A DNA stretch of 44,545 nucleotides, taken from the NCBI GenBank assembly GCA_944380065.1, contig CALWGM010000008.1:1-44545 (forward strand), written 5' to 3'. This document shows, piece by piece, positions 1-44,545 of this stretch. The stretch's first letter is position 1. Each line of letters starts with the position of its first letter. A model generated the notes under the pieces. It had not been told where the DNA came from. It ran no database searches and saw only the letters and a list, made by a program, of their open reading frames with translations. Origin of the DNA: an uncultured Lachnospiraceae bacterium (GTDB lineage: Bacteria > Bacillota > Clostridia > Lachnospirales > Lachnospiraceae). Made by a program: the position numbers and the translations under genes.

Positions 1-695
1 GCAGCAAAATAAAACTCCTGAACAAAAATGAACTTGCAAAGTTATTACAGGAAGCTTCCAAACGGGAAGGATGTTACTTTGAAATACTGCTTGCGCTTTT
101 TGCAGGGCTGCGGCATGGCGAAATACTTGCCCTGAAATACTCCGATTTTGATCCAGCCAACCAGACATTGACCGTCAACAAGCAGTATACGACAAATTAT
201 TGTATGTCAGAAGGTAACGACCAGTTCAAATTTGCAGATTTGAAAACGGAAAAACAGCCAAAGGCGGACAGCAGCAGGGTCCTGAAACTGCCAGGCTTCT
301 TCTTTGAAGAATTAGAAAAGAAAAAAGCCTTCAATTCTGTCATTATCAACAGGAAAAAGCAAAAAGGCTGCCAGGACCTCGATGAGGAGTATGTTGCAAT
401 CAGCCCTTCTGGGAAAAGGAAATCAGATGGTACATTATCCAGCGCATTGCGGAGATGCTGCTACTATGCAAATATACCATTAATTTCCTTCCATACCCTG
501 AGACACCAGTTTGCAACCATGCTGCTTGAAATGGGGATACCGTTGGAACAGATCAGCCACTTATTAGGGCATAAAAGCACCATGACAACATTCAATTATT
601 ATTGCGGGCTCATGGATGAAGATGACAAAATACAGGATTGCTTTGACGGCTTCATGCCTGTCCCTGAGTGTGGGGAGGCAATGCCATGGCTATAA
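1..695 (+). CDS. tyrosine recombinase/integrase, 5' end cut by window edge
   Basis: The reading frame is open from base 3, so the gene begins before the window and only its C-terminal catalytic part is seen. It carries the box I arginine (GLRHGEILAL), the H-x-x-R box (HTLRHQFATML), the downstream histidine (LLGHKS) and a tyrosine in FNYYCG, which together make the tyrosine recombinase active site. It would cut and rejoin DNA at attachment sites of a mobile element. The last 10 bases overlap the start of a second recombinase, so the two are probably translated together. The stretch is more AT-rich than the housekeeping genes that follow, consistent with acquired DNA. Family certain; type of element unknown. 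Confidence 0.88.
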   Translation, partial: SKIKLLNKNELAKLLQEASKREGCYFEILLALFAGLRHGEILALKYSDFDPANQTLTVNKQYTTNYCMSEGNDQFKFADLKTEKQPKADSSRVLKLPGFFFEELEKKKAFNSVIINRKKQKGCQDLDEEYVAISPSGKRKSDGTLSSALRRCCYYANIPLISFHTLRHQFATMLLEMGIPLEQISHLLGHKSTMTTFNYYCGLMDEDDKIQDCFDGFMPVPECGEAMPWL

Positions 696-2029
696 TAAAA
701 CCTGATATCAACCCTTCGTTCGCGTATGGGCCGATCATATCCTATCAATTTAACGGGGCGATCAGCAAGGATAAGGGTAAGTATCGGTTTCGGTATACAC
801 TTACTTTCAAGTCCGGATATGTCTTCCATACACAAAAAAGCGGTTTTAAAACGGTCCATGATGCAGAAAAGGCTAGGGAATTGACCCTTATAGAGCTTGC
901 ACAAAACAGATATATCCCATTCCACTATTCTGTTTCAGATTTTTTTGACTATTGGCTTTACCAATACCAGATGGAAGAAAGGCATATCGCATACAATACG
1001 TACAAGTCTTACCATAATGTCATGTACAATTACCTGCTCCCATTTTTTGGCAAAGATACCAAAATTGAGACCCTGCAGCTTGAGGATATCCAAAATGCGG
1101 TATCCTCCATACCTTATGAATCATTAAAAGTCAATGCAGCCTATGTCATGAAAAATATCATGGAATCTGCTTTCCAAAAAAAATGTATCCCGGTCAGGAT
1201 GTGTATATATCCCACAATTATCCTCCAGGGAAAACGCATCAAAAGCAGGAAACGGGATGTTTCATTATCTATTGAACAGATAAAGGAGATTTTATGCCTG
1301 GCAAAACAGGAGTATAGCCAACTGTTCCTACCAATCCTTCTGTCTTTGGTTTTGGGCACAAGGATTTCCGAAACAATAGGGATCAGGTATTCTGACATAG
1401 ATTTTACAGCCAGGAAGATCTATATCCAGCGTCAGCTTGGCCGCTCCCTTTCAGGATCCGATTCTGAGTTCCTTGTATCCTCTCCAATAGATACAAAAAC
1501 CCCAAATGGTGTGAGGGCCATCCCGACACCAGAATGGGTACTTGATGAGATCATAGTCCAACGGGCAAACTACCAGAGGAACAGGCAGCACATAGAAGAT
1601 TTCCATGACCTGGATTATGTCTGCTGCAAAAATGATGGGTCACCTTTCCATAGGAAATCTTTCAGCCGTGATTTTACAAAATTACGTGAGCGTTTAGGGC
1701 TTACAGATTTCCATTGGCATGATTTCAGACATGTTTATGCTACAACCCTGAGGAACAATTCAATAAACATGAAAGCCATATCTGAATACATGGGACATAG
1801 CACACCTGAATTCACGGAAGATGTTTATGTCACAGCACCTATGGTGGTGTATGACTGCACTCCAATCCAAAAAGAATGGGATTCCTTAAGGCCAAAACCT
1901 GCTGTCGCTGATGTGTTCCGGTTTACAATCCCATTCACGGATGAATGGATCCATTCATTGCTGGGCATGGATACAGGTACTGGAGACGCTACCTTAGCCT
2001 ATGGAAACAGCCCAAAAGAAGCAAAATAA
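686..2029 (+). CDS. tyrosine recombinase/integrase, second of a tandem pair
   Basis: The product is 447 aa. An upstream GTG at 668 is possible, but ATG 686 sits 7 bases after a GGGGAGG ribosome binding site and is preferred. The first ~65 residues look like an integrase arm-binding domain (KYRFRYTLTFKSGY...), followed by a helical core-binding domain (~80-170) and the catalytic domain. Visible catalytic residues are R226 (LGTRISE), H345 and R348 (HDFRH), H371 (GHST) and Y381 (EDVYV). The start overlaps the preceding recombinase. Overlapping recombinase genes occur in elements that use two or three tyrosine recombinases together; whether a third lies upstream cannot be seen. Confidence 0.93.
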   Translation: MAIIKPDINPSFAYGPIISYQFNGAISKDKGKYRFRYTLTFKSGYVFHTQKSGFKTVHDAEKARELTLIELAQNRYIPFHYSVSDFFDYWLYQYQMEERHIAYNTYKSYHNVMYNYLLPFFGKDTKIETLQLEDIQNAVSSIPYESLKVNAAYVMKNIMESAFQKKCIPVRMCIYPTIILQGKRIKSRKRDVSLSIEQIKEILCLAKQEYSQLFLPILLSLVLGTRISETIGIRYSDIDFTARKIYIQRQLGRSLSGSDSEFLVSSPIDTKTPNGVRAIPTPEWVLDEIIVQRANYQRNRQHIEDFHDLDYVCCKNDGSPFHRKSFSRDFTKLRERLGLTDFHWHDFRHVYATTLRNNSINMKAISEYMGHSTPEFTEDVYVTAPMVVYDCTPIQKEWDSLRPKPAVADVFRFTIPFTDEWIHSLLGMDTGTGDATLAYGNSPKEAK

Positions 2030-2044
2030 ATTATCAGACAATTT

Positions 2045-2162
2045 ATGGCGACAATCCAGCTTTTTTCTGTCCCGTGCTGTTTAATGCCAGGAAATACCAT
2101 ATTTTCCGAATTGTAGAAAATATTTGGAAAACTCAGAAAATGTCGCCATCCAGAAAAAAAGC
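2045..2162. repeat. compound inverted repeats downstream of the integrase
   Basis: ATGGCGACA at 2045-2053 is repeated exactly as its reverse complement TGTCGCCAT at 2141-2149. GCTTTTTTCTG at 2059-2069 is matched, with one extra base, by the reverse complement of CAGAAAAAAAGC at 2151-2162. The two modules are in swapped order in the right half, so this is not one simple hairpin. Its position just after two recombinase genes and before a housekeeping operon suggests recombinase binding sites or an element end. A terminator role is also possible. Confidence 0.5.
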
Positions 2163-2243
2163 CCCTATTTTTGAGCAAAAACAGCTATGAATGCCTGTTT
2201 TCCTATAAAAAAGGCGGCAAAAATGAAACAACGGGAATTACAA

Positions 2244-2264
2244 ATATATTTGTGCAAAATATAT
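2244..2264. repeat. AT-rich inverted repeat before the radical SAM gene
   Basis: ATATATTT (2244-2251) and AAATATAT (2257-2264) form an 8-bp inverted repeat with a 5-base centre, ending 18 bases before the GTG start at 2283. It could be an operator or part of the element boundary. No convincing promoter was found here at a usable distance from the start codon. Confidence 0.3.
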
Positions 2265-2282
2265 AAAAAGGATGTTTAAAAA

Positions 2283-4148
2283 GTGACAAAATTAGCGTTA
2301 AGTGATGAAATTTTACTGAAAATCCAGCAGCCAGCCCGCTATATCGGGAACGAGGTCAACATGGTAAAAAAGGACCCGGAAGGAAAAATCAGGGTCGTGT
2401 TTGGCTTTCCGGACGTCTACGAAATCGGAATGAGCCATATCGGTATGCAGATCCTCTGCCACATGCTGAATCAGAGGGAAGACGCTTACTGTGAACGTGT
2501 ATTCTCTCCCTGGCCGGATCTGCATCAGATCATGAAGGAGCAGAAGATTCCGCTGTTTGCCCTGGAGACCCAGGATCCGATACGGGATTTTGATTTCTTC
2601 CTGATCACTCTGCAGTATGAGATGGCGTACCCGAATATCCTGCAGATGCTGGATCTTGCGGGGATTCCATTCCGCAGCAAAGACCGGACGGATGCTGATC
2701 CCATCGTGGTGGGCGGAGGTCCCTGTACCTACAACCCGGAGCCGGTGGCCGATTTTTTTGATATCGTTTATATCGGCGAGGGGGAGACTGTGTATGACCA
2801 GCTTCTGGATCTCTACAAAACCCACCGGGAAAGCGGCGCTTATGACCGGCGGACTTTCCTGCATGAGGCGGCGAAGATCCCGGGACTCTATGTGCCGTCC
2901 CTCTATGAGGTGACTTACCATGAGGATGGGACGGTTGCTTCCTTTGAGCCGGTGCAGAATGATATTCCACGCAAAATCCAGAGACAGGTTGTTTCCGATA
3001 TGCGCGCGGCGGTCTATCCGGACAGGCCGGTGGTTCCCTATATCAAGATCACCCAGGACCGGGTGGTGCTGGAGATTCAGCGCGGCTGTATCCGCGGCTG
3101 CCGTTTCTGCCAGGCGGGCATGATCTACCGGCCTTTACGGGAACGGGATCTGCAGTTCTTGAAGGAGCGGGCGGCTCAGATGTTAAACAGTACCGGACAC
3201 GAGGAGATTTCCCTGAGTTCCTTAAGTTCCAGCGATTATACGCATTTGGAGGAACTGCTGAATTTCCTGATAGATCATTTTAAGGAAAAGCATGTGAATA
3301 TTTCCCTGCCTTCCCTGCGGATTGATAATTTTTCCCTGAATATTATGGGAAAGGTGCAGGATATCAAAAAGAGCAGCCTGACCTTTGCCCCGGAGGCCGG
3401 ATCCCAGCGTCTGCGGGATGTGATCAATAAGGGGCTGACGGAGGAAGATATTCTTCACGGGGCAGGGCTGGCTTTTGACGGCGGCTGGCAGAAGGTCAAG
3501 CTGTATTTCATGCTGGGACAGCCCACAGAGACCGTGGAGGATATGCAGGCCATCGGGGAACTGGCGGAGAAAATTGCGGAGCGCTATTACGAGATCCCGA
3601 AGGATCAGCGGAACGGCAAATGTCAGATCACGGTCAGCACTTCGTTCTTTGTGCCGAAGCCTTTTACGCCCTTCCAGTGGTATCCTATGTGTACGAAAGA
3701 GGATTTCCTTGACCGCGCCCATGTGGTCAACGGAACCATCAAGTCCCAGCTGAACAAAAAGAGCATCAAATACAACTGGCATGAGGCGGATGTGACCATC
3801 ATCGAGGGAATCCTTGCCCGGGGCGACAGACGCCTGGCAGACGTCCTGATCCGCGTTTATGAAAAAGGCGGGATTTTTGCTGCCTGGTCTGATTTTTATG
3901 ATGATTCCATGTGGCAGGAAGCCTTTGCGGAATGCGGCACAGACGTGAATTTCTATACGGTGCGCCAGCGCGGGGAGGATGAGATCTTTCCCTGGGACTT
4001 TATTGATGCCGGCGTGACGAAGGCATTTTTGTGGAAAGAATGGCAGCGGGCGCTGCGCGGGGAAGTGACGCCCAACTGCCGGGAGCGATGCGCCGGATGC
4101 GGGGCAATGAAATACAGGGGAGGCGTATGCTATGAGAATCAGGATTAA
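2283..4148 (+). CDS. B12-binding-type radical SAM protein, TIGR03960 family
   Basis: The product is 621 aa with a GTG start preceded by AAAAGGA. The N-terminal ~200 residues resemble a cobalamin-binding-like domain (VFGFPDVYEIGMSHIGMQ...). The radical SAM cluster motif is C269-x3-C273-x2-C276 in RGCIRGCRFCQAG, which would hold a 4Fe-4S cluster and S-adenosylmethionine. The C-terminus has a second cysteine group (NCRERCAGCGAMKYRGG). The family is known next to a DUF2344 protein and RNase G in Clostridia and its exact reaction is unknown; an RNA or ribosome modification role is often suspected. It overlaps the next gene by 17 bases, so the two are probably co-translated. Confidence 0.93.
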   Translation: MTKLALSDEILLKIQQPARYIGNEVNMVKKDPEGKIRVVFGFPDVYEIGMSHIGMQILCHMLNQREDAYCERVFSPWPDLHQIMKEQKIPLFALETQDPIRDFDFFLITLQYEMAYPNILQMLDLAGIPFRSKDRTDADPIVVGGGPCTYNPEPVADFFDIVYIGEGETVYDQLLDLYKTHRESGAYDRRTFLHEAAKIPGLYVPSLYEVTYHEDGTVASFEPVQNDIPRKIQRQVVSDMRAAVYPDRPVVPYIKITQDRVVLEIQRGCIRGCRFCQAGMIYRPLRERDLQFLKERAAQMLNSTGHEEISLSSLSSSDYTHLEELLNFLIDHFKEKHVNISLPSLRIDNFSLNIMGKVQDIKKSSLTFAPEAGSQRLRDVINKGLTEEDILHGAGLAFDGGWQKVKLYFMLGQPTETVEDMQAIGELAEKIAERYYEIPKDQRNGKCQITVSTSFFVPKPFTPFQWYPMCTKEDFLDRAHVVNGTIKSQLNKKSIKYNWHEADVTIIEGILARGDRRLADVLIRVYEKGGIFAAWSDFYDDSMWQEAFAECGTDVNFYTVRQRGEDEIFPWDFIDAGVTKAFLWKEWQRALRGEVTPNCRERCAGCGAMKYRGGVCYENQD

Positions 4149-4890
4149 ATTTCGTAAAAATGGTGTGATGCGTTTCGTGGGACACCTGGATATCATGCGC
4201 TACTTCCAGAAAGCCATGCGGCGGGCGGACATAGATATCGCCTACAGCGAGGGTTTCAGCCCCCATCAGATCATGTCCTTTGCCGCGCCCCTCGGCGTGG
4301 GAATCACCAGCGACGGGGAGTATCTGGACATTGAAGTAAAATCCACCGATTCTACGGAGGTTTCCCTGCGGGCGCTGAATGCTGTGATGGCGGACGGCAT
4401 GGAAGTATCCGAATATGTGGCTCTGCGCCAGGAGGCAAAAAAAGCGATGACGGCGGTGGCTGCCGCAGATTATTTTGTTTATTTTAAAAAGAATGAGGAT
4501 TTTTCCGCGGATGAGATCCGGGAGATGATCCGGGGATATTATACAGACAGGGCGCAGATCGCGATCACAAAACAGACGAAAAAAAGTGAGAAGACCATCG
4601 ACGCGAAGCCGCTGATCTATCAGTTTGCTCCCTGGGCCATGGAGGTGGCAGAGCCGAATACGGAGCTGGACGGCTGCCGGGGATTTTTCCTGCAGCTGTG
4701 TACCGGAAGTACGGACAATATCAAGCCGGAATTGGTTCTCAGGGATTTTTATGAATTTTTCGGGAAAGCATACGATCCGTTCAATCTGCAGATCCACCGG
4801 CTGGAGATCTACGAGCAGACCGGGGACGGACTCCGGCCGCTGTATCAGGCCGGTGACAGGATTGTGTCCCGGGATGGAGCGGCAGTATGA
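4132..4890 (+). CDS. DUF2344 / TIGR03936 radical SAM-linked protein
   Basis: The product is 252 aa. ATG 4132 follows a GGGGAGGCG ribosome binding site inside the end of the preceding gene. The start (RIKFRKNGVMRFVGHLDIMR) and the segment DIAYSEGFSPHQIMSFAAPL are typical of the TIGR03936 family, which in other genomes is either fused to or adjacent to the TIGR03960 radical SAM enzyme. It is likely a partner or substrate-recognition subunit of that enzyme. It shares an ATGA overlap with the RNase G gene. No catalytic motif is recognised and the function is unknown. Confidence 0.9.
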   Translation: MRIRIKFRKNGVMRFVGHLDIMRYFQKAMRRADIDIAYSEGFSPHQIMSFAAPLGVGITSDGEYLDIEVKSTDSTEVSLRALNAVMADGMEVSEYVALRQEAKKAMTAVAAADYFVYFKKNEDFSADEIREMIRGYYTDRAQIAITKQTKKSEKTIDAKPLIYQFAPWAMEVAEPNTELDGCRGFFLQLCTGSTDNIKPELVLRDFYEFFGKAYDPFNLQIHRLEIYEQTGDGLRPLYQAGDRIVSRDGAAV

Positions 4891-6146
4891 CGGGACGGAA
4901 ACTGATCATCACGGAACTGGCGCTGGGAGACCGGCGGATCCGCCTGTCCGGCCTGACGGAAGATGGACGGCTTCTGGAAGCGCGGGCAGAACCGCTGAAA
5001 GAACAGGATTCCGGGGCGAAAAAGGAAGAAACCGGGCGGAACGGGGACGGATGGAAAGCGGATCGCTCTCTGCTGGGGAATATTTATGTGGGCAGAGTGC
5101 AGAGGATTGTTCCGAATCTTCATGCGGCGTTCATCGAGATTGCGCCGGGAAAAGCCTGCTATTATCCGATATCAGAAAAGGAAGCGCCTGTTTTTGTAAA
5201 AAAGATTCCTTCCCCGCGTCTGGTGCAGGGGGATGAACTGCTGGTACAGGTCAAAAAAGAGGCGGTTAAGACCAAAGCGCCTGTGGTGACTGCAAACTTA
5301 AATCTCAGCGGCCGCTATGCCGTAGTGACCGCAAACGATCACAGAGTTGGTGTTTCCGGGAAGCTGACGAGAGAAAAGCAGGAACATTTTAAAGCGCTGA
5401 TCCGGCAGTTTTTCGGCGGGCAGCTTTCCTGCGGCGTGATCATCCGCACAAACGCCGGCGAGATCCCTGATGAAGATGTGCTGGCAGAGGTGGGCAGACT
5501 GAAGGCGGCATTGTCGGACCTGATACAGAAAGCTGCGGCACGGACCTGTTTTTCCTGTGTGTATCAGGCAAATCCCAGGTATCTGTCCTATCTGCAGGAT
5601 GTATATCAGGAAGGGTTGTCGGAGATTCTGACAGACCTTCCGGAAGTATACGCGAAGGTGGAGGAGTACCGCCGGGATTATCCGGCTCTTTTGTCCGTAC
5701 CGCTGCGTCTCTATGCGGATCCGCTGCTGCCCCTGGCGAATCTTTATAATCTGCACCGGCAGCTGGAGCGGGCGCTGCAGAAAAATGTCTGGCTGAAGTC
5801 CGGCGGATATCTGGTGATCGAACCTACGGAGGCCCTGACAGTGATTGACGTCAATACCGGGAAAAGCATGGATCAAAAAAATCCCCAGAAGCATTTCCTG
5901 AAGACGAACCTGGAAGCCGCCGACGAGATTGCCGCCCAGATCCGGCTGCGCAATCTTTCCGGAATTGTGATCATTGATTTTATCGACCTGGCCTCCGCAG
6001 CCGACCGTGAGACCGTCATGAGGCGGCTGCGGGCCGCTGTAAAGGAGGATCCGGTTCCGGTGTATGTGGTGGATATGACGAAATTGGAGCTTGTGGAGAT
6101 GACAAGAAAGAAAATTGAAAAATCGCTGGCGGAACAGTTGGGATAA
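4887..6146 (+). CDS. rng: ribonuclease G (Rne/Rng family)
   Basis: The product is 419 aa. RNase E/G enzymes cut single-stranded RNA during rRNA maturation and mRNA decay. An S1-type RNA-binding region lies at about residues 60-130, interrupted before it by a charged low-complexity insert (~36-58). The DNase I-like catalytic part carries D321 (VIDVNTGKS) and D364 (IIDFIDL), the expected magnesium ligands. The protein ends shortly after EMTRKKIEKSL, so the zinc-link CPxC motif of E. coli RNase G and E is absent. The start codon overlaps the stop of the DUF2344 gene (ATGA). A hairpin terminator follows. Confidence 0.95.
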   Translation: MTGRKLIITELALGDRRIRLSGLTEDGRLLEARAEPLKEQDSGAKKEETGRNGDGWKADRSLLGNIYVGRVQRIVPNLHAAFIEIAPGKACYYPISEKEAPVFVKKIPSPRLVQGDELLVQVKKEAVKTKAPVVTANLNLSGRYAVVTANDHRVGVSGKLTREKQEHFKALIRQFFGGQLSCGVIIRTNAGEIPDEDVLAEVGRLKAALSDLIQKAAARTCFSCVYQANPRYLSYLQDVYQEGLSEILTDLPEVYAKVEEYRRDYPALLSVPLRLYADPLLPLANLYNLHRQLERALQKNVWLKSGGYLVIEPTEALTVIDVNTGKSMDQKNPQKHFLKTNLEAADEIAAQIRLRNLSGIVIIDFIDLASAADRETVMRRLRAAVKEDPVPVYVVDMTKLELVEMTRKKIEKSLAEQLG

Positions 6147-6182
6147 TGTTCCCCGGCAGAAAATCCGGATTTGCGTTTATGG

Positions 6183-6224
6183 ACGGACAGATCACCAGTC
6201 AAACGGTGTATCTGTCCGTCTTTT
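6183..6224 (+). terminator. rho-independent terminator after rng
   Basis: ACGGACAGATCACC (6183-6196) pairs with GGTG-T-ATCTGTCCGT (6205-6219), giving a 14-bp stem with one bulge, followed by CTTTT. It closes the radical SAM-rng transcript and marks the left edge of the inserted island. Confidence 0.8.
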
Positions 6225-6281
6225 CGTTCTCCGCATCGCTGCACTGATTTGATACTTTACACAATCTTTACATATTAGAAG

Positions 6282-6310
6282 TTGCGGTTTTTACATAAGC
6301 ATGGTAAAAT
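6282..6310 (+). promoter_or_regulatory. putative promoter for mgtC
   Basis: TTGCGG at 6282-6287 and TAAAAT at 6305-6310 are separated by 17 bases, a good sigma-A pattern. The remaining leader to 6463 is about 145 bases and contains a small CCCG-AAG-CGGG hairpin near 6420-6430. No known magnesium riboswitch consensus is recognised in it. Confidence 0.5.
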
Positions 6311-6463
6311 ACATGTAAAATTACTGCGAAATAGTTGTTTCTTTTGGATATATTTCACGTTGATTTGCGATAAAATGCTGACTTATATTGTCAGGAAGTG
6401 ATAAGATACCGGATGCGCTCCCGAAGCGGGAAGAATTTGCTTTGGGTCTGCTGTTTTTAGGGG

Positions 6464-7180
6464 ATGATACATGTGGAAGTATTAAGGGCGATCTTCACCT
6501 ATCTCGGTGAATGGAATCATGTGACGGTGGCGTTCCGGCTTTTGGTTTCCCTCCTGTGCGGCGGCGTGATCGGCATTACACGGAGCGTCAGACGGCGGGG
6601 CGCCGGGTTTAAGACCCATGTGCTGGTCTGTCTCGGATCCACACTGATTATGATGACAGGAGAGTACATCTATCATACGTTTAATTCCGGCGGCGATATT
6701 GCCAGGCTGGGGGCGCAGGTGGTCAGCGGCGTCGGCTTCTTAGGGGTCGGGACCATCATTGTGACCGGACGCAACCAGGTGAAGGGGCTGACCACAGCCG
6801 CAGGGCTGTGGACCTGTGCGGGTATTGGCATCAGTATCGGCATCGGATTTTACAGCGGGGCAGTGATTGCCACCGTCTTAGTGCTGATCCTTTACCGTTT
6901 CCTGGGCGGAGTGGACGGGCTTGCCTACAAGCATGCGCGGATCCTGGATCTGTATATTGAGTTTGAGTCCCGGCGGGCGGTTACCGTTTTTGTGGAGGAG
7001 CTAAAGAAACTGAATTATAAGATTCTTCAGTTGGAATTAAATAAACCGAAGAAGAAAAATGGGAAAGAAGATGTTGTCAATGCGGTTCTTGTGGTCCGGG
7101 CCGGCATGGAGGTCAAGAGGACACAGATGGTCAGCCAGATCAGCAGCATCGAGGGCGTGGACTATGTAGAAGAACTGTAG
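6464..7180 (+). CDS. mgtC: MgtC/SapB family membrane protein
   Basis: The product is 238 aa. The N-terminal ~140 residues contain four to five hydrophobic segments with the family motif around RLLVSLLCGGVIGITRSVRRR and RRGAGFKTHVLVCLGS. The C-terminal ~90 residues form a soluble ACT-like domain (VTVFVEELKKLNYKILQLEL). MgtC proteins are linked to magnesium limitation and regulation of membrane ATPases. The ATG at 6464 is directly abutted by AGGGG, so GTG 6473 (9 bases after AGGGG) is an alternative start. It lies between a terminator and the ABC-ethanolamine operon and is probably not functionally tied to it. Confidence 0.9.
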   Translation: MIHVEVLRAIFTYLGEWNHVTVAFRLLVSLLCGGVIGITRSVRRRGAGFKTHVLVCLGSTLIMMTGEYIYHTFNSGGDIARLGAQVVSGVGFLGVGTIIVTGRNQVKGLTTAAGLWTCAGIGISIGIGFYSGAVIATVLVLILYRFLGGVDGLAYKHARILDLYIEFESRRAVTVFVEELKKLNYKILQLELNKPKKKNGKEDVVNAVLVVRAGMEVKRTQMVSQISSIEGVDYVEEL

Positions 7181-7192
7181 GTCAAATGTGGA

Positions 7193-7273
7193 TTGTGTTG
7201 TTTCAATTTATATATAAGCACACAACGGATGTTGGAAATGCACAACGATTATGCCGGATACCGGGAACGGTAT
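7193..7273 (+). promoter_or_regulatory. leader of the ABC-microcompartment operon with small repeats
   Basis: TTGTGT (7193-7198) can pair with ACACAA (7220-7225). CACAACG occurs twice, 20 bases apart (7221-7227 and 7241-7247), and ATACCG-GGAA-CGGTAT (7258-7273) forms a tetraloop hairpin just before the ribosome binding site. An AT-rich TATATA lies at 7211-7216. No EutV-type dual hairpin and no cobalamin riboswitch were recognised. The function is speculative. Confidence 0.3.
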
Positions 7274-7298
7274 GGGCAGGAAAAAGGAGGAATTTTCT

Positions 7299-8462
7299 AT
7301 GAGAAAGATGAAGAAGACTTTGTCGGCTGCGACAGCTGTGATTCTGGCAACAAGCCTTTTCGCGGCAGGCTGCGGCACTCAGGAGGCGGAACAGGGCGGA
7401 CAGACCGGTACATCTGCTGAGGCGGAGACCACGGCGGCTTCTGACCTGAACAGCAAGACGCTGGATGAGATCATTGAGGCGGCAAAGGAAGAGGGTCGTG
7501 TAGAATCGGTCGGCATGCCGGATTCCTGGGCAAACTGGGGGCTGATGTGGCAGGGACTGGCTGATACCTACGGCCTGGAGCATGCAGATGCGGATATGTC
7601 TTCTGCGGAGGAGCTGCAGATGTTTGCTACGGAGGGCGAGAACGGAACCAAGGACATCGGTGACGTGGGTCAGGCTTTCGGCGCGCAGGCAGTTGAGGAA
7701 GACCTGGTACAGGGCTATAAGACCTCTTACTGGGACAGCGTTCCGGACTGGGCAAAGGGTGAAGACGGCAAATGGATGATGGCCTACACCGGAGCCACCA
7801 CATTCCTGGTAAACACGGACCTGATCGAGGGCGAAGCGCCCACTTCCTGGCAGGATATCCGCGAGGGATCCTATAAGGTATCCGTCGGCGATATCAACGG
7901 CGGCAACGCTCAGGCAGCGATTGTTGCTTCCGCTTATGCATTTGGCGGCGCTGACAGCGATATTACAGATTTTGACGCAGCTTTAGATGCAGCGTTTGAG
8001 TTCTGGACCGAGATGGCTGAGGCCGGACGCATCAACACGGTTGATATTACACAGCAGGGATTTGAGACCGGCGAGGTTCCGGTTGGCGTTGTATGGAGCT
8101 TCACGGCGATTCCGTACAAGGATGCGATCACCGAGTACAGCTTCGAGGCCAATATCCCCACAGACGGCGCGATCCTCAGCGGATATGCATCTGTGATCAA
8201 CAAATATGCGCCTCATCCCAACGCGGCAGCCCTGACCCGTGAGTACATCTTCAGTGACGAGGGACAGAACCTGCTTGCGGCAGCCGGCGCAATCCCTACC
8301 AGGACGGATGTGGAGATTTCGGAGGAGATCCAGGCAAATACCTTCCATACCGATGACTATGCAAATGCCATCCCCATGACAGACACGGACGCTTATACCG
8401 CAGTCTGCGAGAAGATCGTGGAGAGATGGTCTGCGGAGATCCTTCCGCTGCTGGTAAACTGA
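7299..8462 (+). CDS. ABC transporter substrate-binding lipoprotein (family 1 solute-binding protein)
   Basis: The product is 387 aa, starting at ATG 7299, 8 bases after AAGGAGG; the in-frame GTG/ATG codons upstream have no such site. A lipoprotein signal peptide ends at the lipobox FAAGC with C25 as the lipidated residue, so the protein sits on the outer face of the membrane. The fold resembles PotD/ThiB/aminoethylphosphonate-type binding proteins (EEGRVESVGMPDSWANW, TTFLVNTDLIEGEAPTSW, PHPNAAALTREYIFSDEGQ). It is followed by its own permeases and ATPase, a GDPD and the ethanolamine cluster, so the ligand is inferred to be a glycerophosphodiester or related phosphorylated ethanolamine compound. 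Polyamine, iron or phosphonate are alternatives. Confidence 0.9.
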   Translation: MRKMKKTLSAATAVILATSLFAAGCGTQEAEQGGQTGTSAEAETTAASDLNSKTLDEIIEAAKEEGRVESVGMPDSWANWGLMWQGLADTYGLEHADADMSSAEELQMFATEGENGTKDIGDVGQAFGAQAVEEDLVQGYKTSYWDSVPDWAKGEDGKWMMAYTGATTFLVNTDLIEGEAPTSWQDIREGSYKVSVGDINGGNAQAAIVASAYAFGGADSDITDFDAALDAAFEFWTEMAEAGRINTVDITQQGFETGEVPVGVVWSFTAIPYKDAITEYSFEANIPTDGAILSGYASVINKYAPHPNAAALTREYIFSDEGQNLLAAAGAIPTRTDVEISEEIQANTFHTDDYANAIPMTDTDAYTAVCEKIVERWSAEILPLLVN

Positions 8463-8508
8463 TTCAGCATTTGATAATATTCAGAACATAGTGTGCTTTT
8501 CCACAGGG

Positions 8509-8539
8509 GCATAAGGCGTACATCATGTACGCCTTATGC
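8509..8539 (+). other. perfect 15-bp stem-loop within the operon
   Basis: GCATAAGGCGTACAT (8509-8523) is the exact reverse complement of 8525-8539, with one base between. No T-run follows, so it is not a standard terminator. Placed directly after the binding-protein gene, it probably protects that part of the mRNA, as intercistronic hairpins do in other ABC operons where the binding protein is needed in excess. Confidence 0.65.
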
Positions 8540-8573
8540 GCTCTGTAGAGGCCAATGGAAACAGGTAAACGTA

Positions 8574-9401
8574 ATGGGAAGAAAAACAATACTCATATTA
8601 TTAGACGCCTGCCGGTTTGACCTGGCAGAAGAAACTGCCGGATATCTGGAACATCTGATCGAGAGATCCTGCGGGGCAAAATACTGTGTACAGGGAGAAT
8701 TGCCGTCCCAGTCCCGTCCGATGTACGAGACAACGATGACCGGCCTTCCTTCTTCCGTGCATGGGATCACGGACAATGAAGTGGTGCGCAGGTCGGATTG
8801 TGAAAATCTCTTCAGCCTGTGCCGCCAAAACGGGTTGAAAACAGCTGCCGCAGCCTATTACTGGATGAGCGAGCTGTATTACCGCGCCCCGTTCTGCCCG
8901 GAGTGTGACCGCTATCTTGCGGGAAACGGAGATTCCCTGATTGATTATGGGATTTTCTATTATGAAGATATCTATCCTGATTCACATCTTTATATGGATG
9001 CGGAATTCCTGCGGAAGACTTATCATCCGGATTTTCTGCTGATCCATCCGATGAACATCGATGACAGCGGGCACCGGTTTGGCGGGGATTCCCCGGAATA
9101 TCTGCGGGCCGGGCTGCGTTCTTTTGAACAGATTGCCAGGCTGCTTCCCGGATGGCTGTCGGAGGGATACCAGGTGGTTGTGACTGCGGATCACGGGATG
9201 TCGGCGGGCGGATACCATGGCGGGAACCGTGAGCCGCAGCGGCTGATTCCCCTTTACATTTTTGCGGACGGGGTAAAAAACGGGGATTTTTCGGACAGAA
9301 GGATTTCCCAGCTGAACACGGCTCCGCTGGTATGCCGGCTGCTGGGCATCCCTCCTGCAGAGGCCATGATGCAGGAGCTGGAAATTGAGATGGCAGATTA
9401 A
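8574..9401 (+). CDS. alkaline phosphatase superfamily hydrolase (nucleotide pyrophosphatase/phosphodiesterase-like)
   Basis: The product is 275 aa from ATG 8574 (GRKTILILLDACRFD); the reading frame extends upstream to 8493 but would cross the perfect hairpin. Metal-binding pattern residues are visible: D11, a Thr/Ser-rich nucleophile region at ~45-57 (QSRPMYETTMTG), D163-x3-H167 (DDSGH), D206-H207 (TADHG) and H215. This matches NPP or phosphonoacetate-hydrolase-type members rather than classical alkaline phosphatase. No signal peptide is present, so it is probably cytoplasmic and acts on an imported phosphodiester or phosphonate. It sits between the binding protein and permease genes, tying it to the transported substrate. 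Confidence 0.82.
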   Translation: MGRKTILILLDACRFDLAEETAGYLEHLIERSCGAKYCVQGELPSQSRPMYETTMTGLPSSVHGITDNEVVRRSDCENLFSLCRQNGLKTAAAAYYWMSELYYRAPFCPECDRYLAGNGDSLIDYGIFYYEDIYPDSHLYMDAEFLRKTYHPDFLLIHPMNIDDSGHRFGGDSPEYLRAGLRSFEQIARLLPGWLSEGYQVVVTADHGMSAGGYHGGNREPQRLIPLYIFADGVKNGDFSDRRISQLNTAPLVCRLLGIPPAEAMMQELEIEMAD

Positions 9402-9440
9402 CCCATACAGATGTATGGCTGGCAGATGGGAGTTGAACCT

Positions 9441-10289
9441 ATGAAGAAAAGAAAGTATATTTATCTACTTGCCTTGCTGCCGTTTATACTGGTGGCATTT
9501 ATGTACGAGATCATTCCTCTGGCAAAGATCATCGTAAACAGCTTCCAGCCGAATGAGGGGCTGGGCTTTACTTTGGAAAATTACCAGACGGTGTTTACGC
9601 AGCTGCTGTACCAAAAGGCGATCATCAACAGTATCAAGATTTCGCTGATTTCGGCGGCGGCAGGGATTGTGATTGCCTTTTTCGGCGCGAAATCCGCGCA
9701 TGACGTTGGAGGAAAGCTGAATAATGTTTTTACAACCATTCTCAATATGGTGTCGAATTTCGCGGGCATCCCGCTGGCATTTGCTTACATGATCCTTCTG
9801 GGAAACGCCGGTATTATGGTACAGATCGGCAGAAATTACGGGCTGGAGGCGCTGGCGAATTTTAATCTGTATTCTACCAACGGTATCAGCCTGGTATATG
9901 TTTATTTCCAGATACCGCTGTCCACGCTCCTGCTGCTCCCCGCATTTGAAGGGATCCGCAAGGAGTGGAAGGAAGCGTCCACGCTTTTGGGCGCCGGTAT
10001 GGGGACTTTCTGGGGAAGAATCGGGATTCCGGTTCTGATGCCCAGTATCCTGGGCACCTTCAGCGTACTTTTTGCCAATGCTCTGGCTGCATATGCGACC
10101 GTTTACGCATTGATGATGAACAGTATGTCCCTGCTGCCTGTGCAGATTGCAGGAAGCTTCGTGGGCGAGGTGACGATCAAAAAGGGACTGGGCGGCGCAT
10201 TGTCCGTCGTCATGATGCTGATCATGGTTGTCATGATTATTGTCACGAATAAGATCAGCAAATATTTCCAGAAGGGAGTGAAGCAGTAA
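9441..10289 (+). CDS. ABC transporter permease
   Basis: The product is 282 aa from ATG 9441, preceded at 8 bases by GGGAG. It has about six hydrophobic segments and the binding-protein-dependent permease EAA-like loop (EGIRKEWKEASTLLGAGMGTFWGRIGIPVLMPSI), which contacts the ATPase. It belongs to the PotB/ThiP/PhnU-type group that goes with family 1 binding proteins. The stop overlaps the start of the second permease (TAATG), so the two subunits are probably made in equal amounts. Confidence 0.92.
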   Translation: MKKRKYIYLLALLPFILVAFMYEIIPLAKIIVNSFQPNEGLGFTLENYQTVFTQLLYQKAIINSIKISLISAAAGIVIAFFGAKSAHDVGGKLNNVFTTILNMVSNFAGIPLAFAYMILLGNAGIMVQIGRNYGLEALANFNLYSTNGISLVYVYFQIPLSTLLLLPAFEGIRKEWKEASTLLGAGMGTFWGRIGIPVLMPSILGTFSVLFANALAAYATVYALMMNSMSLLPVQIAGSFVGEVTIKKGLGGALSVVMMLIMVVMIIVTNKISKYFQKGVKQ

Positions 10290-11101
10290 TGAAACAAAAA
10301 CGGATTGGTTCCTCTATCATTGTTGTCCTGGTTATGATCTATCTGCTGATCCCCCTTGCGGTGACGATTATCTATTCCCTGTTTGAGCAGTGGACAGATA
10401 TTGTCCCCAGAGGCTTTTCCTTTTCTGCCTATGCGGAGATTTTCCAGGATAAAGAGTTTCTCCTGAGCCTGGGACGGACGGTTGTGATCTGTATTATCCC
10501 TGTGGCGCTGACCATTGTGCTGGTGCTGCTGGCCCTGTTTGTGACGACGATTTATTTCCCGAAGTTAGAACAGTATGTGCAGATCATCTGTATGATCCCC
10601 TATACGATCCAGGGCGTGATCCTTTCCGTCAGTATCCTGGGACTTTACGTCAGCAACCCCACGTTCCTGGGAAACCGGATCGTGATGCTGATCGGCGCTT
10701 ATTGTATTATCATACTTCCCTATATCTATCAGGGCATCCGCAACGGTATGCGTTCCGTCAATATGCCGATGCTCTTAGAGGCGGCGGAGATGCTGGGCGC
10801 GTCCAAGCTTTACGCGTTTTTCAAGGTGATTGTTCCGAATATCCTGTCGGCGATTGTGGTTTCTTCCCTGCTGGCGATCGGAATTATTTTCGGTGACTAC
10901 GTCCTGGTAAGGAACCTGGCCGGTTCTGTATTCCCGAATGTACAGATTTATCTGTATCAGGCCATGAAGTCTGACAGTATGAAGTCCAGCGCTGTTTTTG
11001 TTGTGATTATGGCCGTTACCTTCCTGATCAGTGCGGTTGTACTTTACTTCAGGAGCAGGGAAGGACAGCACCGCAGTGAGCGGAAAAGAGCAAAGGAGTA
11101 A
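10289..11101 (+). CDS. ABC transporter permease
   Basis: The product is 270 aa with about six transmembrane segments and an EAA-like loop (LLEAAEMLGASKLYAFFKVIVPNIL). It is the PotC/PhnV-type second membrane subunit of the same importer. The ATG at 10289 overlaps the TAA of the preceding permease gene by one base. The ATPase gene follows after 14 bases. Confidence 0.92.
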   Translation: MKQKRIGSSIIVVLVMIYLLIPLAVTIIYSLFEQWTDIVPRGFSFSAYAEIFQDKEFLLSLGRTVVICIIPVALTIVLVLLALFVTTIYFPKLEQYVQIICMIPYTIQGVILSVSILGLYVSNPTFLGNRIVMLIGAYCIIILPYIYQGIRNGMRSVNMPMLLEAAEMLGASKLYAFFKVIVPNILSAIVVSSLLAIGIIFGDYVLVRNLAGSVFPNVQIYLYQAMKSDSMKSSAVFVVIMAVTFLISAVVLYFRSREGQHRSERKRAKE

Positions 11102-11115
11102 AGGAGAAAACGAAC

Positions 11116-12123
11116 ATGTCATATATACGTTTTGAGAACCTGTATAAAAGCTTTGGATCCAACGAAGTATTAAAAAATATTAATCTGGAAATTGAAAAAG
11201 GCCAGCTGGTTACCTTGCTCGGCCCTTCCGGCTGCGGAAAGAGTACGCTGCTGCGCTGCCTGGCGGGGCTGGAAACCGTGACCAGCGGAAAGGTGTATCT
11301 GGACGACAGGGATATTACCGATGTGAGTCCCAAGAACAGGGACATCGGCATGGTGTTCCAGCAGTACAGCCTGTTCCCCAATATGACGGTAGAACAGAAC
11401 GTGGCGTTCGGGCTGAAAATGAAAAAATATGAAAAAAGCAAAATTGACACAAAGGTGAAGGAAATTGTGGAAATTGTAGGTCTTGGAGACAAGATGAAAC
11501 ATTATCCCTCCCAGCTTTCCGGCGGACAGCAGCAGAGAGCTGCCCTGGCAAGGGCGATTGTGACGGAGCCGAAGGTTCTCCTTTTGGATGAGCCGCTGTC
11601 TGCCATTGACGCCCTTCTGCGCCATTCCCTGCAGATTGAGATCCGCAGGATCCAGAGGGAGCTGGATATTACCGCGATCTTTGTAACCCATGACCAGGAT
11701 GAGGCCATGGTGATGTCGGATATGATCCACCTGATGTATCAGGGCGTCATCGACCAGTCCGCAAAGCCTATCGAGCTGTATACGAAACCGGCGACAAAAT
11801 TTGCCGCGTCCTTTATCGGGCATTACAACGTGCTGTCAGCTGCGGAGATGGAGAAGGTCTGCGGGCAGAAGATCGACAGTGAGAATATTTCCTTCCGTCC
11901 GGAGATTATTAAGATTGCCGGAAAACCGTCTGAGGATCCGGACTGCTATGTGATGAAAGGGAAAGTGGCTGTCAGCCTTCCCCACGGAAACATCCTCCGT
12001 TACGGCGTACTCTGCAACGGGATGCAGATCGATGTGGATGTACTGTTTGATAATGTGGAATTGTTTGATGTTCATGATGAAGTGTACCTGTCTGTGAAAA
12101 AGGATGACTGCATTTACCTGTAA
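11116..12123 (+). CDS. ABC transporter ATP-binding protein (PotA-type)
   Basis: The product is 335 aa. The Walker A motif is GPSGCGKST (36-44), the Q-loop is QQYSLFP, the signature is LSGGQQQRAALARA and the Walker B is VLLLDEPLSAID, with a switch histidine in VTHDQDEAM. The ~100-residue C-terminal part resembles a TOBE-like regulatory domain (ENISFRPEIIKI...). It powers the importer formed with the two upstream permeases and the lipoprotein. Ribosome binding site AAGGAG lies before ATG 11116. The GDPD gene follows 12 bases downstream. Confidence 0.93.
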   Translation: MSYIRFENLYKSFGSNEVLKNINLEIEKGQLVTLLGPSGCGKSTLLRCLAGLETVTSGKVYLDDRDITDVSPKNRDIGMVFQQYSLFPNMTVEQNVAFGLKMKKYEKSKIDTKVKEIVEIVGLGDKMKHYPSQLSGGQQQRAALARAIVTEPKVLLLDEPLSAIDALLRHSLQIEIRRIQRELDITAIFVTHDQDEAMVMSDMIHLMYQGVIDQSAKPIELYTKPATKFAASFIGHYNVLSAAEMEKVCGQKIDSENISFRPEIIKIAGKPSEDPDCYVMKGKVAVSLPHGNILRYGVLCNGMQIDVDVLFDNVELFDVHDEVYLSVKKDDCIYL

Positions 12124-12135
12124 GGGAGTGTTATT

Positions 12136-12876
12136 ATGACAAAAAATTTTGCGCACCGGGGATATTCCGGGAAATATCCGGAAAATACATTGCTGGCTTT
12201 TGAAAAAGCGCTGGAGGCCGGGTGTGACGGCATTGAATTAGATGTGCATCTGTCCAGTGACGGGGAAGTGGTGATTATCCATGACGAGCTGGTGGACCGG
12301 ACAACCGACGGCACCGGACTGGTGGGCAGCCATACGCTGGCGCAGCTGAAAACACTGGATGCGTCCGCCGGATTCCGGGGTGTATACGGACGGAATGAGA
12401 TCCCGACGCTCCGGGAATATTTTGAACTTGTGAAAGAGAAAGATGTGGTGACCAATATCGAGCTGAAAACCGGCGTGGATACCTATCCGGGGATCGAAGA
12501 AAAGACGCTTTCCCTGATCGATGAATTTGGCCTCCGTGACCGGATAATCATTTCCTCGTTCAATCATTATTCGGTGATGCATTTTAAGGAGCTGGCTCCG
12601 GACATCCCCTGCGGATTTTTGGAGGAAAGCTGGGTGATCGGTATGCCTGCCTACACCAAAGAACACGGGATGGAATTTGTGCACCCGATTTTCAACGCAG
12701 TAACAGAAGGGTTTGCGGCCCAGTGCCGGGCGTGCGGCATCGGGATCAATACCTGGACCGTGAACACCAGAGAGGATATGCTGGATATGCTGCAGAAGGG
12801 CGTCCACGCGATCATTGGAAATGAGCCGGAGCTGGCGGGACAGGTGATCGCCGAGTATGAAGCAGGCAGGCGGTGA
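12136..12876 (+). CDS. glycerophosphodiester phosphodiesterase (GDPD)
   Basis: The product is 246 aa. GDPDs hydrolyse glycerophosphodiesters such as glycerophosphoethanolamine to glycerol-3-phosphate and the free alcohol. The catalytic and metal-binding set is complete: H7-R8 (AHRG), E16 (PENT), E34 and D36 (GIELDVH) and H49 (VIIHDE). There is no signal peptide, so the enzyme acts in the cytoplasm after uptake. It lies between the ABC importer and eutA with short gaps (12 and 6 bases). That is the main sequence argument that this operon feeds ethanolamine into EutBC from a glycerophosphodiester. Confidence 0.93.
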   Translation: MTKNFAHRGYSGKYPENTLLAFEKALEAGCDGIELDVHLSSDGEVVIIHDELVDRTTDGTGLVGSHTLAQLKTLDASAGFRGVYGRNEIPTLREYFELVKEKDVVTNIELKTGVDTYPGIEEKTLSLIDEFGLRDRIIISSFNHYSVMHFKELAPDIPCGFLEESWVIGMPAYTKEHGMEFVHPIFNAVTEGFAAQCRACGIGINTWTVNTREDMLDMLQKGVHAIIGNEPELAGQVIAEYEAGRR

Positions 12877-12882
12877 TGTCTG

Positions 12883-14310
12883 ATGGACAGGATCTTGAGT
12901 GTCGGCATTGATATTGGCACATCTACGACACAGGTGATCTTCAGCCGGCTGTCCGTGGAGAATACGGCCGGGTTTTTCTCCGTACCCCATGTGGATATTG
13001 TCAGCAAGGAGATTCTCTATAAAAGCGTCCCACAGGAAACGCCCTTAAAATCCCCGGTGCTGATCGATGCCGGAAGGGTGCGGGAGCTGGTGGACCGCGA
13101 GTTCCGGAAAGCCGGATACCGGCCGGAGGATACGCAGAGCGGAGCGGTGATTATCACCGGAGAGTCTGCCCGGAAAGAGAATTCGGATGCTGTGCTGGCG
13201 GAACTTTCTGATTTTTCCGGGGAATTTGTGGTTGCCGCCGCCGGCCCGGATCTGGAATCTGTCATTGCCGGAAAAGGCAGCGGCGCATATCAGTACAGCA
13301 TCGACCATCATTGCCGGGCCGTCAACCTGGATATCGGCGGAGGTACTGCAAACGCGGTGCTGTTCGACAATGGAGAGACGGTATCCAGAGGCTGTGTGGA
13401 CATTGGCGGCCGTCTGATCTGCGTAAATGGAAATGGCATGGTAAAAAAGGTCAGCCCGGCGGCCGCTGCGGTGGCGGCGGATCTTGGCGAAGCGGTTTCT
13501 GTGGGAAGCAGGGTTTCTGCTGCGGCGCTTTCCAAAGTCACAGACCGGATGGCCGGTCTGCTGGAGAGCTTTTTAGGGATTGCGCCGGCGGATGAGCTTT
13601 TGCGGGAAATCCGTACGCCGGGGAGCAGCCGGCTGACGGCCGGCGGAGATTTTGACGCGATCTTTTTTTCCGGCGGGGTGGCGGATCTGATTTATCACGA
13701 CTGTGAAAACGATTTCCGGTATGGTGATATCGGCGTCCTCTTAGGGCGCTCTGTCAGGCAAAGCAGGCTCTGCCGGGATTTTCAGATGCCGGAGGCCGGG
13801 GAAACCATCTGTGCCACAGTGGTGGGAGCCGGAATGTATACGACAACCATTTCCGGCAGTACCATCAGCTACTCTTCTGATATTTTCCCCATGAAAAATG
13901 TGCCGGTTCTGAAGCTGGGCCGGCAGTTGGAGGAGGACTGTTTTCAGGGGAGGAAGCAATCCCTGATCTGGCAGATCCGCTGGTTTTTGGATCAGACCGG
14001 AGCCAGCAGGCTTGTGATGGCCATGAAGGGGAAACGGAATCCGGATTATGGGGAAATCAGCCGGGCGGCCCGGTGCCTGTGGGAAGCTCTGGATGAGACG
14101 CTTCCTTATGGGGCTCCTGTCCTGCTGGTGCTGGAGCAGGATATCGCCAAGGCGCTGGGGACGCTGCTGCGGCGGTTTTCCGGCGGCAGACGCCAGCTCG
14201 TCGTGGTGGACAATATCCGGACAGAAGAAGGAGATTATATGGATTTTGGGAAACCGGTGATGGCCGGCATGGTGATCCCGGTGATTATAAAAACAATGGT
14301 ATTTGGATAG
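12883..14310 (+). CDS. eutA: ethanolamine ammonia-lyase reactivating factor EutA
   Basis: The product is 475 aa. EutA is an actin-like ATPase that exchanges damaged cobalamin from ethanolamine ammonia-lyase so the enzyme can be reloaded with adenosylcobalamin. Phosphate-binding motifs are seen at the N-terminus (SVGIDIGTSTTQVIFSRL) and near residue 147 (NLDIGGGTANAVLFDNG), with other family segments such as VVGAGMYTTTISGSTI. It is placed directly before eutB, as in known eut operons, with a 14-base gap. Confidence 0.95.
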   Translation: MDRILSVGIDIGTSTTQVIFSRLSVENTAGFFSVPHVDIVSKEILYKSVPQETPLKSPVLIDAGRVRELVDREFRKAGYRPEDTQSGAVIITGESARKENSDAVLAELSDFSGEFVVAAAGPDLESVIAGKGSGAYQYSIDHHCRAVNLDIGGGTANAVLFDNGETVSRGCVDIGGRLICVNGNGMVKKVSPAAAAVAADLGEAVSVGSRVSAAALSKVTDRMAGLLESFLGIAPADELLREIRTPGSSRLTAGGDFDAIFFSGGVADLIYHDCENDFRYGDIGVLLGRSVRQSRLCRDFQMPEAGETICATVVGAGMYTTTISGSTISYSSDIFPMKNVPVLKLGRQLEEDCFQGRKQSLIWQIRWFLDQTGASRLVMAMKGKRNPDYGEISRAARCLWEALDETLPYGAPVLLVLEQDIAKALGTLLRRFSGGRRQLVVVDNIRTEEGDYMDFGKPVMAGMVIPVIIKTMVFG

Positions 14311-14324
14311 AAGAAGGTGATAGA

Positions 14325-15713
14325 TTGAAATTATCGACACGGCTTTCAGGACGTACCTTTCAGTTCTCATCTGTAAAGGAAGTTCTGGCAAAGGCCAACG
14401 AACTGAAATCCGGCGATATACTGGCGGGGGTTGCGGCAGCTTCCGATCTGGAACGGATTGCGGCCAAAGAAGTACTGAGCGGGCTGCTTTTGTCTGACCT
14501 GAGGGAACATCCGGTGGTGCCCTATGAGGAGGATGAGGTAACCAGGATCATCCAGGACGGCGTGGACGAAGCCGTTTATGGCAGAATCCGGAACTGGAGC
14601 GTGGGAGAGCTCAGGGAATATATTTTAAATTACGGTACATCGGAGGATGACATCCGGCAGTTAAGCAAAGGCCTCACCAGCGAGATGACGGCGGCTGTCT
14701 GCAAGCTGATGTCCAACCTGGATCTGGTATATGCTGCCGGGAAGGTGAGGATCCCGGCACACTGCAATACGACCATCGGGCTTCGGGGGACGTTGGCCAC
14801 CCGTCTGCAGCCCAATCATTCCACTGATAACGTGGAGGGGATCACAGCTTCCCTGTTTGAGGGACTCAGCTATGGCTGCGGGGACGCGCTGATCGGACTG
14901 AATCCGGTGAATGATACGGTGTCCAGTCTGTCGGAGGTGCTGAAACGATTTGATGAGGTAAAGAGAGCGTTTGAGATACCGACCCAGATCTGTGTCTTAG
15001 GGCATATTACCACGCAGATTGAGGCTGTCAGGAACGGGGCGCCGGCCGACATGATTTTCCAGTCCATTGCCGGCAGCGAAAAGGGCAACCGGGCTTTCGG
15101 CTTTTCCGCGCAGACGGTCCGGGAGGCTATGGAGCTTCTGCAGGAAAAGGGAACGGGACAGGGGCCGGATGTGCTGTATTTTGAGACCGGCCAGGGATCC
15201 GAGCTTTCCTCAGACGCACATTACGGCGCGGATCAGGTGACGATGGAAGCACGCTGCTACGGGTTCGCCAGGCAGTTCCATCCGTTTATGGTCAATACGG
15301 TGGTAGGCTTTATCGGACCGGAATATCTCTATGACAGCCGGCAGGTGATCCGTGCCGGACTGGAGGATCATTTTATGGGAAAACTGACGGGGATTCCCAT
15401 GGGATGTGACTGCTGCTATACCAACCATATGATGGCGGACCAGAATGATATTGAAAATCTTTCCCTGCTGCTTGCTTCTTCCGGCGTCAATTATATTTTA
15501 GGCGTGCCTGCCGGTGATGATGTGATGCTGAACTATCAGACGAACGCTTACCATGACGCGGCGGCGATCCGGGAGATCCTGGGGCTGCGGCCGATCCGGG
15601 AGTTTGACCAGTGGCTGGAAAAAATGGGGATCAGCGAGAACGGGAAGCTGACGAAATATGCCGGCGACCCTACGCTGTTTATCCGGCGGGGAGGTGGAAC
15701 ATCATGGCATTGA
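14325..15713 (+). CDS. eutB: ethanolamine ammonia-lyase large subunit EutB
   Basis: The product is 462 aa with a TTG start at 14325 after AGAAGGTGAT; this start aligns with the known EutB N-terminus (MKL..T..G..Y.F..VKEVLAKANE). EutB is the TIM-barrel subunit that, with EutC and adenosylcobalamin, converts ethanolamine to acetaldehyde and ammonia. Strongly conserved segments include CVLGHITTQIEAVRNGAP, YFETGQGSELS, NTVVGFIGPEYLYDSRQ, LEDHFMGKLTGIPMGCDCC and GDDVMLNYQTNAYHD. The length matches E. coli EutB (453). The end overlaps eutC by 10 bases. Confidence 0.98.
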   Translation: MKLSTRLSGRTFQFSSVKEVLAKANELKSGDILAGVAAASDLERIAAKEVLSGLLLSDLREHPVVPYEEDEVTRIIQDGVDEAVYGRIRNWSVGELREYILNYGTSEDDIRQLSKGLTSEMTAAVCKLMSNLDLVYAAGKVRIPAHCNTTIGLRGTLATRLQPNHSTDNVEGITASLFEGLSYGCGDALIGLNPVNDTVSSLSEVLKRFDEVKRAFEIPTQICVLGHITTQIEAVRNGAPADMIFQSIAGSEKGNRAFGFSAQTVREAMELLQEKGTGQGPDVLYFETGQGSELSSDAHYGADQVTMEARCYGFARQFHPFMVNTVVGFIGPEYLYDSRQVIRAGLEDHFMGKLTGIPMGCDCCYTNHMMADQNDIENLSLLLASSGVNYILGVPAGDDVMLNYQTNAYHDAAAIREILGLRPIREFDQWLEKMGISENGKLTKYAGDPTLFIRRGGGTSWH

Positions 15714-16510
15714 GCGAACAGCAGATCCGGCAGATTGCGGAGGCTGTTTTGGCGGAGCTTGCGGCAGCGGGGAAGCTGCCCCAAAAGAGCTGCGGGCTGA
15801 AGCAGCCGCAGGATGAGAAGGCGCTGCGGCGAATGCTCCGCACTACGACCGCCAGGATCGGCATCGGAAATGCCGGGCCGAGGCTGAAGACACAGACGCT
15901 GCTGACCTTGCGGGCAGACCATGCGGCAGCCAGGGACGCGGTTATGATGGATGTGGATCAGGGACTGTTAGACAGTCTGGGGCTGTTCACCGTCCAGACC
16001 TGCTGCAGTGAAAAGAATGAATTCCTTACCCGGCCGGATCTGGGACGGAAGCTGAATGAAGAGGCGGTGCGTACCATCCGCAGCCGCTGTGAGATGCACC
16101 CGGATGTCCAGATTTGTGTGGCGGACGGCTTAAGCTCTACCGCCATTCAGGCAAATATACCGAATATCCTTCCCATCCTGAAGGAGGGGCTTTCGGAGCA
16201 GGGGCTGAAAATGGGAACGCCGTTTTTTATCAAATATGGCCGGGTGGCGGTGGAAGACCAGATCAGCGAAATCCTGGGAGCACGGGTGGTCTGCATCCTG
16301 ATCGGCGAACGTCCCGGCCTTGGCAGTGCGGAGAGCATGAGCGCCTATCTGGCGTACGACGCGAAGGTGGGGATGCCGGAAGCACGGCGTACCGTGGTTT
16401 CCAATATCCATAAAGATGGTATCAACGCGGTGGAGGCCGGGGCTTATCTGGTGGATCTGATCGGTGAGATTTCAGAGAAAAAAGCCAGCGGCGTAGATCT
16501 CCGGCACTGA
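15704..16510 (+). CDS. eutC: ethanolamine ammonia-lyase small subunit EutC
   Basis: The product is 268 aa from ATG 15704, 6 bases after GGGGAGGTGG. It completes ethanolamine ammonia-lyase and helps bind cobalamin. Recognisable family segments are RIGIGNAGPRLKTQTLL, FLTRPDLGRKL, ADGLSSTAIQAN and IGERPGLGSAESMSAYL. The first ~20 residues (ALSEQQIRQIAEAVLAELAA) form a short amphipathic helix followed by a linker, like the encapsulation peptide described for EutC in other organisms, which targets the enzyme into the microcompartment. Confidence 0.97.
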   Translation: MALSEQQIRQIAEAVLAELAAAGKLPQKSCGLKQPQDEKALRRMLRTTTARIGIGNAGPRLKTQTLLTLRADHAAARDAVMMDVDQGLLDSLGLFTVQTCCSEKNEFLTRPDLGRKLNEEAVRTIRSRCEMHPDVQICVADGLSSTAIQANIPNILPILKEGLSEQGLKMGTPFFIKYGRVAVEDQISEILGARVVCILIGERPGLGSAESMSAYLAYDAKVGMPEARRTVVSNIHKDGINAVEAGAYLVDLIGEISEKKASGVDLRH

Positions 16511-16534
16511 AACGGACGGAGGATGGGATGACTT

Positions 16535-17188
16535 ATGAAACATGATGCGATCAGGACGAAGATCCTGAGTGTTCGAATGATACCAAACGCGGATCCCATG
16601 CTGCTCGGCGCGCTGCATCTGCCGCGGGAATGCCGGAGTCTGGGGCTGATTACTACAGACTGCGACGACGTCTCCTATGCGGCGCTGGATGAGGCGACCA
16701 AAAAGGCGCAGGTTTCTGTGGCGTACGCAAAAAGTATGTATGCTGGCTCCTCGAATGCCAGTACAGCCCTGGCAGGAGAGTTCATCGGCATTCTGGCAGG
16801 CGAAAATCCGGCGGAGGTAAAAAGCGGCCTGGAGGCGGCGGTTTCTTTTATAGAGGAGGACGCCTGTTTTTACAGCGCCAATGAAGAGGACAGCGTGGTC
16901 TATTTCGCCCACTGTATTTCCAGGACCGGTTCCTATCTTTCCGCCCTGGCGGGAGTCCCGGAGGGGACTGCCATGGCCTATCTGATTGCGCCTCCCCTTG
17001 AAGCGATGGTGGGGCTGGACGCGGCCATAAAAAGCGCCGAGGTAGAACTGAAATGTTTTTACGGTCCCCCGACAGAAACCAACTTTGCGGGAGGGTTGCT
17101 GACCGGGGACCAGGCAGCCTGCAAAGCAGCCTGTGAGGCGTTTGCTGAAGCAGTCTGCGAAATTGCAGGTACCCCATTGTCCTTTTAG
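16535..17188 (+). CDS. eutL: ethanolamine microcompartment shell protein EutL
   Basis: The product is 217 aa with tandem, circularly permuted BMC domains, the usual EutL length. EutL forms pseudohexameric trimers with a gated central pore in the shell. Family segments include MLLGALHLPRECRSLGLIT, SMYAGSSNASTALAGEFIG, GTAMAYLIAPPLEAMVGLD and the C-terminal TNFAGGLLTGDQAACKAAC. It sits 24 bases after eutC, the usual eutC-eutL order. Confidence 0.96.
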   Translation: MKHDAIRTKILSVRMIPNADPMLLGALHLPRECRSLGLITTDCDDVSYAALDEATKKAQVSVAYAKSMYAGSSNASTALAGEFIGILAGENPAEVKSGLEAAVSFIEEDACFYSANEEDSVVYFAHCISRTGSYLSALAGVPEGTAMAYLIAPPLEAMVGLDAAIKSAEVELKCFYGPPTETNFAGGLLTGDQAACKAACEAFAEAVCEIAGTPLSF

Positions 17189-17226
17189 GCAATGCGGTGA
17201 AAATACAGGACAAAGGAGGTGCATTT

Positions 17227-18750
17227 ATGGAGTTTGACAAAGACCTGCAGTCGATCCAGCAGGTCAGGAACTTAGTGGCGAGAGCTGTGGTGGCCCAGAA
17301 AGAGCTGGCACGGATGCCGCAGGAGAAAATCGACACGATCTGCCGTGCGGTGGCAAAAGCCTGCGCTGCCAATGCGGAGTCTCTTGCCAAAATGGCGGTG
17401 GAGGAAACCGGATTCGGTATCTGGCAGGATAAGGTTCTTAAAAATATGCTGGGTTCCATTATTACCTGGGACAGTATCAAAGATACCAGAACGGTGGGAG
17501 TGATCCGGGAAGACCGGGAAAAAAGACTGATTGAGATCGGTGTTCCCATGGGAGTCGTGGCCGCGCTGATCCCTTCTACCAATCCCACTTCCACAACCAT
17601 GTACAAATCCATTATTTCGATCAAGGCAGGAAACGCCATCGTGATCAGCCCACATCCCAATGCAAAGGAATGTATTATCAAGACAGCGGAGATCATCAGC
17701 CGGGCGGCTGCGGAGGCCGGGGCGCCGGACGGGATCATCCAGTGCATTTCCCTGCCGACCATGGAGGCCACCGACGCCCTCTTAAAGAGCCGCAGCATCG
17801 GTATCATTCTGGCCACAGGCGGGGAAGCGATGGTGCGCGCCGCTTACAGCTCCGGCAATCCGGCGCTGGGCGTGGGACCGGGAAACGGGCCGGCCTTTAT
17901 TGAAAAGTCCGCGGACATTCCCCGGGCTGTGAAGCGGATCATGGACAGCAAGACCTTTGACAATGGAACCATCTGCGCGTCGGAACAGAGTATTATTACG
18001 GAGCGGTGCATCGAAAACCAGGTGGTGGAAGAGGTCAGACGGCAGGGCGGGTATTTCCTGTCGCCGGAAGAATCTGAGCAGCTGTCCGGCTTCATTTTGC
18101 GGGCAAACGGCACGATGAATCCGCGGATTGTGGGAAAAAGCGCCCGGCAGATCGCTGATATGGCGGGCATCCGGATCCCTGCCGGAACAAGAGTCCTTTT
18201 GTCACGGCAGACAGCTGTAGGGAAACATATTCCGTATTCCCGCGAAAAGCTGTGCCCGATTCTGGCGTTTTATGTGGAAGAAGGCTGGGAGGAGGCCTGC
18301 CGCCGTTCGATTGAGATCCTGAATAACGAGGGGATCGGACACACCATGGTGATCCACAGTGAGAACGAACAGGTGATCCGGGAATTCGCCCTGCAAAAGC
18401 CGGTATCGCGGCTTTTGGTGAATACGCCGGGCGCCCTTGGCGGCGTAGGGGCATCCACGAACCTTCCGCCGGCTCTGACGCTGGGATGCGGCTCTGTGGG
18501 CGGAAGCGCCACCTCGGATAATGTGGGGCCGCTGAACCTGATCAATATCCGGAGGGTTGCCTGGGGCGTGCGGGAATTGGAGGATCTGCGGGCAGATTTC
18601 GGCGGTGTGCAGCCGACAGTTTTGCAGGAACCTGCAGCCTGCGGCCGGGCAGAGGAAAAATCAGAACCGGCCAGCGGGGCATTCCAGATCGATCCGGAGG
18701 ATATTGAGCGGATCGCTGCCGCAGTGATGGAGCGGCTGGGCGTCCGCTGA
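17227..18750 (+). CDS. eutE: CoA-acylating acetaldehyde dehydrogenase EutE with C-terminal helix tag
   Basis: The product is 507 aa from ATG 17227, behind a strong AAAGGAGGTG site; a start at 17197 would add 10 residues with no such site. It oxidises acetaldehyde with CoA and NAD to acetyl-CoA inside the microcompartment. The catalytic cysteine is C250 (FDNGTICASEQS) and the nucleotide-binding region is GVGPGNGPAFIEKS (215-228). After the catalytic fold comes an Ala/Glu-rich linker and a final helix (DPEDIERIAAAVMERLGVR), probably an encapsulation peptide at the C-terminus instead of the N-terminus. It lies 38 bases after eutL. Confidence 0.95.
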   Translation: MEFDKDLQSIQQVRNLVARAVVAQKELARMPQEKIDTICRAVAKACAANAESLAKMAVEETGFGIWQDKVLKNMLGSIITWDSIKDTRTVGVIREDREKRLIEIGVPMGVVAALIPSTNPTSTTMYKSIISIKAGNAIVISPHPNAKECIIKTAEIISRAAAEAGAPDGIIQCISLPTMEATDALLKSRSIGIILATGGEAMVRAAYSSGNPALGVGPGNGPAFIEKSADIPRAVKRIMDSKTFDNGTICASEQSIITERCIENQVVEEVRRQGGYFLSPEESEQLSGFILRANGTMNPRIVGKSARQIADMAGIRIPAGTRVLLSRQTAVGKHIPYSREKLCPILAFYVEEGWEEACRRSIEILNNEGIGHTMVIHSENEQVIREFALQKPVSRLLVNTPGALGGVGASTNLPPALTLGCGSVGGSATSDNVGPLNLINIRRVAWGVRELEDLRADFGGVQPTVLQEPAACGRAEEKSEPASGAFQIDPEDIERIAAAVMERLGVR

Positions 18751-18810
18751 AGCAGCTTATTTTAAAGACGTATACTATTATTTATTTCATTTTCATGGAG
18801 GTAACTGATT

Positions 18811-19107
18811 ATGGCAGACAAATTAATGGCACTGGGAATGGTTGAAACACGGGGACTGGTTGGTTCCATTGAAGCGGCGGATGCGATGGTAAAGGCAGCC
18901 AATGTGAATCTGATCGGAAAAGTACATGTGGGAGGCGGTCTGGTAACCGTTATGGTAAGAGGCGATGTAGGCGCTGTGAAAGCTGCCACAGACGCAGGCG
19001 CCGCCGCCGCATCCAAGGTCGGGGAACTGGTTTCTGTACATGTGATCCCCAGACCTCATGATGAGGTGGAGTATATTCTCCCTACCCTGCAGACGTCTGA
19101 TAAATAA
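18811..19107 (+). CDS. eutM: microcompartment shell hexamer protein (EutM/PduA type)
   Basis: The product is 98 aa, a single canonical BMC domain ([20 protein letters not shown], then [17 protein letters not shown] and [12 protein letters not shown]). Such proteins form the flat hexameric tiles of the shell, with small pores for substrates. It is the only single-domain hexamer in the locus, so it is presumably the main facet component. A GGAGGT ribosome binding site precedes ATG 18811. The 60-base gap before it is one of the larger ones in the operon. Confidence 0.95.
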
Positions 19108-19147
19108 AGGATGCGGGAATGATCTTTGATAAAGCAGGTGAAGCAGA

Positions 19148-20740
19148 ATGCAGATTTTAACAGATTCCGTGCTGCGCGCCCATTGGTTCCGCACGCACGA
19201 AAAGACATATTTTATATCAGAAGATACACGGCTCACGCCTGCGGCAAGAGATTTTATTAAGGAACAGGGGATTTCGCTGGTGACAAACGGCGCGGAGGCA
19301 GTGTGCTGCGCAGATTCGTGCAGCGGCAGGCAGACTTCTGAAAAACCGGAGGATATGACGCATCTGCGGGGAAATATTCTGGTACCGAAGACGCATCCGC
19401 AGATCGCGTTCCGGGGGATGCTGGACAGCCTGGAAGCAAAAATCATGGAAGTGCAGGTCATTGCCTCCGAAAACAGCCAGCCCTGGCTGGTGGAGGCCTT
19501 AGACGAAGTGCTTGCCTTTGTGCAGCAGGTTTTAAGGGCGGAGGTTATGGACGAGCCTGTGGCGGAAATGAAGCTGCTCGGTATGGATCAGGAGCAGATC
19601 CATTATGAATCCCAGCATCCGCAGGAAATTTTCGGTATTTCCCATCCGCTCCCCAACTTCCGTATGGGCAACGTCTGCGTGGCGCTGAATGAGCTGCGGG
19701 CTTTTGTCCGGGAAACAGAGCTGTCTGCGGTCCGGGCATTCTGTGAGGGCGGAAACTGCAGACGGATCGATATTGTCCAGGCACTGAACCGATTAAGCAG
19801 CCTGATCTATATCCTGTTTTGCAGACAGTATACCGGACAGGGCGGAAAGCCTTGCAGCCGGCATCCGGCTCCTTCTGCCAACACAGTGAAAAAACGTTTC
19901 CCGGTGGAAGCCTCCGGACGCCATGTCCATCTGACCCGGGAGGCTGTCCGGGCGCTGTTTGGCCAGGAGGATCTGACGAAACAGTCTGACCTGAGCCAGC
20001 CCGGGCAGTTTGTGGCAAAGGAACGGGTGAAAATCATCACGGCGAAAGGGGAATTTGACCATGTGGCTGTGCTGGGACCGGTGCGGAAAGAGGTGCAGAC
20101 AGAGCTGTCCCTGACCGATGCGCGGATCCTGGGAATTGATATTCCGGTGCGGCTTTCCGGTGACCTGAGAGGGGCTGGTGACGTCATTTTAGTCGGACCG
20201 AAAGGTATTTATAACGCGGTCGGTTCCGCCATCGCCTCCCGGGCGCACATCCACATGACGCCGGAGGACGCGGCAGAGTTTGGCGTCCGTGACGGGGACA
20301 GTGTCAGAGTCCGTCTGGATACCGGCCGGCCGGTTACCCTGGACGAGGTGCTGATCCGGGTAAACCGTGATTTTTCACTTGCCATGCATTTGGACTATGA
20401 TGAGGCCAACGCCTGTTCCTTCCGGCAGGGAGACACCGGCGTGATCGTGTCCGGCGTCTGTATCCCCGGGACGGAAACCGGGTCTGTACAGGATACCGCA
20501 TGCCAGGCCAATACACAGGCCGCCGCGGCCGCATCCGGCCTGTGCGGGTCTTCGGCACCCAAAGCTGCCGGACAGTCCTGCAGGCGCGCCAAAAGATGCC
20601 TGATTACGGAAGAAGCAGCGCTGCAGCTTTTAGCAGAGGCAGGCGGCAGCGGGGAGATCTGTATTGCGAAAGACGCGATCGTGACGCCCCTGGCCTGGGA
20701 TACTTTAAAAGAACATAAGCTGCGTGTGGTCAGAAAATAA
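19148..20740 (+). CDS. fusion protein: EutT-type cobalamin adenosyltransferase + PduL-type phosphotransacylase
   Basis: The product is 530 aa. Residues 1-230 match EutT (LTPAARDFIKEQGI, THLRGNILVPKTHPQIAFRGMLD, IVQALNRLSSLIY), which makes adenosylcobalamin for EutBC. Residues ~250-440 match PduL, which turns acetyl-CoA plus phosphate into acetyl phosphate; its zinc histidines are visible as H259/H261 (GRHVHLT), H367/H369 (AHIHMT) and H414 (AMHLDYDEANA). An Ala-rich linker leads to a C-terminal ~48-residue segment (LITEEAALQLL...TPLAWDTLKEHKL) that resembles the protein's own N-terminus. The EutT cysteine cluster is CCx3C (C53, C54, C58), not the CCx2C of Salmonella EutT. No frame break is seen, so this is a true fusion. 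Confidence 0.9.
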   Translation: MQILTDSVLRAHWFRTHEKTYFISEDTRLTPAARDFIKEQGISLVTNGAEAVCCADSCSGRQTSEKPEDMTHLRGNILVPKTHPQIAFRGMLDSLEAKIMEVQVIASENSQPWLVEALDEVLAFVQQVLRAEVMDEPVAEMKLLGMDQEQIHYESQHPQEIFGISHPLPNFRMGNVCVALNELRAFVRETELSAVRAFCEGGNCRRIDIVQALNRLSSLIYILFCRQYTGQGGKPCSRHPAPSANTVKKRFPVEASGRHVHLTREAVRALFGQEDLTKQSDLSQPGQFVAKERVKIITAKGEFDHVAVLGPVRKEVQTELSLTDARILGIDIPVRLSGDLRGAGDVILVGPKGIYNAVGSAIASRAHIHMTPEDAAEFGVRDGDSVRVRLDTGRPVTLDEVLIRVNRDFSLAMHLDYDEANACSFRQGDTGVIVSGVCIPGTETGSVQDTACQANTQAAAAASGLCGSSAPKAAGQSCRRAKRCLITEEAALQLLAEAGGSGEICIAKDAIVTPLAWDTLKEHKLRVVRK

Positions 20741-20779
20741 AGGGCTGCCGGAAACGGCGGCACAGAGGAGAGAAAAGAT

Positions 20780-21061
20780 ATGCTGATCTGTAAGGTTGTC
20801 GGCCATGTCTGGGCGACAAAAAAAGATGATGGTTTAAACGGGCTGAAGCTGATGGTCGTACAGGAAATCGACGGAGAACAGTGTTTCGGACATACATTTG
20901 TAGCTGCCGATATCGTCGGCGCAGGAATCGGGGAGCGAGTTCTGGTTGTAGGCGGGAGTACGGCCAGGAAAGCGTTTGGCCGGGAAGATATTCCTGTGGA
21001 CAGTGCGATCGTGGCGATCATTGACAGCCTGGAGATCACAGGACGCAGCGACAGCGAATAG
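20780..21061 (+). CDS. eutN: microcompartment vertex protein EutN/CcmL
   Basis: The product is 93 aa with the EutN/CcmL fold signature (MLICKVVGHVWATKKDDGLNG, GIGERVLVVGGSTARKAF, VDSAIVAIIDSLEI). These proteins form pentamers that cap the twelve corners of the polyhedral shell. It is the only vertex protein in the locus. A GAGGAGAG site precedes ATG 20780; pduS follows after 12 bases. Confidence 0.95.
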   Translation: MLICKVVGHVWATKKDDGLNGLKLMVVQEIDGEQCFGHTFVAADIVGAGIGERVLVVGGSTARKAFGREDIPVDSAIVAIIDSLEITGRSDSE

Positions 21062-21073
21062 AGGTGAGCCAGA

Positions 21074-22426
21074 TTGGATTTATTGGGCAAAATAAAAAAT
21101 GCCGGTATCGTCGGCTGCGGCGGGGCAGGATTTCCCACCCACGTGAAGTTGGATGCGAAACCGGAATATTTTATCATTAACGGAGCGGAATGTGAGCCGC
21201 TGCTGCACACAGACCGTTATATCATGACACATCTGGCGGACCGCCTGATTGCCGGGGCGGATGCGGTCTGCCGCGCCCTGTCTGTCCGTGAGGGCTATAT
21301 TGCATTGAAAAAAAGCTATCAGCAGGAAATCAGCGCCCTGCAGGCGGCGATCGAAAAGGCGGGATCCTGCATGAAGATCCATGAAATGGATAGTTTTTAT
21401 CCTGCCGGGGACGAACAGGTGATCGTATATGAGGTCACCGGGCGCGTTGTGCCGCCTGCCGGTATTCCTCTGAACGTGGGCGTCGTCGTGGACAATGCGG
21501 CGACTGTGCTGGCAATTGCCGACGCCGCAGATGACATCCCGTTCACGGACAAATACCTGACGGTGACGGGGGAAGTGAATGAACCGGCTGTCTTAAAGGT
21601 TCCGGTGGGAACTTCTTTCCGGGAGTGTATCCGGCTGGCGGGCGGCGTTTCCTGCAGCCGGCCGATGGTGGTATCCGGCGGACCCATGATGGGAAAACCC
21701 CTGTCCTGGGAGGAGGCGATGGAAAACGCTGTCACAAAAACCACGTCCGGCATCCTGATTCTGAAAGATTCCTCCGTGATCGGGCGAAACCGTGACATGG
21801 AGATCCGACATATGCTGAACCGGGCAAAATCAGCCTGTATTCAATGTTCCTTCTGTACATCCCTCTGTCCGCGGCATTTGTTGGGCCATCCGCTGAAGCC
21901 CCACAGAATCATGCGGAAAATAGCTGCCGCAGGAGACCCGGATGTACTGCTGGCAGATGAGGAGATCCGTCAGGCAGCCATCTGCTGTGAATGTGGAGTT
22001 TGTGAGGTTTATGCCTGCCCGATGGGCTTAAATCCCAGGAAGATCAACAGTCTGCTGAAGGCAAAGCTGGCGCAGGCCGGGATCCGCTATGAGAGAACGC
22101 AGGAGGAATACTGCGCCGATCCGGGACGGGAATACCGGAAATGCCCGACGAAGCGCGTGGCCGCCAGGGCAGGCGTGCTGCCGTATTATGGCATTCAGGA
22201 CTTCGCGTACCGGGAGTTTGAGCCGGAGCGGGTGGAAATACCGCTGAAAATGAATATCGGAGCGGAGGCCGTCCCTGTTGTGGGACAGGGCAGCCAGGTG
22301 AAAAAAGGACAGAGGATTGCGGCCTGCCCGGATGGGAAGCTGGGCGCAGACATCCACGCAAGTATAGCGGGCACAGTATCGTTTGGCCAGCATTCTGTGA
22401 CCATTGACCGGACAGGCGGGAGGTAA
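21074..22426 (+). CDS. pduS: PduS-type cobalamin reductase, RnfC-like iron-sulfur flavoprotein
   Basis: The product is 450 aa with a TTG start after GAGGTGAG. It has an N-terminal glycine-rich NADH/FMN region (IVGCGGAGFPTHVKL, 12-26), an SLBB domain in the middle, and two 4Fe-4S motifs (CIQCSFCTSLCP and CCECGVCEVYACP). PduS reduces cob(III)/cob(II)alamin so the adenosyltransferase can act, and may regenerate NAD inside the shell. Here it would serve the EutT half of the fusion protein. The gene ends 2 bases before the pduT start. Confidence 0.93.
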   Translation: MDLLGKIKNAGIVGCGGAGFPTHVKLDAKPEYFIINGAECEPLLHTDRYIMTHLADRLIAGADAVCRALSVREGYIALKKSYQQEISALQAAIEKAGSCMKIHEMDSFYPAGDEQVIVYEVTGRVVPPAGIPLNVGVVVDNAATVLAIADAADDIPFTDKYLTVTGEVNEPAVLKVPVGTSFRECIRLAGGVSCSRPMVVSGGPMMGKPLSWEEAMENAVTKTTSGILILKDSSVIGRNRDMEIRHMLNRAKSACIQCSFCTSLCPRHLLGHPLKPHRIMRKIAAAGDPDVLLADEEIRQAAICCECGVCEVYACPMGLNPRKINSLLKAKLAQAGIRYERTQEEYCADPGREYRKCPTKRVAARAGVLPYYGIQDFAYREFEPERVEIPLKMNIGAEAVPVVGQGSQVKKGQRIAACPDGKLGADIHASIAGTVSFGQHSVTIDRTGGR

Positions 22427-22428
22427 TT

Positions 22429-22977
22429 ATGTTTGAAACAATCGGTTTTCTGGAATTGAACAGTATTGCCAGGGGAATCGAGGCAGCGGATATTGTGCTG
22501 AAAACGGCAGAGGTGGAACTTCTGTTCGCGCGGGCGGGCTGCCCGGGCAAATATGAGATCCTGTTTACCGGGGAAGTGGCAGCTGTGCAGGCTTCTATCG
22601 AAGCCGGAGCGGCCGTGGGAGGAGAGCATACCGTAGACTGCTGTGTGATACCGCGCGTCCATCCGCAGGTGATCCGTGCAATCCACCTGGCCAATATCCC
22701 GGAGCAGATGAACGCACTGGGAATCATGGAATTTTACAGCGTAACAGCCTCTGTGTACGGTGCGGACGCAGCCGTGAAAGCCGCAGAGGTAGATCTGATT
22801 GATGTGCGGCTGGGAACCGGGATCGGAGGAAAATCTTTCGTGATTCTGACCGGAGAAGTAGCGGCAGTCCGGGAGGCGGTTTCCTGTGGGATTTCCACGG
22901 AAAACGCACAGGGCATGCTGGTTTCCAGCGTGGTCATTGCCAATCCGCGCCGGGAGATTTTCGACTCCTTGCTGTAA
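22429..22977 (+). CDS. pduT: tandem-BMC shell protein PduT with pore iron-sulfur cysteine
   Basis: The product is 182 aa with two BMC domains (1-~88 and ~92-182), the length of PduT. It forms trimers with a central pore. In PduT of Citrobacter and Salmonella, Cys38 from each subunit binds a 4Fe-4S cluster at the pore; here the cysteine in [13 protein letters not shown] is also residue 38. Together with PduS immediately upstream this suggests electron transfer across the shell. It is the last gene of the operon, and no terminator is recognised between it and the rplU promoter. Confidence 0.94.
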
Positions 22978-23042
22978 AAAGAAAACAGACAACGGTATTT
23001 TCTGAAAAGAGTCTGAAAAGTGAAAAAAATTTACAGGAACAG

Positions 23043-23071
23043 TTGACTTGGGAAAATGACTGTGGTATTAT
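23043..23071 (+). promoter_or_regulatory. rplU promoter
   Basis: TTGACT (23043-23048) and TATTAT (23066-23071) are 17 bases apart, close to the sigma-A consensus. The promoter lies directly downstream of the inserted island and lets the L21-L27 genes be expressed separately from rng and from the microcompartment operon. Confidence 0.75.
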
Positions 23072-23077
23072 ACTCGA

Positions 23078-23156
23078 GATGCCGCACAGTGAGGTAGAAG
23101 TCTGCGATTTTCGCAGCACCGGAAACTGGCGAGTAATGATAAATAGGAGGTGCCAT
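23078..23156 (+). ncRNA. L21 leader (ribosomal protein leader, probable)
   Basis: The ~80-base untranslated leader of rplU contains a stable hairpin CTGCGA-TTT-TCGCAG (23102-23116) and a short G/C-rich region ending in the AGGAGGTG ribosome binding site (23146-23153). Bacillota rplU transcripts carry an autoregulatory L21 leader at this place. The assignment rests on position and general structure, not a covariance search. Confidence 0.5.
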
Positions 23157-23465
23157 ATGTACGCAATTATAGCAACAGGTGGTAAACAGTACAAAGTATC
23201 CGAAGGCGATATCATTACCATTGAAAAGCTTGGTGTGGAAGCTGGTGAGACAGTTACTTTCGATCAGGTATTAGCAGTCAGCAACGACGGTCTGAAGATT
23301 GGAAATCCTACCGTTGAGAACGCTACTGTTGAGGCTTCCGTTGTAAAGAACGGACGCGCGAAAAAAGTGATCGTTTACAAGTACAAGAGAAAAACCGGTT
23401 ACCATAAGAAAAACGGCCACAGACAGTGCTATACCCAGGTTAAGATCGAAAAGATCAACGCTTAA
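23157..23465 (+). CDS. rplU: 50S ribosomal protein L21
   Basis: The product is 102 aa from ATG 23157 behind AGGAGGTG. It begins [18 protein letters not shown] and ends with the conserved [21 protein letters not shown]. It binds 23S rRNA in the large subunit. It heads the rplU-prp-rpmA group; in related genomes this group usually follows rng directly, whereas here 17 kb separate them. Confidence 0.98.
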
Positions 23466-23483
23466 GGTCAGGACTGGCCGGAT

Positions 23484-23807
23484 ATGGTAAGGATTACGAT
23501 GTTTCAGGACAGACAGCAGCAGTTGATGGGATTTGACTGTTTGGGACATGCAGAATACGCTGAGGGCAATGACATTGTCTGCGCAGCGGTTTCCGCATTG
23601 GTCATCAACTGTATCAACTCGGTGGAGACGCTGACAGACGCGCAGTTTGTCTGCGAGGACTGTCAGGAGGACGGGATGATTTCATTCCGGCTGGCAGGCG
23701 AAGCCGGGGAGGACGCGCAGCTCCTGCTGCGGTCGCTGGCTCTTGGCCTGGAAGAGATGGAACGTAACTACGGAGCATATATCGATGTGATCTTCGAGGA
23801 GGTGTAA
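23484..23807 (+). CDS. prp: ribosomal-processing cysteine protease Prp
   Basis: The product is 107 aa. Prp removes the N-terminal extension of L27 in Bacillota before L27 joins the ribosome. The catalytic dyad is H22 ([10 protein letters not shown]) and C33 ([10 protein letters not shown]). It lies between rplU and rpmA, its usual place, and its substrate is the next gene. An AGGAGGTG sequence inside its 3' end provides the rpmA ribosome binding site. Confidence 0.95.
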
Positions 23808-23812
23808 GAAAC

Positions 23813-24103
23813 ATGATGAACATGAATCTTCAGTTCTTTGCTCATAAGAAGGGTGTTGGTTCTACAAAGAACGGACGTGACTCTGAGTCTAAGAGATTAG
23901 GCGCAAAAAGAGCAGATGGACAGTTTGTAAAAGCTGGAAATATTCTTTACAGACAGCGCGGTACCAAGATTCAAAAAGGAATAAATGTGGGAATCGGCGG
24001 AGATGACACACTCTACGCAAAGGTAGACGGTGTACTGAGATTCGAAAGAAAAGGAAGAGATAAAAAGCAGGCTTCCGTATATCCAGTTGCAAGCAACGAA
24101 TAA
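23813..24103 (+). CDS. rpmA: 50S ribosomal protein L27 with cleavable N-terminus
   Basis: The product is 96 aa. The start [17 protein letters not shown] contains the Prp cleavage motif LQFFA before H, so the mature protein begins [15 protein letters not shown]27 reaches the peptidyl transferase centre. Several in-frame ATG codons (23813, 23816, 23822) could be used; 23813 lies 10 bases after AGGAGG. A terminator follows. Confidence 0.98.
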
Positions 24104-25501
<1,398 letters not shown>

Positions 25502-25578
25502 ACAGTACACAACAGCAAAAGACCGTGTGCCCATGAGGGGCGCATGATCTTCTCGGCGGAGTGTACAGGGAGGAAAGA

Positions 25579-25872
25579 ATGACAAGCAAACAGAGAGCAT
25601 ATTTGAAAGGCCTGGCCATGGATCTGGATCCGATTTTCCAGGTGGGAAAAAACAGTGTGACTCCGGAAAATGTGGCGGCAATCGAGGAGGCGTTTAACCG
25701 GCGGGAACTGATCAAAATCGCTGTGCTGAAAAACTGTCTGGATGATCCCCGTGAGATCGCCCAGATGATCGCGGAGCGCACCCGTTCCCAGGTGGTCCAG
25801 GTGATCGGGAAAAAGATTGTATTGTATAAGCAGGATCCGGATAAACCGAAGATCATTCTGCCCAAAGCATAA
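25579..25872 (+). CDS. yhbY: YhbY-type RNA-binding protein (CRM domain)
   Basis: The product is 97 aa from ATG 25579 after GGGAGGAAAG; a GTG at 25561 would add six residues. The CRM domain covers almost the whole protein (TSKQRAYLKGLAMDLDPIFQ, then VGKNSVTPENV, RRELIKIAVL). It binds pre-50S ribosomal particles in E. coli. It sits between obgE and nadD, as in other Bacillota. Confidence 0.94.
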   Translation: MTSKQRAYLKGLAMDLDPIFQVGKNSVTPENVAAIEEAFNRRELIKIAVLKNCLDDPREIAQMIAERTRSQVVQVIGKKIVLYKQDPDKPKIILPKA

Positions 25873-25900
25873 CCCTCCTGACAGAAAGGACGCTGCTGAG

Positions 25901-26542
25901 ATGAAAAGGAAAATCGGTATTTTTGGCGGTACATTTAATCCCGTCCATTACGGGCATCTGATGATTGCAGAGAATGCCTGTGAGCAGTTTGGCCTGGAAC
26001 AGGTTATTTTCCTGCCTACCGGGCACTCGCCCCACAAACCGTTTATGGGAGAGGATATGATCCGCCACCGCTGCCATATGGTGGAACTGGCCATTGCGGA
26101 TAATCCGCTGTTTGGGATTTCTTACCGGGAGATCGAGCACAACGGTATCAGCTACACCTATGAAACGCTGCGCCTGATGAAGGAAGAGCATCCGGATATG
26201 GAGTGTTATTTCATTTTGGGGGCTGATTCCCTGTTTGATTTCCTGCTCTGGCGTCACCCGGAAATGATCTGCCGGGAGGCCGTGATCCTGGCGGCAGTGA
26301 GGGACGAGCTGAACGAGAAGCGGGTGGATGAGCAGATCTCCTATCTGAGCAGACATCTGGGCGGACAGATTTACCGGTTAAATACACCGAATTTTAATGT
26401 TTCAAGCAAAAGTATCCGTGAGCGTGTCGGACAGGGGCAGAGCATCCGTTATCTGGTTCCGGATACGGTAGCCGCTTATATTCAGGAAAACAGCCTGTAC
26501 CTGAACCAGCCGGAAGGAGTTGTAGAATCCCATGAAATTTGA
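25901..26542 (+). CDS. nadD: nicotinate-nucleotide adenylyltransferase NadD
   Basis: The product is 213 aa from ATG 25901. It joins nicotinate mononucleotide and ATP to give deamido-NAD in NAD synthesis. The nucleotidyltransferase motif is GGTFNPVHYGH near residues 9-19, and the second motif is VSSKSIRERV near the C-terminus. It overlaps yqeK by 11 bases, the usual nadD-yqeK pair. Confidence 0.96.
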   Translation: MKRKIGIFGGTFNPVHYGHLMIAENACEQFGLEQVIFLPTGHSPHKPFMGEDMIRHRCHMVELAIADNPLFGISYREIEHNGISYTYETLRLMKEEHPDMECYFILGADSLFDFLLWRHPEMICREAVILAAVRDELNEKRVDEQISYLSRHLGGQIYRLNTPNFNVSSKSIRERVGQGQSIRYLVPDTVAAYIQENSLYLNQPEGVVESHEI

Positions 26543-27116
26543 AGAAATCCAGAAGGAACTGAAAAAAGAACTGAAGCCATCCCGCTATAAGCATACGATG
26601 GGAGTTGTGGAGACAGCGGGGAAATTAGCTGAAATCCATGGCTATGACGTGGGAAAAGCCCGGCTGGCGGCTCTTCTCCACGACTGCGCCAAAGGGATTC
26701 CGGATGAGCAGAAGTTTTCCATGTGCCGGGAGTACGGTGTTTCCGTGACAGACGCCGAACGGGCCAATCCCCCGTTGCTGCACGCAAAATGCGGCGCGCT
26801 GGTGGCTGAATACAAATATGGCATAGGGGATGAAGAAATCCTGCATGCGATCCGTGTGCATACCACCGGCTGTATCCATATGAGCCTGCTGGATGAGATC
26901 ATTTTTGTGGCGGATTACATCGAACCAGGCAGAGACCAGGCTCCTCATCTGAAGGAACTGAGAAAATTAGCGCAGAAGGATCTGGAGCAGACTACATACC
27001 GGATCATGGCAGATACGGTATGTTATCTGCAGAGCAGTCCGGAACGGGCACAGATGATGGATCCCGCCACCTACCAGGCGTATCTGTATTATAAAGAATG
27101 CTGTGCCTCTGTTTAG
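26532..27116 (+). CDS. yqeK: HD-domain hydrolase YqeK (symmetrical Ap4A hydrolase type)
   Basis: The product is 194 aa. The HD metal-binding pattern is seen in KHTMGV, LLHDCAKG (HD pair), LLHAKCGALVA and IRVHTTG. YqeK proteins split diadenosine tetraphosphate to two ADP in Bacillota. The start lies inside the end of nadD; rsfS follows after 20 bases. Confidence 0.94.
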   Translation: MKFEEIQKELKKELKPSRYKHTMGVVETAGKLAEIHGYDVGKARLAALLHDCAKGIPDEQKFSMCREYGVSVTDAERANPPLLHAKCGALVAEYKYGIGDEEILHAIRVHTTGCIHMSLLDEIIFVADYIEPGRDQAPHLKELRKLAQKDLEQTTYRIMADTVCYLQSSPERAQMMDPATYQAYLYYKECCASV

Positions 27117-27136
27117 GGCACAGGAAGGAGAATATT

Positions 27137-27496
27137 ATGGCTGAAAACAATGTATCAAGAGAAATGGCGAAACTGGCCTGCCACGCTTTATCGGAGAAAA
27201 AAGCGGAAGATATCCAGGTGATTGATATCAGCGGCATCTCTGTGATCGCTGACTATTTTGTGATTGCCAGCGCAGCAAATGCCAACCAGCTGCAGGCAAT
27301 GATCGATGCAGTGGAAGAGGATCTCTACAAGGCCGGACATACCTGTGCCCAGACAGAGGGCAATCAGAGATCCAGCTGGGTTCTGATGGATTATAAAGAC
27401 ATCATCGTCCATCTGTTCTCGAAGGAAGACCGTCTGTTCTATGATCTGGAGCGGATCTGGCAGGACGGGACATTTATCTCACCGGAGGAACTGTAA
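27137..27496 (+). CDS. rsfS: ribosome silencing factor RsfS
   Basis: The product is 119 aa from ATG 27137 after AAGGAG. Family segments are DIQVIDISGISVIADYFVIA, EGNQRSSWVLMDYKDIIVHLF and YDLERIW. RsfS binds L14 and prevents subunit joining when nutrients are scarce. It is the last gene of the obgE-rsfS run and is followed by a hairpin shared with the convergent LysM gene. Confidence 0.97.
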   Translation: MAENNVSREMAKLACHALSEKKAEDIQVIDISGISVIADYFVIASAANANQLQAMIDAVEEDLYKAGHTCAQTEGNQRSSWVLMDYKDIIVHLFSKEDRLFYDLERIWQDGTFISPEEL

Positions 27497-27517
27497 AGGA
27501 AAGAATAAAGAAAGCGG

Positions 27518-27539
27518 CCGCCAGGGATTTCCCTGGCGG
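27518..27539. terminator. bidirectional terminator between rsfS and the LysM gene
   Basis: CCGCCAGGG (27518-27526) and CCCTGGCGG (27531-27539) form a perfect 9-bp stem with an ATTT loop. A moderately T-rich stretch follows on the plus strand, and TTTCTTTATT follows on the minus strand. Confidence 0.7.
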
Positions 27540-27591
27540 TATCTCGTTTCCGCAGTCCGCAGCAATAGCGCCAGTCCGAATCTCAGGTCTG

Positions 27592-27954
27592 CTATCTGTA
27601 AAGGGAATCCCCCTGATCCACCGTCATCACGCTGGGCACGATGATATAGGAGCCCGCCTGCAGAGCGTCCTCTGTTATATGGTTAATCGCTTTTACTTCG
27701 TCGATATAGTCTTCCCTGTCGTCATAGGCAGTGCCCATATAGGTATCCGCGATGTCCCACAGGGTATCGCCTGCGTCTACACGGATGGAAGTGTAGCACA
27801 CCTCCTGGTTGGAGGATGCCTGTACCTGTCCGGATCGCATCCGTCCGCCAAGTGCCAGAAAGAGGCACACCGCAGCAAAAAATGCGGCAAGAATCAGCAG
27901 GAACTGTCTGCGTGCCCGGGCTTTTTTCGCGTTCTTCTTTAAATAAGTATTCAT
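27592..27954 (-). CDS. yneA: YneA-like SOS cell-division inhibitor, LysM domain protein
   Basis: The product is 120 aa from ATG 27954, 8 bases after GGGAGGAG on the minus strand. It has a basic N-terminus, one membrane segment (QFLLILAAFFAAVCLFLAL) and a C-terminal LysM domain (IRVDAGDTLWDIADTYMG). YneA of Bacillus stops division during the SOS response and is encoded divergently from lexA, exactly as here, with SOS boxes between the two genes. The function is inferred from this layout. Confidence 0.82.
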   Translation of the reverse strand: MNTYLKKNAKKARARRQFLLILAAFFAAVCLFLALGGRMRSGQVQASSNQEVCYTSIRVDAGDTLWDIADTYMGTAYDDREDYIDEVKAINHITEDALQAGSYIIVPSVMTVDQGDSLYR

Positions 27955-28043
27955 ACGGATCACTCCTCCCATATCATGTGTCTCAGGGAAACCTGTCAGC
28001 AGTTCACAGTAAAATCGTCTGCTGTATTAAAACATCTGTTCGC

Positions 28044-28057
28044 AGAACGTCTGTTCT
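28044..28057. promoter_or_regulatory. LexA-binding SOS box 1
   Basis: GAAC-N4-GTTC is exact at 28045-28056 within AGAACGTCTGTTCT. It matches the Bacillota LexA consensus and lies about 90 bases upstream of the LysM gene start, so it should control that gene. Confidence 0.8.
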
Positions 28058-28101
28058 GGTTCTGATTATACAAAACACCTGTTCGGATGTCAATGGTTTT
28101 T

Positions 28102-28127
28102 CGAAAATTTGTTCGGAATATATGTTT
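28102..28127. promoter_or_regulatory. LexA-binding SOS boxes 2 and 3 (adjacent)
   Basis: CGAAAATTTGTTCG (28102-28115) fits the LexA consensus with one mismatch, and GAAT-ATAT-GTTT (28116-28127) is a weaker site directly next to it. Both lie at the lexA promoter, as expected for autorepression. Confidence 0.6.
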
Positions 28128-28154
28128 GCTTTTTGGAATCAACTGTGCTATGAT
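28126..28154 (+). promoter_or_regulatory. lexA promoter
   Basis: TTGCTT (28126-28131) and TATGAT (28149-28154) are 17 bases apart; the -35 box overlaps the last bases of SOS box 3. Confidence 0.65.
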
Positions 28155-28189
28155 GGATTCAAATAAATGATACAGGAGATACAGATACC

Positions 28190-28807
28190 ATGTCTAAAGG
28201 CAAGATCAGTGAGAAGCAGCTGCAGATTCTGAATTATATCAAGTCCCAGATCCTGCAGAAGGGATATCCCCCTTCTGTGCGTGAGATTTGCGAGGCTGTC
28301 CATTTAAAATCCACCTCTTCCGTGCACGCGCATTTGGAGACGCTGGAGAAGAACGGCTATATTCATCGTGACCCGACGAAGCCGCGTACGATTGAGATCT
28401 GCGATGAGGATTTTAACCTGGGACGGCGGGAGATGGTGCACGTGCCGATCGTCGGCCAGGTAGCTGCGGGAGAGCCGATTTTTGCCGAGCAGAATATTGA
28501 GGATTATTTTCCGATTCCGGCAGAGATGATGCCGAAGGAACAGACCTTCCTGCTGAAGGTAAAGGGCGAGAGTATGATCAATGCCGGCATTTTAAACGGA
28601 GACTATGTCCTGGTGAAACAGCAGGAGGTGGCCCGAAACGGGGATATGGTGGTGGCTCTGGTGGAGGATTCCGCCACAGTAAAGACCTTTTATAAAGAGG
28701 ACGGATATTACCGCCTGCAGCCGGAGAACGATGAGATGGACCCGATTTTAGTGAATGAGGTTTCCATTATGGGTAAGGTGATCGGGGTTTTCCGGTTTAT
28801 GAAATGA
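28190..28807 (+). CDS. lexA: LexA repressor, SOS regulator
   Basis: The product is 205 aa. The N-terminal winged helix-turn-helix spans ~1-65 ([20 protein letters not shown]). The self-cleavage site is A93-G94 (VAAGEP), and the catalytic pair is S128 (KGESMINAG) and K165 ([10 protein letters not shown]). Activated RecA triggers cleavage after DNA damage. Gene and SOS boxes together indicate autoregulation and control of the divergent LysM gene. Confidence 0.97.
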
Positions 28808-28822
28808 TGATGAGAGCCCCTT

Positions 28823-28876
28823 ATAAATCGGCACAGCGCCGGGAAGTTACATCTTCCCGGCGCTGTGCCGATTTAT
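28823..28876. terminator. 24-bp perfect hairpin between lexA and the recombinase
   Basis: The arms 28823-28846 and 28853-28876 are exact reverse complements with a 6-base loop. The stem is GC-rich with AT ends and lies between two converging genes, so it is probably a bidirectional terminator, although no clean T-run follows outside the stem. Confidence 0.7.
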
Positions 28877-28892
28877 CCTGTCTTTCACAAAT

Positions 28893-29990
28893 TTATTCCT
28901 GCTTTCCGGAAGGCGGTTCGTGATTTTTTTTCGCCGGGGCAGGATCTTCCCGCAGCTTCACGGCCTTCGCGGCCATCCGGCGGCGTTCGTCCGCCTGGGC
29001 GGCGTAGTGGCGGCGGGTGGTGTTGACATCCGAATGTCCCAGTACGTCGGCCACCAGATAAATGTCCCCGGTTTCCCGGTAAAGGTTCGTCCCGTACGTG
29101 CTGCGCAGTTTGTGCGGCGTAATGTTTTTCACGGTGGTCACCAGCCGGGCATATTTTTTGACCAGATTTTCCACGGAACGGACGCCGATGCGCCGGTTCT
29201 GCAGGGAGAGAAAGAGCGCTTCCGTACTTCCCTCCTGCGGCTTCATCAGCAGACGCTCATCCAGATAATCATCCAGCGCCCGGGCGACCTCGTCGCCGAA
29301 ATAGACCATCATTTCTTTGCCGCCCTTGCGGTGGATCTTAATGCCGTTGTTTTTGGGATCGATATCCTGGATATCCAGTCCCACACATTCTGACACACGG
29401 ATCCCGGTGCCCAGCAAAAGCGTCAGAATGGCCAGATCCCGCTTTTTTGTCTTTTCATGGTACATTTTCTGGCGGGCAGTCAGTTTCTCCCCGGATTCGG
29501 CCTCATCCAGCAGGAGGGCCACCTCATCGATATCCAGACGCACGATATTTTTCTCATGGCGTTTGGGCATCTGTACCAGGGAAGCGGGATTTTTGGAGAT
29601 GATTTCCTTGCGGAAAAAGTAATTGTAAAAACTGCGCAGCGTGGCCAGCTTGCGCATCTGCCCCCGCTCGTCGTTGGTGTGCTCCACGCCGTTATGGACA
29701 TAATATTTCAGATACATCATGTATTCCTCGATATCCAGGGCTGTGATCTCATCAAGGACCGCAACCGGATAATCCGTGATCTCCATTTTTGCCAGAGCCG
29801 GATTATTTTCATGCAGATAATTGAAAAAAACGCCCAGGTCATAGGCGTAGGCGATCCTGGTGCGGGAGGAAGTGGTCGGTTCGATGCCGATGAAAAACTC
29901 CCGGCAGAAGCGGGGCAGTTCCGCCATAAGCGCCCGCAGTTTTTTCTCATTTTCAATATTGACTTTTTCATGATAAGCTCGTTCTTTCAT
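28893..29990 (-). CDS. tyrosine recombinase, XerC/XerD-like
   Basis: The product is 365 aa from ATG 29990 after AGGTGAG; the open frame extends further upstream but overlaps the TtcA gene region without a ribosome binding site. A SAM-like core-binding domain spans ~30-150, followed by the catalytic domain with R in GTGIRVSE, K in HRKGGKE, H-x-x-R in HKLRSTYG, H in GHSDVN and Y in RRHYAA. Xer proteins resolve chromosome dimers, and a position near lexA fits a housekeeping recombinase, but no dif site was identified. It lies 44 bases downstream of the TtcA-like gene and is probably co-transcribed with it. Confidence 0.88.
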   Translation of the reverse strand: MKERAYHEKVNIENEKKLRALMAELPRFCREFFIGIEPTTSSRTRIAYAYDLGVFFNYLHENNPALAKMEITDYPVAVLDEITALDIEEYMMYLKYYVHNGVEHTNDERGQMRKLATLRSFYNYFFRKEIISKNPASLVQMPKRHEKNIVRLDIDEVALLLDEAESGEKLTARQKMYHEKTKKRDLAILTLLLGTGIRVSECVGLDIQDIDPKNNGIKIHRKGGKEMMVYFGDEVARALDDYLDERLLMKPQEGSTEALFLSLQNRRIGVRSVENLVKKYARLVTTVKNITPHKLRSTYGTNLYRETGDIYLVADVLGHSDVNTTRRHYAAQADERRRMAAKAVKLREDPAPAKKNHEPPSGKQE

Positions 29991-30034
29991 TTTCTCACCT
30001 GATCCTGTCATGTCAGTTCCTGTGCCGGGCAGCG

Positions 30035-30769
30035 TTAAGCGTCCCTGGCGGGAGGCTTCGCCCAGCCCTTTACCGTGCTGTTGACGACGGCTGTAAAAAA
30101 ACGTTCCTTTGCCCCCGGATTTTCCCGGTTGATCTGATTCACCAGATCCCGGGCGTACTCGCGTTTGGTGTAGCCGTCGGCGGGGCAGGGATTTTTCACC
30201 ACCGGGAGACCGTATTTGTTCTGAAAACCGATGACATCCGCCTCCTGCACATAGATCATCGGACGGATCACCGTCAGATCCATGCGGTCCAGATAGGTCT
30301 TCGGCGCGAAGCAATAGAAATGTCCCTCGTAGATCAGGGACATCATCATGGTCTCCACCACATCGTCCCGGTGATGCGCGTAAGCGACTTTATTGCAGCC
30401 TAATTCTTTGATGGCCGTATTCAGGGCGCCCTTGCGCATCTTGGCGCAGAGAGAGCAGGGATTTTTCTCCTGCCGTTCCTCAAAAATGATCCTGCCGATA
30501 TCCGAATGCACCACATGGAAGGGAACTTCAAGTTCCTCGCAGAGCTGCGCCACCGACGTGAGGTCGAAGCCTTCAAACCCCAGATCCACGCAGACCGCCG
30601 TCAGTTCAAAATGCCTGGGATAGAATCTGCGGATCCCGGCCATGGCGTGCAGGAGCGTCAGGGAATCCTTGCCGCCGGAAACTCCTACGGCGATATGGTC
30701 GTTTTCATCAATCAGCTGGTATTCGTCAATTGCCTTCCGTACAAGGCTCATCAGTCGTCGTAATGTCAT
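30035..30769 (-). CDS. ttcA: TtcA-family tRNA 2-thiocytidine synthetase (PP-loop ATPase)
   Basis: The product is 244 aa. The PP-loop SGGKDS is at residues 31-36. Cysteines C105 and C108 (PCSLCAK) and C195 (KNPCPADG) fit the three iron-sulfur ligands of TtcA, and AHHRDDVVET is the family signature. TtcA puts sulfur on cytidine 32 of tRNA. The start region has only a weak ribosome binding site; ATG at 30751 is an alternative. A promoter is seen upstream on the minus strand. Confidence 0.88.
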   Translation of the reverse strand: MTLRRLMSLVRKAIDEYQLIDENDHIAVGVSGGKDSLTLLHAMAGIRRFYPRHFELTAVCVDLGFEGFDLTSVAQLCEELEVPFHVVHSDIGRIIFEERQEKNPCSLCAKMRKGALNTAIKELGCNKVAYAHHRDDVVETMMMSLIYEGHFYCFAPKTYLDRMDLTVIRPMIYVQEADVIGFQNKYGLPVVKNPCPADGYTKREYARDLVNQINRENPGAKERFFTAVVNSTVKGWAKPPARDA

Positions 30770-30869
30770 AATCTGTTATCTGCCTCAAATTCCTGTAATT
30801 TCGTCCCGGGAAACAAAAAGCTTTGCCGGGGGCACATCAGATGAGAGCCCCCCTGCCGGAACCATCCCT

Positions 30870-30898
30870 ATTATACACGAAGGGCAGGCCGTCGGCAA
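30870..30898 (-). promoter_or_regulatory. promoter of the ttcA-recombinase pair
   Basis: Read on the minus strand, TTGCCG (30898-30893) and TATAAT (30875-30870) are separated by 17 bases. Confidence 0.65.
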
Positions 30899-30912
30899 CC
30901 GGGGGTTTTGCA

Positions 30913-30941
30913 TTGCTTTTCCCATCCATCTGGGTTAGAAT
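30913..30941 (+). promoter_or_regulatory. dtd promoter
   Basis: TTGCTT (30913-30918) and TAGAAT (30936-30941) are 17 bases apart, 59 bases before the dtd start. The divergent ttcA promoter lies just to the left. Confidence 0.6.
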
Positions 30942-30999
30942 AGGGAACAGGCAAAAGAAAGGGTGCGCTGCAAAAGCGGCGCCGAAAGGAAGAGCGATT

Positions 31000-31446
31000 A
31001 TGAAATTTGTAATACAGCGTGCAGCGCATGCTTCTGTAACTGTAGACGGACAGGTGGTCGGTAAGATCGGGAGAGGCTTCCTGGTGCTGATCGGCGTATG
31101 CAATGAGGATACGACAGAAATCGCAGATAAAATGGTGCGGAAAATGACCGGCCTGCGGATTTTTGAAGATGAAAACGGAAAAACCAATCTGGGTTTGAAG
31201 GATGTGAACGGCGAACTGCTGCTCATTTCCCAGTTTACCCTTTACGCCGACTGCAGAAAAGGAAACCGTCCTTCCTTTATCCGGGCGGGCAGCCCTGACA
31301 TGGCAGAGGACATGTATGAATACATTATCCGCAAATGCCGGGAGACGGTTCCGGTGGTGGAACAGGGCATCTTCGGCGCAGATATGAAGGTGGAGCTTTT
31401 AAATGACGGCCCGTTTACCATTGTATTGGATTCGGATCAACTGTAA
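31000..31446 (+). CDS. dtd: D-aminoacyl-tRNA deacylase
   Basis: The product is 148 aa from ATG 31000 after AAAGGAAGAG. It removes D-amino acids and mischarged glycine from tRNA. The family motifs [17 protein letters not shown] and the C-terminal [10 protein letters not shown] are present, and the length is typical. A rhomboid protease gene follows 12 bases downstream. Confidence 0.96.
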
Positions 31447-31458
31447 GGAGGATCGGAA

Positions 31459-32046
31459 ATGAACAAGCGATGGAAGATTTCTTTTAATTCCCCTGTGATC
31501 CTGGGGTTCGTGGGAATCTGCTTTCTGGTCATGCTGGTCAGTATACTGACGGGCGGCAGGAGCAACGACCTGCTGTTTGTGACCTGGCATTCCTCCCTGC
31601 GGGATCCGCTGACCTATGTGCGTTTTTTCACTTATATTTTCGGCCACGACGGCTGGCCGCATCTGATTGCCAATATGGGATACATCCTGCTGTTGGGGCC
31701 GCTCTTAGAGGAAAAATACGGTTCGGTCCGGATCCTTCAGATCATTGCCATCACAGCGGTGGTCACCAGTCTGATCAACTATATTTTTTTCTGGCAGGTG
31801 GCCCTGTGCGGCGCCAGCGGCATTTGCTTCGCATTTATCCTGCTTTCCTCTTTTACCAGCCTGAATGAGCGGGAGATACCGCTGACATTCCTGCTGGTGG
31901 CGGCGATTTATCTGGGACAGCAGATTTATGAGGGAATTACGGCGCATGATAACATTTCCAATCTGGGGCATATCATCGGCGGCGTGATCGGCGCAGTGGT
32001 AGGATTTGTGCTGAATCGGAAAACTGTGCGGGGAAGAAGGCGCTGA
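31459..32046 (+). CDS. rhomboid family intramembrane serine protease
   Basis: The product is 195 aa with about six membrane segments. The catalytic serine is S120 in CGASGICF and the histidine is H171 in NLGHIIGG; H68 and N72 in PHLIANMG form the oxyanion-hole motif HxxxN. It would cleave membrane proteins within the bilayer. It is probably co-transcribed with dtd (12-base gap, AGGAGG site at 31446-31451). The natural substrate is unknown. Confidence 0.92.
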   Translation: MNKRWKISFNSPVILGFVGICFLVMLVSILTGGRSNDLLFVTWHSSLRDPLTYVRFFTYIFGHDGWPHLIANMGYILLLGPLLEEKYGSVRILQIIAITAVVTSLINYIFFWQVALCGASGICFAFILLSSFTSLNEREIPLTFLLVAAIYLGQQIYEGITAHDNISNLGHIIGGVIGAVVGFVLNRKTVRGRRR

Positions 32047-32092
32047 GCCATGCTTCTGAGATTTCAGATTTACAGGAAGAGAGGGAGCCGAT

Positions 32093-32833
32093 ATGAAAGA
32101 TTATGTTTTCAGAAAAGGACAGCTTTTGATTCGTGGGCGGATGTACCTGCCCCATGGGGAAGCCGATGTCAGCGGATATCCGCTTGTGATTTTCTGCCAT
32201 GGTCTGGGCAGCAATTACCGGGAATTGGAACACTACGGCCCGTTTTTCGCGGAGAGGGGCATCGCCTGCTTCCTGTTTGATTTCTGTGGGGGCGGGGCGG
32301 AGAGCCTCAGCGACGGAGATTTTTCAGAGATGTCCGTGCAGACAGAGATCGATGACCTGCGGATCGTACTTCAGGAAATGAAGAAGCTGCCGACGACCGA
32401 CACAGGGAAGATCTTCCTGATGGGAGAAAGCCAGGGCGGTTATGTGGCCGCCGCTGTGGCGGCGGAATGTGCCGCGGACACGGCAGGGCTGATTCTCTGG
32501 TATCCGGCTTTTAACATTCAGGAGGATTCCCGAAAGCGGGATGCGCTGCCGTCGCCGGAACGTTATGATTTCTTCGGGTTCCGGCTGGGGGAACGCTATA
32601 TCCGGGACGCCCTGCGGATCCCGATCTGGGAGAAGGCGGCAGAATATAAAAAGAACGTCCTGATCCTTCATGGTGATCAGGACGATATGGTTCCTCTTGC
32701 GGTTTCTGAAAAGGCTGTGCAGAGGTATCCGTCCGCAGCATTGCAGGTTATCCCCGGAGGCGGTCACGGCTTTGAGGGAGACGACCGCTGGAGGGCTGCC
32801 CAGGCTGCGGCAGACTTCATTCTTTCGCACTAA
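32093..32833 (+). CDS. alpha/beta hydrolase (serine esterase-like)
   Basis: The product is 246 aa. The nucleophile is S113 in GESQGG, the acid is probably D197 in HGDQDDMVP and the histidine is H225 in GGGHGF; the oxyanion HG motif is CHGLGSN. It has no signal peptide, so it is cytoplasmic. It resembles bacterial feruloyl/cinnamoyl-type esterases and lysophospholipase-like proteins, but the substrate cannot be told. The stop overlaps the end of the convergent ABC permease gene by 4 bases. Confidence 0.88.
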   Translation: MKDYVFRKGQLLIRGRMYLPHGEADVSGYPLVIFCHGLGSNYRELEHYGPFFAERGIACFLFDFCGGGAESLSDGDFSEMSVQTEIDDLRIVLQEMKKLPTTDTGKIFLMGESQGGYVAAAVAAECAADTAGLILWYPAFNIQEDSRKRDALPSPERYDFFGFRLGERYIRDALRIPIWEKAAEYKKNVLILHGDQDDMVPLAVSEKAVQRYPSAALQVIPGGGHGFEGDDRWRAAQAAADFILSH

Positions 32834-33585
32834 ATCAGTCCGCGTTTTCGCATGACTTTCTTTTCAATGGAGCTGAATACCAGCTTATCAATCAGAATAC
32901 CGATGGCCACAATGACGATCATCACCAGCATAACCTGGTCGATGTCCGCCAGATCGCGTCCCATGATCAGCGTCTGCCCCAGGCCGATGGAGGTGGTCAT
33001 AACTTCTCCTGCCATCAGTGCTCTCCAGGCAAACGACCAGCCCTGCTTCAGACCGGTGATCAGCTCCGGCAGCGCCGCCGGCAGAATCACATGCTGGTAC
33101 ATCTGCCGGTTGGTAGCGCCCATGGTCAGGGCCGCTTTTTTATAGATGGGCTGGATATTCTGGATGGCGTTGGTAACGGAAATGGCGATGCTGAAGGCAG
33201 ATCCCATCACCACCACGAACAGGATCGCCTGCGTGGAAAGCCCGAACCAGAGGATGGAAAAAGGCACCCAGCAGACACTGGGAAGCGTCTGGATCCCCAG
33301 CACGATGGGCTTTAAGTTCTTTCCCAAAAATTTGAAATGGTTCATCAGAAGCCCCAGCACCAGCCCGATCAGCACCGCAATGGCAAATCCGGCCACTCCG
33401 CGCAGCAGCGAATTTCCGATGGCCTGAAACAGGGAACCGTCGCTGCAGAGTTCCACCAGCCGCTGACCGACGCCGATGGGAGAGGGAACCGCATAGGGTT
33501 TCGCCAGTTCCAGGAGATCCACACCGACATAATAGAACGCCTGCCAGGCGCAGATAATGATAATCAGGAAAACAAAGATACTCAT
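32830..33585 (-). CDS. ABC permease, nitrate/sulfonate/taurine type (SsuC/TauC-like)
   Basis: The product is 251 aa with about six membrane segments and the EAA-like loop IYKKAALTMGATNRQMYQHVILPAALPEL (motif A-x-x-MGA...LP-x-x-LP). Typical of the TauC/SsuC family. Its start overlaps the ATPase stop by 4 bases (ATGA), and it is the last gene of a minus-strand ABC operon. Confidence 0.92.
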   Translation of the reverse strand: MSIFVFLIIIICAWQAFYYVGVDLLELAKPYAVPSPIGVGQRLVELCSDGSLFQAIGNSLLRGVAGFAIAVLIGLVLGLLMNHFKFLGKNLKPIVLGIQTLPSVCWVPFSILWFGLSTQAILFVVVMGSAFSIAISVTNAIQNIQPIYKKAALTMGATNRQMYQHVILPAALPELITGLKQGWSFAWRALMAGEVMTTSIGLGQTLIMGRDLADIDQVMLVMIVIVAIGILIDKLVFSSIEKKVMRKRGLI

Positions 33586-34328
33586 AGCATATTTTCTCCT
33601 TTGATGATATCCAGTATTTGATGGCGCAGCTCCACAAATTCCGGCGTGTAGATCTGACGCGGACGCGGAAGGGGAACCTCTAAGATCTGTTTTACCGAGC
33701 AGGTGCGGGGAGAGAGTACCACCACGCGGTCTCCCAGATAAACAGCTTCTTCCACGCTGTGCGTAATAAAGAAGATGGTTTTGCGGGTTTCCAGCCAGAT
33801 GTTTTCCAGCTGCTCCCGGAGCTGATTGGCCGTCTGTTTATCAAGAGCAGAAAACGGCTCGTCCATCAGCAGGATTTTAGAATCCATGGTCAGAGCCCGC
33901 GCCAGGGCAGTACGCTGTTTCATACCGCCGGAAATTTCATGGATCGGATAGTTTTTATAGGCAGACAGACCTACCATTTCCAGATAATGGCTGGCTCTTT
34001 TCTCCTGTTCCTCAGGAGAGACCCCGGCCAGCATCAGCGGAAATCTGACATTTTCGATCACATTCAGCCAGGGAAAAAGACCGTGTTCCTGGAACATGAC
34101 GGTACGGTCAGCGCCGGGTTTTGTGATCCTGACTCCGTCAATGGTCACTTCGCCGGAGGTGGGCTGCTCCAGCCCGGCAATCAGGTTCAGAAGCGTTGTT
34201 TTGCCGCATCCGGAGGATCCGACGATACAGACAAACTCACCGTCTTTCACCTCTAAATTAATATCCTGCAGCGTAGGTTTGTCGCTGTTGCTGAATTTTT
34301 TCCCAAGATTTTGAATCACTAAAGACAT
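33582..34328 (-). CDS. ABC ATP-binding protein, nitrate/sulfonate/taurine type (SsuB/TauB-like)
   Basis: The product is 248 aa. Walker A is GSSGCGKTT, the Q-loop is MFQEHGLFPWL, the signature is ISGGMKQRTALARAL and Walker B is ILLMDEPFSALD, with the switch H in THSVEEA. The EHGLFPWL segment is characteristic of the SsuB/TauB/NrtC branch. It pairs with the overlapping permease gene and the upstream binding protein. Confidence 0.93.
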   Translation of the reverse strand: MSLVIQNLGKKFSNSDKPTLQDINLEVKDGEFVCIVGSSGCGKTTLLNLIAGLEQPTSGEVTIDGVRITKPGADRTVMFQEHGLFPWLNVIENVRFPLMLAGVSPEEQEKRASHYLEMVGLSAYKNYPIHEISGGMKQRTALARALTMDSKILLMDEPFSALDKQTANQLREQLENIWLETRKTIFFITHSVEEAVYLGDRVVVLSPRTCSVKQILEVPLPRPRQIYTPEFVELRHQILDIIKGENML

Positions 34329-34381
34329 GATGTGTTCTCCTGTTTCTTACTGTTCTCTGTGGATGGATCCCGGATCCGCAG

Positions 34382-35359
34382 CTACCGGGAAACATAAAGC
34401 TGCTCATCCGGCGGAACTTCTTCGATGAAATTCTGTTCTTTGCAGATCCGTGCAAAATCAAAAATCGCTTCATAATTCAGGTCAGACCACACATTAATCC
34501 TGGTAAATGCTTCCTGAAGCACAGAATCACTGAGGGATTTTCCGGTGGATTCATCCAGTTCCTGATTGATGGTCACAAGAGCAGTTTCCAGATCCTGATC
34601 GATCTCCTCTGTGGTCTGTTCGTGGACTTCCAGAAATTTTTCTACCAGATCCGGATGTTCTTCCATAAATTCCTTCCGCACAACCACAACCGCCACATCG
34701 TAATCGCCGTCCATATAAATTTCTTCATAATCCATCACCATCTCTGCGCCCTGCTCTAACAGCGTAGCGCCCCAGGGTTCCGGAATCAGGGCGGCGTCCA
34801 CATCGCCGCGTTCCATGGTGTTGGCCACATCGGCATTGGAGATGGCGCTTACAGTCACATCGCCGCCCTCGGTGGTGGGAGCCAGCCCGTTCTCCGCCAG
34901 CAGGTTCAGCAGGCACAGATGCTGGGTGTTGCCGATCTGCGGCACGGCGACGGTTTTCCCGGCCAGGTCGCTGACGGACTCGATATCAGAGCCTTCTCTT
35001 TTCACCAGGATGGCGCCGCCCTTGGTAGCGCCGGTCAGGATCTGTATATCCCCTTCGGACTTGGAGTTGGCGTTGATGGCCGGGACCGGGCCGATATATC
35101 CGATATCAATATCCCCGGAGAACAGCGCCTCCTGCTCGGCGGGACCGGCGTTGAATGCCGTCCACTCCACGGAAACGCCATCCCCCAGCGCTTCCTCCAA
35201 AGTCCCGTTGGCCTTCATGACCAGCGCCTGCGCGTGGGTTACATTGTTGAAATATCCGATATGGATCTCGTTGTCATTTTCTGAGCCGCCGCAGGCTGTC
35301 AGCACCCCCAGCAGGGAGACAGAAACTGCTGCCAGCAGGAAATATTTTATTTTTTTCAT
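34382..35359 (-). CDS. ABC substrate-binding lipoprotein, TauA/SsuA/NMT1-like
   Basis: The product is 325 aa. The signal peptide ends at the lipobox LTAC with C23 lipidated. The mature part begins EIHIGYFNNVTHAQALVMK and contains FNAGPAEQEALFSGDIDIGYIGPVPAIN and ALIPEPWGATLLEQG, typical of aliphatic-sulfonate, taurine or thiamine-precursor binding proteins. It is the first gene of the minus-strand ABC operon and divergent from a LacI regulator. The ligand cannot be assigned. Confidence 0.9.
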   Translation of the reverse strand: MKKIKYFLLAAVSVSLLGVLTACGGSENDNEIHIGYFNNVTHAQALVMKANGTLEEALGDGVSVEWTAFNAGPAEQEALFSGDIDIGYIGPVPAINANSKSEGDIQILTGATKGGAILVKREGSDIESVSDLAGKTVAVPQIGNTQHLCLLNLLAENGLAPTTEGGDVTVSAISNADVANTMERGDVDAALIPEPWGATLLEQGAEMVMDYEEIYMDGDYDVAVVVVRKEFMEEHPDLVEKFLEVHEQTTEEIDQDLETALVTINQELDESTGKSLSDSVLQEAFTRINVWSDLNYEAIFDFARICKEQNFIEEVPPDEQLYVSR

Positions 35360-35479
35360 CCTGTTGGATTCCTTTCTGATCCTGACCCGGCTGTTTGATC
35401 CATCAGGGCAGGATCCTGTGTGAATACTTTAACATGGATATTATAGCGGCAGAAAGCGGGAAATAGAATATAAAATAAT

Positions 35480-35491
35480 GAAAACGTTTTC
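35480..35491. promoter_or_regulatory. LacI-family operator O1
   Basis: GAAAACGTTTTC is a perfect 12-bp palindrome with the central CG of LacI/CcpA-type operators. It lies immediately upstream of the regulator's -35 box and upstream of a likely minus-strand promoter for the ABC operon (minus-strand TATAAT at 35445-35440, weak -35). Confidence 0.75.
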
Positions 35492-35493
35492 TG

Positions 35494-35522
35494 TTGATTT
35501 TCGGCTGAAAACATTCTATAAT
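35494..35522 (+). promoter_or_regulatory. promoter of the LacI-family regulator
   Basis: TTGATT (35494-35499) and TATAAT (35517-35522) are 17 bases apart. Operator O1 abuts it upstream and O2 lies downstream of the expected start point. Confidence 0.75.
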
Positions 35523-35597
35523 TTAGGGAAACAATGAGATATTTGCAGATAAAAAACCTTTGTCTTTCATGTAGGAAAACGGATAAAACAGACAATT

Positions 35598-35611
35598 TGA
35601 AAACGTTTTCA
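35598..35611. promoter_or_regulatory. LacI-family operator O2
   Basis: TGAAAACGTTTTCA is a perfect 14-bp palindrome containing the same 12-bp core as O1. The two centres are 119 bp apart. O2 is in the transcribed leader of the regulator, 54 bases before its start codon, so it fits roadblock autorepression. Confidence 0.78.
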
Positions 35612-35665
35612 TTAAGAAAAATTTAAGAATTTGCGATTGACAGGCAGCAGAAAGGAGAAGCAGAG

Positions 35666-36742
35666 ATGTCTTTGAAACAGATTGCAGAACTGACCGGGGC
35701 ATCCGTGTCCACCGTGTCCCGGATCCTCAACCATCCGAATTACGTGGGAAATGACCCGCAGCTGGCCGCGAAAATATGGGAGACCGCACGAAAACTGAAA
35801 TATGTGCCGAATTCCAGCGCACAGGAATTGCGGAAGGGCACGCGGCGCCGGGAAGAGCCGTTTACTGTGGATCTTTTTCTGGCCAGGTTCCAGTCTCTGG
35901 ATGAGGATGCGTTTTTCGGTGAATTATTTCAGAATGTCCAAGAAGAGATCCTGAGCTCCGGCTGTCTGCTGGGTGAGACCTTCAGCACGGTGAACCTGAT
36001 GGAATTGTTTGATCTGAACAGTACCTCCGCGGGGATGATTCCCTATAAGCCTCAGGAAAAGCGGGAGATAGCTGACCAGATTCCCTATCTGCAAGCAAAG
36101 GAAAACAGCGGTCTGATCATTCTGGGAAAATGCCCCAGAGAATGGATCGTTCCGCTGAAAAAACGCTATTCCTGCATCGCCGGGATCGATCGGAACCCCA
36201 CCGACCATGAATATGACGAGGTGGTCTGCAACGGTATGACAGCCGCGGAAAAAGCCATCGAATACCTGATCTCCTTAGGGCATACCAACATTGCCTATAT
36301 CGGGGACTGCACCTATGAGTCCCGCTATATCGGATATTACCGGTCCCTGATCAATCACAAAATCGCCCTGAATCACGGGAATATTTATCCCACGAACCAG
36401 ACGGAACAGGAGGGGGAGGGCGCCATGGAAAAAATTCTGTCCTCCCGCAGCCGGCCCACCGCCATCTTCTGCGCCAACGACAGCACCGCCCTCGGCGTAT
36501 TAAAGGCGCTTCGCAGACACAGAAAACGGGGCTACCTCCCGTCTGTGATCTCCATTGACAATATCAGGGAAGCCCAGAAAATATCCCCCATGCTGACCAC
36601 GATCGACATTCCGAAACGGGATATGGCGCACCTGGCGCTGACGATCCTGCTGGACCGGAAAAAAGGCGCCCATACGGAAAACGTGCGGATGGAGCTTCCC
36701 TGCCGGCTGATTGTGCGGGAGAGCTGCAACTATGTTTCATAG
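35666..36742 (+). CDS. LacI-family transcriptional regulator
   Basis: The product is 358 aa from ATG 35666 after AAAGGAG. The helix-turn-helix is at the very N-terminus (SLKQIAELTGASVSTVSRILNHP), with the hinge helix near SSAQELRKG (~51-59). The remainder is a periplasmic-binding-like sensor domain (e.g. AIEYLISLGHTNIAYIGD, RPTAIFCANDSTALGVLKAL), related to the GalR/MalR group. Two perfect operators sit upstream. It probably regulates itself and the divergent ABC operon; the effector is unknown. Confidence 0.93.
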   Translation: MSLKQIAELTGASVSTVSRILNHPNYVGNDPQLAAKIWETARKLKYVPNSSAQELRKGTRRREEPFTVDLFLARFQSLDEDAFFGELFQNVQEEILSSGCLLGETFSTVNLMELFDLNSTSAGMIPYKPQEKREIADQIPYLQAKENSGLIILGKCPREWIVPLKKRYSCIAGIDRNPTDHEYDEVVCNGMTAAEKAIEYLISLGHTNIAYIGDCTYESRYIGYYRSLINHKIALNHGNIYPTNQTEQEGEGAMEKILSSRSRPTAIFCANDSTALGVLKALRRHRKRGYLPSVISIDNIREAQKISPMLTTIDIPKRDMAHLALTILLDRKKGAHTENVRMELPCRLIVRESCNYVS

Positions 36743-36807
36743 ATACGGGGATTTCAGATGTTTACCAGACACAAAAGGGCAGGGCGGGAACAGTCACAAG
36801 AAAATCG

Positions 36808-36835
36808 TTGATTTCTCAAGTCATTTTTATATAAT
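36808..36835 (+). promoter_or_regulatory. promoter of the first AAA-ATPase gene
   Basis: TTGATT (36808-36813) and TATAAT (36830-36835) are 16 bases apart, within an AT-rich stretch 64 bases before the start codon. Confidence 0.6.
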
Positions 36836-36898
36836 ATAACTAAGTGTCTGATTTTTTTCGGGCGGTAACGCCATTTAAGGAGAGCAGGGGGCTTGGAG

Positions 36899-38599
36899 AT
36901 GAGTGATGTGAGAAAAAAACTGCCGATTGGAATTGAAAATTTTGAGGAAATTTTCAAGGAAGGTTTTTATTATATTGACAAGACGGATATGATAAAAGAT
37001 TTGCTGAATAACTGGGGGAAAGTGAATCTTTTTACCCGTCCAAGACGTTTTGGGAAGTCTCTGAATATGAGTATGCTGAAAAACTTTTTTGAAATCGGCA
37101 GTGATCCGTCTCTGTTTGAGGACTTAAAAATCGCGGAAGAAACTGCTTTGTGCCAGGAATACATGGGCAGATTTCCGGTGATCTCAATCAGTCTGAAGGG
37201 AATTGGGGCAGGAAATTATCAGACGGCCAGGAATCTCATTGTCAAGATTATCAATGAGGAAGCACGACGGCTGCAGTTTTTAATGGACAGCAGAAATCTT
37301 TCGATCAAGGATAAGGAATTGTTCGGGCTGCTTATGGAAAAGGATATGACGGATGAAACTCTGATGTTCAGTCTCAGGGAGTTTTCCGAATTATTGTATA
37401 AACATTATGGTAAAAAGGTGATTATCCTGATTGACGAGTATGATGTTCCTCTGGCGAAAGCAAATGAACAGGGATACTATGATGAGATGATATTTCTGAT
37501 CCGAAATATGTTTGAACAGGCGTTAAAAACGAATGAGTATCTTTACTTCGCAGTCCTTACCGGCTGTCTGAGAGTGGCAAAGGAAAGTATTTTCACCGGA
37601 TTAAATAACCTGAAAGTACTGTCTGTTACGAGTGTCCGGTTCGATGAATATTTTGGTTTTACAGATGATGAAGTACAAGAAATGCTGACGTATTATGGAC
37701 TTTCCGAAAAATACCAGACAGTAAAAGACTGGTATGACGGATACCGTTTTGGCAGTGTAGAAGTTTATTGTCCCTGGGATGTGATCAATTACTGTGACGA
37801 TCTGCTGGATAACCCGGAGGCAGAACCGAAAAACTACTGGTCCAATACCAGCAGTAATGATGTGGTCAGACATTTTATCGAGACCCTGGATGCCAGGGGG
37901 ACAAAAAGAGAAATGGAAGCGCTGATCGCTGGCGAACCGGTGACAAAGGAAATTCATGAGGAACTGACCTATAACAATCTCTATGATTCCATGGAAAATA
38001 TATGGAGTGTACTTTTTATGACCGGATATCTGACATATCGCGGAAATCCCAGGGGCAGCAGCTATCCTCTTGTGATTCCGAATATGGAGATCCGGAATAT
38101 TTACAGAGATCAGATCATGGAGATGTTTGTAAAAAATGTTGCCGGGGACGGGGCGTATTTCAGATCATTCTGCGATGCCCTGAAGAGCGGAGATGCACCG
38201 GAGGTGGAAAAGCTGTTTTCCGGTTATCTTCGGCGTACTGTCAGCATCCGGGATACCTTTGTCCGGAAGCCGACAAAAGAAAATTTCTATCATGGTATCC
38301 TGCTGGGAATATTAGGGTATAAAACAGACTGGTATGTCCGATCCAACCGGGAATCCGGAGACGGCTTCAGTGACATCTCCATTGAGATCGAGGATGAGGG
38401 GATCGGTATTATTATTGAAGTGAAATATGCGGAGAAATCCCGGATGGAAGCGGTCTGCCGGGAGGCGCTGAGGCAGATGGAATCGACAGGATATGCAGAA
38501 CAGTTAAGGGAAGACGACTGTAATACCATTCTGAAATATGGCATTGCCTGCTGGAAAAAGCAGTGCCGGGTGATGGTGGAAACAGAAAAAACGGAATAA
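36899..38599 (+). CDS. AAA-ATPase-like / PD-(D/E)XK nuclease family protein (copy 1)
   Basis: The product is 566 aa from ATG 36899, 7 bases after AGGGGG; TTG 36893 is a weaker alternative. The N-terminal AAA-ATPase_like domain has the family's Walker A TRPRRFGKS (46-54) and Walker B VIILIDEYDVPL, plus a sensor-like region TGCLRVAKESIFTGLNN. The C-terminal ~110 residues form a PDDEXK_9-type domain, with D in GFSDISIEI and E-x-K in IIIEVKYAE. These proteins are common in multiple copies in gut anaerobes; a role in defence or mobile DNA has been suggested but is not established. A paralogue lies 490 bp downstream. Confidence 0.9.
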   Translation: MSDVRKKLPIGIENFEEIFKEGFYYIDKTDMIKDLLNNWGKVNLFTRPRRFGKSLNMSMLKNFFEIGSDPSLFEDLKIAEETALCQEYMGRFPVISISLKGIGAGNYQTARNLIVKIINEEARRLQFLMDSRNLSIKDKELFGLLMEKDMTDETLMFSLREFSELLYKHYGKKVIILIDEYDVPLAKANEQGYYDEMIFLIRNMFEQALKTNEYLYFAVLTGCLRVAKESIFTGLNNLKVLSVTSVRFDEYFGFTDDEVQEMLTYYGLSEKYQTVKDWYDGYRFGSVEVYCPWDVINYCDDLLDNPEAEPKNYWSNTSSNDVVRHFIETLDARGTKREMEALIAGEPVTKEIHEELTYNNLYDSMENIWSVLFMTGYLTYRGNPRGSSYPLVIPNMEIRNIYRDQIMEMFVKNVAGDGAYFRSFCDALKSGDAPEVEKLFSGYLRRTVSIRDTFVRKPTKENFYHGILLGILGYKTDWYVRSNRESGDGFSDISIEIEDEGIGIIIEVKYAEKSRMEAVCREALRQMESTGYAEQLREDDCNTILKYGIACWKKQCRVMVETEKTE

Positions 38600-38620
38600 G
38601 AAATCATTCAGAGCCAGCTT

Positions 38621-38640
38621 TGCAGAACAACATTTCTGCA
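38621..38640 (+). terminator. weak hairpin after the first AAA-ATPase gene
   Basis: TGCAGAA (38621-38627) and TTCTGCA (38634-38640) form a 7-bp stem with a 6-base loop; only a partial T-run (CTCTTTTCC) follows about 8 bases later, so termination would be weak. Confidence 0.35.
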
Positions 38641-38719
38641 GGATGCCTCTTTTCCTGTCAGCAGCTTCTGTGTTTGAGAGAGAATGGATAGAATTTAGCT
38701 AAAAAATGTAAATTTTGTC

Positions 38720-38748
38720 TTGATTTACTGCAAAGAAAAGAGTATGAT
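38720..38748 (+). promoter_or_regulatory. tRNA-Ala promoter
   Basis: TTGATT (38720-38725) and TATGAT (38743-38748) are 17 bases apart and end 12 bases before the tRNA. Confidence 0.7.
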
Positions 38749-38760
38749 GATTAAGTCAAG

Positions 38761-38832
38761 GGGATATAGCTCAGTTGGGAGAGCGATGCGTTCGCAACGC
38801 ATAGGTCAGGGGTTCGAGTCCCCCTATCTCCA
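38761..38832 (+). tRNA. tRNA-Ala (anticodon CGC)
   Basis: The cloverleaf reads: acceptor GGGGATA with TATCTCC, D-stem GCTC/GAGC, anticodon stem ATGCG/CGCAT with loop TTCGCAA (anticodon CGC, codon GCG), T-loop TTCGAGT and discriminator A. The G3:U70 wobble pair, the alanine identity element, is present. The outer T-stem pair is an A-C mismatch. CCA is not encoded. It is a single tRNA with its own promoter, lying between two paralogous ATPase genes. Confidence 0.93.
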
Positions 38833-38918
38833 TTTTCCTGAAACCGCATTTTTTTCTATGCTTCATGCAGGTTTCCTGGCTTTCTGCATAAAGCCAGAAT
38901 TCAATTTTTTGGTCACTT

Positions 38919-38950
38919 GCCCGTTTTTTGCATGAAAAACGGGCTTTTTT
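38919..38950 (+). terminator. terminator downstream of tRNA-Ala
   Basis: GCCCGTTTTT (38919-38928) and AAAAACGGGC (38935-38944) form a perfect 10-bp stem, followed by TTTTTT. The bases between the tRNA and this hairpin contain no gene that can be supported. Confidence 0.85.
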
Positions 38951-38986
38951 AGTAGAAAGATTGTCATATTTTATATTTATTTTCGG

Positions 38987-39015
38987 TTGAATGTCTTTGG
39001 AATATGGTATATGCT
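38987..39015 (+). promoter_or_regulatory. promoter of the second AAA-ATPase gene
   Basis: TTGAAT (38987-38992) and TATGCT (39010-39015) are 17 bases apart, 71 bases before the start codon. Confidence 0.55.
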
Positions 39016-39086
39016 GAAGAGGAATATAATCCGTGGAAACGGATACAGCAGGGACACGACAATGCGTATGATTACAGGAGGCGACA

Positions 39087-40778
39087 ATGGCAAGAACGGT
39101 GGCGATTGGCATCCAGGATTTCAGCGATGTGATCCGAAATGGATATTTATATATTGATAAAACTTCTTTTATCCGTGAATGGTGGGACAGCGGGGACAGT
39201 GTGACGCTGATCACCCGTCCGCGCCGTTTTGGGAAGACACTTGCCATGAGTATGGTGGAGCATTTTTTCTCCGTAAGATATGCAGGTGAGGGTGATTTGT
39301 TTGAGGATCTGGATATCTGGAAGGATGAAAAATACCGGAAGCTTCAGGGGGCTTATCCTGTTATCAGCCTGTCCTTTGCCAATGTGAAAGAGACGGATTT
39401 TGCGACAACCCGCAGAAAGATCTGCCAGCTGATTGTAAATCTTTATGGAGAATATCTCTTTTTAAAAGACAGTGACGTCCTCAATGAAATTGACCGTGAC
39501 TTTTTCCGGAGAGTCAGCGTTGACATGGGGGATGTGGAGGCAACCATGGCGCTTTACCAGCTGTCATCTTTTTTATACCGTTATTATGGCAGAAAGGTGA
39601 TTCTTCTGCTGGATGAGTATGATACTCCCATGCAGGAAGCCTATGTCAGAGGATACTGGGAGGAGCTGACCGCTTTTACGCGGAGTCTGTTCAACGCTTC
39701 CTTTAAGACAAATCCCTGGCTGGAGCGGGCGCTCATGACCGGTATTACCAGGGTCAGCAAAGAATCCACCTTTTCTGATCTCAATAATCTGGAAGTGGTG
39801 ACAACCACTTCCGATAAATATGCGCTGTCTTTTGGGTTTACAGAGCAGGAAGTATTTGCAGCATTGGATGAATGCGGGCGCGGAACAGAGAAGGAAAAAG
39901 TGAAAACATGGTATGACGGATTTTGCTTTGGGAGTTATCAGGATATTTATAACCCGTGGTCGATTCTGAATTTCCTTGATACAGGAAAATACAGAACGTA
40001 CTGGGCAAATACCAGTTCCAACAGCCTGGTCAGCAAACTGCTTCGGGAAGGCAGCCGCCTTATGAAAGAACAGTTTGAAGAGCTCCTGTGCGGGCATTCC
40101 ATCCTGACGCCGCTTGATGAACAGGTTGTATATAATCAGTTGGATCAGAATGAATCCGCGGTCTGGAGTCTGCTTCTGGCCGGCGGTTACCTGAAAGTTC
40201 TGGAACATGAGAGTGAAGACGAGGCAGCATATGGCCGGGAGCCGCAGTACAGGCTGGCGCTTACGAATTATGAGGTTCTGCGGACGTTTGCCGGTATGGT
40301 GCGCGGATGGTTCCGCCCGGCGGAATCGGATTACAATGATTTTGTGAAGGCTCTGCTGCTGGGAGATACCCGGGCAATGAATGTATATATGAACCGTGTC
40401 GCCCTGCAGACCTTCAGTTATTTTGATACCGGAAACCGTCCGTCGGCGGAAGAACCGGAACGTTTTTTTCATGGTTTTGTGCTGGGGCTGATTGTTGAGC
40501 TGCAGTCTGAGTATGTGATTACTTCCAACCGTGAAAGCGGTTTTGGCAGATATGATGTGATATTAGAGCCGAAAAATGCGCAGCAGCGTGATGCCATCCT
40601 CTTAGAATTTAAGGTGCACGATCCGGAGGAAGCATCACTGCTGGAAACCGTCCAGGCTGCGCGAAAGCAGATAGAAGAGAAACGGTATGACACTGTTCTT
40701 CTGCAAAAAGGAATTCCGGCAGAAAAAATCCGTAAATATGGATTTGCGTTCCAGGGGAAACATGTCCTGATTGGATAA
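39087..40778 (+). CDS. AAA-ATPase-like / PD-(D/E)XK nuclease family protein (copy 2)
   Basis: The product is 563 aa from ATG 39087 after AGGAGGCG. The architecture is the same as the gene upstream of the tRNA: Walker A TRPRRFGKT (43-51), Walker B VILLLDEYDTPM and a C-terminal PDDEXK-type domain (FGRYDVILEP, ILLEFKVHD). The two proteins are clearly related but diverged throughout, so this is an old duplication or two separate acquisitions. It is followed 21 bases later by the P-type ATPase gene. The function is unknown. Confidence 0.9.
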   Translation: MARTVAIGIQDFSDVIRNGYLYIDKTSFIREWWDSGDSVTLITRPRRFGKTLAMSMVEHFFSVRYAGEGDLFEDLDIWKDEKYRKLQGAYPVISLSFANVKETDFATTRRKICQLIVNLYGEYLFLKDSDVLNEIDRDFFRRVSVDMGDVEATMALYQLSSFLYRYYGRKVILLLDEYDTPMQEAYVRGYWEELTAFTRSLFNASFKTNPWLERALMTGITRVSKESTFSDLNNLEVVTTTSDKYALSFGFTEQEVFAALDECGRGTEKEKVKTWYDGFCFGSYQDIYNPWSILNFLDTGKYRTYWANTSSNSLVSKLLREGSRLMKEQFEELLCGHSILTPLDEQVVYNQLDQNESAVWSLLLAGGYLKVLEHESEDEAAYGREPQYRLALTNYEVLRTFAGMVRGWFRPAESDYNDFVKALLLGDTRAMNVYMNRVALQTFSYFDTGNRPSAEEPERFFHGFVLGLIVELQSEYVITSNRESGFGRYDVILEPKNAQQRDAILLEFKVHDPEEASLLETVQAARKQIEEKRYDTVLLQKGIPAEKIRKYGFAFQGKHVLIG

Positions 40779-40799
40779 GATGTAAGGAGTAGTTTTTAA

Positions 40800-43241
40800 A
40801 TGATCCGAAGACAGAAGAAGAAATCAGAAACAGAAGAAACTGTCAGGAGAGTGCCGGTCACCCGGTACTCTCCTGATTACCGGAAGGGGCTTTCGTCGGA
40901 ACAGGTAAAGGAACGGCGCCGCCACGGATGGGCGAATGAGGCGGTGGAGCCGCCGTCCAAGAGCACGAAAGAAATTATCCGGAGCAACGTTTTTACTTAT
41001 TTCAACCTGATTTTCATGATTTTTGCAGTTCTTTTGTGTGTTGTGGGTTCTTTCCGGGATCTGACTTTCCTGCCGATCATCATTGTCAACACACTGATCG
41101 GCATCATCCAGGAGATCCGGGCGAAAAAGGTACTGGACGACCTGACGATGCTGCATGCCCCCAAAGCGCGGGTCGTGCGAAACGGGAAGGAAATGGTGGT
41201 AAAAGCGGAGGATCTGGTACTGGACGATATCGTGGTTTTCCGGGCGGGAAACCAGGTCTGTGCCGATGCCGTGATCTGCGCCGGGGAAGTGCAGGTGAAT
41301 GAGTCCCTGCTGACCGGCGAGGCAGATGAGATTGCCAAAGGCCAGGACTCCAGGCTGATGTCCGGAAGCTTTATTGTATCCGGCCAGTGTTACGCCCGCC
41401 TGGACCGGGTGGGGCGTGATTCCTATATTTCCAGACTGACACTGGAAGCAAGGGCCATGCAGGAGGGTGAGCAGTCTGAGATGATCCGCGCCCTGGATCG
41501 GCTGGTAAAGGTTGTGGGAATTATCATTATCCCCATCGGCATCCTGCTTTTCCGTCAGTCGTTTTATGACAATGGAGAATCCTTCCGTTCCAGCATCACC
41601 TCCATGATCGCCGCCGTGATCGGCATGGTTCCCGAAGGCCTGTATCTTTTAGCCAGTGTGGCGCTGGCCATCAGCGCAGCCCGGCTCGCCATGCAGAAAA
41701 TCCTCATTCATGATATGAAATGTATTGAGACCCTGGCGCGGGTAGATGTGCTGTGCGTGGACAAAACAGGAACCATCACGGAAAATGTAATGAAGGTGCA
41801 GGGAATTCGGAAAACAGAAGAATATGATCCTGAGACCATGCCGCCGTTTGAAATGTTAGTCGGTGATTTCGCGGCTGCCATGAACAGCGATAACGCCACG
41901 ATGGAGGCAGTAAAAAAAGCTTTCCGGAAAACCTCAGGACGGAAAGCCTCTTCGGTCAGCGGTTTTTCCTCCGTTACAAAATACAGCAGCGCAGTATTCC
42001 CCGACGGCACCTATGTGCTGGGGGCGCCGGAGTTTGTGCTGCTGGAAAAGTTTGACGGGTATGCAGAAAAGATCGAGGAATATGCTTCCGCCGGCGCGCG
42101 GGTGCTTGCTTTTGGCACTTATGACGGAACAGCGGAGGGCAAACCGCTGGCAGCAGGAATCCGTCCGCTGGGCTTTCTGCTGCTGGCAAACCCGATCCGT
42201 CAGAACGCGCCGAAAACGTTTTCCTATTTCGCACGGCAGGGCGTAACCGTAAAAGTGATTTCCGGCGATAATCCGGTGACAGTTTCCAATGTTGCCATGG
42301 AGGCCGGAGTGGCAGGCGCCGACCGTTATGTAGACGCCTCCCGCCTGAAATCAGAAAAGGAAATGCGGGAGGCAGTGCTTCAGAACACGGTATTCGGACG
42401 GGTAACGCCGGAGCAGAAGCGGAAATTTGTACAGATTTTAAAAGACGCGGGACATACCGTTGCCATGACCGGGGACGGCGTCAATGATATTCTGGCGCTG
42501 AAGGATGCTGACTGCAGCATTGCCATGGCTTCCGGCAGCGACGCGGCAGCCCAGGCCGCGCAGCTGGTATTGCTGGAATCTGATTTCTCCTGTATGCCGC
42601 AGGTAGTGCTGGAGGGGCGGAGAGTCGTGAATAATATCGAACGATCCGCCAGTCTGTTCCTGGTGAAGAATATCTTTTCCCTGCTGTTGAGCCTGGTGTC
42701 GCTGTTCTTCGGGTTTTCCTATCCGCTGGAGCCGTCCCAGATCTCGCTGATCAGCCTGTTCACCATTGGAATCCCCGCCTTTTTCCTGGCGCTGGAGCCC
42801 AACCAGAACCGAATCCGGGAGCATTTTATGATCAACATGCTCATCAAGGCGTTGCCCGCCGCGCTGACAGACGCGCTGGCTGTGGCGGCTCTGGTCATAT
42901 TCGGCCAGATCTTCGGCGTGGATGACACAGACATTTCCACCGCCGCCACCATGCTGCTGGCGATCGTAGGATTCATGATCCTTTATAACATCAGCGCGCC
43001 GCTGAACAAAATGCGGACAGCCGTTTTGGCCGGGTGTGTGGGCGCCTTTGTTTTCTGCAGCATTTTCCTCAACAACCTGTTCGGCATCACCGGCATGACC
43101 TTAGAGTGCGTCCTGCTCTTTGTGGTATTCGCCATCGCCACAGAGCCTGTACTGCGGTATCTGACCCGGTTTGTGGAATGGCTGCGGGGACAGTACCATA
43201 AGGCGAAAAAGCCTGAACATCAGTCCTCAAAGGGGAAATGA
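40800..43241 (+). CDS. cation-transporting P-type ATPase (HAD-IC, CtpE-like)
   Basis: The product is 813 aa. The phosphorylated aspartate is D321 in DKTGTIT, the actuator motif is LTGEAD (171-176), the hinge is TGDGVNDILALKDAD and the membrane motif is PEGLYLL (278-284). There is no N-terminal heavy-metal domain. Membrane segments occur at ~65-105, 240-290 and five to six in the last 200 residues. PEGL in M4 and the overall form resemble calcium-type transporters such as mycobacterial CtpE, but the ion is not proven. The 3' end overlaps the convergent oxidoreductase gene by 22 bp. Confidence 0.92.
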   Translation: MIRRQKKKSETEETVRRVPVTRYSPDYRKGLSSEQVKERRRHGWANEAVEPPSKSTKEIIRSNVFTYFNLIFMIFAVLLCVVGSFRDLTFLPIIIVNTLIGIIQEIRAKKVLDDLTMLHAPKARVVRNGKEMVVKAEDLVLDDIVVFRAGNQVCADAVICAGEVQVNESLLTGEADEIAKGQDSRLMSGSFIVSGQCYARLDRVGRDSYISRLTLEARAMQEGEQSEMIRALDRLVKVVGIIIIPIGILLFRQSFYDNGESFRSSITSMIAAVIGMVPEGLYLLASVALAISAARLAMQKILIHDMKCIETLARVDVLCVDKTGTITENVMKVQGIRKTEEYDPETMPPFEMLVGDFAAAMNSDNATMEAVKKAFRKTSGRKASSVSGFSSVTKYSSAVFPDGTYVLGAPEFVLLEKFDGYAEKIEEYASAGARVLAFGTYDGTAEGKPLAAGIRPLGFLLLANPIRQNAPKTFSYFARQGVTVKVISGDNPVTVSNVAMEAGVAGADRYVDASRLKSEKEMREAVLQNTVFGRVTPEQKRKFVQILKDAGHTVAMTGDGVNDILALKDADCSIAMASGSDAAAQAAQLVLLESDFSCMPQVVLEGRRVVNNIERSASLFLVKNIFSLLLSLVSLFFGFSYPLEPSQISLISLFTIGIPAFFLALEPNQNRIREHFMINMLIKALPAALTDALAVAALVIFGQIFGVDDTDISTAATMLLAIVGFMILYNISAPLNKMRTAVLAGCVGAFVFCSIFLNNLFGITGMTLECVLLFVVFAIATEPVLRYLTRFVEWLRGQYHKAKKPEHQSSKGK

Positions 43242-44329
43242 TAGTCCAGTCCGCAGGCGTCCCGCAGAGCGATAAATTCTTTCTGGATGGATTCCCCTAC
43301 CGGCACGCCCCTGTCTTTCCGTTCCTGCCACGCCAGGTATTCCTTCTCCCCGGCCGTATAAATATGGTCCGCGCCGGGAGCCTTCTCGGAGGCGCGCAGT
43401 CCGCGGCAGATATCGCCGGCGGTCCTGCGGAACGTATCCAGCCCCATAAAGAATTCCGGGTTGATGACAAAGAAGAAATGTCCCAGATGATACATCTGGT
43501 TGTTGCCGTCTGCATCCTTGCCGCTGAGATCCTTCATGAACGGTCCGCCCGCCAGGGCTGCGGAGAGGATCTCCACAATAGTCGTGAAACCATAGCCTTT
43601 ATAGCCGCCGGTCTCTTCGCCGATCCCGCCCAGCGGAAGCAGGGCGCAGTGTCCGGCGCGCATTTCCTTTAAGATCTGACCGGAGTCTGTCATGGTGCTG
43701 CCATCCTCCGTGATCACCAGGCCGGCGGGAGTGGGTTTTCCGGAGCGTTCATAATATTCGATTTTTCCATTCTGGATCGTGGATGTGGCGCAGTCAAAGT
43801 TAAAAGGAAAGGCCTCATCCGTCGGCATGGTGAAGGTAAGGGGGTTCGTCCCCATCATGGGTTCCACACCGAAAGTGGGAGCGACAGAGGGGCGGGCGTT
43901 GGTGCCGGAAATGCCGATCATACCGGCCTTTTCCGCCATGGTTGTCCAGTAGCCGGCAATTCCGTAATGGGTGGAATTGTAAATCGTGCCGCCTGCCATA
44001 CCGTAGGTTTTTGCCTTTTCGATCAGCTTCTCCATCATCCGGTAGCTGGCTACCATCCCCATACCGTTGTTGGCGTCCATCACCACTGTCGTGGGTGTTT
44101 CCTTTACAATATCAATCTTCGTTACCGGGAGCAGAGTGCCGTTTTTGATCCGGTCCAGGTAAATGGGTTTGAAGCGGTTGCAACCGTGACTTTCGATGCC
44201 GCGCCGGTCGGACTCCAGCAAAACATCCGTACAGATGCGGGCGTCTTCCTCCGGCACGCCATATGCCTGGAAAACATCAATCATAAAATTGCTCACTAAT
44301 TCCCATGGGATATAGGGTCTTGTTTCCAT
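43220..44329 (-). CDS. Ldh family oxidoreductase (malate/L-lactate dehydrogenase-like, YbiC/AllD family)
   Basis: The product is 369 aa with an AGAAGG site on the minus strand before ATG 44329. The family has its own NAD(P)-binding fold, unlike classical LDH. Characteristic segments are DRRGIESHGCNRF (active-site region), IYNSTHYGIAGYW (catalytic His), SVAPTFGVEPMMGTNPLTF and EETGGYKGYGFTTIVEILSAAL. Possible substrates include malate, ureidoglycolate, sulfolactate or related 2-hydroxy acids; no neighbour decides among them. Confidence 0.92.
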   Translation of the reverse strand: METRPYIPWELVSNFMIDVFQAYGVPEEDARICTDVLLESDRRGIESHGCNRFKPIYLDRIKNGTLLPVTKIDIVKETPTTVVMDANNGMGMVASYRMMEKLIEKAKTYGMAGGTIYNSTHYGIAGYWTTMAEKAGMIGISGTNARPSVAPTFGVEPMMGTNPLTFTMPTDEAFPFNFDCATSTIQNGKIEYYERSGKPTPAGLVITEDGSTMTDSGQILKEMRAGHCALLPLGGIGEETGGYKGYGFTTIVEILSAALAGGPFMKDLSGKDADGNNQMYHLGHFFFVINPEFFMGLDTFRRTAGDICRGLRASEKAPGADHIYTAGEKEYLAWQERKDRGVPVGESIQKEFIALRDACGLDYHFPFED

Positions 44330-44364
44330 AATACATACCTTCTTTCTGCTTTTTTGATAAGTAA

Positions 44365-44393
44365 ATTGTACAGGAAACAGAACATGAAATCAA
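44365..44393 (-). promoter_or_regulatory. promoter of the Ldh-family gene
   Basis: On the minus strand, TTGATT (44393-44388) and TACAAT (44370-44365) are 17 bases apart, 36 bases before the start codon. Confidence 0.65.
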
Positions 44394-44409
44394 GCCGGGA
44401 TCCCGGCTT
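44392..44409. promoter_or_regulatory. 18-bp perfect palindrome between divergent promoters
   Basis: AAGCCGGGATCCCGGCTT equals its own reverse complement. It touches the -35 box of the minus-strand promoter and lies 18 bases before a plus-strand promoter, so an operator for a dimeric regulator is plausible. It could instead act as an RNA hairpin. Confidence 0.5.
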
Positions 44410-44426
44410 TGTGAGGAAACTGACTA

Positions 44427-44455
44427 TTGAGGAAACGCAATATCCATGCTATACT
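44427..44455 (+). promoter_or_regulatory. promoter pointing out of the right edge
   Basis: TTGAGG (44427-44432) and TATACT (44450-44455) are 17 bases apart. The gene it would drive lies beyond the window; no start codon with a ribosome binding site is seen in the remaining 90 bases. Confidence 0.5.
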
Positions 44456-44545
44456 TTATATAAATTTCATAATTTCAAGATAGACATCTGCCCTCTGATT
44501 TGTTACTATAAATACAGGCATGAATATCGAAGGATCTTTTTTCTG

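Follow-up and report, generated by a model that had tools for sequence, protein, structure and literature searches.

The window (the whole stretch of DNA that was analysed, 44,545 nucleotides) carries between positions 7299 and 22977 a gene run in which an ABC importer and two candidate phosphodiesterases are followed, on the same strand, by genes for ethanolamine ammonia-lyase and for the enzymes and shell of a microcompartment (Table 1). Gene order and identities, checked with Pfam and NCBIfam models, are as a preliminary description of this DNA had given them, and the tiny gaps it had noticed on the way into eutABC measure 12 bp between the ATPase and glycerophosphodiester phosphodiesterase (GDPD) genes and 6 bp between the GDPD gene and eutA. 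A further in-frame start is open upstream of the lipoprotein gene, at 7251, and the longest open frames begin at 8493 for the AP-type hydrolase (likely start 8574), at 9411 for permease A and at 15611 for eutC. The run is probably a single transcription unit; terminator- and promoter-like consensus sites lie within it (e.g., at 12953, in eutA), and the sole match of the window to Rfam at the gathering threshold was a tRNA.

Table 1. Genes of the run, with their positions in the window and the basis of each assignment.
Gene or product	Position	Strand	Basis and remarks
Substrate-binding lipoprotein of importer, SBP_bac_6, weakly PhnS-like	7299..8462	+	Pfam, NCBIfam, profile, fold; AAGGAGG 5' of 7299
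AP-superfamily phosphodiesterase, NPP-like, 275 aa	8574..9401	+	No signal peptide seen by eye
ABC permease A	9441..10289	+	Weak family scores and position
ABC permease B	10289..11101	+	Pfam, NCBIfam
ABC importer ATPase	11116..12123	+	Best model PhnT2, below its cut-off
Cytoplasmic GDPD	12136..12876	+	Pfam; no signal peptide seen by eye
eutA, ethanolamine ammonia-lyase reactivase	12883..14310	+	Above Pfam, below NCBIfam cut-off
eutB, ethanolamine ammonia-lyase large subunit	14325..15713	+	Above NCBIfam cut-off
eutC, ethanolamine ammonia-lyase small subunit	15704..16510	+	Above NCBIfam cut-off
eutL shell protein	16535..17188	+	Above NCBIfam cut-off
Aldehyde dehydrogenase, eutE by position and family	17227..18750	+	Pfam Aldedh
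eutM-type shell hexamer (BMC-H)	18811..19107	+	1.4 bits below NCBIfam EutM cut-off
Fused EutT-type cobalamin adenosyltransferase and EutD-type (PduL family) phosphotransacylase	19148..20740	+	Domain models
eutN shell pentamer (BMC-P)	20780..21061	+	Pfam
PduS/RnfC-like electron-transfer protein	21074..22426	+	Below NCBIfam cut-offs
Double-BMC-domain shell protein, PduT-like	22429..22977	+	Below PduT cut-off

With the NCBIfam models, EutB scored 672.6 bits (cut-off 554) and EutC 313.1 bits (cut-off 230). The shell types BMC-H, BMC-T and BMC-P are all represented, by EutL above its NCBIfam cut-off and by EutM-, EutN- and double-BMC-type proteins above the Pfam cut-offs. The run showed no gene of the eutG, eutH or eutS type, so the microcompartment, earlier called full, deserves that word only with respect to H-, T- and P-type shell proteins.

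The two hydrolases also match their families as first described, and a signal peptide was visible by eye in neither. The AP-type enzyme matches PF01663 with 77 bits (cut-off 23), and D11, S47, D163, H167, D206, H207 and H215, presumably metal ligands and the Ser/Thr nucleophile, are invariant in 26 rows including that of the window; a bacterial NPP ranks first among its fold matches and ENPP6 ranks 29th, while similarity to ENPP6/NPP by sequence is weak (best E 1e-5). The GDPD matches PF03009 with 161 bits (cut-off 23.6), and is invariant over 18 aligned rows including the window at H7, R8, E34, D36, H49, E109 and K111, which we take to include the catalytic residues. Against PRK09454, which we understand to be the UgpQ model, it scored 138 bits, below the cut-off of 264. 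GDPD specificities differ, the GlpQ of M. pneumoniae being reported as inactive on glycerophosphoethanolamine (PMC3178575). In the genome G289 a glycerol-3-phosphate-oxidase-like gene follows the GDPD gene, and the window genome encodes a relative; genes of this type stand near the GDPD or importer genes at loci L024, L095 and L097.

The importer genes stand, but the label 'family 1' does not, as Pfam places the binding protein in SBP_bac_6 (PF13343); a UgpB model is absent among its three model matches. The Campylobacter jejuni protein 5t1p belongs to the same family by profile (E 3e-137) and is also the best fold match, under an entry title that says just 'putative' and names no ligand, and we know of no member of the family with an established ligand. 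After this ortholog, the fold ranking is led by a 2-aminoethylphosphonate-type binder, a glucose-6-phosphate binder and AfuA, so that the first neighbours with named ligands are organophosphate binders; 4r6y, a named putative 2-aminoethylphosphonate-binding protein, is among the matches, as are iron and spermidine binders, with an iron binder at rank 10 and a close score. By sequence profile, in contrast, the iron binders 1y4t and 6ivy come ahead of AfuA and 4r6y, and PotD is matched too. The binding protein, both permeases and the ATPase all score best with models of 2-aminoethylphosphonate transporters, below cut-off in every case (bits/cut-off: PhnS 44.8/395, PhnU 45/283, PhnV 57/359, PhnT 286/499, PhnT2 364/458), and the ATPase reaches 326 of 432 bits with the UgpC model. 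Permease A scored 19.6 bits with Pfam (cut-off 26.4), and the NCBIfam permease models match it below cut-off. Use of 2-aminoethylphosphonate was considered and rejected, as PhnW and PhnX models nowhere exceeded their cut-offs in the genome.

The search for the binding protein and GDPD with eutABC in other genomes, proposed in the preliminary description, was positive. Counting genomes as they are, uncorrected for relatedness, the fetched importer locus also held EutA/B/C/L genes in 10 of 31 close relatives, or 11 if shell genes are included, and in 1 of 49 distant relatives, and this linkage spans two phyla and five arrangements. The order SBP-permease-permease-ATPase-GDPD-eutABC, without the AP gene, occurs in Coprococcus catus VPIC661 and in the genome G291, and because it is repeated there, and EutA/B/C/L recur at those ten loci, the importer-GDPD-eut order is not attributed to chance. 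Loci L094 and L107 keep the co-directional order of the window, and at the latter GDPD and eutA are separated by 2 kb. GDPD was found at 17 of the 20 well-covered close loci as against none of 40 distant ones; of those 40, 38 carry an AP or PHP phosphoesterase, and in all 55 of the 60 loci have some phosphoesterase gene beside the importer. EutB is encoded by 24 of 31 close-clade genomes versus 4 of 19 distant controls, and the GDPD profile gave no match in L173-L192, 20 eut neighbourhoods whose stretch lacks the importer.

The pattern is not uniform. At L110 importer and eut genes are present and GDPD, AP and PHP genes were not found, and L167 combines eut with an AP-type cassette of the distant group that lacks GDPD, in a genome where EutH is present. 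At L036 (genome G239) the binding protein, 62-74% and matched in two pieces, has no GDPD or eut gene in its 20-kb stretch and the genome has no EutB; the one sampled genome of the same genus (G159) lacks both importer and EutB. Among labelled rows of the tree, the eut label did not cluster beyond shuffles. Open-frame lists of GC-rich loci had picked antisense frames, which were excluded from the gene calls there. A link to choline was rejected for the Enterococcus cassette L127, where the neighbouring glycyl-radical enzyme scored 640 bits, below the CutC cut-off of 1050. The host of the gene run is a gut bacterium, and similar gene partnerships occur in distantly related bacteria.

EutH or Eat is a usual but not obligate companion of Eut microcompartments. 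The window genome (95.7% complete) gave no match to EutH, and none to Eat, for which the control is weak because none of 14 control genomes scored above the cut-off with the same model. Counted by the Pfam model alone, EutH was present in 1 of the 12 genomes where eut adjoins a close importer, compared with 21 of 33 other genomes (with more rows, 3 of 14 compared with 23 of 35), and in 10 of the 14 genomes of the close clade that have EutB but no eut in the fetched locus. Of the three eut loci in G291, two (L177, L178) have EutH and no importer, and the third has importer and GDPD with no EutH within the stretch; an EutH lies on the importer's contig about 120 kb away. Since membranes are permeable to free ethanolamine at neutral pH (PMC5821096), the absence of EutH is compatible with use of the free compound.

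We consider it likely that the gene run links the import of a lipid head-group diester to the eut organelle, with importer and esterase in place of EutH. The lipoprotein and ABC transporter would import glycerophosphoethanolamine, the ligand that we infer, and the cytoplasmic GDPD, judging by its family and conserved residues, would split it into sn-glycerol-3-phosphate and ethanolamine, perhaps helped by the AP-type phosphodiesterase on overlapping substrates. Within the EutL/M/N shell, EutBC, the aldehyde dehydrogenase and the EutD-type enzyme, if they catalyse the reactions of their families, would carry ethanolamine to ammonia, acetaldehyde, acetyl-CoA and acetyl-phosphate, and the oxidase-like enzyme from another part of the genome might oxidise the glycerol-3-phosphate. 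Taking the place of EutH, importer and esterase would have a role comparable to that of E. coli ugpBAECQ in phosphate supply, and lipid debris, not solely free ethanolamine, may feed the organelle. That a diester is imported and ethanolamine made inside, as originally proposed, finds support in the co-occurrence, the lack of EutH and Eat matches and the invariant GDPD residues.

Three other readings were weighed. The importer could take several glycerophosphodiesters (choline, glycerol and ethanolamine forms), chiefly for glycerol-3-phosphate or phosphorus, with eut salvaging the ethanolamine; E. coli ugpBAECQ, described as a GPC transporter with a cytosolic GDPD that phosphate depletion induces (PMC5438359), and the oxidase-like genes at L024, L095 and L097 are in keeping with this, but the eut linkage repeated in different arrangements and the frequency of EutB in the close clade point to ethanolamine as a main product, and we regard the proposal as rather unlikely. 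Import of a monoester or phosphonate (phosphoethanolamine or 2-aminoethylphosphonate), the GDPD being incidental, would accord with the best-scoring transporter models and the fold match to 4r6y; it appears improbable given the PhnW and PhnX scores and a GDPD, needless for such substrates, at most well-covered close loci. An iron or polyamine importer whose place before eut has nothing to do with its function is permitted by sequence similarity alone, with iron binders next after 5t1p by profile, PotD matched and iron and spermidine binders in the fold list, yet the phosphoesterase beside the importer at nearly all well-covered loci makes it very unlikely, and the eut link recurs across two phyla.

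Discussions of ethanolamine organelles usually treat them as users of free ethanolamine that others have released, and our literature searches brought up no description of the importer-GDPD-eut arrangement. The locus predicts that some gut commensals import the lipid head group as a charged diester and produce ethanolamine within the cell; competitors would then be denied the ethanolamine, and glycerol-3-phosphate would be gained as well. For an importer family with poor annotation the locus yields a concrete prediction of the ligand, and for genomes that have eut operons but no EutH it yields an explanation that can be tested. More broadly, and with a leaning that falls well short of conviction, we propose that the binding-protein family comprises widespread, for the most part unassigned phosphodiester importers with interchangeable cytosolic phosphoesterases (AP-type, CehA-like PHP, GDPD), one branch of which has repeatedly joined eut and replaced EutH, its organelles fed lipid-derived diesters rather than free ethanolamine. 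If so, the same would be expected of the Enterococcus, Trichococcus, Paenibacillus and Vibrio cassettes and of C. jejuni 5t1p.

Among known systems, the window system would work like E. coli ugpBAECQ joined to eut, yet it passes no Ugp or PhnSTUV cut-off. Both have an ABC importer and a GDPD adjoining on one strand (cytosolic by eye in the window), in E. coli as one operon for glycerophosphodiester use (PMC5438359); in the window, however, the binding protein is of another family, ATPase and GDPD fall below the Ugp-type cut-offs, and eut adjoins. The PhnSTUV/PhnT2 2-aminoethylphosphonate importers are weakly similar in their transporter parts, and C. jejuni 5t1p shares the family of the binding protein. 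With the glycerophosphocholine phosphodiesterase ENPP6 and bacterial NPP the accessory hydrolase shares the AP-superfamily fold and metal-site pattern, from which it differs in being cytoplasmic, 275 aa long and weakly similar. Finally, EutABC, the EutL/M/N-type shell, the aldehyde dehydrogenase and the EutT-/EutD-type enzymes are shared with Eut microcompartments that have EutH or Eat, in whose place the window genome has an importer and phosphoesterases.

The importer, phosphoesterase and eut genes of the window, in a draft genome (G000) of 2.69 Mb in 160 contigs that is 95.7% complete, follow one another in the order listed below.

Features of the window, with order in the gene run, strand, coordinates and basis of assignment
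Feature	Order	Strand	Coordinates	Basis
Two overlapping reading frames of the phage-integrase family (left contig end)			168-2029	
MgtC-family membrane protein gene			6464-7180	
SBP_bac_6 lipoprotein	1st	+		Pfam, NCBIfam
Type I phosphodiesterase (AP superfamily)	2nd	+		Pfam, NCBIfam
Permeases A and B	3rd-4th	+	A starts 9441	Pfam, NCBIfam; first below Pfam cut-off
ATPase, then GDPD	5th-6th	+		Pfam, NCBIfam
EutA, EutB, EutC, EutL	7th-10th	+	eutC starts 15704	Pfam, NCBIfam
Aldehyde dehydrogenase, then EutM-type protein	11th-12th	+		Pfam, NCBIfam
Fused EutT-type adenosyltransferase and EutD-type phosphotransacylase (530 aa), then EutN	13th-14th	+	fusion 19148-20740	Pfam, NCBIfam
PduS/RnfC-like protein, then double-BMC shell protein	15th-16th	+		Pfam, NCBIfam

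With the starts of permease A and eutC chosen from upstream sequence, intergenic gaps in the run range from -10 to 60 bp, except for 111 bp ahead of the AP gene. The ATPase-GDPD gap is 12 bp and the GDPD-eutA gap 6 bp, and the claim of the preliminary description that an importer and a GDPD lead with small gaps into eutABC is thereby borne out, the genes being assigned by Pfam and NCBIfam. Although a consensus scan found no promoter- or terminator-like site in the 6-bp gap, it placed sites within genes of the run (e.g., at 12953 in eutA), and such sites exceeded those in shuffled controls, which is why we go no further than to infer that the whole run would be a single transcript. The EutT-EutD fusion is also a single long match in L022 and L023, with two separate genes in L231. 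The window and three of the best 80 other loci have the MgtC-family gene next to their importer; it precedes the importer in Coprococcus catus VPIC661 (L099, ~8884) and L107 (~8971) and follows it in L167 (~14828).

Among 595 stretches listed as carrying relatives of the binding protein at least 578 encode one; the best 80 were kept, 31 of them close (L093-L123, at least 51% identity) and 49 distant (L124-L172, 42-48%). Where at least 5.2 kb follow the binding protein (20 close and 40 distant loci of these 80), GDPD is present in 17/20 close versus 0/40 distant loci, AP-type enzymes in 2/20 versus 27/40, and PHP-type enzymes, one of which scores with the CehA/McbA family, in 0/20 versus 11/40. 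All three are absent from L100, L110 and L119 (close) and L124 and L144 (distant). In a tree of 52 rows (27 of 31 close and 22 of 49 distant loci, the window, L022 and L024), the included close members form one branch with L124 and L125 (support 100/99), with the window inside it. The rows of this branch belong to Bacillota, to Chloroflexota and, in one case, to a MAG titled Bacteroidetes. With L124 reassigned to the close set, GDPD is found in 17/21 close loci and AP or PHP in 38/39 distant ones. By eye, the PHP gene of Lachnospiraceae loci follows the ATPase in L025, L026, L027, L029, L030, L032 and L034, comes ahead of the lipoprotein gene in L028 and L031, and is not seen in L033; L035 is incomplete. 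The AP gene looks native to the importer cassette, because Trichococcus L134, Enterococcus L127, Paenibacillus L129 and Vibrio L162 place it, as the window does, between lipoprotein and permease A.

Across 26 aligned rows, made up of the window plus 25 of 35 stretches, the AP protein retains D11, S47, D163, H167, D206, H207 and H215. The best sequence match is ENPP6 (E 1e-5), and the predicted structure (pLDDT 97) has a bacterial NPP as its first fold match and also matches members of the ENPP family, ENPP6 being 29th. GDPD, whose nearest solved relative is 2pz0, shows no variation at H7, R8, E34, D36, H49, E109 and K111 across 18 rows (the window plus 17 of 26 stretches found). In family genome G289 the GDPD lies 8.5 kb past the ATPase, separated from it by other genes. 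The gene after this GDPD matches type 2 glycerol-3-phosphate oxidase best, at a score below cut-off, and has a 63% relative on another contig of the window genome. Two tandem GDPD genes follow the ATPase in L105, L111, L113, L115, L117, L118 and L120, all Oscillospiraceae by title except L105. A HAD-type phosphatase gene directly 3' of the distant Vibrio cassettes (L162, 14666-15334, by NCBIfam; L166, 14582-15241, by eye) suggests diester and then monoester cleavage. The distant Enterococcus cassette lies near a glycyl-radical enzyme (L127, 4743-14590) or an activating protein (L229), and among 187 plasmid records holding a binding-protein relative (E 1e-40), 178 belong to Enterococcus.

EutA, B, C or L lies within the fetched locus in 10/31 close (L094, L096, L099, L104, L105, L106, L107, L110, L119 and L121) versus 1/49 distant loci (L167) of the best 80, or in 11/31 close loci if L123, with PduS- and BMC-T-type genes only, is counted; these are lower bounds, since many contigs end early. 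Importer and GDPD run into eutABC on one strand in the window, G291, L094 and L099, and in L107 with 2 kb between, so that the expected co-occurrence of binding protein and GDPD with eutABC elsewhere was indeed found. The eut genes are ahead of the importer in L096, divergent from it in L104, L121 and L167, and convergent in L105 and L106; in L110 the importer leads into EutM-EutA without GDPD. Five genomes of the family sample carry a close importer (G000, G025, G239, G289 and G291), with eut beside it in three and 28 kb off in G289; in G239 the binding protein matches in two pieces, EutB is absent from the genome and neither GDPD nor eut lies within 20 kb. EutB occurs in 22/299 family genomes, and in 24/31 genomes of close loci versus 4/19 distant controls, L167 included (Fisher p 1e-4, kinship ignored). 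Neither GDPD nor binding protein was detected by profile in 20 eut neighbourhoods of 10-20 kb whose stretch lacks the importer (L173-L192; G289 and G291, which carry it elsewhere in the genome, contribute three), nor in four of close-clade genomes (L230-L233). The recurrence thus gives good support to the view that importer, GDPD and eut act together. Among tree rows with eut or GDPD only, the eut label changes 7 times, and 248/500 shuffles are as low; it has therefore been gained or lost repeatedly. We read this as repeated association of the importer with eut, loss from one origin being a possible alternative.

EutH was not found in the window genome, at 95.7% completeness; nor was a match to Eat model TIGR00908, a weaker result as that model passes its cut-off in 0/14 control genomes. 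EutH occurs in 44/299 family genomes. Of the 12 genomes with eut beside a close importer (the window, G291, L094, L096, L099, L104-L107, L110, L121 and L123) only G291 has it, versus 21/33 other EutB-positive genomes (10/14 close-clade, 11/19 family sample; p 0.0017), a comparison that leaves out L119 (eutA and EutH present, EutB not found) and EutB-positive distant controls. Counting L119 and L167 among the adjacent genomes, and G338 and G347 among the rest, gives 3/14 versus 23/35 (p 0.01), G332 being omitted as its match place is that of the already counted G122. G291 has two further eut loci with EutH and without importer (L177 and L178), and a third EutH on the importer's contig at a distance of ~120 kb; its three eut loci (L022, L177 and L178) differ in make-up.

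By fold, the binding-protein model (pLDDT 95) most closely matches six chains of 5t1p (C. jejuni; title without ligand), which we take to be Cj0727, then 4r6y (stm0429), a glucose-6-phosphate binder and apo AfuA; FutA1, an iron binder, ranks 10th with a close score. The sequence profile instead puts iron binders directly after 5t1p, with AfuA, PotD and 4r6y later, an order that speaks for an importer of iron or polyamines. Because the two orders differ and the best NCBIfam model, PhnS, is far below cut-off, the ligand class is argued mainly from gene context. We consider iron or polyamine import very improbable. Judged by the products and substrates expected of the neighbouring enzymes, glycerophosphoethanolamine is the putative ligand, and importer and GDPD probably supply eut from this compound.

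Related literature, as excerpted, includes PMC8156839, PMC8217296, PMC4207490, PMC10536098, PMC5438359, PMC5821096, PMC3178575, PMC2527321 and PMC7176700. No description of eut linked to an ABC importer plus GDPD appears in the titles and abstract openings of the open-access matches listed; the ethanolamine transporters named in the excerpt of PMC6620236 are EutH, Eat and EatA.
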